Assembly: GCA_944472135.2 (NCBI GenBank)
Contig: OX235266.1
Coordinates: forward strand, 11,821,925-11,885,924
DNA length: 64,000 nucleotides
From: Trichobilharzia regenti
Taxonomy: Eukaryota; Platyhelminthes; Trematoda; Strigeidida; Schistosomatidae
Direction: 5' to 3'
The notes beneath the pieces were generated by a model that saw only the letters and a list, made by a program, of their open reading frames with translations, was not told where the DNA came from and did no database searches. Shown one piece after another: positions 1-64,000 of this stretch (position 1 is the first letter of the stretch; every line of letters begins with the position of its first letter). Made by a program: the position numbers and the translations under genes.

Positions 1-363
1 CCCTAAATCCCAGCAGAACCCTAACCTTTGCACAAACTATGCGTGTGAGTGTGTAGCGCATAAAGTGCCAAGTTTGTGTTCCAGTAAAAATAATACATAA
101 ATAAATTTTTGATTATGAAATAATAAAGACAAAATTAATAATGGAATATATTCAATTCTCAATAAAATTTTTCCTCGACAATCATATATACTACTTATAA
201 AGTCAGTCGGAATGAGTAGTACCCTTAGTAGTTGAGGTGGTAGTGTTGGTGGTGGCCATATTTGGATAGGCTGATGAAGAAGTAGTGGTGACGATGATGA
301 CTAGGGTGATGATGGATCGTCCGATCGGTGATTCATTTCTTTCGTGGGGGATGGGGAATTTAC

Positions 364-476
364 CTCATACACAACTTTGTTGTCATATTTATCATTTGAA
401 GTGGATAGATACACACATAGACAAATACAAATAGAGACAGAGGAAACTAAAATCAAAAATGTGAATGAATATTCTT
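364..476 (-). CDS. possible internal exon with a membrane segment
   Basis: Seen: on the minus strand a pyrimidine-rich tract ending in CTCAG precedes an open stretch that ends GAG|GTAAAT. The exon would begin in phase 1 and end in phase 0. It encodes about 37 residues: a hydrophobic run (FLILVSSVSICICLCVYL) followed by a polar tail (STSNDKYDNKVVYE), as expected of a transmembrane segment and its flank. Inference: it could belong to a minus-strand host gene extending both ways. The open frame alone could occur by chance, and no family is recognised. Confidence 0.25.
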
Positions 477-930
477 CTGAGAATGGAGAAGGAAACTTCA
501 ATTTTTTAGGCTTTTTTTTAATTTTTCAAAAAAATCACCAATATTCATTTCAAATAATGAATGATGAATGAATGTGGAGATTCATTATGTTAAGCAGAGA
601 TGAAATGAGATGAGAATTCTAATTCTAATTAACTTTTTGATTTCTGATGAGTTGATTTATTTTTCTAAAATATTTTATTTGACTGTATCCTAGTGACTAC
701 CTCTTACTCACCCACACACACTCGTCCTCTCTCTCTCTATTCCTTCTCTTCACGTCTTCTCGCCCCCGCTCTTTCCTCTTCCTAACTTGCACTATTCTCT
801 TCTCTTTTCTTCACTTCCCTTCACTTGTTCATTTACCAAAAAAAACCCAGTAAAAATGTCATCAAATTTCAAATTATTTTTTCATGCTATTCGATAAATT
901 CAAGTATATTGTACACATTGAATATTTGCC
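477..930. other. AT-rich intergenic or intronic DNA
   Basis: No gene or transposon is recognised. A pyrimidine-rich tract (CT-rich, about 700-835) and A/T runs are the only structure. Confidence 0.6.
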
Positions 931-1245
931 GAAATTTTTAAATCAGGCAGGCAGTCAGTCTATTGATCAATCGATCGATCGATCGATCAATCAATTAAGC
1001 GGGAAATATAAATAAGTAATCAAGGAAGAATAAACAACTGGATAAAGTTGAAAGGATGAAAGAATAATAATAAATAGTAATAACATTATTAATAATAAGG
1101 GAATTAAAGGCGAATAACTGAGAGTTTTTGATTTAGTTTTGTTATTTCTAACATTTGGAGATATTGAGGTTAATTAATAGTGATAAGAATTTGTGGAGGG
1201 TATTATTTTGTTGTGTATATGAAATGTGAACGTATGAAATGGTTG
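931..1245 (+). repeat. direct duplication, copy 1
   Basis: This block recurs at 2073-2398 in the same orientation. Both share the GAAATTTTTAAATCAG start, (CAGT)n and (GATC)n simple repeats, an AATAATAA-rich middle, the string GGGAATTAAAGGCGAATAAC and a common end ATGAAATGTGAACGTATGAA. No coding content is seen. The copies differ by point changes and small indels, so the duplication is not recent. Confidence 0.75.
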
Positions 1246-1394
1246 ACAAGTTTGATTTCAGTTTTGTTTTTTAATCACCGCTGATTATATTATCTGATCT
1301 AGATCTGCGCATGCAGGTATGATGATTCCACATCACATGTTAATAGTAAATTTATTGGGGAAGGATTAAATCTCATAAAATAAGTAATTGAACT

Positions 1395-1695
1395 CCTCGT
1401 GGTTTGCATGCAGGCCTTAACTAATTGCAGTGAAGGCAAAGGCAGTATCTACGTCATGCAAGGCTCCTTCTTGGTATTTGATGGTTGGAGGCAACTGGCC
1501 ACAGGGAGCCTTGCCTGACTTTGGTTTCGTGCTAGTTGGCACTCATCAGTCAGCAAGGCAAGCGTATCTGCAACCTTGAAGGATTTCATGTCCCCCGCCC
1601 CCCCCCCCACCTGAGATTCGAACCCACATCACCCAGTGAGTACTGCAGTCACAAACGTCACCATTGAGCTATTCAACCTCGCAATTGACCTCCTG
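1395..1695 (-). repeat. tRNA-like SINE with hammerhead-like motif (family F1)
   Basis: Read on the minus strand, the repeat starts near 1690 with a tRNA-like head: an A-box-like TAGCTCAATGG, then a B-box GGGTTCGAATC. About 60 bp downstream lies a hammerhead-like fold (1508-1559). This order, pol III promoter followed by ribozyme, is that of the schistosome SM-alpha family, although the sequence differs from the SM-alpha-like copies at 10597 and 21955. A poly-C run near 1592 interrupts the body. The ends are estimated. Confidence 0.55.
1508..1559 (-). ncRNA. hammerhead-ribozyme-like motif
   Basis: The minus strand shows CTGATGA, a 4-bp stem II (GTGC/GCAC, loop CAACTA), GAAA, a tiny stem III closed by A-U and C-G pairs around CAAA, and a cleavage-type GTC. 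A 7-bp stem I (GCCTTGC/GCAAGGC) is present but separated from the core by TGA and AG. All conserved core residues are there; the internal loop next to the core makes activity uncertain. Confidence 0.5.
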
Positions 1696-2072
1696 TAGGA
1701 CTGTATTGGATAGAGTTCAGTCTGTACCGAAGATAGGACTAGACACATTATACCAGTTCCTGATTAGTGTCCAATCAAAAAGGCTTCTTTCTATTTAACA
1801 CCAGAGCAAGTACATCATGATCTCCCTTTTGTTTTCTTTAGTGATGTTACTTGACTAATAGATATCGATCAATATTGCACGTCTGTTTATCTTTGACTAT
1901 GTATGGAATGACACTCATAAAACTGAGGACATAATATATTCAAGTTATTCACGTTTGTGTGACGATTTTCAGATAGGTGACATACTACCGTTGACAAGCT
2001 AAACATGAATTTTAACCTCATTTGTTAGTTAACAAGTACATAGTCAGTTAGACGACCATTGGAAACCAGCTG

Positions 2073-2398
2073 GAATTTTTAAATCAGTCAGTCAGACAGT
2101 CAGTCAATTGATCAACCGATCGATCGATCAATCAATCAAATAAGCGGGAAATATAAACAACTGGATAAAGCTGAAAGGATGAGAGAATAAATAATAATAA
2201 AAAATAACAGTAATAATAATAATAATAAGGGAATTAAAGGCGAATAACTGAGAGTTTTTGATTTAGTTTTACTGTTTCTATGATTTTGAGATTTTAAAGT
2301 TAATTAATAGTGATGGGAATTTTTAGGACATTTTTTTTTTTTTTAACCTGCGGTTGTGTTCTCTTGTATTATGAAATGTGAACGTATGAAATAGTTGC
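2073..2398 (+). repeat. direct duplication, copy 2
   Basis: Second copy of the block at 931-1245, about 1.14 kb downstream. It has a T12-13 run before the shared terminal part. The F1 SINE lies between the two copies. Confidence 0.75.
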
Positions 2399-2689
2399 TC
2401 GGTTCAATTTTAACTTTGTTCGTAAGCATAACTCCGTTAGAAAATGGTTGGAAATTCCTGTCAAATGTCAGTGTTGCAACCAGTGAGAAGAAGGATAAGG
2501 CCTCATGAGTTATCTGGATGGGTCCCATCAGGTTTGAAGATATTCTCTTCTGATTTGTGAGGACAGACATGGACCTATGATTATAGAAGACTTCCAACTA
2601 TCTACTGCCAAGGAGATTGTACTGCTACCTTCTTGTACTTTTCTTATTGACCATCTCATACACTTAATTGATAGGTGTGTTTTTCCCCC

Positions 2690-2930
2690 TCACGTTCCCA
2701 GTGGAACTTAGGACTTCAAGCTAGTGGCTTGAAGTTTCTGTAGCAGTATTTATTTTTACAGGATGGAGTTGCTAGCCAGCCTCATGCCCAACCTTTCCTC
2801 TTTACAATCATTATTTCTGGCTTAGCGAAGTAAAGGAGTGAGTCAATGACCGGGGATCGAACCCCGGACCGTATGCACGGTCGGTGAGCGTCCTAACCTC
2901 TGTGCCACCAACGCTAATAGGTGTGTACCA
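2690..2930 (-). repeat. tRNA-derived SINE (family F4)
   Basis: The minus strand carries a tRNA-like head with A-box TGGCACAGAGGTTAGGA and B-box GGGGTTCGATCCCC, followed by a body matching the elements at 50064-50290 (plus) and 58228-58405 (minus). Shared words include AGAAATAATG, GAGGCTGGCTAGCAA and a tail CAGAAACTTCAAGCCA. No hammerhead is seen. Three copies with the same head and body support a real SINE family rather than a tRNA gene. Confidence 0.7.
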
Positions 2931-3214
2931 GTAAGATAATTATTATTATCATGGAAAGTATTTGCATATTCGTTTGTGCGGTTGTCTTCGATTAGGCATA
3001 CAGTCATGTTCGTGGAATGAGATCTTGATTTATTCGAATTACAAAATAACTGAGCAAAAAAGAATATCCTTTTCAATAATTTCCTCCTATTCTGACTCTA
3101 TAATTATATATATATATATATTATTCTAGATTAGTAGTCAGTAACAATATTAGTGTGTTTTTTAAATAATATCGATTCGTTAAATAAGGTTATTAGAATT
3201 ACAGTTCATTAAAG

Positions 3215-3560
3215 ATGCTTAAATTAAAATAATAATAGTAAGGATATAGTAGCAAATAGAACATCAACTAAAATTAAGGAAATTCCACAAAAATTGAGGA
3301 TCATTCGAACCTGGATGGCCAATGGGGTAAGGATAATGTCTGAACCAACAAACTTCTTTTGGACGCATAAATTAGGCTTCTTAATTTGGATCCCAACAGC
3401 CAGCCTCAGCAATAACCAGTAATTGAACTCTTACGACGAAGTTAAGGTTTGTTGGTATGCGGTAAATGACTTTGAAGGCCGTCTCGTTGACATCAATCAT
3501 CTGCTCTGTATCCACAAGTTGAGATAGGATAGCGCTATGCAAAAAGATTTTGTTTGTCCT
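3215..3560 (-). mobile_element. Penelope-like element fragment (C-terminus of ORF)
   Basis: Minus-strand translation in broken frames gives the end of a PLE polyprotein: a segment resembling ILSQLVDTEQ, then FKVIYRIP, then KPNLCVQKKFV. The same blocks recur in the PLE copies at 8020, 17440 and 57104. The region is the stretch after the GIY-YIG endonuclease. Frames are interrupted, so it is a dead fragment. Confidence 0.6.
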
Positions 3561-3810
3561 TTACATAACCAACTACGATGTTAGGAATTATTCACACTTT
3601 GAGATGATTCTTAGATGGGTAGGTAACCTACTACTGTTGACAGAGTAAACACGTTCATAATCTTTTCAACTTCCAGTTGACTTGCTGAGTATTACTCATC
3701 ATTCTCTTTTGTTTTACCCAATCAACAATGAGAGGTATATTGTCATTATTCTATGAATTCGTTTAAATTAAATTATTCAATTGTGTTTAATGAACGATTT
3801 CAATTATCCA

Positions 3811-5075
3811 TTATTAAAGCCTGAATTCAGGAGAAACAAGTCATGTATTGATCAAATCGCCACACTATGGATCATCACTGAACAAAGCTTGGAATGCAGT
3901 CACCTCTCCACCTCACTCAACTTCATCGACTTTGAAAAGGCCTTCGATAGCGCAGCGTCGGTCGAGAGGTTATTTGGAAACTACTTCGCTACTACGGGGT
4001 CCCATCGACAACTATACATCTCATCCAACAGTTGTACGACAATGCTGCATGCCAAGTAATCCACAACGGGAACTTACGGAAGCCTTCGAAGTGAGGACGG
4101 AAGTGCGACAAGGTTGCCTAATATCACCAATGATCTTCCTGATTACAGTAGATTGGATAATGCGACAGACAACGGCTGGCAATGAGGAAACAGGCATAAA
4201 ATGGACTCACATAAAAACTTGGAGGATCTGGACTTCGCCGATGATATATGTCTGATTTCCCATAAACTGGAAGATATGCAAGTGAAAAGCAACAAGTTGG
4301 CAGAAGAATCATGAAAGATAGGACTTCAAGTGAACATAGATAAAACAGAGGTGATGAAGATTCCTGGCCAACACCAACAGCAGCAACAACAACAGACAAC
4401 AATCAGCCAACAGAAATGGAAGGAATCTGAAATAATCGACCTCGTTCACCTACCTACGAGACACAGTTTCAACTACAGGTAGACAGAACTGACAAGGGTA
4501 TCAAAGCCAGAATCGGAAAAGCAAGGTAAGCTTTCATTACTCTTAAGTCTGTGTCTTAAGTCAACAGCACTCAATATCAAAAATAATATCCGGATTTTCA
4601 ACTGAAATGTGAAATCAGTCAGTGCTACTATACGGATCAGAGACTTGGGGAGTCATAAAGAGCATCTCAAACAAACTTCAGACCTTCATTAACAGTTGTC
4701 TTCGCTCAATATCACTCAAGATCAGGTGACTGGCCAGAAAAGATCAGCAGTAGGGATCTCTGGGAGCGAACCAGCCCAGCAGGAACCGATTGAGAAACAA
4801 ATAGGCAGGAAGAAATGGAGATGGATTGGCCATACTCTGAGAAGACCATCAAGTGACCCTCGAGTGGAACCGGACAGAAAGGGAAGCGGTGAGTTGGTCG
4901 TCAGTGCTAGGGTGACATGGAGGAGTTGATGTAAAGAGGAGATGAAAGCGTGTGGGCAGACTTGGAGAGGGGTGAGAAAGTTGGCAGAAAACCGAACGCA
5001 ATGGAGGTGCACAGCTGAAGCCTTATGTTTCTCCAGGAATTAAAGGAAATAATAATAATAATAATTGTTATTATT
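3811..5075 (+). mobile_element. RTE (SR2-like) retrotransposon, 5'-truncated copy 1
   Basis: Seen in several frames: FRRNKSCIDQIATLW, then DFEKAFDS (RT motif A), VRTEVRQGCLISPMIF (motif B), a decayed motif-C stretch (LDFADDICLIS-like near 4225-4260), and the C-terminal KWRWIGHTLRRPSSD block. It ends with a 3' (AAT)n/(TTA)n tail at 5049-5079. The RT-only truncation and microsatellite tail are typical of RTE-clade elements such as schistosome SR2. The endonuclease half is absent and several frameshifts are present. Confidence 0.8.
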
Positions 5076-5179
5076 ATTAAAGCCTTATGCTCATGAAACA
5101 CGACGTAGAAATGTCTCCTTAAATGAAACATAAAAGATTCACTAGATGCAGGACTACGCCATTTCAAATGGAACAGGCT

Positions 5180-6410
5180 GATACAGGAAACCAAATCATG
5201 TACTGATCAAATTGCAACTCTACGTATCATCATCGAACAAAGCATAGAATGGCAGTCAAACCTCTGTATACCTCAACTTTATAGACTTCGAAAGAAGGCC
5301 TTCACCAGACACAGTTAACCGAAAAGTAATTTGGAAACTACCTCAACACTACGGAGTGCAGTACCCAAATCAATATCAACCTCATTCAACCAGCCAACTG
5401 GCTATATGACAGTGGCAGGTGCCAGGTGGTCCACAACGGAAAACGTAGCGAGGCGTTCGAAGGGAACAAAGAAGTACCACAAGGCTTCCTATTATCATCA
5501 TCATCGATGAAACTTCTAATTATAGTGGATTGGATTATGCGTCAGACTGTGCGTTGGGAGTGACGAAGACTTGCAGGCAGGCGAAAACAAAAGACTGGAT
5601 AAAGAGGCTAGCATGCCGCGAAGACAGGACTGCAGGTGAACAGAGAGAAGATAGAGATAGATGATGAAGATAACCGACGAACTGCAACAGCAACAACAAT
5701 ATGCAGGACCAATCACCATCAACGGGAGAGATTTGATAGAGGTTACTTCCTGGCTTCACTTATCTACGAAGCATCGTTTCAACTAAAGGCAGTTGGAAGG
5801 CAGGCAGCCAGCCAGCCAGCCAGCTAGAATCGGGAAGGCGAGATATACGCCTTCGTCAACCTGAAACCAGTTTGGAAATCTTCTGCACTAATTCAATCAT
5901 CATAAATAACAACATTCCGATTCTATTCAACACCAATGTGAAGTTGGTGGTTCTTCTATACGCGTCAGAAACTTGCAAAGCGTGTCACAAAAAGCATTTC
6001 TAACAGCCAGTTACAGACTTTCGCCAACAGCTGCCTTCCACATGACCAGCTGACCATCCAGAAAGAATTAGCAAAAGGAAATTTTGGCTGGGAACAGATC
6101 AACAGGAGAAAGCTGATTGGTCAACAAATATTTAGGAGAGAATGAAGATGGATGGGTCGGGCATATGTCACTGAGGAGGCCGTTGAATGACACTGAGCAC
6201 AATGCAGGCTATCACTCAGCTGGAATCCCGACGGGAGGCAACTAGTGGGTCATAGATGCGAGGACAGCATCAAAGAGGAGATCGTGCGAGGAGATGGAGG
6301 ATATGGGAGATTACAGGAAATCGTAGAGCTAGCTAGTTGAAGAGAACAGCAGAAAATGCAACAAAGTTGAAGCCGTATGTTCCAACTGGAAATAATAATA
6401 ATAATGCGAC
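5180..6410 (+). mobile_element. RTE (SR2-like) retrotransposon, 5'-truncated copy 2
   Basis: A second, more decayed copy in the same orientation. It begins at nearly the same internal point as copy 1 (SCTDQIATLRII) and continues through the decayed motif A, VDWIMRQT, the WIGH-type C-terminal region and a 3' AATAATAATAATAAT tail near 6391-6405. It contains a (CAGC)n expansion near 5800-5825. The protein is broken in many places. Confidence 0.75.
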
Positions 6411-6756
6411 AACAGAAGACAAGGGCCAGTCAACAGACTGTTTATTAAGGAAATCAACATATATGTATAGATTTTCATGTACATATTATAGATTATTGTT
6501 AGCAGACAAACACAGTCCTCTGATTGGTTGTTTCTCATTGAAAGTTAATCTTTCATCTCTTTTTGACTGTTTCTTGAAGTTCAGATCATCTATGTGTTAA
6601 CTGCATCCGTCTACGCAAAGCCTCTGTTCTCATTTTTCTCACGACCAATATTGGGGACATAAACATTGACGTAAATAACTATCTACCAATTTTGGTTAAC
6701 AGCCAGCTCTCATCACAATAATAGAGAAACTCAAAGCGAAGGACAGCATGAGATTA

Positions 6757-6905
6757 ATCTTTGGCGGTGGTACAGTGGTTAGGACTCTCATCGACCATGC
6801 ACATGGTCCTGGGTTCGATTCCCTTCCGACGAACACCTTATGTCTATGGTCGGCCTGCAAAATTTGGGCTACCGATATCACATACTGAAAATTCCATATC
6901 TGTAC
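6757..6905 (+). repeat. tRNA-derived SINE-like element
   Basis: A tRNA-like head is visible: TGGTACAGTGGTTAGGAC (A-box) and GGGTTCGATTCCC (B-box). It resembles the F4 SINE head (GGTGGCACAGCGGTTAGGA) but the body differs. The region does not fold as a full tRNA with an acceptor stem, so a SINE head is preferred over a functional tRNA gene. Confidence 0.5.
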
Positions 6906-7173
6906 CAAAAAATACGGCTGTAATAAAAAAAGAAAGCTTAAAAGCTTCCCTGAATCTCAACTTATTGATTCTTCTCCGAGCTGTTAAGATCATTTTTGTA
7001 TCTTCGATGACCCCTCCTAGAAACTCAAACTTTTGTCAACAACTAAATGGGGACTGGTCAACTAGTGGACCCTTGTCATCACAATTATTATCACACTCAT
7101 TGAATAAAGTCAAAATGCTTCCTTCCTCCGTTTAGAAACTATTAGGTTTGATGTACTTAGTGGAGTATATTTA

Positions 7174-7580
7174 CTATGATGGTGTTCTTATGATTTTATC
7201 ATGTAATATCTTCCATGCGCGATAGGATAATATACGCAACTTTATGATTGTGTGGCAGGTGTGAAGACGGTTGGTTATTTGCTCTGTGAATGCGTTCCAA
7301 CCTGATAATGTTTGTACATTCATGCATAGTTCAGTGCTAGAGTGCCATTTATTAAAGGAGACAGAACGTGAATGTCTGTTGTCAAAGACAGCTAGCCTAT
7401 ACAGGTGTACCACTTTCAATGACCATGTCTCACAGTCACAAAAGAGGACAGAGCGACTTGTTGCACAGTACATACGCCCCCTCCCTAATCGATAGCCAGA
7501 TGTATGCCTACGCAAGAGATGATGCTTTTTGTATTCATGGTTAGATTTCGTCAACAACCAGTCCATTGGGGTTGATACAA
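7174..7580 (-). mobile_element. RTE-type C-terminal fragment
   Basis: A minus-strand open stretch carries RRHTSGYRLGRGRMYCATSR, SVLFCDCETWSLKV and RLAVFDNRHSRSVSF. These match the RTE region after the RT (RVYC..VRSVLLYG.ETW.L...R...FD.RCLRS) seen in family B copies. The frame is unusually long (153 codons counting upstream low-complexity codons), but the ORF lacks RT motifs and is a truncated copy. Confidence 0.6.
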
Positions 7581-7794
7581 TCAAAAGACACACACATACA
7601 CACACAATAATCCATACGCTTATCTCACTTATCATCAGAAGTCACTATAGCAACAAAAGTGTGACTGGATGTGTTTATTTTGTTTCAATATCCCAAATTT
7701 TGTCTGTTTCTAGTGAATTGCTATATTCTCTATTGATTGAAGCATTCGACACCTGAAAGCTGGTAGAATAATCGTCAGACCCGACGGAGCTCCA

Positions 7795-7965
7795 GGATTC
7801 GACTTCTGACTGCAGCACTAGCTGGTAGTAATCTCGGAAAAGAGGAGATATTAAGGATGGGACTAACAACTTGACGCCGTAGAAAAAAAACAACACAATC
7901 TCTACAGAAACTTCAAATCTTAAGGCTTGAAGCCCTGTGCTTCACTTGGAATGAAGGTAAAATAC
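7795..7965 (+). repeat. degenerate F4-like SINE remnant
   Basis: A B-box-like CCAGGATTCGACTTC and the tail CTACAGAAACTTCAAA...GGCTTGAAGCCCTGTG match the 3' part of the F4 SINE at 50064-50290. The rest is decayed. Confidence 0.4.
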
Positions 7966-8019
7966 TTCGGGTAGATATTTCCCCTTCCTCGACCTCAAAT
8001 TACACTCATGATCTCAGTA

Positions 8020-9030
8020 TTTAGAACAACACATTTAAGCGCACAATATTGCTGTTTTCGAATAGATCTCATCACGCTTAACTCTAATATATATAAGTTT
8101 ATAAATAAAATTCAAATATAAACCAATCATGGTGTTTTGTCTTTAGGATAATAAGATGGTGAATATAACTTGTGCAATTTGTCATAATAGTAGTAATGAT
8201 AATAATAATGGTTTTATCAATAATAAGGATCAAAAAGTGAGGCAGTGTGTGATAGCACAAATAATGAAAAACAGCATGATTAAACAAACAAATGTTCAGG
8301 TGGAAGTAGTCGATAAAGGCTAATAAAAACAAATGAACCGATTGAGTAATAGTATACTGATTGTAAGGGAAGTAAGTGAAACACGTTTATAATGATGTGA
8401 TGAGATTAAGGGATGATAAGAAGAGGGTTGAAAATATAAGTAAGTAAGGGGCGGTGTAGAAGTCATCAGTTGATTATGTCTTAATAGGCCAAGCAAGGGA
8501 GGAATAATGGCTGTACGAACTTCTTTTGAATGAGTATAGTTTAGGTTTAATAGTTCGAATGCCTATCTCCTGCCTCAGCTGTGTGCGTGCAGTAGACGTA
8601 TACGAAGTCCATTGGAAAGATTCGTTAGGATACGCTGAATTATTTTGAAGGCTCTCGTTTTCTCCACTACATGACCACTATCAATTAAATGTGACAGAAT
8701 CGAGCTACGGATTGTTTTTGTATGTCCTTTGCCAAACCACGATCTGAGATGTTTTCTAACACGTTAGCTGGCTAAGCTGTCCAGTAGTACGCTCAACATA
8801 ACTGTCACCGCAGGTACAGTTGAATTGATAAATGCGCATAAATGTGTGGCGAAACTATCTAGCTTATCGTTCGTTTTCATCCCAATCATTCGTCGGCTAG
8901 AGAAGGAAAAACATAGGTGTGCTGAGTAAGATGTTTTTCGTATACTCCTGGAAAGTCTATGGAATAAAATCTCACTTGATAAGTCATCCTTCTTAATATT
9001 GTCATTTTTAAACATGAATTTACACATAGA
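8020..9030 (-). mobile_element. Penelope-like element, 3' half with GIY-YIG region
   Basis: On the minus strand: DLSSEILFHRLSRSIRKT (post-RT block) from about 9000, then in a shifted frame MCIYQFNCTCGDSYVERTT (GIY-YIG-like block; V replaces I of YIG), then the RAFKII and KEVRT blocks, followed by a 3' UTR ending near 8020. The same order appears in other PLE copies here. Frameshifts and stops make it non-coding. PLEs encode an RT fused to a GIY-YIG endonuclease. Confidence 0.7.
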
Positions 9031-9039
9031 AGAATATGC

Positions 9040-10590
9040 CTCTCCATTGAGTGATTGCCCGATTGATCGATCGGTCGGTCAGTCAGTCGTTGATAATTAT
9101 AATAATTAACAAAAGGTGATAAAATTTAGTCAACATTCTTATTACTCATTACCTTCATCACCATAAACATCAACATCACCCCTGGTTATTCTCTTCTTAT
9201 CCACGTTCATGTTTTCTCCAGATGAGTACTGACCATTCTATGGGGGTGGTGATGGCAGGGGGCGCGGTAATGATGTTAGTAATTCACACTTTTGAAATTT
9301 AATTCATCAACTATTTAACAACGTATCATTTACGTGGAATATGATTAACATTACTGCTGTTATTATTATTAGTGTTAACTAATAATGATAATAATAATAA
9401 TAATAACACGTTAATTATTTATTTTACTCTAAGGTGGTGAGATAACATTCTCTGTGATTTACCGATCCTTTTCTCTTCACTTCACTTCATGTAATGCTTC
9501 TTTCGTGTTCCCTTTGTCTGTTGAATTTATCATTCCTTTACATGTGTGCTTCTGCGTCTACGTGTGTATGTATGTGTGTGTAAGGCGTATGTGAGTGCAG
9601 AGGAGGGGTGGTTCTACTTGACAGAATTTTAGTCACGCGAAGTCATACATTCACAATCTCTTACATGTTCTGATAATTATGGCTTATCACAGACATGTTT
9701 ATGTTACACGTTGTATGTGTGTGCGTATGTGCCTGTGTAATGTGTGTGTGTGTGTGCGTGGGTTACATGCTCAGGATGATTTTATGCATCCTGTGATTTC
9801 AAAATTTGCTTGTATCATAATAATAATCAGAGTAATTAATAATTAATTGAATAATTTTCTTTTTTTCTCTTAAGTTACGCCTTCTCATCATCTTCCTCTC
9901 TGCGTATTTTCATCTCCACCATTGTATTTGTAACTCCACAAGGAGGAGTGGCTGAGGTGATGGTGGGGTGGTAGACAGAGGCATGGACGAGAAATATTTC
10001 TTCCTCACAGAGTATATATTCTGTGCATGTGATTCTGTATGCGAGATACTTGTCGTCCATACTTGTGTGTGTGTGTGTTTGGATGGGTGACAATACGTGT
10101 TTTATAACTGTTCACAGCTTACAAGGAAGGGGAGCGAAGGGAATGGAATGGAAGGGTGAGTACAAGTACATATTATGTCATAAATTCTACCTTAAGTATG
10201 AAGTTGTAATACGCCCACCTACCCCCATACCCCACCACACCGCCCGCCTCCCCACCTAAGCGGATCGATAATCATCACTTTTGATGATTGTGACAATGAT
10301 TCCATTGTGTGTGAATATTGATTTCATACAAAAATTGGTACAAATATGGAATTTTCAGCATGTAATATTCCAATATGACACCTCAGGTTCTCATTACAGG
10401 GGTAATCATTAAAAACAGGACATTTACACTATTAATAATATTGTTCAGTAAGAGAATGAATACAAAAATTAGATTAAGTGAAAATACTAACCACGAAAAG
10501 CCGACAGGCAAGTCAACCTGAGACCGAGCACTTCGTCCAATTAATCGACGGGAATATCGAAAACTCAATTAAATTAGTATGACCTGTTGC
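9040..10590. other. microsatellite-rich DNA without a recognised gene
   Basis: Contains (GATC)/(GGTC)/(CAGT) runs near 9060-9090, (ATA/AAT)n near 9360-9410, and GT-rich tracts at 9550-9600, 9710-9760 and 10063-10080. A short minus-strand open stretch at 9883-10003 is discussed under rejected items. Confidence 0.5.
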
Positions 10591-10596
10591 ATAAGA

Positions 10597-10797
10597 GATG
10601 GCTGTCGTGGCCCAAGTGGTCTAGTGGATAACGCTTTGGCTGGTGTTTGAAACTGTGGGCTCTGGGTTCGAGCCTCGTTGGGAACATCATCAGTCACAGA
10701 GTGAAGAATGCAAATGCATCCAGATGACGAATCCTAAATAGGACGAAATGTGCGTTATCCTGGATTCCAAGCACTGCTAGTCACCCTCCACAAATTA
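10597..10797 (+). repeat. SM-alpha-like SINE with decayed hammerhead
   Basis: The plus strand shows a tRNA-like head (A-box TGGTCTAGTGGATAACG, B-box GGGTTCGAGCC) followed by CATCCAGATGACGAATCC, TAAATAGGACGAAA and ATCCTGGATTCC. This is the layout of schistosome SM-alpha: pol III head, then a hammerhead with ATCCAG/CTGGAT as stem I. Here the core C of CTGACGA is A, and one stem II base is changed, so cleavage is probably lost. Confidence 0.75.
10703..10757 (+). ncRNA. SM-alpha-type hammerhead, core mutated
   Basis: Stem I is ATCCAG/CTGGAT. The core reads ATGACGA instead of CTGACGA (C3 to A), stem II is AUCC/GGAC with one mismatch, GAAA is intact, and the cleavage site is AUC. C3 is essential in hammerheads, so activity is doubtful. 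Confidence 0.6.
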
Positions 10798-10954
10798 AAT
10801 TTCAATTAAATGCCCCGACATTGTCGAAGTATCTGCACAAGAAGCCGACAGACATGTCAACCTGAGACCGAGAACTTCTGTCCAATCAATCGATGGGAAA
10901 ATATCAAATTCAATTAAAATAACCACAATGTCACAATACAGAAAAAATGGGGCG

Positions 10955-11640
10955 GCTCACTTAGAGTTCCTCATTAGGTTGGCAAGTTCCTGCCTTTCAC
11001 CTTTCTCACCATATAAAATGTGTGCCTGTCAAATAAGATATGGTAGAAATTTTGTACTTAGTCGTCCGAGCATACAGTCTTCTATTACTGCTTGTGGTCC
11101 CTCTACCTGATGATATGCAGCAAGGAGAGAGTTCGGTATAGAAAGGATATTCAGGGTCTGACAGGATAATATTTGCTAATTTCTTGCATGAATGAGTCAA
11201 TGTGTCTATCTACAACACCCCACTCACCCAGTCTACTGACATATAGTAGTGGCCTTCGCTCAGTGTAACAAAGTAGTCTTTCTAAGGTACCCAGGAAAGA
11301 CTAAGGTATGGGGAACAGTAAAGAAGGATATGCAGAATACACGAATTAACAAACTGTAATAGTAGAGACGGGATGACACCAGATTGTCTTAACTTCCTTA
11401 CATAGAACGTCAAACGAAATATCTTTCTGGTAACTAACATGATGTGGGAAGAGCAAGAAAGATGATCAGATGAAATACACAGTTCAGGGTGTTTTACATT
11501 CAATATAATTTCAACTTCTGTGGCATCCCTATGATAGTAGAATCATGGGGAAAGAACCAGTTCATGTAAGTCGTGCTTGAGTGTCTCAAATTGAAATTAA
11601 CCACCTGACACATTTGGAGGGATTAAGCGATAACCAAGAA
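10955..11640 (-). mobile_element. CR1-type (SR1-like) retrotransposon fragment
   Basis: Minus-strand frames give LNPSKC near 11620, then SSHIMLVTRKIFRLTFYVRK, SGVIPSLLLQFVNSCILHIL and LYCSPYLSLSWVP, and finally THSCKKLANIILSDPEYPFY. This is the thumb and C-terminal part of a CR1-clade RT. The same blocks occur in the copies at 41188 and 47280. RT catalytic motifs are missing and frames shift several times. Confidence 0.7.
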
Positions 11641-12377
11641 GAAAAAGAGATGACGGAGCACAGTGGATAAACCACACAAGGGATCCAAATTGTCTATTTC
11701 GCCGACGGTATCTTCTCTTCAGCCGTATACAAGCTGAACAATGAAAGGTACTCATTTTTTCGTATTTGGTTTTAATTACAATTTTAATATAGCCCTTTAG
11801 ATCATTGGAGAAATTAAGAACATCCCCTATGGCTAGATTGATTTCTGTCTGTACCAAACGGGATGTTCTTCAGCTCAACCGAAAGTTGGTAGATACTCTA
11901 CTTTTGTTGCCTCCACTTGTGTGTATTTCAATTCATGAGTAGCTGCCAAAACGGATACAACATAGGAAGAACAGAAAGAAAAGACCTATCGTAGATTTTA
12001 GGGAGCAGATGTACCGAAGAGTATGAGTGAGTCTTTGAACAGCGTATTCATGTGACATCTGGCTGACCCACGATATCAGCTAGACATCTCTAATTCCTTC
12101 GAAATAATAAGCAAACAAGGGAAGCTCAAGTCTCTTGGAGTTTCAAACAACCAGTTCCCTTAATTAGTTTGAATAAGGGAAGAAAGAACGAACATATTTC
12201 CACTCAGAATAATAGTGGTAGTCAGAAGAAACAGTCTTATTTTAAGAATTCTTGTGTAGTTTCTACTTAAGATAAGAGTGAAATGGACATAGGTATTTTT
12301 TGGTGAAATTCGATTTACTGAATAATTGGTTTCATTTTCACAGTACAATCATAATATTGGTGTTATTTCTGTTAAAC
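11641..12377. other. no gene recognised
   Basis: AT-rich sequence with no convincing ORF, repeat match or RNA structure. Confidence 0.5.
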
Positions 12378-12442
12378 TACTAATATTTTCAGGATTTCAT
12401 CATGAGCTGACATTAGTTAGAGAACCATTGGAAAACCTGGGA

Positions 12443-12488
12443 GTACTGGACAGCTGTTTCGTCCTAGTTTGGGACTCTTCAGCAGTAC
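12443..12488 (-). ncRNA. intact hammerhead ribozyme (left arm)
   Basis: Minus strand: stem I GTACTG/CAGTAC (6 bp); core CTGAAGA; stem II GTCC/GGAC with loop CAAACTA; GAAA; stem III ACAG/CUGU, which is self-complementary with essentially no loop; cleavage after CUGUC. All invariant core residues are present. The tiny self-complementary stem III is like the dimer-acting hammerheads of newt satellites, retrozymes and SM-alpha. Confidence 0.85.
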
Positions 12489-12812
12489 GCACCCACCGGG
12501 ATTCGAACCCAGGACCTTCCGGTTACAAGGCGAGCTCGTATACCATTAAGCCACTGGGACCCGATCCAATGGTCCTTGAATTCTAACTTCTGCCAATTCA
12601 CGACATAGCGCGACCGCTAGCCAATGTCTTCGGCGAGTATTTGTCCTCACACCCGACCAAATACTCGCCGAAGACATTGGCTAGCGGTCGCGCTATGTCG
12701 TGAATTGGCAGAAGTTAGAATTCAAGGACCATTGGATCGGGTCCCAGTGGCTTAATGGTATACGAGCTCGCCTTGTAACCGGAAGGTCCTGGGTTCGAAT
12801 CCCGGTGGGTGC

Positions 12813-12858
12813 GTACTGCTGAAGAGTCCCAAACTAGGACGAAACAGCTGTCCAGTAC
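12813..12858 (+). ncRNA. intact hammerhead ribozyme (right arm)
   Basis: Mirror copy of the left-arm ribozyme, on the plus strand and identical in sequence. It follows the B-box GGGTTCGAATCCC by about 15 bp, so a pol III transcript starting at the tRNA-like head would contain it. Confidence 0.85.
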
Positions 12859-13359
12859 TCCCAGGTTTTCCAATGGTTCTCTAACTAATGTCAGCTCATG
12901 ATGAAATCCTGAAATCAATCAAATCCCTACAAACCAACACTTGAATACTAATATTTTATTTAAATAGTATACAATTATTGGCTAAATAATTTTGCTGAAA
13001 GCGCCAATAGAAGGAAGTCGGTCACTTTGATTCCCTGCTTATAATTCCTGCAAGAGAAGTAATTAGAAGGCAGAATTTAGACTGACATCTAAAAGTCCTT
13101 GAATATCAACACAACCTTAAGCCATGAAAATTCTGTTGTTTAGGTGTTGCTTATTTTGTTCAGAATGCGTTGTACAACGGGTAGTGAATTTTAAACACAG
13201 CTCTGTGTAGCAGAGAATGTTTTAACTATTATTTTTCTGATTTCTGATGTCACCAATTCACTACCAGCATCTCCTTTGAAAAATAAAGTTTTATATATAC
13301 GTTTCTTCCGTATCGTTTGAAAGCCCTTTCTTCTCTGTCTATCTTTCTATTCTCATCAT

Positions 13360-13680
13360 AAAGACTTTAACGAATTCTTGAGGATATCCATTCTCGTATA
13401 ATGAGTTTTCTATCCTCCTTATATTTCATCTTCCAGAGTGTTAGTCGTTCCATTTTTTCTAGCAGTAAGCATCGGAATACCGATGAGATTTCACTTGTAT
13501 GCAAGACATACAAACGATGTGAAATGGGTATGTTGGGCAACCCATGACTTTTTATTCCAGAGTACACCCAGGGTAGAACTGCCATCTTGCCTTCTTGCCA
13601 GAAAGACATCAAGTAATGATAGGTTGTTGTCTAAAACATTCTTTGCGCTACAACACTATGTTTAAAATTCACCTCTCGCT
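13360..13680 (-). mobile_element. Penelope-like element RT fragment
   Basis: Minus-strand frames give NNLSLLDVFLARRQDGS, then THFTSFVCLAYKK and ENGYPQEFV. This is the PLE region between RT and endonuclease (L.FLDV...R..DG....V.RK....QY..F.S..P..YK). It is short and frameshifted. Confidence 0.6.
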
Positions 13681-13704
13681 GGATAACTCCAGTACAGGTG
13701 AAGA

Positions 13705-13885
13705 ATAATCTCCCCAGTCTGACCACTTCAATATGTGTTCATTATAAGTTTAACTGTGTTTTTGGAGACAGTTATACAGGTGGAACGACCCAACAAGCCC
13801 ACCATCGCCTTCTTGAGCGTTGTTCAAGGTGATTAAATAAAGGAGTCGTAAAATCAGTCAGGCGTTCTGTGTTGTTGCATAATAA
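13705..13885 (+). mobile_element. Penelope-like element GIY-YIG fragment
   Basis: Plus-strand frame: CVHYKFNCVFGDSYTGGTTQ followed by RLLERC and a SVRRSV block. This aligns with the PLE GIY-YIG block CIYQFNCTCGDSYVERTT of the copy at 8020. It lies head to tail against the minus-strand RT fragment at 13360, so the two are an inverted pair or separate insertions. Confidence 0.55.
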
Positions 13886-13899
13886 GATTGGTAAAAAAA

Positions 13900-16280
13900 A
13901 TTCCGCCTTTACACTTCCATCAAGGTCAACATCTGGATTTCTCCTTTCCACTTTCTTCTTTAATAAAAATTTGAAAGAAGAAATAGAAATGAATAAGAAA
14001 AAGGAGGGTGGAAATTTGTGAGTACACGGAAGACTTCAACTTGGTCGTCCCTTCAGTGTGCGTGGGTGTGTGTGTATGTGTACGTATGTCTAATAATATG
14101 AAGGTCACAGATGGAAGAAATTCTGAGCATTTTATATACACTTTAATATACAAAATCAACACATATATATGCATAAATTTGTGAATATATATATATATTT
14201 AATTTCAACTTATTTTAGTAAAGAAATATAAATTAATTTCTGTTTTTACTCAACAAGGTATAAGTGAAATTCCCATGGGGCGATGTGTAGTGGCCGTGGG
14301 ATGTGGGGAGGGGTGAGAATTTTCCTCTCTGTGAAACCACAATGATATATAAGAACGGAAATGATGACATTTCGATTCTCTCTCTCTCTCTTTTCTTCGA
14401 GTTATTTCTATGCCATGTGAGTCATATTCTAATGAGGGGAGAATAAAAATTATCGGATTATTGTTATGTGTGTGTATATACATATTCCCCGTTTTTCATC
14501 TTATTCTCTCCTTCTCCCCCTCCAACAACAACACCGACAACAACCCGCTATCTTGTGCTTCATTTTATTTCCAACCTTTTCTCCCCACATATTAGGCTCA
14601 CATTCACTGTCTCATCATCCTTATTGACTAAAAGTGTTACAATTTGCTTTGTGGTTTGAATATTTTTCATTATTTCTCTTCCTTTCAGTTACTTGTTGTA
14701 TCTGAAATTTTCCTTTCCCAAACCTCATTTATTCTTAATTATCATTTTTTTTTGTAATGAAAAGCTGCTGATCTCTTTTTGTCGATATCATCATCAACAT
14801 TGTCAGCATCATTAATACAAATGTGAGGAATTTATTAATTTATCGATCAATACATATATGAGTATGGATTCGCTTATCTGTGAATGAAAATGACCTTGAA
14901 GTGATTTTTAATTAATTAAAACAAAAAGTGGTAGGGTTAAATGTTCAACGTCCGAGATATATGTATATTTGTATATATTTACACTGACTGGTTGATTTGT
15001 CACGATATTTCCACACATACTCACACACGCAGACATACACACATAGACAGACGTTGTTATTTCCATTTTTAGTCTGAGAAGAGAAATTACTTTGATGATT
15101 TTTCTTTTCTGAGAGAAAACGTAATGGGATTAAATTTCTCTCTTTACACACACATATTATGCATGCATATGTATATAAGCATATTTGGTCATTTATATGA
15201 ATTTAAAGTTTAAGTGATAAATTCGAAGGTGAACGGAGTATGTTCTCTCTCTCTCTTTCTTTTTCCCTTGTTGAACATTTTTTCTCTTTTAGACTGATAT
15301 CTGAAACTTTTTTGTTGTTGTAGAGTTTACTTAACAAGCTGGTGTTGTGTGTGTGTGTGCACGTGTGTCTCACTATGTCTGTATGTGGATATCAAGTGGT
15401 GAGGGAGTGTATGTATGTAGTCTTTCTTTTATTGAAGGATGAACTCACATCTCATCATGCAATTGTGTAATCATATATATATGTAATTCACATAGAATCC
15501 ATATGTTCTAAGGACTTGAGTACATACATACAAGATGGAATAAGTTTTATAATGATAAGCAATAAAATTAGTTGAATGAACAGGAGTGAGGAGTTGGTCT
15601 AAAATTATCTGGTAGTTTGAAAAGTATTGCAGGATGAGGTATAGGTTGTTTTAGAACTGAACATCAGGTTCCTTTTCTGTATATTCTTGCCTCTTCTCAT
15701 CATTTATTTGATGACAGATGTGAAATACACCAAAATTTCCCCCAAAGCGTCTATTTTCAGACCGCCTACATATTTTACAGAAAGAATATATGTATATATA
15801 TATATATGTATATATATGCTCTACCCAGGGTGCCAAAATAGCGGTTACGCTGCCCAAGGTGAGAACGATGGATTGAGGTGAAGCTGCGCTGCTGGGTAGC
15901 ACACAGTTGGGTTTTTGGGTAATAATAAAAAAATATATTTTAATATTAACATAATCATCGTTTATTTTCTAAGAGAATTAATGCTCTTTTTACTTTTTTA
16001 TTCTACTTATATTTATTTTGATTGAAGTTACCAGATGTGTAGGCTAACTCAGACAGTCTCATCAATCAGTAGATCCATTGCTCAGTTCTACATGAGGTCA
16101 GTAGTGAACCTGAACCTCAGTGATAACGTTTTTTCCTGCAGCTCTAGGTGATGCAGATTGGAAACGCCAAGCTAACATCTTTCTCTCCTCGTTTATAGAT
16201 ACACTGCGCTGATGAGTCCTGGTAAACATGAAGTCTAGTTCAGACGACGTTTCCTGCCAGATTATCTACAACAGCCTATC
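13900..16280. other. AT-rich DNA without a recognised gene
   Basis: Microsatellites include (GT)n near 14055-14075, (TA)n near 14187-14200, (CT)n near 14380 and 15245, (GT)n near 15345 and (TA)n near 15788-15820. No coding region or transposon can be supported. Confidence 0.5.
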
Positions 16281-16285
16281 ATCAA

Positions 16286-16815
16286 ATTATTATTATTATT
16301 ACTGTTATTGCTTCCTTTAATTCCTAGAGGACCACAGGGATTCAGTCTCAAGTCTCCACTGCGTTCGGTTCTCTGCCGGCGTTTTCATCCCATGGCTCCA
16401 CGTCTGCCCACATGCTTTTATCTCCTATTCACATCACCTCCTTCATGTCATCCTCGCACTGACGACCAACTCACCACTTCCCATTCGGGTTCCACTCGAG
16501 CAGTAGTTTGGCGTGTGATTTCATTTGATGGTTTTTTTTCTCAGCGTATGGCCAATCCACCTACCTCCATTTCTTCACGCCTATTTATTTCACAATCGGT
16601 TCCTGCTGGGTTGGTTTGCTTATTGCCAGAGATCGCTGTTGCTGATCTTTTCTGGCCGGCCATCTGATCTTGAGTAGTATTGAGCGAAGACAGCTAGCTG
16701 TTGATGAAGGTCTGTAGTTTGTTTGAGATGCTCTATATGACACGCAGTGCAAGTCTCTGATCCATCCGTATAGTAGCACCGACTTCCCATTGGAGTTGAA
16801 AATCCGAATGAATTA
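16286..16815 (-). mobile_element. RTE (SR2-like) 3'-end fragment
   Basis: It starts (3' end) at an (ATT)n tail near 16288 and reads back through the conserved 3' UTR (TCCTTTAATTCCTAGAGG), the WIGHT-type C-terminus, and RWPARKDQQQRSLA to KSISNKLQ-like residues near 16720. This is 5'-truncated to about 530 bp. The order matches copies at 23286, 49155 and 61450. Confidence 0.75.
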
Positions 16816-17079
16816 GATTCGCTTTCCTGGAAATAGGCACCCAACTATAAAAAACTAGTTAGTTGTCCATTCCATGTACGTTTCTGGTGGACAGATCCTA
16901 ATTTGGATTTCTCTCAATCCCAGTGAATAATAACTCTAAGAATAGATATAAATTAAAAGGAATAGGGACTATAAATTCCCAAATGTTTGTTATTCTGGTA
17001 GCATTGACATGATGGTAATATAAATTCAATTTTATGTCTTAATAATGACAATGATAATAACAGTAATTTGGGAATTATC

Positions 17080-17440
17080 GGCAGCACCCATCTTCCGCCA
17101 GGGGTAGAACCCACGAACTTTTGGTTACAAGGCAAGTAAGTTCGTATACACCACTCAGCCACTGGGACCCGACTGTTCAATGGCCAGTGCGCATGAATTC
17201 TAACTTCTACCCATTCGTGATGCATTTAGTGCAACTGGCACCAACCGACCAATGTCATCGGTGGGACATCCATCCTCACACACTTGACTGGTTGGATGAA
17301 CCTTACTGGTCACAACTACACACACTAGAACTGCTCCAGGAAACTCCGTCCGTCCTGTAGTTAGTCGTCACTGTCGAGCATCAGATTAATTTTCTGTAAT
17401 TGGTTTGTAAGGAGATTAGATTTCAAATCTTTAAATATTC
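17080..17440 (-). repeat. family E hammerhead-SINE, truncated
   Basis: Minus strand: body ending TAATCTGATGCTC near 17385, tRNA-like head (ccactgggacc and GGGTTC/GAACCC region at 17100-17165), then the start of the hammerhead (GTGCTGCCGATAATTCCC). It stops there, so the ribozyme lacks its GAAA and 3' half. The core start reads CCGATAA rather than CTGATGA. Confidence 0.6.
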
Positions 17441-18350
17441 CCATATATAATATTAGAACAAGACATATAAGCGAACAATACTGTTGTTTTCAATTAGATC
17501 TTCTTCAGGCTTTACTCTAATTTACATCGACTTATATATAAAAAATTTTAACCAATGACGGTGATTTTGTGGATCAAATAATAATAATAATAATAGTGAT
17601 GTGGTAAATGTTTTGAACGTAGTTAATAACGATGATTATAATGATAACAAAATATTGATAATAAGGTTTATGCAGGTGGCGATAAGAATAACAAAGCTAG
17701 TAATATGTGTAGACAATTCAATAAACAGATAATTAAGTCAAATCTTAAAAGTTACGTAATACTAAAGGTGAAGTGGACAGATAATCAGAGTTTAAATAAA
17801 TATCATAAAAGTACCAAGGAGATAGAAAATAAGAAAGGGTGGGAGGGTATTGGATAGAATTCACCTAGGCCAAGTACGCAAAGACTAGGATTGTTCTCTC
17901 GAATTCTCCTATAGCTTTGTCTGTGTATAAAAGGTGGGTTCTGATTCCGTTCGAAAGACTCGATGGAATACGATAGATAACTTTGAAGGCACTATTTTTG
18001 TCCATTTGGTAACTGCTATCATCTCAATTAAATGAGCCAAAATAGAACTTCTTATAGATTTTATTTGACCTTTTCTGAACCATGAAGGAAGATGTTCATT
18101 AATGCGTTTGTTAAGCTGTCTAGTTGTTCGGCCTATATAGCTAGCTTCAACTAAATTTATAGATACACATGGTAGGTAGCTTGAGCACTTTCACTTGAGC
18201 AATCAAAATTGGTCGGTAGCTGGAGAATGACAAACAGAGGAAGGTGGCGACAGTATAACTGCATTTTCATCGCTCTCCATAATCTCTGATGTAAGACATC
18301 GCTAGCCACGTCCCTATTGATTAGTTTTGTTTTTACGAGTTTGACCACAG
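17440..18350 (-). mobile_element. Penelope-like element, 3' half
   Basis: Minus-strand blocks in order: LINRDVASDVLHQRLWRA near 18320, a decayed GIY-YIG region (IGRTTRQLNKR-like), then NSAFKVIYRIPSSLSNGIR near 17960-17930, then a 3' UTR ending near 17445 with CCTGAAGAAGATC. Several stops break it. Same layout as the copy at 8020. Confidence 0.65.
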
Positions 18351-18765
18351 ATTGATAACATCAGTTAGAGAACGATTGAGAACCAGTCACAGGGAGTACT
18401 GGACACTGATGATACTGGTCGCGGCGGTCGCGTTAAATGCATCACGAATTGGTAGAAATTAGAATTAATGCACTGGCCGTTGAATAATTCGGTCCCAAAG
18501 AATGGCTTAATGATCTACGAACTCAATAGCCTTGTAACCTGAAGGTTCTGGGTTCGAACCGCCACAATGTGAGTGGGTACGTACTGCCGATTATTCTCAA
18601 ACTTTGGAGGGGTGGGTGTTTCGAGGTGAAACAGTTATCCAGTACTCCCTGTGACTGGTTTTTATTGCTTCTCTAACTGATGCAATCAATCCGTGGTCAA
18701 ACTTGTAAGGAAAAAACAAATCTAATCCCTATAATAAACCAACTATTGAAAATAATGATAATATT
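18317..18765. repeat. family E hammerhead-SINE, head-to-head
   Basis: A short minus-oriented part (18317-18408, ending inside the hammerhead at GTACTGGACACTG) faces a longer plus-oriented part (18425-18765) with the tRNA-like head and TCTGGGTTCGAACC B-box. The plus hammerhead (near 18581-18640) has CTGCCGATTA for the core and a disrupted stem II, with GAAACAG and ATCCAGTACT retained. It is decayed. No clear target duplication was found. Confidence 0.6.
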
Positions 18766-18779
18766 GAAATACATCAAGC

Positions 18780-19540
18780 ATTATAAGTGCTCTCGTGTGT
18801 GTGTGTGTGTATGTGTGTGTGCGTGTGTGCGGGTACTTGTACGCGTGTACATCCTCATCCACTTCCGCGAAGTATGTTTGGAATTACAGATGGAAGGCTT
18901 TAGAAGATTATATGCGCATTAATATGCAAACTCTTAACATTCCATTGAGAATTTCTCCACTTACTTCAATTATCCTGAGGATTTAAACTATTCCATCCTA
19001 TTTTAAAAAATATACATATATGTTATGGTCATCATTCTTTTCTAAATTTATTATTATTATTATGATTATTTGATATAATTTCATAATGCAATCAAGTGAA
19101 AATAATTCATTTCATCTTATCTTTCTCTGTCAGTGTTCCTCTCTGTGTGTGTCCCCCTCCTTCAGGCCTCCCTCTCTGCCTCCCTCCCCTGACTCTCTGG
19201 CTTCCCTAACCGTCCTCCACCTCCTTGATTTTCTCCTCTCCTTCTCTGAACTGAATTATTAATCTAACTTATATTATTATTATTATTATTAGAATAAGTG
19301 AAATCAAACGAAAAAAGATGAGATAAGATGAGTTGAGATGTAATGAGATGTGGTGTGGTGTGGTCAGATGAGTGAGAAGCAAGATAAGAAAGAAAAAATA
19401 AATAAATAAAAGTTTTGATGTAATTACACTTAATTTCTCCTGATGGATGCTTTCTATAAACTCCCCACCCCCAAAAAACAGAGATAATGAGAAACAAAAC
19501 CCTGAAAAAATTTCAGATTTTTGATTACGCATTGATATTC
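18780..19540. other. low-complexity DNA without a gene
   Basis: Contains (GT)n at 18797-18830, (TTA)n near 19050 and 19270-19290, and pyrimidine-rich tracts at 19130-19250. No coding region supported. Confidence 0.5.
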
Positions 19541-19544
19541 ATTA

Positions 19545-19726
19545 GATGACAATTGAGACACTTCAGCAATAGGTTCCAGACACCCTGGTAGGGACCGAAT
19601 CTAGAACCTTCATATTCGTTAACCATTCATTCAACTAGTGGGATGGAATCCAATGTTCAGTCCATGAAATCTAACTTCTGTCAGTTTGCCATACATATAC
19701 ATAGCGTAACCGTCAACCAAGGTTAT
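19545..19726 (-). repeat. family E-like SINE remnant
   Basis: The sequence keeps the ...TTCTGTCAGTTTGCCATA... body and a decayed tRNA-like head. The hammerhead part is missing or unrecognisable. Confidence 0.4.
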
Positions 19727-19738
19727 TTATTAGTGGGT

Positions 19739-20091
19739 TGGTTATAGGATTTCATTATGAGCTGATATTGGTTAGAGAACCATTGGAAAACCAGCCAGAG
19801 GGAGTACTGGACAGCCAACTGTTTTGTCAGTCTAGTTTGTGACTCTTCAGAAGTACTCAAACACCTAGTGGGGTTCGAACCCAGACCTTCTGGTTACAAG
19901 GCCAGCGAGTTCGTAGATCATTAAGCCACTGGGAACCAATCTAATGGCCAGCCCATGAATTCCAACTCTGCCAATTCACGATGTAGCGCAACCGGCGAAG
20001 ATATTGGATATTTCAATGGTTCTCTAACCAGTGTCAGCTCATGATGACAACCTGTAACCAGTCAACTAAATCCTTACAAATCAATGCTTGA
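19739..20091. mobile_element. family E hammerhead-SINE insertion, foldback
   Basis: Bounded by 12-bp direct repeats TTATTAGTGGGT (19727-19738) and TTATTGGTGGGT (20092-20103; one mismatch). Most is minus-oriented (hammerhead remnant 19818-19872, tRNA-like head 19880-19940). At about 20012 it switches to plus orientation (CAATGGTTCTCTAACC...CAATGCTTGA), repeating in inverted form the segment at the left end. The hammerhead has an insertion in stem III and a broken GAAA. Confidence 0.75.
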
Positions 20092-20103
20092 TTATTGGTG
20101 GGT

Positions 20104-20500
20104 GTTTGTCATCACACCCCGAAATGGTGTAGCCCACTGGTCACGATTTCTCATGCTAAGATACCAGACAACTTCTTCCTGTACTTAGTCACTATAAGAA
20201 ATCAACCTACTGTGATCAAAAACTTGAAAAAAGTCTTTAAATGCTGCATACTGTTATCAACATCAGCTTCTGTCTCTGCCTCTAACCTCCCTTTTCTCTC
20301 TCTCTCTCTCTCTACGTCTTCTTTCACTTCGTTCTGTCTTCTCATGTGCTTTAAAGGAATTAGCAGAATAGGATAAAATAAATAAAACAGTGTTATGCAG
20401 TAGATAGGTTTCGTTGTGATTTAAGACTCGTCAGTGGCATTTACTTGGATTATATTCCTAGTCAATGATATAGTCTGTCTGTCTGTCTGTCTGGATTCAA
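20104..20500. other. no gene recognised
   Basis: One (TC)n tract near 20295-20315 and a (TCTG)n tract near 20475-20493. Nothing else is supported. Confidence 0.45.
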
Positions 20501-21170
20501 CATAGATTTTGGCACCGAAGTGCACCAGTTCGAGTTGCCACGTTCCAAATAGCACACAGAGGTAGACAAGAAGATGAGTGAAGAGAATTAATAGAGTTTG
20601 ACAAGTATAAGAGTGAAACAGAATGGGTAGTGGTAGAAAGGAATATGAAAGATTACAGAGACTGAATACATCTGCGCTAGCCATTGACAACGATTTTGAG
20701 CCATGTCACCTACTGTCTCCAGCCATTGATTCCTAGAGTCCCGAGGGCCCCAACCCGGAAGTCTGCATCTCCCTACCTGACTCAGTTTAACTGTCAAGGA
20801 TTTCATGGATTGATGAGGCCATGTTTTTGTTTGGCCACCACTTACTCTTTTCCAACCTGAACCTATATCAGCTAGTAATGCCCGTCGGTGGGGGGTGGCT
20901 ATGGTTAGGCATGCGCAGCACGTGACCTAGCCATCTCAATCTATGTAAGTTTATAGCCTCGTCGATTGATTTTACCTCTTTGCCAACACTACGCCTAACG
21001 TCAACATTACTTACTTTATTAAACCACCTAACGTGAGAAAGAGATCGCAGACATCTATGATCGAAAGCAGTCAACCTTTTCATGTCTTCAACGCGTATTG
21101 GTCATGTTTCAGAGCCATAGACAAGGACGGAGCGAACTGCTGAGCAGTACACACCCGGTGAGATTTGGGA
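20500..21170 (-). mobile_element. RTE family B, 3'-end fragment
   Basis: Minus-strand blocks: AFDHRCLRSLSHVRWFNKVS, RRSVGKEVKSIDEAINLHRL, RWLGHVLRMPN, then LSQVGRCRLPGWGPRDSRNQ and MAQNRCQW near the end. This is the C-terminal region of an RTE-like retrotransposon (family B), distinct from the SR2-like family. It is followed by the family's 3' UTR with the (CAGA)n motif. Two frames are used, so it is inactive. Confidence 0.75.
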
Positions 21171-21459
21171 TCAGAAGCCTTTCTTTCATCAAATGCAAAA
21201 GTGTTTGTTAACCATAAGAGTTATTTTGTATTGCTTGATGCTCAAAGGAACTTAGTTTTTTGTGCTTGCGAACACCTATCAATATGTTTGTGGGTAGAAC
21301 GCCTACCAAAAGTTCAGTGTTATACCACCTGATTGAAAAATCCCATTAAACGACACTTTTGTTATCTGTGATAATAATATAATTCTTGATGATGTCTGAT
21401 ATACTTTCAACAACTGCCATCCTTCTTCACAATTCATTATAGAAAATAATCTGAACTAA

Positions 21460-21860
21460 GTATTCCATTTCTTGATGTGTGGTGCCTTAGTAGACATAAT
21501 GATGATCTCTCAAAAAATTTATCCACCGGAAACGTACATGAAACGGACAACTAACAAATTTTTATAGTTGGGTGCCTCTCTCCAGGAAAGGAACCGAATT
21601 CATTCGTTCTGCTTCAGGATATGAGAAACATTTGTAGTTCTGATTGCATTGACTCAGAACTTAACTTATTAAAAGCCACACTTGCAGAAAACGGTTACCC
21701 GAACCGATTTATTGACAGCAACATGAAAGATAAGCAGTCTAAACTGGTCACCAACTCAGTTCCTAAGAAAACCTTATTCATGAACTTAGAATACATCATA
21801 GGTGATACGGCATCACAGATATTCTCAAAAGTCGTTTCTCTAAGCCATTCAGTGTAAGAC
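21460..21860 (+). mobile_element. Penelope-like element RT-to-linker fragment
   Basis: Plus-strand frames: a decayed VPFLDV-like start, KRTTNKF with FYSWVPL, then an open frame of about 78 codons with LLKATLAENGYPNRFIDSN and VPKKTLFMNLEYIIGDTASQ. These blocks follow the PLE RT and precede the GIY-YIG domain; the KKTLFMNLE block recurs at 55328. The GIY-YIG part is missing. Confidence 0.65.
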
Positions 21861-21954
21861 GTTCTTTGCTGCAAAATCACAAATGACGTTCCAATGACCC
21901 TCGCAGGCACCATACCCAGGCCGATGAGGTGATGAAGTCAACTGGTGAATGGTG

Positions 21955-22135
21955 ACCAGCAGTGGTCAAATCCAGGATAACGCGAATTTCGTCCAATTTT
22001 GGACTCGTCCTCCAGCTGGATGCACCTGCATTTCTCACTCAATCACTGATGATGTTCCCACCGAGGCTGGAACCCACTGCCCATAGTTTCAAACGTCAAA
22101 GCGCTTTATCCACTAGACCCATTGGGCTACAAGAG
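21955..22135 (-). repeat. SM-alpha-like SINE with disrupted hammerhead
   Basis: Minus strand: A-box TGGGTCTAGTGGATAAAG, B-box GGGTTCCAGCC, then CATCCAGCTGGAGGACGAG, a stem II GTCC/GGAC pair, GAAA and ATCCTGGAT. It is homologous to the copy at 10597. The core contains a three-base insertion (CTGGAGGACGAG for CTGACGAG). Confidence 0.7.
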
Positions 22136-22387
22136 AGACAACACCTTTTGTGTAATGGGTCATATTTAATTATTTAGTTGAATTTTAGATTTTCCCCGTC
22201 GACTGACTAAAACGAAATGCTCTGTCTCTTGAATTAAATATAAGTTGGTGAAATTAACGAAAAGAATATTCTTTGTCTACTAATCAGTAAAAATCTTAAT
22301 CGATTTATGTTGAACCAAAATGGTTAGTCTCCGCTGACATTTCATTTTCCAGTACAGATGCTGGACTTCCAGTTTCACCTCGAATAC

Positions 22388-22448
22388 GGTGACACTAAAG
22401 AATAGCAGCCCAAACCGAAACGACCTTTAAACGCAAAAATGACCTTGA
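22388..22448 (+). repeat. Merlin left terminal inverted repeat
   Basis: About 80% complementary to 23140-23200. Conserved words are CTAAAGAATAGC, GAAACGAC and TGACCTTGA. Confidence 0.85.
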
Positions 22449-22542
22449 CAGGGACAACTTCGACCAATGAGAAGGCTCAAAAAGAAAGGCGCATAATTGT
22501 AAGAAACGGTTTATATAGAAGTAATGCAATCATAATAAACAG

Positions 22543-23127
22543 TTACAAAGGATAGCGTTCGCGTATATGTTGCAAAAAAACCTCCCAGTTTCTCATGGGA
22601 GTCTTCATAGTCATATGAAACCAGTTTCGGTACATAAATTCATCCAGGTAACTGTAAATCATGGGATTTCTCGATCCATTAACCGCTCTTACACGTCTTT
22701 TTAGACGACTCCAAAAACTTTCGATGGAATTAGTGTGGGTTCCATCCAAAGGATTCCGGAAGCCGTCCGTATGATTAACAACATGCTGAATGTACCCATG
22801 ATTCGATAATTGACGGTATCCGCTCCATTCATCTGTATGAATAGTCGTCCCCGGCAACACCAAACGCTTAATAATAGGCACTAATACTGCTGCACTGCGA
22901 TTGGGAATCGCTTCTATATACCTTTTGCGCAGTGTCGTGTCGTATATACCCAGGCCATCAATGGCCGCTGTGTATTTTTGTATATGCATAACTCCTCCGC
23001 ATCGGCAAATTTTCGACCTAGCTATCAGTCCGTTATCCAAACAGTAATCGAAAACATGATCCGGAGTGAATTTGCAACGCAAAAGGTGTAAAGCATCCAT
23101 GATTACTTCGGCAAATGATACAGTCAC
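22543..23127 (-). CDS. Merlin transposase, internally deleted
   Basis: The frame is 194 codons with no stop and starts 13 nt inside the right terminal repeat. Residues ~39-46 form a zinc-finger remnant (KICRCGG). Residues ~58-100 read GLGIYDTTLRKRYIEA and RSAAVLVPII. The second catalytic Asp is in LPGTTIHTDEWSGY, and the Glu is in GTHTNSIESFW. Merlin/IS1016 transposases are DDE enzymes whose first Asp lies in a V-E-I-D-E-S-like motif; that block, with the second half of the zinc finger, is missing between QKYTAA and IDGLGIYD. The reading frame is kept across the gap. The protein is therefore probably inactive, unless the missing part lies on another exon. Confidence 0.8.
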   Translation of the reverse strand: MTVSFAEVIMDALHLLRCKFTPDHVFDYCLDNGLIARSKICRCGGVMHIQKYTAAIDGLGIYDTTLRKRYIEAIPNRSAAVLVPIIKRLVLPGTTIHTDEWSGYRQLSNHGYIQHVVNHTDGFRNPLDGTHTNSIESFWSRLKRRVRAVNGSRNPMIYSYLDEFMYRNWFHMTMKTPMRNWEVFLQHIRERYPL

Positions 23128-23139
23128 CTGATTCCTTGC

Positions 23140-23200
23140 TCAAGGTCACTTTTTTGTTCGAAAGTCGTTTCAATTTGGGCCGCTATTCTTTAGAGTCACC
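23140..23200 (+). repeat. Merlin right terminal inverted repeat
   Basis: Reverse complement of the left repeat with about 13 differences. Ends TTTAGAGTCACC. Confidence 0.85.
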
Positions 23201-23285
23201 CGTTGAAGTTGATTTGTTAACGCAGACAAGGAATTTCGGTTAATTAAAGAAATGTTGATATAACAAAAATCCGCGTTTAAGATAT

Positions 23286-24330
23286 TTATTATTATTATTA
23301 TTGTATCCTTTAGTTCCTAGAGTAACATAGGGCTTCAGCCTCACGTTCGCTTCTGTGCCAGCATTTTCATCACCTGACTCCACGTCTGCTCACATGCTTT
23401 TATCTCCTCTCCACATGACCTCCTCCTTCATGTAACCCTCGCAGTAGTGACCAACTCGCCACTTCCCATTCGGATTCCACTCGAGCAATGGCCTAGCGTG
23501 TGATGTCATTTGATGGTTTGTTTTTTCAAAGTGTGACCAATCCAATATTTGTTGCATAATTGGTCCTTGCTGGGTTGGTTCGTCTGTTCCCTGAGATCCC
23601 TGTTGCTGGTCTTCTCTGGCTGGCCATCTGATCTTGAATAGTATTGAGCGAAGACAGTTAGCTGTTGACGAAGGTCTGTAGTTTGTTCGAAGTGGCCTTC
23701 GTGACTCATCAAGTCTCTGGTCCGTAAAGTAAGTAGCACTGACTTCACATTGGAGTTGAAAATTCGCAGGTTATTTTTCATTCTGAGTGCTGAGTGCTGT
23801 TGATGTCCACATAGACCTGCCTTGCTTTCCCGATCCTCGCTTTGATATCCTTATTCCTCCCATCAGTCTGTAGTTGAAACGATGCTTTGTAGGTAGGTAG
23901 ATAGTTAAAACTGTTTTCTGTTTCAGATTTCTCCCATTTAAGCTGATTGTCGTCTGTTAATATTTCTGTTGCTGTTGGCCAGGAATCTTCATTATATATC
24001 TCTGTTTTCTCTATGTTTATCTGAAGGCCTATTTTCTCTAGATGCTTCTTCTGCCACAACTTGTTGCTTTTCATCACTTGCATATCTTCCAATTTGTGGA
24101 AAATCAGACATATATCATCGGTGAAGTCCAGATCCTCCAAGTTTGATTTGAGTGGGTCGATTTTATGCCTGTTTCCTCATTGCCTTTCGGTGTCTGTCGC
24201 ATTATCTAGTTTACCGCCCGCAATCAGGAAAATCATTGGAGAAAGTAGTCAGCCAATTTTGTCCTTCTCCCGTCTTCACTTCGAAGGATTCCATGAGTTT
24301 CCCGTTGTGGATGTTTAAAACATTTAAAAG
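23286..24330 (-). mobile_element. RTE (SR2-like) retrotransposon, 5'-truncated
   Basis: 3' tail (ATT)n at 23286-23302, then the family 3' UTR. The 120-codon frame 23778-24140 holds LDFTDDICLIFHKLEDMQ (RT motif C, degenerate FTDD for FADD), EKIGLQINIEKTEIYN and FNYLPTYKASFQLQ. A second frame holds the C-terminal region with WIGHTLKK. The 5' end is near motif B/C at about 24330. Confidence 0.8.
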
Positions 24331-24679
24331 ACCAAAAAAATAGGTATTATTGACAGGAGTGGTACACTTCTGTGTTGAAATAATATCGACTTGTTCAGTT
24401 GTTCAACCGAATTGCGTACAGTTCAAGGAAGCATATATGAGTGAGCAGTAATAATGCATAAAAACGTAAACATAATACTAGAATGAATATCAGATGAAAT
24501 TAAGAAGACAATTTGTACGACAATTAAAGACAGTTAAAACAATGAGATATCCAAGGTAGAGAGATTGTCTGAACAGACTTCTTCTGGCATACATAAGTTT
24601 CCCTTTTTGCAGATGGGCTTCGATGGCTCCAGCTATATATGTAGAAGACGACGAACTTGTAAGCCGAAATTGATATGAA

Positions 24680-25216
24680 TTGGAAAGTCAGGAAGGGGAA
24701 CTTCCAATGTTAGATTGCAACGTAAAAAGGAAAGAAGATGGGAAGTTAAACACTAATGTTTATAGGAAACTCACACATTCAAACAGATATTTGGACTCCC
24801 GATCATCCCATCCTATGTCAGTTAAAATAGGATTAGTGAAATGTTTAAATGACAGAGCACAAAAACTAACTAGTACCAAGGAAAATCTAAGACAGGAAGT
24901 GATACACATAAAAGAAGCCTTGAAACTTAGTAATTACACGGATAAATTAGTAAAGAAATATGTAAGTAAATGTAAAAATGAAATAAATAGTGATGGTAGC
25001 GATAGTGATGATAATAATAACAATAATAATGATAGTAATAATAATGGTAATAATAATAATAGTGATAATAATAATATTAATGACGACACCATCAATAAGG
25101 AACCTAAATCATCAGTAGTAATTCCATACAAAGAAGCAACATCGGAAGCCTTACGCAGAATTCTTAACAAGGCAGGAATAAAAGTGGCTAGCATTCAAAT
25201 CCACAAACTCAATTAG
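24680..25216 (+). CDS. Penelope-like element linker ORF with Asn-rich insert
   Basis: An open frame of 178 codons. The N-terminal half (LPMLDCNVKRKEDGK, NVYRKLTHSNRYLDSRSSHP, KIGLVKCLNDRAQ) is the conserved PLE stretch after the RT palm. Residues ~108-140 are an Asn/Ser/Asp run coded by AAT/GAT repeats (25000-25085). The rest (EATSEALRRILNKAGIKVAS) is the pre-endonuclease segment. The RT palm itself is not found upstream, so the copy is 5'-truncated. The PLE type differs from those at 8020 and 57104. Confidence 0.65.
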   Translation: MESQEGELPMLDCNVKRKEDGKLNTNVYRKLTHSNRYLDSRSSHPMSVKIGLVKCLNDRAQKLTSTKENLRQEVIHIKEALKLSNYTDKLVKKYVSKCKNEINSDGSDSDDNNNNNNDSNNNGNNNNSDNNNINDDTINKEPKSSVVIPYKEATSEALRRILNKAGIKVASIQIHKLN

Positions 25217-25690
25217 AAACTAGCTTTATCGGTTAAAGGATCCCGTGGATCCTTTAAAACAGAACAATTTAGTGTATCTCATACCCTGCTGGAATGATTG
25301 TCAGGTCAAATACATAGGTCAAACTAGTAGAACAGGGCAGTCAGACTAGCCAAACATAAAAACCTAGCAGCAAAATCTAGATTGGTTGACCCAAATAAGA
25401 TAAGAAATCTAGAGAGTAGTTCAGCTATAGCACTACATGCAGTTACACACAACCATACAATAGGATGGGATAGGATGACAGTTTTAAAATCTAATGTCAC
25501 AGGGTATAGGGAGAGATTGATAACAGAAGCTTTGTTTATCGAATCAACTGCAAATACATGTAATAGAAATGATTCAACATCTGTCCCAGATATGTGGAAA
25601 ATTCTACTACCATTACGACAAATAGGAGAAGACAAAGAAACATATAAAACTAAAATTTCAAAGTCGTGTGATCAAAATTGATATGATTAT
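25217..25690 (+). mobile_element. Penelope-like element GIY-YIG domain, frameshifted
   Basis: Continues the ORF at 24680 after a stop. NNLVYLIPCWNDCQVKYIGQ with TSRTGQS is the GIY-YIG core. One base is lost or gained near 25345, after which RLAKHKNLAAKSRLVDPNKI, SSAIALHAVTHNHTIGWD and GYRERLITEALFIES follow. The endonuclease would nick DNA for target-primed synthesis; this copy is broken by the stop and frameshift. Confidence 0.7.
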
Positions 25691-25892
25691 GAACAGCAAT
25701 AAATTGTGTTCAAAACGTCATCCAGTAAACAGTAATACTGTTTCACTCACTGTGAGTGATGCATCTAACAAATAAACTAATATGGAATTACAGTTAAATA
25801 CCTTAAAAACCTTGTTAACATCAACTTTATTATTTTTCGATATCTACAAGATAAGTTACAATAGAGTTGATTACGAAGAAACTTTATTTGTT

Positions 25893-26640
25893 CATTTTGC
25901 TTGGGACTCTCCAGGATTCGAAACCAGGACCTTCTGATTACAGAGCAAGGTTGTTAACCATTCATCTACAGGGACGCAGTCCAGTGTTCAATCCATGGAC
26001 TGCAACCTCTCCGAATTCGCTATATATATGTTTTACGAGTTGGTCACGGATTGATATCATTTAGAGAACCATTGAAAACCAACACCGGAGTACTGGACAG
26101 CTGTTTCACCCCACCTCCTCCCAAAGTTTGGGAATCATCGAGAGTACGCATCCACCACCACAGTTCGAACCCAGGACCTTCCGATTACAAGGCTAGTGAG
26201 CTCGTAAATCATTAAGTCACTCTCTGGAACCTGACTGAGTGGCCATCGTATGAATTCTAACTTCTACCAATTATTGATGCACACGTGAATGGATGGACCT
26301 CACTGATTACGACTTCTCACTAGAACTGCTCCAGGCAACTCTGTCCGTCATGTAACAAGTCATTAGAGAGCATCAGATTAGTTTTCTATAAGTGGTTTGT
26401 AAGGATTAGATTTGTTTTTTCCTTACGAGTTTGACCACGGATTGACAGCATCAGTTAGAGAAGCATTGAAAACCAGCCACAAGGGTTACTGGACAGCTGT
26501 TTCACCCCACCCCCTCCCAAAGTTTTGGGAATCATCGGCAGTATGCACCCACTGGTTTGCAATGGTTCTCTAACTGATATCAATCCGTGATGAGTTCGTG
26601 AAAACAGAGCTAATCCTTTCAAACCAACTATAGAATATGT
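25893..26640. repeat. family E hammerhead-SINE cluster
   Basis: A minus-oriented remnant (25893-26031) is followed by a minus unit (26032-26400), a second partial minus unit in tandem (26400-26552), and a plus-oriented end (26553-26640, GCAATGGTTCTCTAACTG). So a tandem 1.4-mer again faces an inverted end. Hammerheads near 26088-26150 and 26485-26545 keep CAGCTGTTTC and stem I but have a changed core (GCCGATGA or CTCGATGA) and an extended stem II. Confidence 0.6.
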
Positions 26641-26944
26641 ATATATAGCATGATCTGAAAAACGAATTTCTAAAAATAGTTAATTTATACAAAAATTTAT
26701 ATTTCATGACTTTATGAACTGATAGGTTATAAAATTGAGAGTAAAGGAGAAATCCAGAAGGCGTGTCATTTGTACTCAACTTAAGATGTTGGGTAAAGTT
26801 TCATTAAGGAATACCTACAATTCATTTGGATATTCTACAGATGAAGCATAAAATGGAAGGGAATGCTAAAGTCTCACTGATAACTTTAACTACTGAGTTT
26901 AAATAAATTTTATTTTGATTAGGCGGTATATTTGTCGACATAGT

Positions 26945-27190
26945 GACTTTTATTGAGTCGGTGGTTCAGTGTGTCGAATGTTCGCCGGTCACACAGAAGG
27001 TGTGGACTTATTTATTTCGCAGCCGACAAGTGTACTCTAAAACCTTTCCAAGTCGGAAGTAAGCTCATAAAAAAGGGAATGTTAGACAACATACGGCTAG
27101 CAACCCTAACCTGTAAAGACACCACCGCCATTACTGGGAATTCATAGCTTGAAGCTCTATATTCTACTCAGAATTCAGAGGAATTAAAGG
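26945..27190 (+). repeat. degenerate F4-like SINE
   Basis: Shares GTCGGTGGTTCAGTG at the head and CGGCTAGCAACCCTAACCTGTAAA in the body with the F4 copy at 50064-50290. Decayed. Confidence 0.4.
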
Positions 27191-27602
27191 AGAAGGATTT
27201 CATTCTCTAGGACTAGTACTAAGGATTAAACAAATGTATGTGTGTGTGTCTCCAATACAATGCTGACAAAGAATGATTGTAAAATAGAATAGCTGAGTGA
27301 TAACATCTCCTCTGATTGTAGTACTGGGTGGCAAGGATACGAAACACTTAGGGGACATTAATTCCTTCTAGATTGTGGATACTCTTCACTGACCAGTAAC
27401 AGATAAGCATTAGATCTAGGTCTACAGTTTCATGATGACTGTCTACAAATATCGATAGCTTAAAATTGTAGTGTTCACAATGAAAGAAACCTTCAAACTG
27501 CAAACTACAAACAAGACAAAATGTGATAAGATGAGATATTTAGACATGAGAAGGATTATCTATCATTTTATGTCTTTACTTTTTCAAATTCTTTCTAAAT
27601 TT

Positions 27603-27718
27603 CAGGCTTAACCATTGATTGATGTCAGTTAAAGAACTACTGATAACCACTAGCAAGTACTGGACAGTCGTTTCGTCCTGACTCCGGACTCTTTAGCAAT
27701 ATGCGCCCACTGATTCAT
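27603..27718 (-). repeat. family E fragment with decayed hammerhead
   Basis: Minus strand keeps AAAGAGTCCGGAGTCAGGAC, GAAAC and CTGTCCAGTACT. The core is CTAAAGA (G5 to A) and stem I is broken. No tRNA-like head. Confidence 0.5.
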
Positions 27719-27719
27719 C

Positions 27720-29700
27720 CCCATAGACATTCCTACCGGCGTCCAACAGTCATTATATTTCTTCACCTAAAGGCGGAATTCGGTTCTGTCGACCGATAAG
27801 TTCTCTGGAGATGCTTGGCTGTAAAGGGAATACCGAGAAAATACATTACACTGATCAAGGCACTTTACTCATACTCATGCAGCCAGGTGAGGGCTTACGG
27901 CGAGTTGTCATCTGTAGTGGTGACGACCAGTGTGTTATAACTTGCTCTGTCTGCGCCTGAACTTATATGTTATATAGTTGCGCTGAACAGAATAAAAACT
28001 GTCGTCGTTTGCTTGCTATAGCTGCAATGAATTAAGGTAAAAAAACCCCGTCGCCAATTTGTTATATCTGTAGGGGATTGAATGATGACGTTTTCACCTT
28101 ATTCTGTCTGCGCCTGAACTAATCTGCCTATCTGCTTGACGTACCTTCCGACTTGGTAAAGCACGCAAATATCAAAAGACAAAGGCTGGACTGTGACTGT
28201 GTATTGAGGTGCAACAACGATAAAGAAAGCCATGGTATTTATACATTTTACAACAATATGGACAGCTAACAGCATTTGAAATAATTGACCTTAATAGCCA
28301 ATAACAAAGTGTGTGAGAAATGATAATATGCCATATGTGCGACATTGACAGTCAGTAACAAAATGTGTGGGAATGATTATATACCATATATACAAAATTA
28401 GCAGTCACTACCAAAATGCGTGAGAATGATAATATACAAAATTAGCAGTCAATACCAAAATGTGTGAGAATGATAACATACCATATATGCAAGTTTAAAC
28501 AGTCAATACCAAAATATGTGGGATCCTATCACAGTGGTGTCCGTCAAGGATGCTCATTATCCCCATTTCTGTTCAACTTCATCATAGATGTACTAATGGA
28601 CTTAACCCTAAGTGACTTCAGTGACTCAGGGATTGACTTGTCACCAGGGAATAATAGTGTCGTTGACTTAGAATATGCAGACGACAAAGTGCTACTAGGT
28701 GAGGAGTCGGAAAAAATGCAGAGTCTTCTAAACACCTTGAGCTGCAATCTACGAATGTTTGGCATGCGATTCGCTCCTGCTGTCAAATGTAAGATGATGT
28801 TACAGAACTGGACTGGACTACACTGGCTCCTAGATCAGAAATAGGGAGTGAAGTGGTTGGTGGAGCATGTTGACCGCTCCTCTTATTTGGGAAGTACCAT
28901 CAGCCAGTTCCAACGGGTTGATCTCTGACGAAATCTCAGCACGGATACAGGGGGCTCGTTTCGCATTTGCCAGTTTACGCTGTCTCTGGCGTGAACGAGA
29001 TATTCGACTATCGACCAAAGGGCGAGTGTACTGCACATCAGTCCGCTCCGTCCTCCTTTATGTCTGGCTGTGAGACCTGGCCACTGAGAGTGAAAGACAT
29101 GAAAAGCCTGGCTAACTGTCTTTGATCATAGGTGCCTACACTCTATCTCCCATGTGAAGTGGCATAATAAGGTGAGCAATATTGAGGTTAGGCGTCGAGT
29201 AAGTGCTAGGTAAACAGGGGAAATCAATCAACGAAGTCGTGAAGCTACAAAGACTGAGATGGTTAGGACATGTGTTACGTATGCCTGGTCATCGCCTCCC
29301 TCGACGATTAATGTTAGCGGATGTAGGGTCAGGCTGGAAAAAAGCTAGCGGCGGTCAAACAAAAACATGGCACCACTCAATGAAATCCACAACAGTTAGT
29401 CTAAGCCACGTAGGAAGGTGTAGACTTCCAGGCTGGGGTCCTCGGGACGGTAAAAATCTATGGTTTGAAACAATTGGTGATATGGCTCAAAATCGTTCTC
29501 AGTGGCACAGATGCATCCACTCCTTGTGACTTATGATTTCCAATGAAACTAAATTGTTCTTCGTTATTACTCCTCTTTTGTCTCACTCCTCTGCTCACTG
29601 TCTCTATTTTGCATTTCTTGTACTTTCTTCTCTTGCTTCGTGTGCTACACGGAGTGTGGCGACTTGAACTGGTGCACATTCGTGCAAAGTTCTATGTCGA
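27720..29700 (+). mobile_element. RTE family B copy split by an LTR-element insertion
   Basis: The 5' part (27720-27932) reads HRHSYRRPTVIIF-like, FRSVDR, MLGCKGNTEKIHYTDQG-like, YSYSCSQVRAYGEL and VVVTTS. The copy resumes at 28534 with GVRQGCSLSPFLFNF (RT motif B), LEYADDKVLLGEES (motif C; YADD) and later LQRLRWLGHVLRMPGH, SLSHVGRCRLPGWGPRD and MAQNRSQWHRCIHSL. The host sequence joins cleanly if 27933-28533 is removed. Several frameshifts occur. The 3' UTR runs to about 29715. Confidence 0.85.
27933..28533 (-). mobile_element. LTR-retrotransposon remnant (LTR, primer site, LTR end)
   Basis: Inserted in RTE-B; the flanks share GTG (3-4 bp depending on the border). On the minus strand: 28533-28060 is an LTR starting TGTGATAGG, with ~65-bp degenerate tandem repeats, a TATAAATA box, and an end ...ATATAACA. 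Then AATTGGCGACGGGG (28046-28059) fits a primer-binding site. A short leader follows, and finally AGTTCAGGCGCAGACAGAGC...TATAACA (27933-27965), which repeats the LTR's own 3' part. The coding region is gone. Confidence 0.7.
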
Positions 29701-29918
29701 AAACAGATAGATAGACAGACAAGGCGTCGAATCCAGGAGCCTACGGTTACATAGACAAGCTCTTTGACTATTCAGCCACTTGGATTGGGATCACTGTTTT
29801 GTAGGTTAATACTGGTTTATTTGCTCTCTTTGACGTCAACTCTATCACTTCATTATTGTGGTGATGAACGTCTCGTTATATACGACTGGTAGATCTTATC
29901 AGTAGCTTACACTATATA

Positions 29919-30400
29919 GCTGTTATGTACTCGTCGCTAAATTAATGTTATGGACTGGTCGAGAAACTAATAGTCCTGACGCAAGAAGGCGGAAATCAGA
30001 AGACCACTAGGTTTGCGATGATACTTCTATTTTCCAAACACCAGGAGAAGCAATAAGTGGTATCACACCAAAGTGGTAAGTAAGTAAGTCACAAGATTGT
30101 GAGAACGAAATAGATATATGAATGTTCAGACAAAGGTGTGAACAATCATTCGACAGCCTTAACATGAATGGCTAATTACAATGAAGTATCGATCCATATA
30201 TACATAGCGAAATATAGCAGACATGTCAACAACCACCATATATGGATATATGTCACTAAGCAACGGACTGTCAACAAACACTCATATTATATATAATATA
30301 AGGAGAATATACATTGTTAAAGGAGACAAGTTCATACAAGTGAAATGGTCACAGACTAAGCGAGCAAACAGAAAGAGAGACCAACATACACACACACACA
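29919..30400 (+). repeat. LTR-like repeat D, copy 1
   Basis: About 480 bp, matching 40043-40512 (minus) closely and 38596-38906 (minus) partly. It begins TGTTATGTACTCGTCGCTAAA and has a second TGTTATGGACTGGTCGAG shortly after. It contains a TATA-like ATTATATATAA and ends in GAGAGACC followed by CA/TA microsatellite. A TG start plus TATA suggests a solo LTR, but no internal region or PBS was seen. Confidence 0.55.
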
Positions 30401-30532
30401 TAAATATATATATGTGGATACATATCAATAGCCACTGCTACTTTTCTGAAAGATAGTATTTTTGAAACCTTCTGGACGTAATACATAAGGAACAGTAAAT
30501 ATACCTGGCGCCAGGGGAGCACACAAAAGTGG

Positions 30533-30910
30533 TCAGATGTGAGATCTTGTCCTTAAGACTCTTTGCAGACCAGGGTGGCAATTGGAGGACAAAACTCCTC
30601 GTGTTACTGCGAAGAATGTTCTTCTCAAAGGTGCTAAAATTCTCCTCTTAAGGATTTCACAGGTTAAATCTCCCTTGAAATCATAACTCATGTAAAGTAT
30701 TTTTTTTTCGGTACAAGTCATGTTTTGTTTCTCTGGACTTTTGGTTTGATTTTCTTGTCCATGAATCTTGGTGTGGGTGAGAATTTCTTTGCTTATAACT
30801 CCTAATACTTCTTTCGAACTTTTGTTTAATTTCATATGTTTGTGGAGTACATAACAATATGATTGTACACTCTTTTGTTAGATACTGAAATTAGAAATAT
30901 TTTACATGAC
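30533..30910 (-). mobile_element. Penelope-like element fragment
   Basis: A 100-codon minus frame includes SYDFKGDLTCEILKRRI, LAPLRRTFFAV and QRVLRTRSHI, the PLE block (FKGD...E.L..RL....R.TF.A) preceding the GIY-YIG domain. The same block occurs at 8990, 18330, 54640 and 55340. Confidence 0.6.
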
Positions 30911-31070
30911 TTTTGTTTAAAACGATTCATGTTGTGGAATATAGATAACTTCCGAGTACAGTCTAAAAACACAGTGTGTACTGCTGTGGTCGTTTCGTCT
31001 TCCCATTAGCTTATGCTGTCTACTTGCTTCATACATAACCGTGTTGTATACATTGGATTTATTGCAGGAA

Positions 31071-31075
31071 ACTCT
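31071..31075 (+). repeat. target-site duplication of the Gypsy element (left)
   Basis: ACTCT here and at 34475-34479. Five bp is usual for Ty3/Gypsy integrases. Confidence 0.8.
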
Positions 31076-31366
31076 TGTAGCGGTAAATAATTCCCCAAAA
31101 TTATTGACCACAGCAATCACTCATTGGATGCTGACCACCACTGTTTAAGTCGACTTGTTTAGCTGAAGGCTTCCGGTCAAGCATCCCCGCCATTTGGTAC
31201 CTCGTCGTGTCACGTGCACGATCACTAGCTAGCTAAGCGTTCGTCTGAAGGCTTGTTTTGGTCCGAAATATATCACGAAGTTTGGACGATCAATTATTGG
31301 CTTTTGCTTTGTTTTGGTACGCGAGAATAATTTAGAGGCTGTGTAAGAGAATTCCGTCACCTTTAA
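31076..31366 (+). repeat. left LTR
   Basis: 291 bp, TGTAGCGGTAAA...TTTAA. Matches 34182-34474 with few changes (for example GAAGGCTTG for GAAGACTCG). Confidence 0.9.
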
Positions 31367-31368
31367 AC

Positions 31369-31385
31369 TGGTGAGCCCAACCGCG
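31369..31385 (+). promoter_or_regulatory. primer-binding site
   Basis: TGGTGAGCCCAACCGCG starts 2 nt after the LTR. TGG complements a tRNA CCA end; CsRn1-type elements are known to use tRNA-Trp, whose site TGGTGACCCCGAC is similar but not identical. Confidence 0.65.
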
Positions 31386-31480
31386 AACTTCATCCACGAT
31401 AAATCCGCAGATAACCCCGGTGAGTTCGTTCCATTTTGTATTTGTTCTTGTACCATATATTATTCGACATAATTTTCGTC

Positions 31481-32308
31481 ATGAGTGATCTTAGTCCCAA
31501 GGTCATTCGTATCCGCTCAACTCCTAAAACCATTCAGCTCGTACCATACTGGCCAGATAATGCTGAAACGTGGTTTCTGCTAGCTGAAGCAGATTTTTGT
31601 GAGCATGGGATAACCGATCAACGTTCACAGTTACTTGCAGTTATTCACGCCCTACCGCGGGAATTCAGCAAGTACGTAACATCACAGATGTTGAGTCCCG
31701 AGGTAAGTAACTCGTACGAGTTGCTCAAAGCATCCCTCCTCAGGAGAAACGTTCTCACGGACCGACAACGTCTAGATGAATTATTTCGTAACATCGAGTT
31801 AGGAGATCAGTCAGCCGTGAGCATGCTGACAAGAATGAAAGAAATTGTTGGCCAAAGTCAGTTCGACGAAGGACTGTTTAGAGAACTCTTCTTAACCAAG
31901 CTGCCACAGTCTGTACAGACCGTACTTGTGACACTTCAGGGTACTGTAATAGAGGACTTAGCTATTACTGCAGATAGGATTCTAGAAATAACTAAACGGT
32001 CAGTTCCCGAAATATGCTCGATGACTAAGCAGACTTCGAGTAAGGATCCTGCAATGATAGAGTTATGCAACTCCATCCAACAGATGTTTAGGTCAAACAT
32101 GCCTTCTAACTCCTCCGACCGTCGTCCTAAATCTCCTCAACGCAGGAACTCACGTGGTCGATCTAAGTCCAAACCACGTTCACTGAAAAACCCTGACTGG
32201 TGCTGGTACCACAACACCTATGGCCAAGAAGCGAAGTGTTGCCGTAAGCCTTGTAACTTCGGAAATGTCTCAAAGTCTGTGGGAAACTATCCCGCCGGCA
32301 CGCGTTAG
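31481..32308 (+). CDS. gag: Gag polyprotein of the Gypsy element
   Basis: 275 codons from the ATG at 31481 (MSDLSPKVIRI); earlier in-frame triplets lack ATG. Residues ~20-180 form a capsid-like region (WPDNAETWFLLAEADF; LPREFSKYVTSQ; DRQRLDELF). Residues ~200-245 are basic and Ser/Arg-rich (SPQRRNSRGRSKSKPR). Near residue 255 is CWYHNTYGQEAKCCRKPC, fitting the CHCC finger (CX2HX9CX3C) of CsRn1-type Gags. It packages element RNA in particles. The frame is intact, unlike pol, and it stops within the start of the pol frame. Confidence 0.85.
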   Translation: MSDLSPKVIRIRSTPKTIQLVPYWPDNAETWFLLAEADFCEHGITDQRSQLLAVIHALPREFSKYVTSQMLSPEVSNSYELLKASLLRRNVLTDRQRLDELFRNIELGDQSAVSMLTRMKEIVGQSQFDEGLFRELFLTKLPQSVQTVLVTLQGTVIEDLAITADRILEITKRSVPEICSMTKQTSSKDPAMIELCNSIQQMFRSNMPSNSSDRRPKSPQRRNSRGRSKSKPRSLKNPDWCWYHNTYGQEAKCCRKPCNFGNVSKSVGNYPAGTR

Positions 32309-32787
32309 CGGCAACCGTCGCCGGTGGCACTAGCCGCCTACTTTACATCCATGATGTGATAAGCCAGACTCGATACTTAGTCGACACAGGCGCCGAAGTC
32401 AGCGTCCTTCCTGCTACAGCAGCAGATCGACAGAAGGAACCTACCTTCAACTTACAGGCTGCAAATGGAAAACCAATCGCAACCTTTGGTAGGAAATACG
32501 TCTATCTGAACGTAGGTTTACGCAAACCTATTCGGTGGATTTTCCTTCTCGCTGACGTTACAATGCCCATCATTGGCACGGACCTACTTAATCATCATGA
32601 TTTACTCGTAGACGTCCGCCGAAAACGACTGATTGACAATACTACTAGTCTGTCTATCAAAGGCATCAGCTACATAGGCCCTAGTTTGTCACCCGTTAAG
32701 ATAAAGGCAATTCTTGATCCAACTTTTCAACCTATGTTGACAAGTATCCGGAACTTAATTGCCCGTCGAACGACCTACCGTGCATAA
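32305..32787 (+). CDS. pol: Pol: aspartic protease segment
   Basis: The frame is -1 relative to gag and overlaps its last codons. It reads [14 protein letters not shown]..., then [14 protein letters not shown], the DTGA catalytic motif of retropepsins, and a later hydrophobic IIGTDLL that fits the second conserved protease motif. The frame ends in a stop after RRTTYRA. The RT continues in another frame, so an indel lies at about 32735-32755. The protease would cleave Gag-Pol; no ATG near the start suggests expression by frameshifting, as in related elements. Confidence 0.8.
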
Positions 32788-32798
32788 CCAGCAATGTT

Positions 32799-33683
32799 AT
32801 GCACCACATCATTACCACAGGACAACCTGTGACATCTAAAGCACGACGATTAGCTCCTGACAAACTGAGAATCGCCAGGAATGAATTTGACCATATGCTT
32901 ACCCTTGGCATCATTCGACCTTCGAATAGCCCATGGGCATCCCCACTTCATATGGTTCCGAAAAAGGATAGCAATGATTGGCGACCCACCGGTGATTACC
33001 GGCGAGTGAATGCCAAAACAACCCCTGATTGCTACCCGTTGCCTCATATACACGACTTGACGGCAACCTTATCCGGCGCGACTATATTCTCCAAAATCGA
33101 CTTGGTTAAAGCGTATAACCAAATCCCGATGGCAACAGAAGATATCCCGAAAACGGCTATCATTACGCCTTTCGGACTTTTTGAATTTCTACGTATGCCA
33201 TTCGGTCTCCGGAATGCAGCCCAAACATTCCAACGCTTCATTGACGAAGTATTTCGCGGTCTCGACTTTGTATACGCATACTTAGACGACTGCCTCATTG
33301 CCAGTCCAGACAAGGAAACTCACCTTAGGCACTTGGACTTGGCATTTGAAAGGTTACGCCAACATGGTGTTACCATTAATATTCAAAAGTGTCAAATCGG
33401 TGTTGACTCACTCGACTTCCTGGGTCACACTATTGACTGCAAGGGCATTCGCCCACTGGCTACTAAGGTCGAGGCTATACTGAAACCGGCTTACTTGGAG
33501 GGTAATCCTATTAGCATAGAGCTCAACGTACCCCAAAATCCACAAGTAACAGAAGATCGTTTAGACATCGATGAAGTCACTAGCACAGCGACAGCTACCG
33601 AACCTTCTATCGAGCCTCCCAAGAAAACCCGTTCTGGACGCACCGTAAGGTTCCCAGAATATCTGCACACTTATTTGACTTAA
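32799..33683 (+). CDS. pol: Pol: reverse transcriptase joined to pol C-terminus
   Basis: The frame is open upstream of the ATG (residues [12 protein letters not shown]), so it continues the protease. RT motifs: [42 protein letters not shown] (Asp 1), [18 protein letters not shown], and [11 protein letters not shown] (YLDD; Asp 2 and 3), then [14 protein letters not shown]. At about 33484 the sequence jumps from VEAILK to an Asn/Pro-rich stretch and ends [12 protein letters not shown], a typical Gypsy pol terminus. The join is in frame. RNase H and integrase are absent, so the copy cannot integrate itself. Confidence 0.85.
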
Positions 33684-34165
33684 CGAAGTCGTGTGATTCA
33701 CGCAACTCATTCGTTTGTGGTACTAACTATTTTTTTTGACGTATCAATTTTTTTATATACAGTACCACCGAACACAAAATTTTTTTTCAACAGTTCATGT
33801 AACATACACAAAAAAATTAATTAGATGTATTTTTTTCGATGTTCTGAACTTAGCATTATTTTACTGTATAGTAAATGCACATCATTTTTTTTAACCAAAA
33901 AGCTCATTTCGTACATTTTCCTCGACATGGTTCTTAGCGTTCTTGTTTTCTTTTCCAGGTGCGACGGGCACTGGACAGGAAACAAACGAAGCACGGAATC
34001 CAACGAACAACAACAAGGAAGCTATGTACAAACACCCTATTAGCATAGGCAGACAAACCAGTAGGCATGCCACCAAGCCGCTCGGAAGATTTTTTTCACC
34101 CGAAAGGGAACCATCGAGTTTTTTTACTTCCGGCTGGTTCTGTCTTAGGGTCCTCACGACCCCAC

Positions 34166-34181
34166 TAGGGGGGGAGTGAGC
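34166..34181 (+). promoter_or_regulatory. polypurine tract
   Basis: AGGGGGGGGAGTGAGC lies immediately before the right LTR. It primes plus-strand DNA synthesis in LTR elements. Confidence 0.8.
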
Positions 34182-34474
34182 TGTAGCGGTAAATAATTCC
34201 CCAAAATTATTGACCACAGCAATCACCCATTGGATGCTGACCACCACTGTTTAAGTCGACTTGTTTAGCTGAAGGCTTCCGGTCAAGCATCCCCGCCATT
34301 TGGTACCTCGTCGTGTCACGTGCACGATCACTAGCTAGCTAAGCGTTCGTCTGAAGACTCGTTTTGGTCCGAAATAAATCACGAAGTTTGGACGATCAAT
34401 TATTGGCTTTTGCTTTGTTTTCGGTACGCGAAAATAATTTAGAGGCTGTGTAAGAGAATTCCGTCAACATCTAA
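34182..34474 (+). repeat. right LTR
   Basis: 293 bp, near-identical to the left LTR; ends CATCTAA before ACTCT. Confidence 0.9.
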
Positions 34475-34479
34475 ACTCT

Positions 34480-34937
34480 CTTATCCTCCTCATTCGAAGA
34501 CTATTCTACAACCGGTGCACAGCTTCTACCACCAGTAGACACAACTCCAGGCGTGGACGTTTCTGTGGACTATATTAATAATTTTTAGCCGGGGACTTCA
34601 ACTGTATATCCAAGTAACCGTTTAATTAATATAACTCATTACTGGATTGTTTTTTTATAATATGCTGTTACACTATCATCTCATCAATTTGGATTTTTAT
34701 TCACATTCTTGTTATGTTATTGAGATCGCTAGAAAGTCCCCAACATGTTCCTTCGTTTCAATGTGCATCTTGGTTACAACTCAGTTCATTTAATTATTTG
34801 TCCTATTATGTAACTCTAATACACATACTCAACTACTCTTGTGCATTGACTCATGTGTATGACAACTCATCACTTTTGTTACTATCCTCTTTTACGAAAA
34901 AGAGACTGTACGTAAGTGCTGTTGTACTGCCTGTGAC
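34480..34937. other. no gene recognised
   Basis: AT-rich flank of the Gypsy insertion with no recognised coding or repeat match. Confidence 0.45.
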
Positions 34938-34949
34938 GAAAATGAATTC

Positions 34950-35420
34950 TCAAGTATTGCTTTTGTAGGGATTTTGCATTTGATTGCATGGAGGATTTCA
35001 TCATGAGCTGACATCAGTTAGAGAACCATTGAAAAACCAGGGAATACTGGACAGCTATTTCTTTCTAGTTTGGGGCTCTTCAAAAGTACGCACACACACA
35101 GCGGGGTTGTAACGCAGGTCCTCCTGGTTACAAGGTGAGCTCGTAGATCATTGAGCCACTGAGAACCGATCCGATAGCTAGTCGATGAATTCTAACTTCT
35201 GGCAATTCACGACATAGAGCGACCATTTCGCAATGTCTTCTTCGATGAGTTACTGCCTCATCTTGAACCGTATAACCAGAAGGCCCTGGGTTCGAACCCA
35301 ACAGTGTGGGTGCGTACTGCTGAAGCAGGGTCCCCAACTAGGACGAAACAGCTGTCCAGTACTCCAGTTGGTTTTCCAGTGGTTCTCTAACTGATGTCAG
35401 CTCATGATGAAATCCTCCAT
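34950..35420. mobile_element. family E hammerhead-SINE insertion, minus-oriented foldback
   Basis: Bounded by 12-bp direct repeats GAAAATGAATTC (34938-34949 and 35421-35432). It starts at the left with the reverse complement of the family 3' end (TCAAGTATTGCTTTTGTAGGG), continues minus-oriented through hammerhead and tRNA-like head to about 35262, then flips to plus orientation with a head fragment, hammerhead and ...TGAAATCCTCCATG. Both hammerheads are decayed (plus core CTGAAGCAGGG). Confidence 0.8.
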
Positions 35421-35432
35421 GAAAATGAATTC

Positions 35433-36750
35433 GCCGAAAAGAGCCTCTTCACTGGACTACATGTTTCGTTCTCCTCTATACTTCCGAAAGTATCTCGAAT
35501 GCTAGTCAGTGCATGTGTTGTCTCCTCGAAGTCAATGCTAACTGGGTCACTGATGACCTCAGTCAGCTTCAAACGATAGAAAGAAAGTTAGTGTTAAGAT
35601 CCTTTCAATTAGATGATTAATTTTCAATTACTGATATCATTTCAGTAGTACATATATCATCATCATCTAATTAGTAGTCACACTTTTTTATTCTTTAAAA
35701 TACATCAATACTTTTCTTCTAAAGTAAAATGAAATTTAAAAATTCAAGGTCATTTATAAGCGTCCAATTTAAACAAACAAACAAACCCACAAAGTATTGA
35801 ACATTTAATACATATTATAAATAAATTGAGAATATGATGCGTTATGTTATATGCAAACATTAGAGTGGAATGGATCACTTTTTGTTATATAATATGCAAA
35901 TTTTATTTTTTTATTTATTGATATTTTTTGAGAAAAAAGTACAAAATACTTGAAAAAAATACATAAAAAACGAAGAGTAGAAATTATCAAGTTATTAGTA
36001 AGTGTTACAGGTGAAATATATTACAAGGTCAAGAATTTAAATGTATAATATACCCATATATCCATATATAGGTGTTTATATGCACGTTTTATGTTCAATG
36101 CCACCTAGTATTATGCATATTAATGTATATATTTGTGAAGAATATATCGTAAATTACCAACACATATATCCATATTTTCATGTACGCTTTAATGATTGTA
36201 GGTTTAAACATTATCATATTTTAAATGGATCTTTAAACATGTGATTTGAAATTAGAAACACACTCAAATGAAAGAAGTGCAATTGATATAAGAATAAAAC
36301 TTGTACACTGTGGTGGTAGAGTATAATTCCATTATGGTAACATTTTATTTTGATAAAGTCTCACAGTATGTAAAGTATACAGTAATATTGACTGATGACA
36401 AAGTTTCGAGCACAATTTATTACTAATGCTCATAATCACATCAAGTTGAGTTACTCACACAACTTTTTAACTTCGTTTCATCGCTGGACTTGATTGGTAG
36501 TAGTATTTTCCATATTTCTGGTATGTGTGATGAGTCATTCTCCTATTGCATGTGTTGGGTGTAGACTCAATGAACCAGGCAGGATTCAGTAATCAGTCTC
36601 TTTCGCTGTCCACCTACCTATATCGCTTCTTAGAATTTTGACTCTATCCCACCACCCTATTGTGTGGTTGTGTGTTAATGCATGCAGTACAAGGTAGTGC
36701 TGAGTTCCTTTTTCTAAATTACTTATCTTCGCTGGTGGGGTCAATCATTC
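35433..36750. other. AT-rich DNA without a recognised gene
   Basis: Contains A/T runs and a (CAAA)n tract near 35773. Nothing coding is supported. Confidence 0.5.
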
Positions 36751-37600
36751 TTTATTATTTATTCATTGTTCCCTTGGATTCCTAGTGGAACATAAGGCTT
36801 CAACTGCACGTCTCCACTTGCCACTTCTGTATTCCTTCTGCTGTACTTTTCACCTCCATCCATGTTACTTAGTTCATACTCTTTCAACTGCTCTTCACAC
36901 CATCTCCTCCATGTCACCCACCCTTGCACTGAAGTCACACTCGCCGCTTCCCTTTCGGCCTGGTTCCACTCGAGTAATGGCCTGACGCGCGATGTCACCC
37001 AGCGGCCTCCTCAGCGAGTGTCCAATCCATCTCCATTTTCTCCTGCGTATTTGTTGGGCGATTGATTGGTTCTTGTTTTGTTTGTTTCCCATAGTTTCTT
37101 GTTGGTGATTCTTTCCGGCCCGGCCATCTGATCTTCAGTATAGAGCCAGCGAAGATAAAGGTCTGCAACAGGCTGTTGGAAATATTCTTTGTGACCCGCT
37201 TGTCAAGTTTCTCATCCGTACAGAAGAATTGACTGACTTGACGTTGTTTGTATTGAAAATCCGACCGAATTTCGTTGTTTATGCTGGCTGAGTGACGAAG
37301 ATTTTCAGATTGGTTTCAGGTTGATGGGTGAATGTGTTTCTCGCCTTCCCGATTCTGGCTCGATTTGACATCCTTGTCCGTTCCTCCTGTAGTTAAGACA
37401 ATGCTCCCTAGATAAGTGAATGAAGTGACCTCTTTCAAATCCCTCCCGTTGATGGTGATTGGCGTTGGATGTTGCTGCCGTTGTTGTTGGTTGGTTATTT
37501 TCATCACCTCCGTCTTGTCTATGTTCACATGGAGTCCTTTCTTCGCCGGCTGCTTCTTCGACCAGTTTGTCGGTTTTCATTCATTTTCATTCTTACCTTA
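36750..37600 (-). mobile_element. RTE (SR2-like) 3' portion
   Basis: Minus-strand frames: EVMKITNQQ and TINGRDLKEVTSFTYLGS near 37500-37400, then KRKWRWIGHSLRRPLGDI, RQAITRVEPGRKGSGE and the family 3' end near 36760. This is the post-RT connection and C-terminus. It differs enough from the 60303 copy to be an older insertion. Confidence 0.75.
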
Positions 37601-37639
37601 GTTAAATTCATATGTTCTAACAGACAGTCTGACTGTCGA

Positions 37640-38400
37640 ATTTTTTAAGCTCTTCAATCACCGCCAAACACTTGATTGACACAGGACACCGAGTAGATGT
37701 GCTGGAATCACTCAAAATAATTAACAGACAAACTACCTCAAGTCTTCTCAGGTTTGTTGAATCTATAGATAACAATAATACGATTGAAGCCTGACTTATG
37801 GGTCCAGAAAGAATCCGTTGTTGTTGGACATCAATTACCCTGGTGACTCACTTCTTAGTAACTCTCTTTGTTTTCTAATTTTGTTAACTTATCTTTTCAC
37901 TCCCTCCACACGCCGCTTTATTTTTCGCTTGACTCTCTTAAGAGATCATTTTTCTTGATCTTCTGAGTTCTGCTCACTGTATTACGTCATCAACTTCTCT
38001 TTCGTCTGACCTCATGTGCCCTGAAATTTTGATCTTCTCTTATCTAATTACGTAACTGTTACTAATTTCCTTTTGTTACCATCCCAACAACACAACTATT
38101 AATTAATTTTTTTCAAGAAACTTCTCTCTAACAAGATATATATATATATATAGCGTAACACTTTAGACACCTTGTACATCGCAATGCCTTATTTCACAAT
38201 GACGCTCTGACAATATGCTTGCTAATGGACAAAAGTTTGTTAAAGTTGTACACTTTTTAAAATTTTTTTTTATTAAAGAATTCAGGTTTTACGCAGCTGC
38301 TGATGAGAACCAACGAAATAAAATGGATCCAGCTTATTATGCGCACCAATGTTTCTTCTTTCTTTGTTCAAATCTGACTACCCCCAATCTAGTAGTTTGA
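37640..38400 (+). mobile_element. Penelope-like element 3' end
   Basis: Frames read AKHLIDTGHRVDVLESLKII and NRQTTSSLLRF (post-endonuclease blocks), followed by a 3' UTR and a terminal region with GCTGATGAGAACCAACGAAA at 38300. It matches the ends of the PLEs at 38925 and 57104. Confidence 0.6.
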
Positions 38401-38595
38401 CCTATGCAGTTGACAGCTCAACAAATCAACCCGGTGGACCCAATTAGACAAAATAGCATAATTTACAAAATACCTTGAAATGACTGTGAGTGGGGTCAAC
38501 TATACAGGTCCCACAATTAGATCTGAGGTAGTCAGAACATAAGAATTTAGCTAAGGTAAGAATGATTGACCCCACCCGCTGATATGTATCCACAT

Positions 38596-38906
38596 AATAT
38601 GTGTATTTGTTTTTGACAGTCTGTTATATTTTGCTATGTATATATGGATCGATATTCCATTATAATTGACAATATGTTTTTGTCTGTCCACTAACTAAAC
38701 AAACATGTCTGACCTTGTTGTCACATGACATTACAACCAATCATGTTAAGACTGTCTATTGATTCGTTCATTTTTGAACATTCGCTCATACACTTGTGTG
38801 ACATTGATTTTCCTTGTTTGAAAAATACAAGTATCATCGTGAACCTGGTGGTTTTCTGATTTCCGCCTTCTTGCGTCAGGACTATTAATTACTCGACCAG
38901 TACATA
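38596..38906 (-). repeat. LTR-like repeat D, copy 3 (diverged)
   Basis: Minus strand starts TGTTATGTACTGGTCGAG at 38906 and shares TAGTCCTGACGCAAGAAGGC with copies 1 and 2; its middle has diverged. It sits between two PLE 3' halves. Confidence 0.55.
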
Positions 38907-38924
38907 ACACCCGCGAAGATAAAT

Positions 38925-39905
38925 AATTTTGAAAAAGGAACTCTGCGATTGCACTGCATGCATTAACACACAACGACTCAGTAGGATGGGAGACGGTTAA
39001 AATTCTAAAAAGTAATCTAGGCAGGTGGACAGAGAGAGACTGATTACTGAATCCATAACCAGAGCCTATCCTACAGCTAAGTTGGTTCCCGTATATCGGA
39101 CAACATGTTCTTTGGTGCAGTCAAAAGTCGATAGATACCCTACTCATGTTAACTCCAACTGTGTATACAAATTTACGTGTATCTGTGGGAACAGTTACAT
39201 TGGAAGAACAGGAAGAAGGACACTGACACCTCCGGTTTTCTGAACATGGGCCGAAAAGCCTACATCTCAAGGGAAAAAACTGTTATAATGTTGCTGTTAC
39301 CATACATCTCCTCGATACGGGTCATGAGGCAGGTTGAAATCGCGAAATCCTTTAAAATTATCAATAGACAAAGGAGCTCGATTCTCTTTAAGTTTGCCGA
39401 AGCAATTTCTATCAAATACTTGAAACCAGATTTATGTATTCAGAAAGAAAGCAGTTAGTAGTCTTTCCTCGCCCACCTGGTAACTGGATGTCTTCTCTCG
39501 CTTTCATTCGATCACATAATCTTTGGCTCTAACCTCACCTCGCCCTTTGATATAGTGTATTTTTGCTTGTCTCTTGTTTCTGCGATTTGAGTTGAACTCA
39601 GTAGTACATGATTACCTAATTTATTAGCCACTCATCATCTTACGCATCTCTCGTCCTTATTACGTAATTCCCTTACCATTGCATGCATACATTTATTTTG
39701 TTTAAGCGTGAACGGTCTGTGTAAAAAGTATATAAGCGCAATTTTCTGAGTACTGTTCACTAATACCGAAACCTTCTGTCAACTGATATCATGAAGACAA
39801 AAAAATTTGCAAGTATGTTAAAACTCTTCTTTGCACAAACCTCATAATTTATTTAGGCTGTAAGCAGCAGCTGAGCTAATGAGAAGCCAACGAAATAAAC
39901 ACTGA
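38925..39905 (+). mobile_element. Penelope-like element, apparently chimeric
   Basis: The first 130 bp translate (shifted frames) to SAIALHALTHNDSVGWE and ERERLITES, the tail of the 24680-type PLE. From 39062 the frame reads RAYPTAKLVPVYRTTCS, VNSNCVYKFTCICGNSYIGR (GIY-YIG) and TGRR, then EVEIAKSFKIINRQRSS and KPDLCIQKESS of the 57104-type. A 3' UTR with TATATAAGCGC follows to about 39900. Confidence 0.65.
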
Positions 39906-40042
39906 TGGTACCATCTTGCTATTCTGAACAAACCATACACTGTTGTTCTTGCTTTATTCAGATCCTAGCTATCTCAGTTGATGTAGCCCTACAACCTCAT
40001 CGGTACGTGATGTCAATATTACTCATGATATGTATATATATA

Positions 40043-40512
40043 TATATGTGTGTGTGTATGGTGGTCTCTCTTTCTATTTGCTCGCTTAGTCTGTGACCAT
40101 TTCACTTTGATGAACCTGTCTCCTTTAACAATGTATATTCCCCTTATATATAATATGAGTGTTTGTTGACAGTCTGTTGCTTGGTGACATATATCCATAT
40201 ATGGTGGTTGTTGACATGCCCGCTATATTTTGCTATGTATATATGGATCGACACTCCATTATAATTAGCCATTCATGTTAAGACTGTCTATTGATTTGTT
40301 CACACACTTGTCTGGACGGTCATATATATATTTCGTTCTCACAATCTTGTGACTACTTACTTTGGCGTGATACCACTTATTACTTCTCCTTGTGTTTGGA
40401 AAATAGAAGTATCATCGCAAACCTAGTGGTCTTCTGATTTCCGCCTTCTTGCGTCAGGACTATTAAATTCTCGACCAGTCCATAACAATAATTTAGCGAC
40501 GAGTACATAACA
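40043..40512 (-). repeat. LTR-like repeat D, copy 2
   Basis: Near-full match to 29919-30400 in inverse orientation, including both TGTTATG starts and a terminal (CA)n(TA)n tract at 40030-40058. Confidence 0.6.
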
Positions 40513-40544
40513 ACTCATCATATCATACAACATAATACGAATGA

Positions 40545-40680
40545 TAAAACTCAAATATCTGTTGTCAAAGACAGTTAATCGTTTCATAGCTTCTACTTTC
40601 AATGGTTCAAATGTCACAGGCATAATGAAGGATGGACCATATTGTTGCTCAGTGCATACATTGTTTATTCGATAATGTAG
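40545..40680 (-). mobile_element. RTE family B fragment
   Basis: Minus-strand residues around VEAMKRLTVFDNRYLSF match the family B block KRL..FD.RCLRS. Only about 130 bp remain. Confidence 0.45.
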
Positions 40681-41187
40681 AAGACTTGTAGCTCAGGTGA
40701 TTGATATTGAATTAGTTGCGTTCTATGTGGAGCTAGCTGAATTTAATTGCGGAGCTTCCGTTATCCACCTTCCAGACAACATCTTCAGCGTAGGTTTAGG
40801 TATAAAACGGATTTATTTTATATTCTCCATGAATGATATAATTGTATCTCCTGGCGAACACTGCCGTAACTGATTCTTGATTTACGTCTCTATTGATCAC
40901 TTTTATTGATTTGGAATTTAAACTTACCTTTCATGTGATTTATTTTTTTATTGGCTGGTACATTTGGTCCAAAAGTAACTGGTGTGTTTATTAGTCACTG
41001 GCTGATCGAGTTGAGTACCAGGCTTCTAGGCATTCCTCGACTGCATTTTTTGGTGTTTCCTCTATTCAAAATGTCTAAATTATCCCAATCATCGAAAATC
41101 GGTGTCCATAATTATCCACATGCAATGATATGATAGAGTATATTACATGTCTTTTAACAAGTAAATTTGTGTTCATGGGTTAGAATA

Positions 41188-42045
41188 ATAATAATAATTT
41201 GCTTTATTCCAAAACAGTACTTGTGATACAGAATGGAATTCTCAGAATTTTACTACATACAGTATTGCGCATCCAGTTAGTACATTAACAATAAATAGAA
41301 TTCTACATAGATTAAAGGTAATCTCAGTTCATTATGACAACAACATATTGGCATGTCGGTAGCAAAGCCAAAATTGAACAGAATGTATCATGGTGTTAGA
41401 AAAGTAGATATGAGCATATTTACTACCGTGTTAGCGGTAACAAAAAGGTCGAGATATACAGAGTGTGAAAGAACGAAAAGAATGTTTTAAATACAGTTTG
41501 TAAGGAAGAGAGAAACAAAGCAGCACATAACAACAAAAAAAGCGAAAAGGAAAAGAAAGAAAGAAAAGCGTTGTAACTAAAAATGATATGAGTTGGATAG
41601 ACGAGATCCAGTTGTTCTACTGACTATTAATAAGTTATATGTTTGACGCCTAATGCTTTCTTTATCGTACAGAACACGAGCTAAGTAGGGAGGGCATGGT
41701 TGAGTTTTTGTAGTTGTTAGTGCAAGCATATCGTTTTCTATATAGGCTTCTGGTCTGCCTGACTGATGACATACAAGCGGAGAGTTGTGAATGAAGAGGG
41801 TGGTCGTGTGAGTTAGATAGATAAAATGGATTTAGCCCACTTTTCACATGAGTGAGTCCAAGTGCCTGTTGACCAGAATCTTAACAAGCTGGTTGGTTAA
41901 GTGGAACATTGCTTACCACCCTGCTGACAACCTTTAACATCCTGCGTAATAAGGTATAGTCTTTCTTCAGTAGCCAGCCTAGGAAAAACTAAGGGGGAAC
42001 AATAGAGAATAATAGGCAGAATGCAGGGGGACGCCCACTTTGACT
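41188..42045 (-). mobile_element. CR1-type (SR1-like) 3' end
   Basis: 3' tail (ATA)n at 41188-41199, a 440-bp 3' UTR, then coding fragments (HDHPLHSQLS, KRYACTNNYKNSTMPSLLS). It matches 47280-48090 over its whole length with few differences, so the two are copies of one subfamily. The RT core is absent. Confidence 0.75.
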
Positions 42046-42585
42046 GATGTAATATCTGTTACAGCTTATACAATTTATTTTGTATATGGTATTAAATTTG
42101 TCTTCTTTTTCTGTTGGATCTTTTGGGTTTGTACAATATTGAATTATGTGATTCGACTGGTTTGTGTGATATATCTATTTAAAATGGTGTTAATATTCTA
42201 GCTGTTATTTCAGAGATATTTTTTTATATAAGGTATAATGAAGTTTCTTGTAGTCTTTGATGATGGTCTCTTGTTGGCGTTATGACTCGAGTTTAAACAA
42301 TTTTCGATGAAATTGTGGCGCAGGAATATCCATTTCATTTTCAAGACGGTTAGTAGGCATTTTTCCTCTATTCTCTTCAACATTGGAGTGCTAAAGTGTG
42401 TTTGAAGTGTTCGAGAACACAGCTAATTCAATGTTTATTTGATAGTCAGATATCATGTTTAACTCTGGAGGTGACGTAAGTTAGCAAGTGCCAAACGAAC
42501 TTTTTCTATCCATACTAAGATTTTGTCACCAATCATCTCCTTCATTCCCTACCTTCAAACTAGGAGCCGGTCGGTGGTGGAGAAC
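42046..42585. other. no gene recognised
   Basis: AT-rich; no repeat or coding match identified. Confidence 0.45.
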
Positions 42586-42589
42586 AGTC

Positions 42590-42870
42590 CTGAACTATCA
42601 TATTACATGAACCAATAGTATGTCAAACATTCGTAAACTTCTGTTCAAGGTGTTCAGAAGACTCTGTATTTTATCAGCGTCCTCACCTAGGAAGATAAAA
42701 TAATCTGAATACTCAAAGTCCCTAGGTTGATTGGGGTCACATTCATCAGTTCATTTATAGTGAAATTAAGCAAAAATAGGCATCACTGTTCGATACCACT
42801 GAATGTCATCATTTCAAATGACTGGTCCCCATAAGTACCGTTACACGGTTGTATATCTTGATGCCAGACA
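42590..42870 (-). mobile_element. RTE family B RT fragment, decayed
   Basis: Minus strand parallels the family B RT region (TLNKSFRMFDILLV-type, EDADKIQSLLNTLE, and decayed motif B). Compared with 53609-53830 it has many substitutions. Confidence 0.5.
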
Positions 42871-43500
42871 CAGAGACGTTACCACTGATTTAGCTATTCA
42901 GATTCACGAACGATCTCATGGAGGTCTGCAATGGATACATCGATTATTCATGACGGAATAACATATGCTAGGGATTTAGTCCTTCGTTTTTGTGATGAGT
43001 GAATTTTGCAGTGTGATCACCAAGCTAGGCGACTGACAATCCCTATGCACTGTGAATTGGTGTTAGGTAGTTGGAAGCGGTTGGTAGGAAACCTAATTCA
43101 TATTACCTTGTATAAATATGGCTTAACATGACGCATCTAGCGAAATAATTTATTATTACAAGTTAAACTACTTAATAATAATTAGTAGTGTGAAATATAT
43201 AACACAAATGACAAAATTGTCATCATTGAGGTGATAGCAACATCAATGGATCATTCAAGGAACAAGCGATGTAGCATATTTCGTTCAGTCGTGAGTGTGT
43301 CAGTATCCAAACAGTGGTACTTTGTCTGAGTAGACCCAAATTCATGTATATTTCGATCTCTCTAGCTATAGGTGAAGAGCTTTCATAAAAACTCAAATCG
43401 AGGTGAAAAGGGGTTCGGATTAAATATAGTATGAATACTGTTCATTAAGGTATTGATAACAATTTTTCACCTTTCTATCATATTTAACGACACCGTCTCA
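42871..43500. other. no gene recognised
   Basis: No coding or repeat match identified; (CAT)n near 43499-43511. Confidence 0.4.
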
Positions 43501-43529
43501 TCATCATCATCACAAATTCTCTCCAGCTG

Positions 43530-44700
43530 GCATTGGTTCTTACCTACTAGAGGAACACAATCAGTCAGGGATTTCAATGACTGATGAAGCCATGTTTTGG
43601 TTTGACCACTACCACATCTTTTCCAACCTGATCAATCAATCAATCCTATGTCAGTCTGCCAACATTGACCGTTGTCGCGGAAGGCGATTGATGACTGGGA
43701 TCAGTCTGTTTCTTTTCAACATAGAACGCTGCACTGATGTGAAGCAGTTCAAGTTACACCACACTCCCTCCTTGTAGCACACAAAGCAAGAGAAGAAATG
43801 CAAAATAGAGACAGTAGACAGGGATATGAGGCCATATCACCGATTGTTTCCAGCCATTGGATTTTGCCGTCTCGAGGACCCCAACCAATCAGAAGGACTA
43901 CACCTTCGTATGTAGCTGGTTTAAACTAACTGTTGTGGATTTCATTGACTGGTGAAGCCATGTTTTGGTTTGACCGCCGCTGACTAGCTCTTTTCCAACC
44001 TGACCTTATGTCAGCTAACATTACTCATCGGTCGAGGAAAGCAATCAATGGCTAGAAAATCAAAACAAGATTTTTCTGAACGTTTCGCCGTGTAAGCCAC
44101 AGCTTCTTCAGCAGATTTATTCGGATTATACTTAATCATCAAAATATATAGTCAAATTTTTTTTACATAAAATGAAGTCTATATATATATATATATATTT
44201 GACTATATATTTTGATGATTAATTATAATCCGAATAAATCTGATGAAGAAGCTGTGGCTTACACAGCGAAACGTTCAGAAAACAGATCTTGTTTTGATTT
44301 TCTTAACACGCTGGGATTAATTTAAATAATTTATAATGAATCAATCTGACTCGGCGCTCAAATTATTCCAGGAAATTCGTAACACCTACGGTCTGGAAAC
44401 CTATAATCAACGGCTAGGCATACATGCGTAATACATGTCCTAACGATCTCAGTCAATGTAACCCCACAGCCTCGCCGATTGATTTTCCCTCCAACTCACC
44501 TAGCAGTCGACCGATGCCTAACCTCAATATTGCTCACCTTATTATACCACCACCTAACACACACAGCAGATAGAAGGCAGACACCACCTATGACCAAAGA
44601 CAGCTAGCCGGCCTTTTCATGTCTTCCACTTTCAATGTGGGCCATGTCTCACTCACAGCTACAAAAGAAGGATGCAGCGAACTATTGTTGTAGTGGTCCT
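43530..44700 (-). mobile_element. RTE family B 3' end, interrupted by a foldback insertion
   Basis: Minus strand, from about 44700: CLSLVIGGVCLLSAV-type, NKVSNIEVRHRSTAR-type and LRSLGHVLRMYA-like blocks to 44418, then resuming from 44055 with DMSNVS, KEIHNS and GPRDGKIQW-like blocks, and the 3' UTR to about 43740. A further duplicated 3' end lies at 43530-43740. Insert 44056-44404 splits the body. Frames are broken. Confidence 0.65.
44056..44404. mobile_element. short foldback insertion with PLE-like terminus
   Basis: Flanked by AATCAATGGCTAG (44043-44055) and AATCAACGGCTAG (44405-44417), a 13-bp target duplication with one mismatch. Arms 44054-44157 and 44197-44303 are inverted copies of about 105 bp around a (TA)n centre. 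They carry CTGAAGAAGCTGTGG and GCGAAACGTTCAG-like words, which resemble the 3' ends of the PLEs here. The remaining 100 bp (44304-44404) is single-copy. Confidence 0.6.
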
Positions 44701-45325
44701 GCCTAACCAAAGGTAAGATCTTCCCTCTGTACAGACATAACTCAAAAAAACCAACTCAAAAGCAGGTCAAATATACATAACTGGCCTCAAACAATTGTTT
44801 TATTTATCATCTCTGATCGGTCAGGTCAACACACTAATGCTCCACCAGTTTACTTCAAGTAGAATCATTCAAAAAACGACTAGGCATACGCATTTGAGAA
44901 TAAAATTTTTCAGAAATAATTATTCGTTAAAATAAAAAGAAAGCTCAATAGAAATAAAATTAAGAGAATTTAAGAGATCTCATCACTCTCTGTGATGATT
45001 CCTCTTCAAAAGAAAATGAAAAGTAGAATTTAAGTAATGTAGAGGTATATCTATATAGGACTGATTTCATCAATTTAAGTAGTATATAGAATTTGGGAAA
45101 AAATTACACGGCAATAGAAACAAATCAACAAGAGAGAAACTATTTTCTCAGATGAAGTATGTATGGATGGAAAATATCAGCAGCAATGAAATATATATAG
45201 GTATGAGTATGTATGGATGTGTAGGTCACAAGGCCAAAGTGTATGTGTGTGTGTGAGGGGGGTGGGACAACGCAACATCCAGAGTTATATAACAATGAGA
45301 GACGTATATATATGAGTACTCTTTC
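44701..45325. other. AT-rich intergenic or intronic DNA
   Basis: No element recognised. (TA)n and (GT)n tracts occur near 45190 and 45240. Confidence 0.4.
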
Positions 45326-45331
45326 TTTTAC

Positions 45332-45456
45332 AAGCAATATATTGAATTGAGTAAAGAAAGAAGCATCTTCAAGCCAATAAGAATTCACCACGCCTCTTCT
45401 TCCCTTTCTCGTTTTCTTGTGAAGATTACGTAATACTTGGGCTAATGCCACAACTT
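45332..45456 (-). CDS. candidate internal exon of a minus-strand host gene
   Basis: On the minus strand TGTTATTTTGCAG precedes the exon, and CTT|GTAAAAG follows it. The 125-bp exon starts in phase 1 and ends in phase 0, and encodes VVALAQVLRNLHKKTRKGRR, GVVNSYWLEDASFF and TQFNILL. The composition (charged helix-like stretch, balanced residues, no repeats) is unlike the transposon debris around it. No family is recognised with confidence; the WLED words faintly recall a BRCT domain end, but one exon is too little to say. Confidence 0.45.
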
Positions 45457-45632
45457 CTGCAAAATAACACATACATAGTAAGCACAAATACTAGAAAGTT
45501 TAAACCAGACAAAAACAAAAAAATTATCACTTTAAATTGAAATGTTTTTAAAACAATACTCTACTTAATGAAGATCCAGCTGGGAGTAATGCAATTTCGA
45601 GTGTAGAGCTAAGTGAGACATCGATACAAGAT

Positions 45633-46738
45633 AAACTGGAACATAGAGTTCCCTTCAACAACACACCTCCACTTTGTTCTGTTTTCCCCTGTCCTCTTCA
45701 GCTGGGTCCAAGATTGACCAAAAAACTCTCTCTTCCTCGCCGAACGATCTCCTCTCCATGTCACCACCCTCGCACTGACAACCCACACTCGTCGCTTCCC
45801 GTTTGGATTCCACTCGAGGCACTGCCTGGCGGGCAATGTCATTCGGCGGCCACCTTAATGTATGATCGACTTATCTCCACTCAGTTGGTTTATTCCTATA
45901 GTTTCTTCTTGCTTATTCTTTCTGGCCATTCGATCTTCATTATGCAGTCAGCCAGCAAAGGAGGCAGCTACTGATGAAAGTCTGCAACAGGCTGTTGGGA
46001 ATGCTTCTCGTGACACTCTGGCCAAGTTTTTGACCCGTATAGAAGAACCGACTTCACTCTGGTGTTGAATGGAATCCGAATCTTGTTCCTTATGCTCTCT
46101 GAGTGCGGTAGATTTCCAAACTGGTTTCACGTTGATGAAGTTTCACGTATCTTGCCTTCCCGATTCTGTCTGGCTAACTTTGACAGCTTTGTCTCTTCCG
46201 TGTCTGTAGTTGAAACGATGCTTCCCAGATAATCCAGGATGTAACCTCTGTTAAGCCTCTCCCTTCGATGGTGATTAGTGCTTGTAGATTTCGTCACCTC
46301 CGTCTTCTCTATGTTCACCTGCAGTCCTGTGTTTTCGCTGCCTGCCAGCCTCTTCAACCAGTTTGTTGGTTTTCGCCTGCCTGCCTGTCTGAAAGTCTTC
46401 GAGTTTGTGTGACATTAGACATATATATCATCCACACGCGAAATCCAGATCTTCTGAAGTCTTCTTATAGGTCGTCCAGTGTATTCCGAACTCCTCGCTC
46501 CCTGTTCACAGTCTGACGTATAATCCAATCAGTCCACCACAATTAAGATCATCCATCGATGATAATAGGCAGCCAGGCTTATCTTACTCCCGTATGCACT
46601 TCGAACGCCTCACTGAGTTTTCTGTTGTGGATCATTTTGACACGTGGGATTGTCATATAGCCAGCCGCCGCCAGTTGTTGAATGAGGTTGACAAAGACTT
46701 GAGGTACGCCATAGTGTTGAAGTAGTTGTAGTTTGAAG
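45633..46738 (-). mobile_element. RTE (SR2-like) retrotransposon, 5'-truncated
   Basis: Minus-strand blocks: VHNRKLSEAFEVHTGVR-type near 46600, ENTGLQVNIEKTEV, TTDTEETKLSKLARQNREGK, and a C-terminal part near 45850. Closest in the window to the copy at 60303. It starts (3') in the family UTR without a clear microsatellite tail. Confidence 0.7.
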
Positions 46739-46784
46739 TACAATTTACCATCTGGTGGTAATAAAACGCCTATGCCTAGTTACA

Positions 46785-47110
46785 TATGCAAGCATCAGCG
46801 ACAAGAAACTCTGGCTGGGAACAAACCAACAGACGGGAGCCAATTGCTCAACAAACATGTAGGAGCAAATGGAGATGGATGGATCGGGCATACGTTGAGG
46901 AGGTCGTTGAATGACATCGCGCTCAATGCAAGTCATCTCGCTCGAGTGGAATATCCAAATGGGAAGCGATGAGTGGGTTGTTGGTGAGAGAATGACATGT
47001 AAGACATTAGAGATTATGGGCAATCGTAAAGCTAGCAAGCTGATGACGTTAGCAGAAAATAAAACAATATGGAGATGTTTTATTGAAGCAGAAGCGGGTT
47101 AACTTCAGCC
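46785..47110 (+). mobile_element. RTE (SR2-like) C-terminal fragment
   Basis: Opposite orientation to its neighbour. It reads from the WIGHTLRRSLND block (46880-46930) to the 3' end near 47105, so the two RTE pieces meet head to head near 46740. Confidence 0.65.
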
Positions 47111-47279
47111 AACTACAGAAACGGATTCAGCGGGATAATGACGCTGGGACTAAGGTACAACAAGAACGAGTGGAACCAGGAAGGTGTGGACGGTTCCTTT
47201 CAAACCTATTTGATGCAGGGGACGAGTGTGGCGTATACTACTAATAAGATTTATCAGTAGTATATATATACGTATATAC

Positions 47280-48870
47280 AAATAATAATTTGCTTTATTC
47301 CAAAACAGTACTTGTGATACAGAATAGAATTCTCAGCATTTTACTACATACAGTATTGCGCATGCAGTTAGTACATTAACAATAAATAGAATTCTACATA
47401 GATTAAGAGTAATCTCAGTTCATTATGACAACAACATATTGTCATATGTCGGTAGCAAAGCCAAAATTGAACAGAATGTTTCATGGTGTTAGAAAAGTAG
47501 ATATGAGCATATTTACTGGCGTGTGAGCGGTAACAAAAAGGTCGAGATATACAGAGTGTGAAAGAACGAAGAAGAATGTTTTAAATGGGGTTTGTAAGGA
47601 AGAGAGAAACAAAGCAGCACATAACAGAGAAAAAAGAGAGAGAAAAGGAAAAGAAAGAAAGAAAAGCGTTGTACCTACACATGATATGAGTTGGAAAGAC
47701 GAGATCCAGTTGTTCTACTGACTATTTAATAAGTTATAGGTATCACACCTAATGCTTTCTTTATCGCACAGAACACGAGCTGGCCAAGTAGGGTATGGTT
47801 GAGTTTTTGTAGTTGTTAGTGCGAGCATATCGTTTTCTATATAGGCTTCTGGTCTGCCTGCCTGATGAGATACAAGCGGAGAGTTGTCAATGAAGAGGGT
47901 GGTCGTGTGAGTTAGATAGATAAAATGGATTTAGCCCACTTTTCACATGAGTGAGTCCAAGTGCCTGTTGACCAGAATATTAACAAGCTGGTTGGTTAAG
48001 TGGCACATTGCTTACCACTCTGCTGACAACCTTTAACATCCTGCGTAATAAGGTATAGTCTTTCTTCAGTAGCCAGCCCAGGAATAACTAAGGGGGAACA
48101 ATAGAGAATAATAGACAGAATATGAGAGTTAACGAATTGTAGGATTAAGGGTTAAGTTATTCCAGAATGTCTTCACTTCTTGATGTAGAAGGTAAGACGG
48201 AATATTTTCTTAGAAATCATCAAGATATGAGACGACCAGGAAAGATCAGTAGATAGAATGACGTCTAGGTATTTCATTTCCGGCTAGGTTTATATTTCAG
48301 TGCCATCAATGTTGCACACCTCGTGAGTGCTAACCACCAGTTTGCTTAGGTCAGTCAGATTTATGCCTAGAGGTGAAATTGACTGTTTGACATTTAGAGG
48401 GGTTTAAGGCAAGACCGTTTTCCTTAGACTACTGACTGATTTTTGATAAAAAGCCATTTAGTTTAGAGGAGTCGCTTTGACATTTGACAGGCAAAGATAC
48501 AGTCAGGTCGTCAGCATATTTAACAAAATTAATGTCATTTGAAGATGATAAGTCATGTAGACAGAAAGAAAGATAAGAGAAGTGGGGAGAGTACAGCACC
48601 TTGGGGGACACCAGCTTTAGTGAGCACAACAGAGGAGGATTTGCCTTTGTGTATACGGTATACTGCATTCTGTTAATCGACATGAAAACATCAAATAACA
48701 TAGTGATAGATTTGATATTAGAGAAAGAAAATGATACAGAGTTGCAGAGATACACACACGGGAGACATGAAAGGAACACAGGGAAACACAATATGAAGGA
48801 AGGGCCAGATGTAGCAGGCCCAACACGAAGATCTGTGGAAATGTGGTGCGTTGAAGATAGGGTGTAATTA
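47280..48870 (-). mobile_element. CR1-type (SR1-like) retrotransposon, RT to 3' end
   Basis: Minus strand from about 48870: region of SIPYTQRQ, then AGVPQGAVLSPLL (motif B, frame 2), LHDLSSSNDINFVKYADDLT (motif C; YADD) with VSLPVKCQSDSSKLNGFLSK, ENGLALNPSKCQ-like, MKYLDV, LSWSSH and KKIFRLTFYIKK, then the UTR to (AAT)n at 47281. Catalytic YADD is kept, but frames change several times. The 3' 800 bp match 41188-42045. Confidence 0.8.
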
Positions 48871-49205
48871 ATTTCGCTATATAGATATACCGAATTGCAA
48901 ATAAGTATCCTTATGTCAAGCCTTCCGTTTTCTACCGTTAAGAGGGGAGCTAAAAAACCACCATCCCAAACGGTCCTGTGATGGACCTGTTTTGATCTCA
49001 GTGTCAACCATGGGGAAAGTAAATCCTGACGCTGTTCCACTGTTTTGTGGATCCAACTCCAAGTCAAAGACTCGGGAGGGAGTAATCCCTTAAGACAACC
49101 ATCTGCCTTGTTTCGAGTCTCCGGGCAGTATTGCAGCCCACTTAAGCTTTCATTATTCTCAACAGCACTCAGTATCAAAAATAATATCCGGATTTTCAAC
49201 TCCAA
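48429..49205 (-). pseudogene. 258-codon open frame over a CR1 RT fragment
   Basis: The longest fully open, non-LTR frame in the window. Its C-terminal third holds the CR1 motif-C region (INFVKYADDLTVSLPVKCQ). The middle (residues ~100-190) is hydrophobic and in a frame that does not match CR1 motif B, which is read one base away. The first 50 residues (from 49205 to about 49150) overlap the 5' end of the RTE fragment. The open frame is therefore probably accidental across three pieces, and no protein function is proposed. Confidence 0.4.
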
Positions 49206-49697
49206 TGGGAAGTCGGTGCTACTATACGGATGGATCAGAGACTTGCACTGCGCGTCATAAAGAGCATCTCAAAGAAATTTCAGACCTTCATTAACAGTTG
49301 CCTTCTCTCAATACCACTAAAGATCAGATGGCTGGCCAGAAAACATCAGCAACAGGGATCTCTGGCAATGAGGGAACCAACACACCAGGAACCGATTGTG
49401 AAACAAATAGGCAGGAAGAAATAGAGGTAGGTGGATTGGCTGGCCATAATCTGAGGAAAACATCAAGTGATTGACATCACTAGACAAGCCATCGCTCGAA
49501 TGAAACCCGAAAGGGAAGCGGTGAGTTGGTCGTCGGTGTGAGGGTGACTTGGAGGAGGTCATGTGAAGAGGAGATGAAAGCAGCATGTGGGCAGACTTGG
49601 ACCCAGGTGAGATCTCTAGCACAGCACCGAACGCAATGGAGATGTGCGGCTGGAGCCCTATATTTCTCTAGGAATTAAAATAAATAATAATAATAAA
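49155..49697 (+). mobile_element. RTE (SR2-like) 3'-end fragment
   Basis: Begins TCAACAGCACTCAGTATCAAA and reads FKISFQTFINSCL-like, LKIRWLARKHQQQGSLAM, QEPIVKQIGRKK, the WIGH region and the UTR, ending in an (AAT)n tail at 49683-49696. It is the plus-strand match of 16286-16815. Confidence 0.75.
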
Positions 49698-49699
49698 AG

Positions 49700-50060
49700 C
49701 TATGGGATCTTGTGTGACATTTCTTAAAGCCTATAGTATACCAAAAGTTTGTATTTTAATAAATAGTAATAATAATAATAATAGTGATAAAAGCCTCATT
49801 AATAGTAGTCAAATGGACTTACCGCCTTTGGATAGACAGACTTTTATGACGGGCCAGAAAACGCTATTAGAAAAAACACACAAAAGAAAATTTAAGTGTT
49901 ATTATTTATGTTTAGAAGGATATGATTGATTTTATGTATATGAATAGATGGTACACTTTTTTATATTATATCGACTAACCTACTCATAAGTAATACGATA
50001 TTTTGAATAAAAAAATGACTGAGTTGTTTGTCGTAAGGTTGGTTTCAAGTTCGTAATTTC
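49700..50060. other. no gene recognised
   Basis: AT-rich; (AATAAT)n near 49765-49785. Confidence 0.4.
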
Positions 50061-50063
50061 ATG

Positions 50064-50290
50064 ACGAGCGTCGGTGGCACAGCGGTTAGGATGCTCGCCA
50101 ATCATGTACATGGTTCGGGGTCCGATCCATGGCCGACGCACTTTCTTACCCCGCTAAGCCAGAAATAATGGTGGTAAAGAGGAAAGGTTGGGTATGAGGC
50201 TGGCTAGCAACCCCATCCTGTAAAATTAAACACTGCTACAGAAACTTCAAGCCACCGGCTTGAGACCCTGTGTTCCACTGGGGAACTTGA
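50064..50290 (+). repeat. tRNA-derived SINE (family F4), best copy
   Basis: A-box GGTGGCACAGCGGTTAGGAT and B-box GGTTCGGGGTCCGATCC, then GTCATGTACATGG-like loop and body TGGTGGTAAAGAGGAAAGG, GAGGCTGGCTAGCAACCCC, ending with CTTCAAGCCACCGGCTTGAG and GTTCCACTGGGGAACTTG. Non-autonomous; its partner RT is not identified. Confidence 0.7.
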
Positions 50291-50344
50291 AGGGAAAAAA
50301 TGGTGTAAATTGTATTCTGATACTATACATAACACTTTAATTTT

Positions 50345-51000
50345 ATTGCATGGAGAATTTCATCATGAGCTGACATCAATTAGAGAACCACTGGAAAACC
50401 ACCTAGGAGTACTGGACAACTGTTTCGTCCTAGTTTGGGACTCTTCATCGGTACTCACCCACTCAACTGGGTTCGAACCCAGGACCTTCTGGTTACAAGG
50501 AGGGCTAGCTCGTAGATCACTGAGCCACTGGAAACTGATCCATCATGATGAAATTCTCCATGGAATCAAACAAAATAAATCCCTTCAAAACCAATACTTG
50601 AAAATTAATCTGATGCTCACTAGCGGCTGGCCCTATTCAGGCAGTTAACCTGGGGTTCTAGTGGGAAGTCAAGACCAGTAGGGTACAGCAGATTGATGAT
50701 GAGGCAGTAACTCATCGAAGCAGAAGACAGTGCGAAATGGTCGCGCTATGTCGTGAATTGGCAAAAGTTAGAATTCGAGGATCATTGGATCGGGGCCCAG
50801 CGGCTCAATGGTCTACGAGCTCGCTATCCCTGTAACCAGCAGGTCCTGGGTTCGAACTGTGGTGGTGGATGCGTACTGATGAAGAGTCACAAACTAGGAC
50901 GGAGGAAACAGCTGTCCAGTACTTCCAGTGGTTCCCTAACTGATGTCAGCTCATGATGAATTCCTCCATACAATCAAACAAAATCCCTAAAAAATCAATA
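50345..51000. repeat. family E hammerhead-SINE, head-to-head with tandem plus unit
   Basis: A minus-oriented part (50345-50541; hammerhead 50409-50455) meets a plus-oriented run that begins with the unit's 3' end (TCATGATGAAATTCTCCATGG), continues through a full unit (tRNA-like head at 50793-50860, hammerhead 50870-50930) and repeats that end at 50952. The two ends are ~408 bp apart, giving the unit length. Both hammerhead cores start ATGAAGA (C3 to A). No clear target duplication found. Confidence 0.7.
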
Positions 51001-51185
51001 CTTCCATTTTAATGAAGTAGAGCACTGAATAACAAGTAATTATTTCACATCTTTAATATTTAATGACATTCATTATCTGTCAGTGCTGATGAACATTGAA
51101 TCGTATTCGTTTATTCGAACTTGCCTCCATTTGGCGGGAAACAAGAAAGCTATCGTTGCTTATAAGTAAAGTAAAATTACATTTG

Positions 51186-52181
51186 TAAAATCTCAGTGAG
51201 ATTGAAATGAGTAATTCCAACGTTCCCTGTGGTGGACAATCTTCTCACACGGCGGCGCCCAAATATTTTAGAACTATACTGTTAAATCTTGACAACAGTT
51301 CATTTGATGAATTATTTTGCAATCGAATTAAATCAACAAAGAAACTACATATAATTGGCACAATCATCATGTTTTCACTCTCCGTTGTCTGCAACAGAAT
51401 GCGTACCCTAAATCCGTAGTTGTCAAGTCACCTGACAACTTCAGTAGGTCGAATAAAGCAGCTCAATATTCAGAAAGAAGACAAAGCAATAAGTTCGACA
51501 AAGGTGCTTCAACTAAACTCTAATCCTAAACACCATAATTTTGAAAATACGTCTAATCATAAAATTCTAGATATACTAACAGTTTGAACAGACACGAAGA
51601 AGTGATGTTAACTGATACAAAGCCAAAATCCTGATTAATAAATAAAAAATGGATATGTATCAATAATTAATAATACTTGGTCAAAATTCCCGACTGTCTA
51701 TATCTTCTTATGGAGACGTTAAGAAATGTTTTACAACTGTTTACCCACACACACATACACATTGTGTTTAAAGTGTTTGACAAAGGTAGACCTGGGTTCG
51801 AACCCCAGTGGGTGCGTAGTGCCGATGATTCCCAAACGAGGATGAAACAGCAGCTGTCCAGTACTCCCTGGTTTTCAATGGTTCCCTAACTGATATCAAT
51901 CCGTGATCAACTCGTAAAAAGGTAGACCAATACTTATATGTTTGAGGTCAAATTTTGATCACAACTCATACAGTTTTGTTTATTATACTTGTTAATACTT
52001 GTTTGTATGACTCATGATTGGACAAGGCACTTTTTAAAAACAAGAGATGTTTCTTTTATGTATATAAACCTCTGTTATGTTAATTTCGATTAATTTCCCT
52101 GAAGAAGTTCAGGCCACTAGTTTGCCGAACGTAGAAAACGTTGGAATTACTCATTTCAATCTAGCTGAGATTGAAGAAATA
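51186..52181. mobile_element. element with ~35-bp inverted ends, PLE-like
   Basis: CTCAGTGAGATTGAAATGAG (51189) recurs inverted at 52140-52176 (CTCATTTCAATCTAGCTGAG), both next to AATTCCAACGTT/AACGTTGGAATT. The right end has CTGAAGAAGTTCAGG, as in PLE termini. A 70-codon frame (51207-51419) begins in the left end. A family E fragment sits inside at 51783-51920. Coding identity is unproven. Confidence 0.4.
51783..51920 (+). repeat. family E fragment with mutated hammerhead
   Basis: Starts at the B-box (GGGTTCGAACCCC) and reads GTGCCGATGATTCCCAAACG, GAGGATGAAACAGCAGCTG and TCCAGTACTCC. Core is CCGATGA (U4 to C), and stem III has an AGC insertion. The tRNA-like A-box is missing. Confidence 0.55.
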
Positions 52182-52199
52182 TAATCAGAAATATAAATT

Positions 52200-52710
52200 G
52201 GGCACACTGTCTATTAACGCTTGTTTACATACTATTTTTTAAATAGTAACCTGTATTTTTAACACGTTATCGGTGGAAGGCATAAACAATCGCAGTGCAT
52301 TTCAATTTTCTGTTGTTCTGCGTATTAGGTCAAGTCTTCTGAAACCAGTAACAAGTCTAGGATCTTTACGATCTGGAGATTTGAAATTGTCTCTTCTTTT
52401 CTGCAGGAAATGATGATGGATGATTATTTACGAATAATCCCCATTGAGACGTTAATGAAAACAAAAGAACACACAGTTCAGTGAAGAGGCACTTCTCAGA
52501 GAATTCATCTCCCCTTTAGCTGTGCATAAAAAGAGAGTGGAATAAGGATAGTCGGCGTGTTACGTCGTAAGATGAATATTTTAATAAGTGAGTTGTCATC
52601 AGGATGGGCACATAGTAACGAAGGAAAGTGTATGGAATTATATGAGAGTTCTAAAGAAATATAACAAGAGTTATAAGGAGTTAGAAAAAACATGATACTA
52701 GAAGTGGTTG
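52200..52710. other. no gene recognised
   Basis: No coding or repeat match identified. Confidence 0.4.
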
Positions 52711-52714
52711 GATG

Positions 52715-54350
52715 ACTGACTGACTCCTTTCAACATAGAACTTTGCACCGATGTGTAGCAGTTCGAGTTGCCACACTAGCACAAAAAGCAAAGGAAGACA
52801 GCAAACAGATATTCAATACAGAGATATGAGGCAAAAAGAATAGGGATATCGAAGAACAATATAGTTTTATTGGATATTATAAACTACAAGGAGTGCATGC
52901 ATCTGCACCAGCCATTGAGAACGATTCTGAGCCATTGGTTTTTACCCTCCCGAGGACCCCAGCCAGTTAAGAAGTCTACACCTTCCTACGTGACTGGCTG
53001 ATTTAAACTAACTGTTGTGGATTTCATTGACCAATGAAGCCATGTTTTTGTCTGACCACCACTGGCTGACTCTTTTCCAACCCGATCGATCCTATGTCAG
53101 CTAACATCACCCGTCGAGGAAGGCGATGGCTAGGCTAGGCACACATGCGTAACACATATCCTAACCATCTCAATCGACGCCGCCGATTCACAACCTCATC
53201 GATTGATTTCCCCTCCAACTCACCTAGCACTCCACCGATGCCTCACCTCCGTATTACTCACCTTATTATGCCACCAATTAACGTGGGAGATAGAACACAG
53301 GCACCTATGACCAAAGACAGCTAGCCAGGCTTTTCATGTCTTCCACTCTCAATAGCCAGGTCTCACAGCCATAAAGGACGACAGAGCGGACTGCTGAGTC
53401 GTAAACACGCCCTTTGGTCGACAGTCAGCCGGATACCAAGTCTACACCAGAGACGGGATAAACTGGAATATGCGAAACTAGCCTTCTGTATCCGTGTAGA
53501 GAATTCGTCAGCGATCAACCCGTTGGGGCTGATGCAACTCCCCGAGCAAATAAGTGAAGTGGTCAACACGCTCCACGAACCGCTTCACTCTCTATCTTTA
53601 AGCTAGTAGTGATTCGAATGTCAGTCATTCGCAGATTGCAGCTCAAGGTGTTTAGAAGACTCTGCATCTTGTCAGTGTCCTCGCCTAGAAAAACTATATC
53701 ATCTGCATATTCTAAGTCAACGACACTATTATTCCCTGGTGACAAGTCAATCCCTGAGTCGCTGAAGTCACTTAGGGTTAAGTCCATTAGTACAGCTATG
53801 ATGAAGTTGAATAGAAATGGGGATCCTTGAAGGACACCACTAGTCGTCACCACCTCAGATGGCAACTCGCCGTAAGCCCTCACCTGGCTGCATGAGTACG
53901 AGTAGAGTGCCTTAATCAGTGAAATGTATTTTCTCGGAATTCCTTTACAGCCAAGCATCTCAAGAGAACCTCTCGGTCGGCAGAATGGAATGTTGCCTTT
54001 AGGTCAAGAAATATAATGATTGTTGGACGCCGGTAGGAATGTCTATGTTCTAGAATCTGTCGGGGTGGGGGTGAAGATATGATCAATACACCCTCTTCCT
54101 GGTCTAAAGCCTGCCTGGCTCTCTCGTGTTTGTGCCTCCTGAGAACCACTTAGTCTATGCATGATTATTGAGCCTAGGACTTTAGATACCATATTAGTCA
54201 AGGTAATCCCCCTGTGATTATCACAGGGAGACTTGTCTCCCTTCTTGTATATGGGGATAATTAATGACTTATACCAACCCTGACGGGACTTCCTCTGATT
54301 CCCAGGCGCTGCCTAGTGGTTGGATGATTCTCTTTATTATGCATAACTCT
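52715..54350 (-). mobile_element. RTE family B retrotransposon, longest copy
   Basis: Minus strand in order: ILRRHKHERARQ..., RQILEHRHSYRRPTIIIFLD (motif A region, LDLKATFHSADRE; D kept), MLGCKGIPRKYISLIKALYS, VRAYGELPSEVVTTSGVLQG (motif B, with a deletion: VLQGSPFLFNF), LEYADDIVFLGEDTDKMQS (motif C), the C-terminal RRRLRWLGYVLRM and SHVGRCRLL blocks, and the 3' UTR near 52720. It lacks the endonuclease and has several frameshifts. RTE elements use an APE-type endonuclease and RT for target-primed copying. Confidence 0.8.
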
Positions 54351-54479
54351 GGTTTCTTCACCTTAATGGCAAGAGCTTTAACAATGCCAGAAGAGATGAA
54401 ACAATAACACCTTCAGTAGTTTGTTCTTCACCTTGTTCAAAAACCAATGTATCTGGTTCCCCATCAACAGGTGAACTAA

Positions 54480-54960
54480 TATACACACATAAAAAGTAGT
54501 CAGATACGAGATCTTGTTCTTCAGGTTTCTATAGATTAAAGGACCATTGGAGAACACTAATTAATTAGCACTGGTGCAAAGAATGTTCTCCTTCTGAAAA
54601 ATGATGAAATACTTCCCTTAAGGATATCGCAGGTTAAGTCTCCCTTGGAATACAGGTTCACATGTGAAAGTTCAGAACACGTTCCTTTGAATTTTTGGCT
54701 TGATATTCTTGTTAATTAAATCTCGGTGGGTATCCATTTTGGATGAGGGTTTCTTCCAGAAGATCTAAACCTGCTTCTAGGGACTAAAAGACTCACAGAT
54801 GTGTCGGATCCATGTGGCAAAGAATTTAATAAAATTGCGTTTTCGTTCAATAGACATACAACCGTTCCAAGTGGGTTTCTCCTATGGAATGGCCTTCTTA
54901 GGGTTCCACCGGATCTTCTTGTTAGTTCCACATCAAGAATTCAGGAGTGAATTTTACTGC
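54480..54960 (-). mobile_element. Penelope-like element fragment
   Basis: The minus strand parallels 30533-30910 (FKGDLTCDIL..., LRRTFF-like region near 54560-54660) and continues upstream to KFFATWIRHICES-like residues. Heavily decayed. Confidence 0.5.
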
Positions 54961-55299
54961 TGGACGGCAATTTTTAAATACCTGTAGCAATTGAATGAGG
55001 TTAATGGTCAATTTTTTATGAATTAAACATACGTTGAAGGGACATTCAAGTGGCATTACGCATTAGGCCCTATAGTGGAACGTGAATACAAAGCAACGAG
55101 CTTAGTATCCAACGGTGACATGGAGAATATTATGTTAGGTGGGATGAAACATCGTCGGCAGTTGTGGAGCCAGCTAAAAATGACTGCCGAGGACAGAATA
55201 CAGTGATGAGGATGCTGTCTCCTGAAGCATCATATCCCACCGGGAACCCAATGAATCAATAATAGTATTATTAATCTGTTTTAATAAGGATAAAACCAT

Positions 55300-55860
55300 C
55301 ACAACGGTTCCTAAGAAGACTCGCTTCATGAACCTAGAATTCAAAGGTGACATCACAGCGGAAATTCTTAGAAACTGCCTTTCAAAAAGTCTGAAGAAGA
55401 CATTTCCAACAGCCACCCTACCTACGTATCACATTCTCCTGCAGAGACAGTTAATCCAGTCTAACGCTAAGGACAAGATACCGCTTTCGGCCACATTAAT
55501 GTATTGTATTTATCAATTTATTTGTTCGTGTGGAGCAAAGTATATCGACCGTACGCGGCGTCAAGTCCACAAACGTATTCTGGAACACTGTCCAGCTTGG
55601 TTAGCCAGCCAGAGGAGAAAAGGAGAATAGCAACAGCTCGCGATCCTCGAACACCTTGTCATCTCCGGACATCGAGCACCCCCACCCCCGCATGAATGCT
55701 TCACAGTGGTACACAGACTCCCTTAATATCGTACAAAGGGACTTCGGATACGCCACCTCTGTACATAGCTGAAGCATTAGCTATTCCAGACCTGAAACCG
55801 GACCTGTGCATACAAAAGCGATACATACATTCTCTTGCCCTACCATGGCCAGAGTAAAGT
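55300..55860 (+). mobile_element. Penelope-like element, linker and GIY-YIG
   Basis: A 100-codon frame reads FMNLEFKGDITAEILRNCL, SKSLKKTFPTATLP and MYCIYQFICSCGAKYIDRTR (GIY-YIG: the YIG is YID), with RRQVHKRILEH. Then a shifted frame has LKPDLCIQKRY near 55795-55830. The catalytic Arg/Glu environment is partly intact, but the frame stops at 55630. Confidence 0.7.
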
Positions 55861-56212
55861 TCTTACTACAATTTTGCTTCTTTCTTTTAATATGTAAGTT
55901 CACTATAATAATAATTATTATTATTGTTCTTAATACTTTTATTATCATTATTATTCCCATCATCCACATTTTATTACCACTGTATTACTGTTTATTAATA
56001 ACATTGCTTTTTCATACAGATTTTATACACAAGAACACTTTATGGCCTTCCCACTAGCTTATTGATTAGTCATTATCGCACACTTGTTAAGACGTGCCAA
56101 CTTTTGTCTCCCTTCTTACACACCTTAACATTATGTAATGCAATTTTTCAAGGACAAAGTTTACCAGTATCTGATTGGTCTAAAAAAAATTTCTGTGTTA
56201 ATTATAATTACG

Positions 56213-56943
56213 TATGGAGGATTTAATCATGAGCTGACATCAGTTAGAGAACCACTGGAAAACCACCTGGAAGTACTGGACAGCTGTTTCGTCCTAGTTT
56301 GGGACTCCTCATCAGCACGCACCCACCGGGGTTCGAACCCAGGACCTTCTGGTTACACGGCGAGCTCGTAGACTATTGAGCTACTGGGACCCGATTCAAT
56401 GGTTCTTGAATTCTAACTTCTGCCAATTCACGACATAGCGCGACCACTTCTCAATGTCTTCTTCGATGAGTTACTGCCTCATCATCAACCTGCTGTACCC
56501 TACTGGTCACGACTTCCAACTAAAACCCCAGGTTAACTGCCTGAATAGGGCCAGTCGCTAGTGAGCATCAGATTAATTTTCAAGCGTTGGTTTTGTAGGA
56601 ATTTGGTTTCATTGTATGGAGGATTTAATCATGAGCTGACATCAGTTAGAGAACCACTGGAAAACCTGGGAGTACTGGACAGCTGTTTCGTCCTGGCAGA
56701 AGTTAGAATTCAAGAACCATTGGATCGGGTCCCAGGGGCTCAATGGCCTATGAGCTCACTAGATTTGTAACCATAGGGTCCTAGGTTCGAATACTGGCGG
56801 ATGCACACTGATGAAGAGTCCCAAACTAGGACGAAACAGCTGTCCAGTACTTTCAGGTTTTCCAGTGGTTCTCTAACTGATATCAGCTCATGATTAAATC
56901 CTCCATACAATCAAACCAAATCCCTACAAAACCAACACTTGAA
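56213..56943. mobile_element. family E hammerhead-SINE insertion, tandem plus inverted
   Basis: Bounded by 13-bp direct repeats AATTATAATTACG (56200-56212 and 56944-56956). It contains a full minus unit (56213-56614), the start of a second minus unit (from 56615, TATGGAGGATTTAATC again), a switch at about 56695, and a plus-oriented part with tRNA-like head, hammerhead (56797-56860) and the 3' end CAACACTTGAA. Hammerhead cores start ATGAGGA or ATGAAGA (C3 to A), with stem II, GAAA and stem III intact. Confidence 0.85.
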
Positions 56944-57103
56944 AATTATAATTACGATTGTACAGCAGCTCATTTGATAATGAATCGTCGAAAAGGGAAG
57001 ATTTTCTTCGCTGTTTGCGCCTTTTTTTTCTTCTTATGACTTAATATGGGAATATTTCGTTCATTGAAAAACCATTATTACAAAGTCAAACAATACACTT
57101 AAA

Positions 57104-57840
57104 GCCTAAATAAATTGTGAGGTTTAAGTACAGACATGTTTTAACATACTTGCAAATTTTACATGTTGTCAGTTGACAGAAATTTCCACAATTAGTAAAC
57201 AGTGTTCAGAAAATTGCGCTTATATAGTCTAGAGGGAACAAATGCTTTAAACAGTGCCATCGCCAGGCATCTCCTCGACACGGGTCATGAGGTGGATGTC
57301 GAAAAGTCATTCAAAATTATCAATAGGCACAAAAGAGCTGAATTCTCCTTAAGATTGCTGAAGCGATTTCTATCCAACGCTTGAAACCAGATCTATGTGT
57401 TCTGAAAGAAGCAGTTATTAGTCTTTCCTTTGCCTTGGTAACTGGATGCCTTTTTTTCTCTCATCCGATTACGTAATCTTTGTCTTTAACCTCTCCCTCC
57501 CTTTTACAATCTGTAATTTTGCTTGTCTCTTGTTTCTATGGTTTGAGTTCAACTCAGTACATTGTTACCTAACTTACTAGTCACTATACATCTAACGCAT
57601 ATCTCATCTCTATTATGTAACTCCTTTACCATTTTCTTCATACATTCATTTTGTTTTAACTTCAACTGCCTGTGTGAAAACTATATAAGCGCAATTTTCT
57701 GAGCACTGTTTACTAATTGTGGAAATTTCTGTCAACTGACAACATGTAAAATTTGCACGTATGTTAAAACATGTCTGTACTTAAACCTCATAATTTATTT
57801 AGGCTGTAAGCAGCTGATGAGAAGCCAACGAAATAAGTAA
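57104..57840 (+). mobile_element. Penelope-like element copy with inverted termini
   Basis: 57104-57227 and 57681-57804 are inverted copies (124 bp). Between them lies a C-terminal PLE fragment (LNSAIARHLLDTGHEVDVEK, SFKIINRHKRAEFSLRLL) in a 60-codon frame. Terminally inverted, 5'-truncated copies are a known habit of Penelope elements. The right arm is followed by GCAGCTGATGAGAAGCCAAC. A TATATAAGCGC motif lies in each arm. Confidence 0.75.
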
Positions 57841-57939
57841 GCAATGATGGTACCATATTATTCTGCTAAAACTGTAGTTCTTGCTTTGTTCAAATTCATT
57901 AAGGGGAGGAATAAATGTATGAAATACACTTAAACTCAC

Positions 57940-58016
57940 CTCATAAGCATCATATTGAGGAACATGATTGTTAGGCCACGTGGAATCGGAATCATTCAAC
58001 GTTGAACTAGATGATG
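57940..58016 (-). CDS. candidate internal exon of a minus-strand host gene
   Basis: Minus strand: an AG (CACTGAAG) precedes a 77-bp segment that ends TATGAG|GTGAGT, a near-consensus donor. The acceptor has a weak pyrimidine tract. It encodes SSSSTLNDSDSTWPNNHVPQ and YDAYE in phase 1 to phase 0. The phase-1 start fits the phase-1 end of the F-box-like exon at 62978, with which it would join TCA (Ser) across the junction. No domain is recognised. Confidence 0.4.
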
Positions 58017-58227
58017 CTTCAGTGTGATGACGTCGGACAATTTTATTTATTCAGAAAACAAAAATAAATATAAAAAATAATAAAATAAAACATGGGAATC
58101 TTTTTTAAAAATTGATTTCACTTTAGGATATGTTGTGAAGAGATTTTTATTGAAGACACATATTATATACTACTTGTTAGTAGTTTGCTAATAAATGTTG
58201 AAATTTAGTTAAAATTCAGTTGTAGTG

Positions 58228-58405
58228 CTAGATGGTATTTATTTTTACGGGATGGATGAGGTTACTGCTGGCTTCATACGCAACCATCTTTCCCTACCAG
58301 TCTTATTACTGGCTCAGTGAGGTATAGGAGTGCGTCGGTCGGAGGTCGAACCCCCTGCGTAATTGGCGAGCATTCTATCGCTGCGCCACAGACGCATACC
58401 ATTAG
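58228..58405 (-). repeat. tRNA-derived SINE (family F4), third copy
   Basis: Minus strand shows GCGTCTGTGGCGCAGCGATAG (A-box region) and GGGGGTTCGACCTCC, then body AGTAATAAGACTGG and GAAGCCAGCAGTAACC. More diverged than the 50064 copy. Confidence 0.6.
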
Positions 58406-58439
58406 CACACCTAAATTGAAAAAATTACCTTAACTTCTT

Positions 58440-58760
58440 TCTTCATGCATCGACGTGTTGGAAAAGACTTTGCATTTTATCATCATTCTCACTTACAAGG
58501 ATTATATAGTTGGGATACTCTAGATCGGTGAAAATGTATTCATGACGGGTAGGCACTCTAGTTGGCATCACTTCAGATGACCAACTCTATTTGCCATAAG
58601 TTCTAACAAGGCTGTATGAGAGTTTGAATAGTGTGCCTCAATTAATGCAATACACTTTCTTCGTACTCCTTTCACAGGCAGACACCATTACAGCACTTCT
58701 CGATCGACAGAGTTAAATTCCGTCTTTGGGTCAAGAAGTATCACAGGTGTCAGATGTTAG
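58440..58760 (-). mobile_element. RTE family B RT fragment
   Basis: Minus strand parallels 53600-53990 (VKRVRRKCIALIEALYSN-type, YGKWSS, decayed motif B, NIDLEYPNYIILVSENDDK). Confidence 0.5.
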
Positions 58761-58879
58761 TAGAGTATGTAGAAGGGTGAAGGTGTCATTTAATACATCA
58801 TCGTCCAAGAATGAAGCCTACCTGATTTTTATGGATTTATTTCTCCCAAGAACTGTACACAGAAGAAAACACTTGTTAA

Positions 58880-59590
58880 TCTTTTTTACTATAGCCGTTG
58901 AAAGTGGAAGACATGAAAAGGCCTGGCTAGCTGTCTTTGATCATAAGTGTCTGCATTCTATCTTTCGTGTGTGTTAGGTGGTGTTATAATACAGTGAGCA
59001 ATATTGAGGTGAGGAATCGGTCGAGTGCTAGGTGAGCTGGAGGTGGAATCAATCGACGAGGCTGTGACGTTACATTAATTGAGATGGTTAAGACATGTGT
59101 TACGTATGTCTAGCCTATCCACCGCCTTCCTCGACGACAAGTAATGTTAGCTGATGTATGATTCATCAGGTTGGGAATGAGTTAGTTGTGGTGAAACCAA
59201 AACATAAATTCATCAGTCTATGAAATCCACAACAGTTAGCCTAAGCCACGTAGGAAGATGTACATTCCCTGACTGGTTGGGGTCCTCGGGACGGTAAAAA
59301 CCAATGGTGGCTGGAAACAATTGGTGATATGGCTCAAACTCATCGTTCTCAATGGTTGGCCGGTGCAGATGCATCCACTCCTTGTGACTTATGATTTCCA
59401 ATGAAACTATACTGTTCTTCGTTACTACTATTCCTTTGTCTCATCTCACACCTCTGTTTACTGTCTCTATTATGCATTTCTTCTACTTTCTTCTCTTGAT
59501 TTGTGTGCTACACAGAGGGAGTGTGGTGACTTGAACTGGTGCACATATGTGCAAAGTTCTATGCCGAAAACAGACAGACAGAAGTGCTAT
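58880..59590 (+). mobile_element. RTE family B 3' end
   Basis: Plus strand: VESGRHEKAWLAVFDHKCLH, VSNIEVRNRSSAR-type, a decayed LRWLRHVLR stretch, LSHVGRCTFPDWLGSSGR-type and SQWLAGADASTPCDL, then the family 3' UTR with CAGACAGACAG at the end. It faces the minus-strand fragment at 58440 (tail away from it). Confidence 0.7.
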
Positions 59591-59790
59591 ATCATGAACT
59601 GATATAAGTTAGAATTCAAAAATCACTGAATTTCAAATTGAAGTGTCTGAGTGATCAACCCAGCTCGTCTAGTAGCCTGGAATCGATTTCTGGTAGGATG
59701 GCGAGGGAACAGCTGTCTAGTCCTTCTCGATTTCCAGGGATCTCTCTAACTGATATTGATTCATGACAAAGTTTACACTGAAAGTAAATA
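59590..59790 (+). repeat. family E remnant
   Basis: Keeps AGTTAGAATTCAAAAATCA, GGGAACAGCTGTCTAGTCC and CTCTAACTGATATTGATTCATG. Hammerhead core and B-box are eroded. Confidence 0.35.
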
Positions 59791-59852
59791 AATTTAATGA
59801 ATATTCATGTAAGTGTTGACTGGCAGGGAATTGATTTAATTGTTACCAAACA

Positions 59853-60298
59853 AGATTTCATCATGAGCTGACACATCGATTAGAGAACCATCGAAAAACC
59901 AACTTGGAGCACTGGACAGGCAGCTGTTTCATCTTGGTTTAGGACTATCCACCAGGGGTGGAACCTGGACCTTCAGGTTGCAAGGCAAACTCACAGACCA
60001 TTAAAGCCACTGGCAACCAACCGATTCAGTGGCCAGTTCATGAACTCCAACTTCTACCAATTAACGATATACCGCGACTGGCACTAGCCAATGTCATCAC
60101 CGGCGAGTATTGTTCCTCACATCCGGCCCAACCTACTGTAATCCCACCACCCCCCACAGGTCACAACTTCTCACTAGAACCCAGGCAACTAACTACCACT
60201 TGAATAGAGCCAGTCACTAGTGAGCATCAGATTAATATTCAAGTCGTTGGTTAACAGGGTTTTTATTTGATTAGTTACAGGATTTCATTATGAATTTA
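59853..60298 (-). repeat. family E unit, minus-oriented
   Basis: Full-length body from ACAAGATTTCATCATGAGC to TAATATTCAAGTCGTTGG. The tRNA-like head is recognisable (AAAGCCACTGG / TGGAACCTGGACC). The hammerhead (59910-59960) lacks a proper core. The start of a next unit (GGATTTCATTATGAATTT) follows at 60281. Confidence 0.55.
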
Positions 60299-60302
60299 TG
60301 TA

Positions 60303-61449
60303 ATTATTATTATTCCTTTGGGTTCCGAGTGGAACATTGGGCTCCCCCCTTCAACAGCAAGCACATCTCCACTTTGTTCTGCTTTCTGTCATCCTCCTCT
60401 TCAGTTGAGTCCACGCACGATTGACCAAACTCTCTCGCCTCTTCCTCGCCACACGATCTCCTCCATGTCACCCTCGCACCAACGATCCACTCATCGCTTC
60501 TCATTCGGGTTCCACTTGAGCGATGGCCTGGTGCGCGACGTCACTCGGTGGCCTTCTCAACGTATGCCCAATCCATTTCCACTTTCTCCTACATACTTGT
60601 AGAGTGATCGGCTCTCGCCTGTTGGTTTGTTGCCAGCCAGACTTTCTGGCCATTTGATCTTCAGTATGAAGCCAACTGTTGATAAAAGTCTGCAGCAACA
60701 GCCCCCCTGGAAGTGCTTTTCGTGACACTATGGCCAAGTTTCTGACCTGTATAGAAGAACCAACTTCATTCTGGTGTTGAATAGAATCTGAATCTTGTTC
60801 CTTATGCTGAGGCGGAGTGCGGAAGATTTTCAAACTGGTTGTTTCAGGTTGATGAAGGCGTATCTTGCCTTTCCGATTCTGTCTGGCTAACTTCGATATT
60901 ATCTTCATCCTTTCCAACTGCCTGTGCTTCCTAGCTGGATAAGTGAATGGGGAGAAGTAACCTATTTTTAAGTCTTTCCCGTTGACGTTGATGGTGATTG
61001 GTGCTGGTTGATGTTGCTGTTTCTGTTGGTTGGTTATCTTCTTCACTTACCTCCGTCTTCTCTATGTTCACCTGCAGTCCGGTTTTCGCCTGCCTGCTTC
61101 TTCAAACAGTTTGCTGGTTTTCGCCTGTCTGCCTGAAAGTCTTCGAGTTTGTGTGACATTAGACATATACCATCCACACGCGAAATCCAAATCTTCTAGA
61201 GTCTTCTTATTGGTCGTCCAGTGTATTCCTGACTCCTCGCTCCCTGTGCACAGTCTGACGCATAATCCAGTCGACCACAATAACAAATATCATTAGTGAT
61301 AGTAGGCAGCCAGGCTTATCTTACTCCTTCATGCACTTCGAACGCCTCGATGAGTTTTCCGTTGTAGATCATTTGACACATGGAATTGTCATATAGCCAG
61401 CCAGTTGTTGAATGAGGTTGATTAAGACTTGAGCAGTGAACGCCGTAGT
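60303..61449 (-). mobile_element. RTE (SR2-like) copy A, 3' portion, split by copy B
   Basis: Minus strand: MKKITNQQKQQHQPAPITIN, NGKDLKIGYFSPFTYPARKH and RRKWKWIGHTLRRPPSDVAH in one 181-codon frame (60501-61046), with the 3' end (ATT)3 near 60304. It continues beyond the insertion at 62254. This is the most intact C-terminal ORF of the family here, but the RT catalytic part is decayed. Confidence 0.8.
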
Positions 61450-62253
61450 ATTATTATTATTATTTTATCCTTTAGTTCCTAGAGGAACACATAGGGCTTC
61501 AGCTGCGCGCCTCCATTGCCTTTTGTTTTCTGCCAACTTTTTCACCCCACTTCAAGTCTTCCCACACGCTTTCATCTCCTCCTCGCATGACCTCCTCCAA
61601 GTCACCCTCACACCGACGACCAACTTGCCGCTTCCCTTTCGGGTTCCACTCGAGCAATGGCTTGTCTGGTGATGTCACTTGATAGTTTCCTCAGGGTATG
61701 GCCAATTCATCTCCACTTCTTCCTGCATATTTGTTTCACAATCGGTTCCTGGTGTGTTGGTTCCCTCATTGCCAGAGATCCCTGTTGCTGATCTTTTCTG
61801 GCCGGCCATCTGATCTTGAGTGGTAGTGAGCGAAGACAACTGTTAATGAAGGTCTGAAATTTGTTTGAGATGCTCTTTATGACGCGCTGGCCAAGTCTCT
61901 GATCCATCCGTATAGTGAGTAGCACTGACTGACTTCACATTGGAGTTGAAAATCCGGATATTATTTTTGATGCTGAGTTCTGAGTATTGACCTCCACACA
62001 GACTTGAGAGTAATGAAAGCTTGTCTTGCTTTCCCGATTCTGGCTTTAATATCCTCGTCAGTTCCGTTCGCCTGTAGTTGAAACGATGCTTTCCAGGTAG
62101 GTAGGTAGTTGAAGAAGGTTGTTTCTTTCAGGTTCCTTCCATTTATGCTGATTTCGTCTGTTGTTGTTGCTGTTGGCCAGGAATCTTCATCACCTCTGTT
62201 TTATCTATGTTCATTTGAAGTCCTATCTTTGGACTTCAAGTGAACATAGATAA
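61450..62253 (-). mobile_element. RTE (SR2-like) copy B, nested in copy A
   Basis: Inserted into copy A with a 12-bp target duplication GAACGCCGTAGT (61438-61449 and 62254-62265). Its 3' (ATT)n tail is at 61450-61465. It reads RWPARKDQQQGSLAMREPTH, QTFINSCLRSLPLK and upstream blocks to TFKC. At its 5' end 22-24 bp fold back: TATCTATGTTCATTTGAAGTCC is followed by its inverse (62231-62253, one mismatch). Confidence 0.85.
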
Positions 62254-62420
62254 GAACGCCGTAGTGTTGAAGTATTTTTCAAATTACTTCTCGGTCATCA
62301 CTCCCTGTCGAAGGCTTTTTAGAAGTTGATGAAGTTGAGGTAGGAAGAGATTTGACTACCATTCTATGCTTTGTTCTGTGATAACGATGATTAGCCTTTC
62401 CTGAATCCAGCCAGCTTGTT
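62254..62420 (-). mobile_element. RTE copy A, continuation past copy B
   Basis: Resumes with GTAGTGTTGAAGTA, the region that also follows GCCATAGTGTTGAAGTAG at 46715 in another copy, then CTACCATTCTATGCTTTGTTC (ENKAWNGSQI region). Confidence 0.7.
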
Positions 62421-62654
62421 CCGAATGGGCTGGTGAAGTTCTGTACCCAGTGCATCCTTTATTTTCTCCAGGATAAATCTTTCAAACAGCTAAAGACAAA
62501 ACTTCAACATACAGAAAATATGTATATTAAAAGTACAAAAACTTCAAATGGCAACAATTTTATTCTTCACTGGAATCGGATAGGTGAAATGACGCGGTGG
62601 GCTGGTGAAAGCCAGTCTTCGAGCAGACAGTCAGCCTGCCGATGTCTCTTCTCT

Positions 62655-62905
62655 CAGTGAAAGCAAGAGTAAGAATGGGTACGTGGAACGTCCGTACAAT
62701 GCACGAAGCATGCTGGGAAGGCTACCCAGGTAGCCAAAGCGATGCGAAGATATGGCTTAGAAGTACACTGGGTATCTCTGCGAAAGCGCATGGAATAGAT
62801 GTGGATTGACATCAACGGGAGAGTCAATTATCTACCTCCGGTCACCCAGACAACAACCCAACTACGAACACACTGAGGCAGTGAGTGGCTATCATGATGT
62901 CATCA
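62655..62905 (+). mobile_element. RTE endonuclease start, truncated
   Basis: Frames give KARVRMGTWNVRTMHEACWE, then RSTLGISAKAHGID and RESIIYLRSPRQQPNYEHTE. GTWNVRTM is the first conserved motif of the APE-type endonuclease at the RTE N-terminus. It is the only piece of an RTE endonuclease in the window. It stops after about 80 residues. Confidence 0.65.
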
Positions 62906-62977
62906 GTGGCAAAGAAAGCACTAATGCAGTAGGAACCAATTTCATGAAATATAAGAGTGAAGAATGAAACAACTTAC

Positions 62978-63335
62978 ACGTATACTGTGGTATAAGACAA
63001 TCTTTACTTAAACTCGATAAATTCTCTTCATTATTCACTAGAATGTTTAATTCATTCCTGTTATCTTGATTATCACCAACAAGTGTTGAAGCATCTGGTT
63101 CGTCTGGTTGTTCTTGTTGCAGTTGTTGTTGTTGTTGTTGCTGTTCTTGAAGTTGTCTTAATTGTCTTTGTTGTCGACTTAATGCTGCATCTAATATTGG
63201 CTTCTTTTTAGCATCTAAATTAGCCAAGTGTATACGCCATATTGTATTACAACCACGTATACGATTGTACAGATCATGATTGCATAACATAAGTGAACCA
63301 AGTGTAGACAATGACAGACAGGATAAGATCTGACT
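62978..63335 (-). CDS. probable F-box exon of a host gene
   Basis: On the minus strand CTTTTTTCCAG precedes a 358-bp exon that ends ACGT|GTAAGT. It starts in phase 0 and ends in phase 1, encoding 119 residues. Residues 1-40 (SQILSCLSLSTLGSLMLCNH, IWRIHLANLDAKKKP) fit an F-box: L-S-xx-L, then L-C-N-x-Y...IW. F-box proteins recruit substrates to SCF ubiquitin ligases. Residues ~52-72 are a Gln-rich coiled-coil-like run (CAA/CAG repeats). The rest is acidic and Asn-rich (ENLSSLSKD). The gene extends to both sides. Confidence 0.55.
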
Positions 63336-63424
63336 CTGGAAAAAAGTAATAAGCACTAAAAAATAGCAAAAATACAAATATATACGTGAACATATATACA
63401 TTAGATAAACTCAAAGAGGATTGA

Positions 63425-63715
63425 ACATAGACTGCTTTCCTTTAGAGAATCATTGAATACCAGCTGGGGCAGCTGGTTTCGTCCATGTTTGATACTCTCT
63501 CATCTTACGCGCACTCACCACCAGGGATCGAACCCTGAACCTTTCAAGTTGCCCAAAGTCCTGGTGGGTAGTCGTAACCAAGGGGGTTCCACCAAAGTTG
63601 GATGGGTGTGAGGACAAATATTCACTGATAGGTGAAATCGACTGGTAGTCGGGCACTGGGTAAGGAATCTCGAACTAGGCCGAAATAGCTGTCTAGCTAT
63701 CTAGCCACCTACTAC
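63425..63715 (-). repeat. family E-like hammerhead-SINE, decayed
   Basis: Keeps TTAGAGAATCATTGAATACC, GGTTTCGTCCATG, a tRNA-like GGGATCGAACCCTGAACC and GTGTGAGGACAAATA of the family body. Hammerhead stem II is lost. It lies in the intron upstream of the F-box-like exon. Confidence 0.5.
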
Positions 63716-63717
63716 TT

Positions 63718-64000
63718 CGGAGCAACGGAAAGGACAGACTTCCGCATATGATCACTTCAATGTGCTCTTACGGAGCTAGGTACATAGGTTGTTCTATGCG
63801 GGTCTTATCAAAACGTGTTAGAGAACAACATGGCAGCATGGCTGCAAACAGGAGGCATTGGTTCAATCAGAAGCACCATAACTGAACACCTCGTCAATAC
63901 CTTTCACAGCATCTCAGCCAACTTATCCATCATTCAGAGTCATTTACAAAGTAAACAAAAATCTACCAAAGGCAGTCAGTGTGTTTCCGACTTCTTTGTA
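63718..64000 (+). mobile_element. Penelope-like element GIY-YIG fragment, cut by window edge
   Basis: Plus-strand frame: MCSYGARYIGCSMRVLSKRV (GIY-YIG core) with REQHG, then RSTITEHLVNTFHSISANLS. It runs to the window end, so its full extent is unknown. Confidence 0.55.

What the first reader, a model, noticed from the sequence alone, without database searches (positions are those of the whole stretch)
12378..56956. Family E hammerhead repeats insert as head-to-head inverted dimers with 12-13-bp target duplications
Four loci (12390-12945, 19739-20091, 34950-35420, 56213-56943) each have clear direct repeats at the borders and an orientation switch inside. Three more (18317, 25893, 50345) show the same switch without clear duplications. 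The 3' end (...CAACACTTGAA) is constant, while the switch point varies. This suggests that the cDNA routinely folds back on itself during target-primed synthesis, perhaps because the template is a self-cleaved or circular multimer. I know of no description of this as a habit of a SINE-like family.
Basis: partly seen in the sequence, partly recalled or inferred. Interest (0 to 1): 0.85.

Follow-up and report, generated by a model that had tools for sequence, protein, structure and literature searches.

The report
Ribozyme repeats inserting by two-ended copying
A short self-cutting RNA repeat in a blood-fluke-like genome often inserts as two mirror-image copies, in the same way as the Penelope retrotransposons of that genome, most simply because copying starts from both sides of the cut DNA.

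Summary
Family E is a 393-405 nt SMalpha-like hammerhead repeat. In 38 distinct loci chosen only by their 3' end, 27 are head-to-head dimers and 11 direct copies; in a young, biased set 17 of 33 are dimers. Both outer ends are nearly fixed: one arm starts at the 3' end ("tail"), the other about 35 nt further in ("no tail"). Clean dimers carry 12-13 bp target duplications. Fold-back of one cDNA cannot be the general route: the no-tail arm runs further into the template than the tail arm in 26 of 46 measured dimers, and it cannot template the tail. The anatomy is that of Penelope-like elements (PLEs). The genome holds many PLE copies; 4 of 4 PLE dimers with both ends captured show one tail arm, one no-tail arm and shared repeats of 12-14 nt. 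Best explanation: PLE protein cuts both target strands, each end primes RNA-templated synthesis at one of two internal start sites, and the cDNA heads are joined. PLE mobilisation of retrozymes was already proposed in print; the two-cDNA geometry and the tail/no-tail rule in a retrozyme appear new.

The parts
12378..12389 (.). left target duplication TACTAATATTTT of the youngest dimer
12390..12659 (-). no-tail (N) arm, antisense, 100% identical to array unit 90..362; contains hammerhead 12443-12488(-)
12658..12945 (+). tail (T) arm, sense, ends CAACACTTGAA; hammerhead 12813-12858(+); heads share 2 nt; N arm reaches about 16 nt further 5' than T arm
12946..12957 (.). right target duplication
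18317..18748 (+). older-subfamily head-to-head dimer: N arm about 18317-18423 (-), T arm about 18424-18748 (+); no clean duplication seen
   Evidence: read by eye
19727..20103 (+). dimer with imperfect 12-bp duplications (19727-19738, 20092-20103, 11/12): N arm 19739-19994 (-), T arm 20011-20091 (+)
26030..26636 (+). older-subfamily dimer: N arm about 26030-26555 (-), longer than one unit, T arm 26556-26636 (+)
   Evidence: read by eye
34938..35432 (-). dimer on the minus strand with 12-bp duplications: T arm 34950-35262, N arm 35273-35420
50340..51003 (+). dimer: N arm about 50340-50542 (-), T arm 50543-51003 (+) spanning a unit-unit junction, so the template was multimeric or circular; duplication degraded
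56200..56212 (.). left target duplication AATTATAATTACG
56213..56694 (-). N arm longer than one unit (unit -109..358), hammerhead 56273-56318(-)
56694..56943 (+). T arm (unit 154..393), hammerhead 56805-56850(+)
56944..56956 (.). right target duplication
24674..25690 (+). decayed 3' part of a Penelope-like element (end of RT, Asn-rich stretch, endonuclease region as read by eye); its relatives are very numerous in this genome

Best explanation
Family E is a non-autonomous hammerhead retroelement (SMalpha-like, non-LTR retrozyme type) that is inserted by the PLE machinery of its genome. The PLE protein cuts both target strands with a 12-13 nt stagger that leaves 3' overhangs. Each 3'-OH primes reverse transcription of the element RNA (circular or multimeric) at one of two internal start sites about 35 nt apart: one end starts at the T site, the other normally at the N site. 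Each cDNA runs a variable and independent distance, and the two heads are joined end to end with little or no homology; filling in the overhangs gives the duplication. If only one end is used, a direct copy with a trimmed duplication results. Shown: anatomy, counts, duplications, geometry, and the same anatomy in the PLE of this genome. Inferred: the enzyme, the circular template, the way the heads are joined.
For: (1) One tail arm plus one no-tail arm in 24 of 27 dimers of the tail-chosen sample (the 3 others are irregular at an outer end), in 17 of 17 typed E1 dimers and in the 7 window dimers (2 of them by eye); no tail/tail and no no-tail/no-tail dimer among these. (2) Snap-back excluded by geometry in 26 of 46; arm lengths uncorrelated in the C1 set, r about 0.13. 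(3) Duplications are 12 nt or more in 16/17 (E1) and 12/25 (C1; 12/27 if two irregular ones left out of that script are counted) dimers but in 3/13 and 0/11 direct copies, as expected if dimers need both overhangs intact. (4) The PLE of this genome lies head to head 20 times and tail to tail 0 times among neighbours within 8 kb in the 150 listed places; 4 of 4 PLE dimers with both ends captured have one no-tail and one tail arm, tail about 35 nt, shared repeats of 12-14 nt. (5) A purified PLE protein cuts and extends both target strands, starts reverse transcription at two internal sites that bound the tail, and prefers AT-rich targets (PMC11167929); 29 duplications here are 81% A+T in a window of 61% A+T.
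Against: No similarity between family E and the one PLE end piece compared beyond 11-12 nt, so recognition is unexplained. In vitro (PMC11167929) start sites did not differ between strands, so strict one-tail/one-no-tail use is not predicted there. 11 of 38 sample copies and 16 of 33 young copies are direct. 3 of 27 sample dimers have an irregular outer end. The tail-chosen sample cannot reveal no-tail/no-tail dimers, and the young set, found by best match to a query that includes the tail, is only partly free of that bias. 20 of 46 dimers taken alone would allow snap-back. PLE ends were read at only 4 loci. No expression or biochemical data.
Confidence: 0.75

Rival explanations
1. Snap-back: a single target-primed cDNA folds on itself at its 3' end and copies itself.
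For: The youngest window dimer has arms of 100% identity with a short loop (I1); in 20 of 46 dimers the tail arm is long enough to have been the template.
Against: In 26 of 46 dimers the no-tail arm contains sequence 5' of the tail arm's end, which a copy of the tail arm cannot have; a copy of the no-tail arm cannot have the tail. Arm lengths are uncorrelated.
Confidence: 0.06
2. Antisense-template or template-jump model as suggested for rotifer PLEs (PMC3846280): self-priming on an antisense transcript, or a jump from sense to antisense RNA.
For: Self-priming on an antisense template is proposed in print for head-to-head PLE copies; a template jump would allow free junction positions (my extension).
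Against: Gives no reason for the second arm to end at a fixed site about 35 nt inside the tail; in 24 of 27 C1 dimers it does. Does not explain why dimers have fuller duplications than direct copies.
Confidence: 0.12
3. Inverted genomic masters (palindromic source copies) are transcribed and inserted as they stand.
For: Head-to-head arrays exist, e.g. C25 (L010).
Against: Head junctions differ from locus to locus in the sets looked at; dimers with clean repeats each have their own. Only two pairs share a junction (L056/L058, L061/L062), judged segmental duplicates from their equal coordinates.
Confidence: 0.03
4. The same two-ended insertion, but driven by a LINE or another endonuclease rather than a PLE.
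For: No PLE-E sequence match was found in the one piece compared; LINE-like RT fragments are also present in the window (read by eye).
Against: Tail length, duplication length, head-to-head form and AT-rich targets match the PLE of the same genome or PLEs in print.
Confidence: 0.12

Closest known systems
SMalpha family of Schistosoma (Ferbeyre et al. 1998, known here through passages of PMC8490949)
   Same: SINE-like retroelement of similar size (335 bp element named there) with a type I hammerhead
   Different: No sequence comparison with SMalpha itself was made; passages read in PMC8490949 do not describe head-to-head dimers
Metazoan non-LTR retrozymes (passages of PMC7229834)
   Same: Type I hammerhead in 150-450 bp tandem repeats; arrays whose units share variants, as from circles; PLE suggested as mover
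   Different: Printed model makes tandem copies; passages read do not mention inverted dimers or a tail/no-tail rule
Penelope-like elements (PMC3846280, PMC11167929)
   Same: Head-to-head inverted ends, 30-40 nt tail on one arm, target duplications, AT-rich targets; the first three also found in the PLE of this very genome
   Different: Family E is far too short for an RT gene and shares no recognisable end sequence with the PLE piece compared
LINE-1 twin priming (recalled, not read)
   Same: Both target ends primed on RNA gives an inversion
   Different: As recalled, LINE inversions are adjacent, mostly non-duplicated segments without a fixed second start; here both arms start at fixed 3' sites and duplicate each other

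Membership tests
Metazoan non-LTR retrozyme / SMalpha type | type I hammerhead | tested here: met
   six family E matches over the Rfam gathering score in the window (35-54 bits)
Metazoan non-LTR retrozyme / SMalpha type | short unit in tandem arrays | tested here: met
   393-nt unit, 19 of 19 successive units on C34 identical
Metazoan non-LTR retrozyme / SMalpha type | RNA circles in vivo | not testable with these tools
   only indirect: 9 of 9 L038 units share a 5-nt insertion, six L028 units and its N arm share G127A, both absent from the C34 unit
Metazoan non-LTR retrozyme / SMalpha type | tRNA-derived Pol III promoter (SMalpha, recalled) | tested here: inconclusive
   ARAGORN finds no tRNA gene in the window; a B-box-like GGTTCGAATCC is visible by eye
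PLE-type insertion | head-to-head inverted ends | tested here: met
   27 of 38 loci, 17 of 33 young loci
PLE-type insertion | 30-40 nt tail on one of two inverted ends | tested here: met
   same in 4 resident PLE dimers
PLE-type insertion | target duplications at AT-rich sites | tested here: met
PLE (as a member) | encodes telomerase-like RT with GIY-YIG endonuclease | tested here: not met
   by size: unit is 393-405 nt; the RT is carried by separate elements
PLE (as a derivative) | end sequence shared with a resident PLE | tested here: not met
   best match 11-12 nt against one PLE end piece, L086; only that piece of one PLE family compared

The most novel reading that the evidence does not exclude
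Two cDNAs, primed from the two ends of one staggered cut and started at two different internal sites of the RNA (one T, one N, perhaps one per protomer of a PLE dimer, perhaps on one RNA molecule), are the normal PLE integration intermediate. The head-to-head dimer is then its regular product, and hammerhead retrozymes travel on it.
Probability: 0.5. Interest if true: 0.78.

Novelty: new variant of a known kind. Interest (0 to 1): 0.62.

Why it matters
How PLEs insert is an open question: the in vitro work read here leaves the steps after first-strand synthesis unvalidated (PMC11167929), and head-to-head copies were ascribed to self-priming (PMC3846280). A short, numerous passenger without an RT gene (7,533 tails at up to 2 mismatches) makes the geometry countable and speaks for two RNA-templated cDNAs. 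It also gives an anatomical link, rather than co-occurrence alone, between hammerhead retrozymes and PLEs.

Tried and rejected
Self-priming of one cDNA: rejected as the general route by arm geometry. "No-tail arm leads, tail arm trails on one RNA": not established; the excess of longer no-tail arms is weak once the 35-nt offset is allowed for (permutation p 0.058), the pairing looks random (18.1 expected, 19 seen of 25), and the young set leans the other way (5 of 17). Cleaved linear monomer as template: arm heads show no excess at the hammerhead cut (3 of 84 within 5 nt, 2.3 expected), so the template seems continuous across it. PF01541 search for the PLE found one match, read by eye as a SLX1-like host gene. 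A 12-nt match between the family E tail and L086 was first taken as a PLE start-site link; it lies in what looks like the C-terminal coding part of another PLE copy (compared by eye with L039), so it was dropped. Counting unit-unit junctions genome-wide did not complete. IMG/VR pattern scan: no match.

Rows dropped or set apart: L058 and L062 as segmental duplicates; L044 repeats the window locus; L009 and L010 reach contig ends and were not typed; L019 and L042 left out of the direct-copy duplication list because the repeat lies inside the element; L039 (12 bp by eye) was never entered in the set; L056 left out of the 24; L068 and L083 not used in geometry nor in the 25 (their repeats are 0 and 9). 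The 29 duplications are 29 of the 31 listed; L014 and L034 were missed in typing. The script missed 12-bp repeats that are visible for L029 and L049. Its search reaches 16 nt into the element, so some short repeats in its list are element sequence. Segments were assigned to one insertion by eye, and the arm coordinates were typed from those outputs.
Full report
WHAT THE WINDOW IS. The window is G000:C5:11821925-11885924 of a 954 Mb assembly in 548 contigs. A PLE protein of this genome (L039) has its best matches in Trichobilharzia and Schistosoma, so it is a schistosome-like fluke; the species is not known. Family E is a type I hammerhead repeat (fold of the ribozyme stretch, z -2.0). Its youngest form (E1) is a 393-nt unit; 19 of 19 successive units on contig C34 are identical. 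An older form (E2) has units of 399, 402 and 405 nt in the three tandem loci read. I number the unit so that it ends at CAACACTTGAA.

THE OBSERVATION. The four named loci are head-to-head dimers with target duplications of 12/12, 11/12, 12/12 and 13/13. The other three show the same switch without clean duplications. Each regular dimer therefore has one tail (T) arm and one no-tail (N) arm, and the head junction is what varies.

CENSUS. A 24-nt tail pattern at up to 2 mismatches has 3,793 + 3,740 matches; the reversed control has 0. The 100 places listed, perfect matches in map order, form 91 groups. Two are segmental duplicates. Of 38 distinct loci, 27 are head-to-head dimers and 11 direct copies. 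Of the 27, 24 are T+N. In L056 and L083 the second arm starts elsewhere, both with recognisable target repeats by eye, and L068 is irregular. None is T+T. A second set of 36 loci was taken from the best matches, so it is biased to young and long copies: 17 dimers, all T+N; 16 direct (14 ending at T, 2 at N: L017, L024); 2 contig-end arrays; 1 repeat of the window locus. The window adds 7 dimers, all T+N, two of them read by eye.

DUPLICATIONS. Best shared flank repeat >=10 nt: 13 of 27 (C1 dimers), 19 of 22 (E1 and window dimers), 2 of 11 and 6 of 15 (C1 and E1 direct copies), 6 of 341 in mismatched flank pairs. Duplications of 12 nt or more occur in 16 of 17 E1 dimers against 3 of 13 E1 direct copies (two spurious rows left out; Fisher p 9e-5), and in 12 of 25 C1 dimers (12 of 27 with L068 and L083) against 0 of 11 C1 direct copies (p 0.004 for 12 of 25). 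I read this as follows: in a dimer both 3' overhangs were used as primers and kept whole; in a direct copy one was trimmed. Among 29 of the 31 duplications listed, 20 are 12 nt and 6 are 13 nt; they are 81% A+T, and the priming 3' end is T in 22 of 29 (no-tail side) and 15 of 29 (tail side).

WHY NOT FOLD-BACK. If the tail arm was copied from its own end, the other arm cannot contain template 5' of where the tail arm stops. If the no-tail arm was the original, the tail has no template. The no-tail arm does run further 5' in 18 of 24 C1, 5 of 17 E1 and 3 of 5 measured window dimers, 26 of 46 in all; in the C1 set by more than 20 nt in each of the 18. Arm lengths within a C1 dimer are uncorrelated (r 0.13-0.14). 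By the alignment coordinates the heads mostly meet with a few shared bases or a short filler, as in end joining.

TEMPLATE. In the C1 set without L056, 5 no-tail arms and 1 tail arm of 24 dimers exceed one unit. In L028 six successive units and the other arm share G127A, and in L038 9 of 9 units share a 5-nt insertion; both are absent from the C34 unit. Heads show no excess at the hammerhead cut (3 of 84). This fits a circle or an uncleaved multimer, not a cleaved linear monomer. It does not tell circle from multimer.

THE RESIDENT PLE. The window holds a decayed PLE piece at 24674-25690, related to an RT-bearing frame in L039 (RVT_1, E 1.8e-11; 33% identity over 94 aa). Searching with it gave 36,791 first-look candidates, of which 150 were scored and listed, many with open frames of 918-923 aa. 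Among neighbours within 8 kb in that list 20 are head to head, 0 tail to tail and 24 tandem; two of the 20 look like one duplicated region. Both ends were captured for 4 of 5 pairs tried at the right distance: one arm stops at ...CAAACTAATATGGAA, the other continues about 35 nt, and the shared repeats are 13, 14, 12 and 14 nt, of which up to 2-3 nt at an end may be element. An earlier try at two of these loci missed the ends because I misplaced them.

KNOWN WORK. Read as passages and the Discussion: PMC3846280 describes head-to-head inverted pLTRs, an optional 31-bp tail on one of them, 8-10 bp duplications, and proposes self-priming on an antisense template. Read as passages and part 1 of the main text: PMC11167929 shows that a purified PLE protein cuts and extends both target strands, that reverse transcription starts at two internal sites, and that the tail is the interval between them; the parts I read do not discuss head-to-head copies. 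Passages of PMC7229834 and PMC7761336 name PLEs as candidate movers of retrozymes because both carry hammerheads and are found together. Passages of PMC8490949 place SMalpha among SINE-like elements. Passages of PMC4465651 concern PLEs in Trichobilharzia.

VERDICT. The pattern is real and is the commonest insertion form in the sample chosen by 3' end. It looks like PLE-type insertion, so the phenomenon is known in kind; its use by a hammerhead retrozyme and the evidence for two RNA-templated cDNAs go beyond what I found in print. The rule of one tail and one no-tail start, seen in the resident PLE as well, has no explanation yet; two RT protomers fixed at two places of one RNA is my guess.

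Noticed in passing
10618-10770: A second hammerhead repeat of another family with a tRNA-like 5' part by eye (Rfam 47.8 bits at 10718-10765).
   Followed up: no
17064-17460, 18317-18750, 25893-26640: Older subfamily with other arm ends (TTTTTACGAGTTTGACCAC... / ...CAACTATTGAA); the two dimers among these show the same tail/no-tail head-to-head layout by eye.
   Followed up: partly
31424-33683: Open frames resembling an LTR-retrotransposon gag-pol region (read by eye).
   Followed up: no
22543-23139 (-): 198-aa frame resembling an ISXO2/Merlin-type transposase (recalled resemblance, not searched).
   Followed up: no
57098-57228 / 57680-57810: 131-nt inverted repeat arms, 97% complementary, 451 nt apart; possibly another inverted insertion.
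   Followed up: no
44072-44157 / 44197-44282: 86-nt palindrome arms, 97% complementary, 39 nt apart.
   Followed up: no
28875-28956: Rfam mir-3492 match just over threshold, probably chance.
   Followed up: no
L039 1-1820 / 3228-5048: 1.8-kb inverted duplication, 99.7% identical, of a family E copy with its flanks and part of a PLE; real palindrome or assembly artefact.
   Followed up: partly
L042 945-1350: A young family E copy inserted inside an older family E copy, with the target repeat inside the element.
   Followed up: partly
L086 192-340 / 362-801, also L061, L062, L079: A PLE-like segment in sense orientation joined through about 22 nt to an antisense coding segment, same junction in several loci; an inherited inverted structure.
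   Followed up: partly
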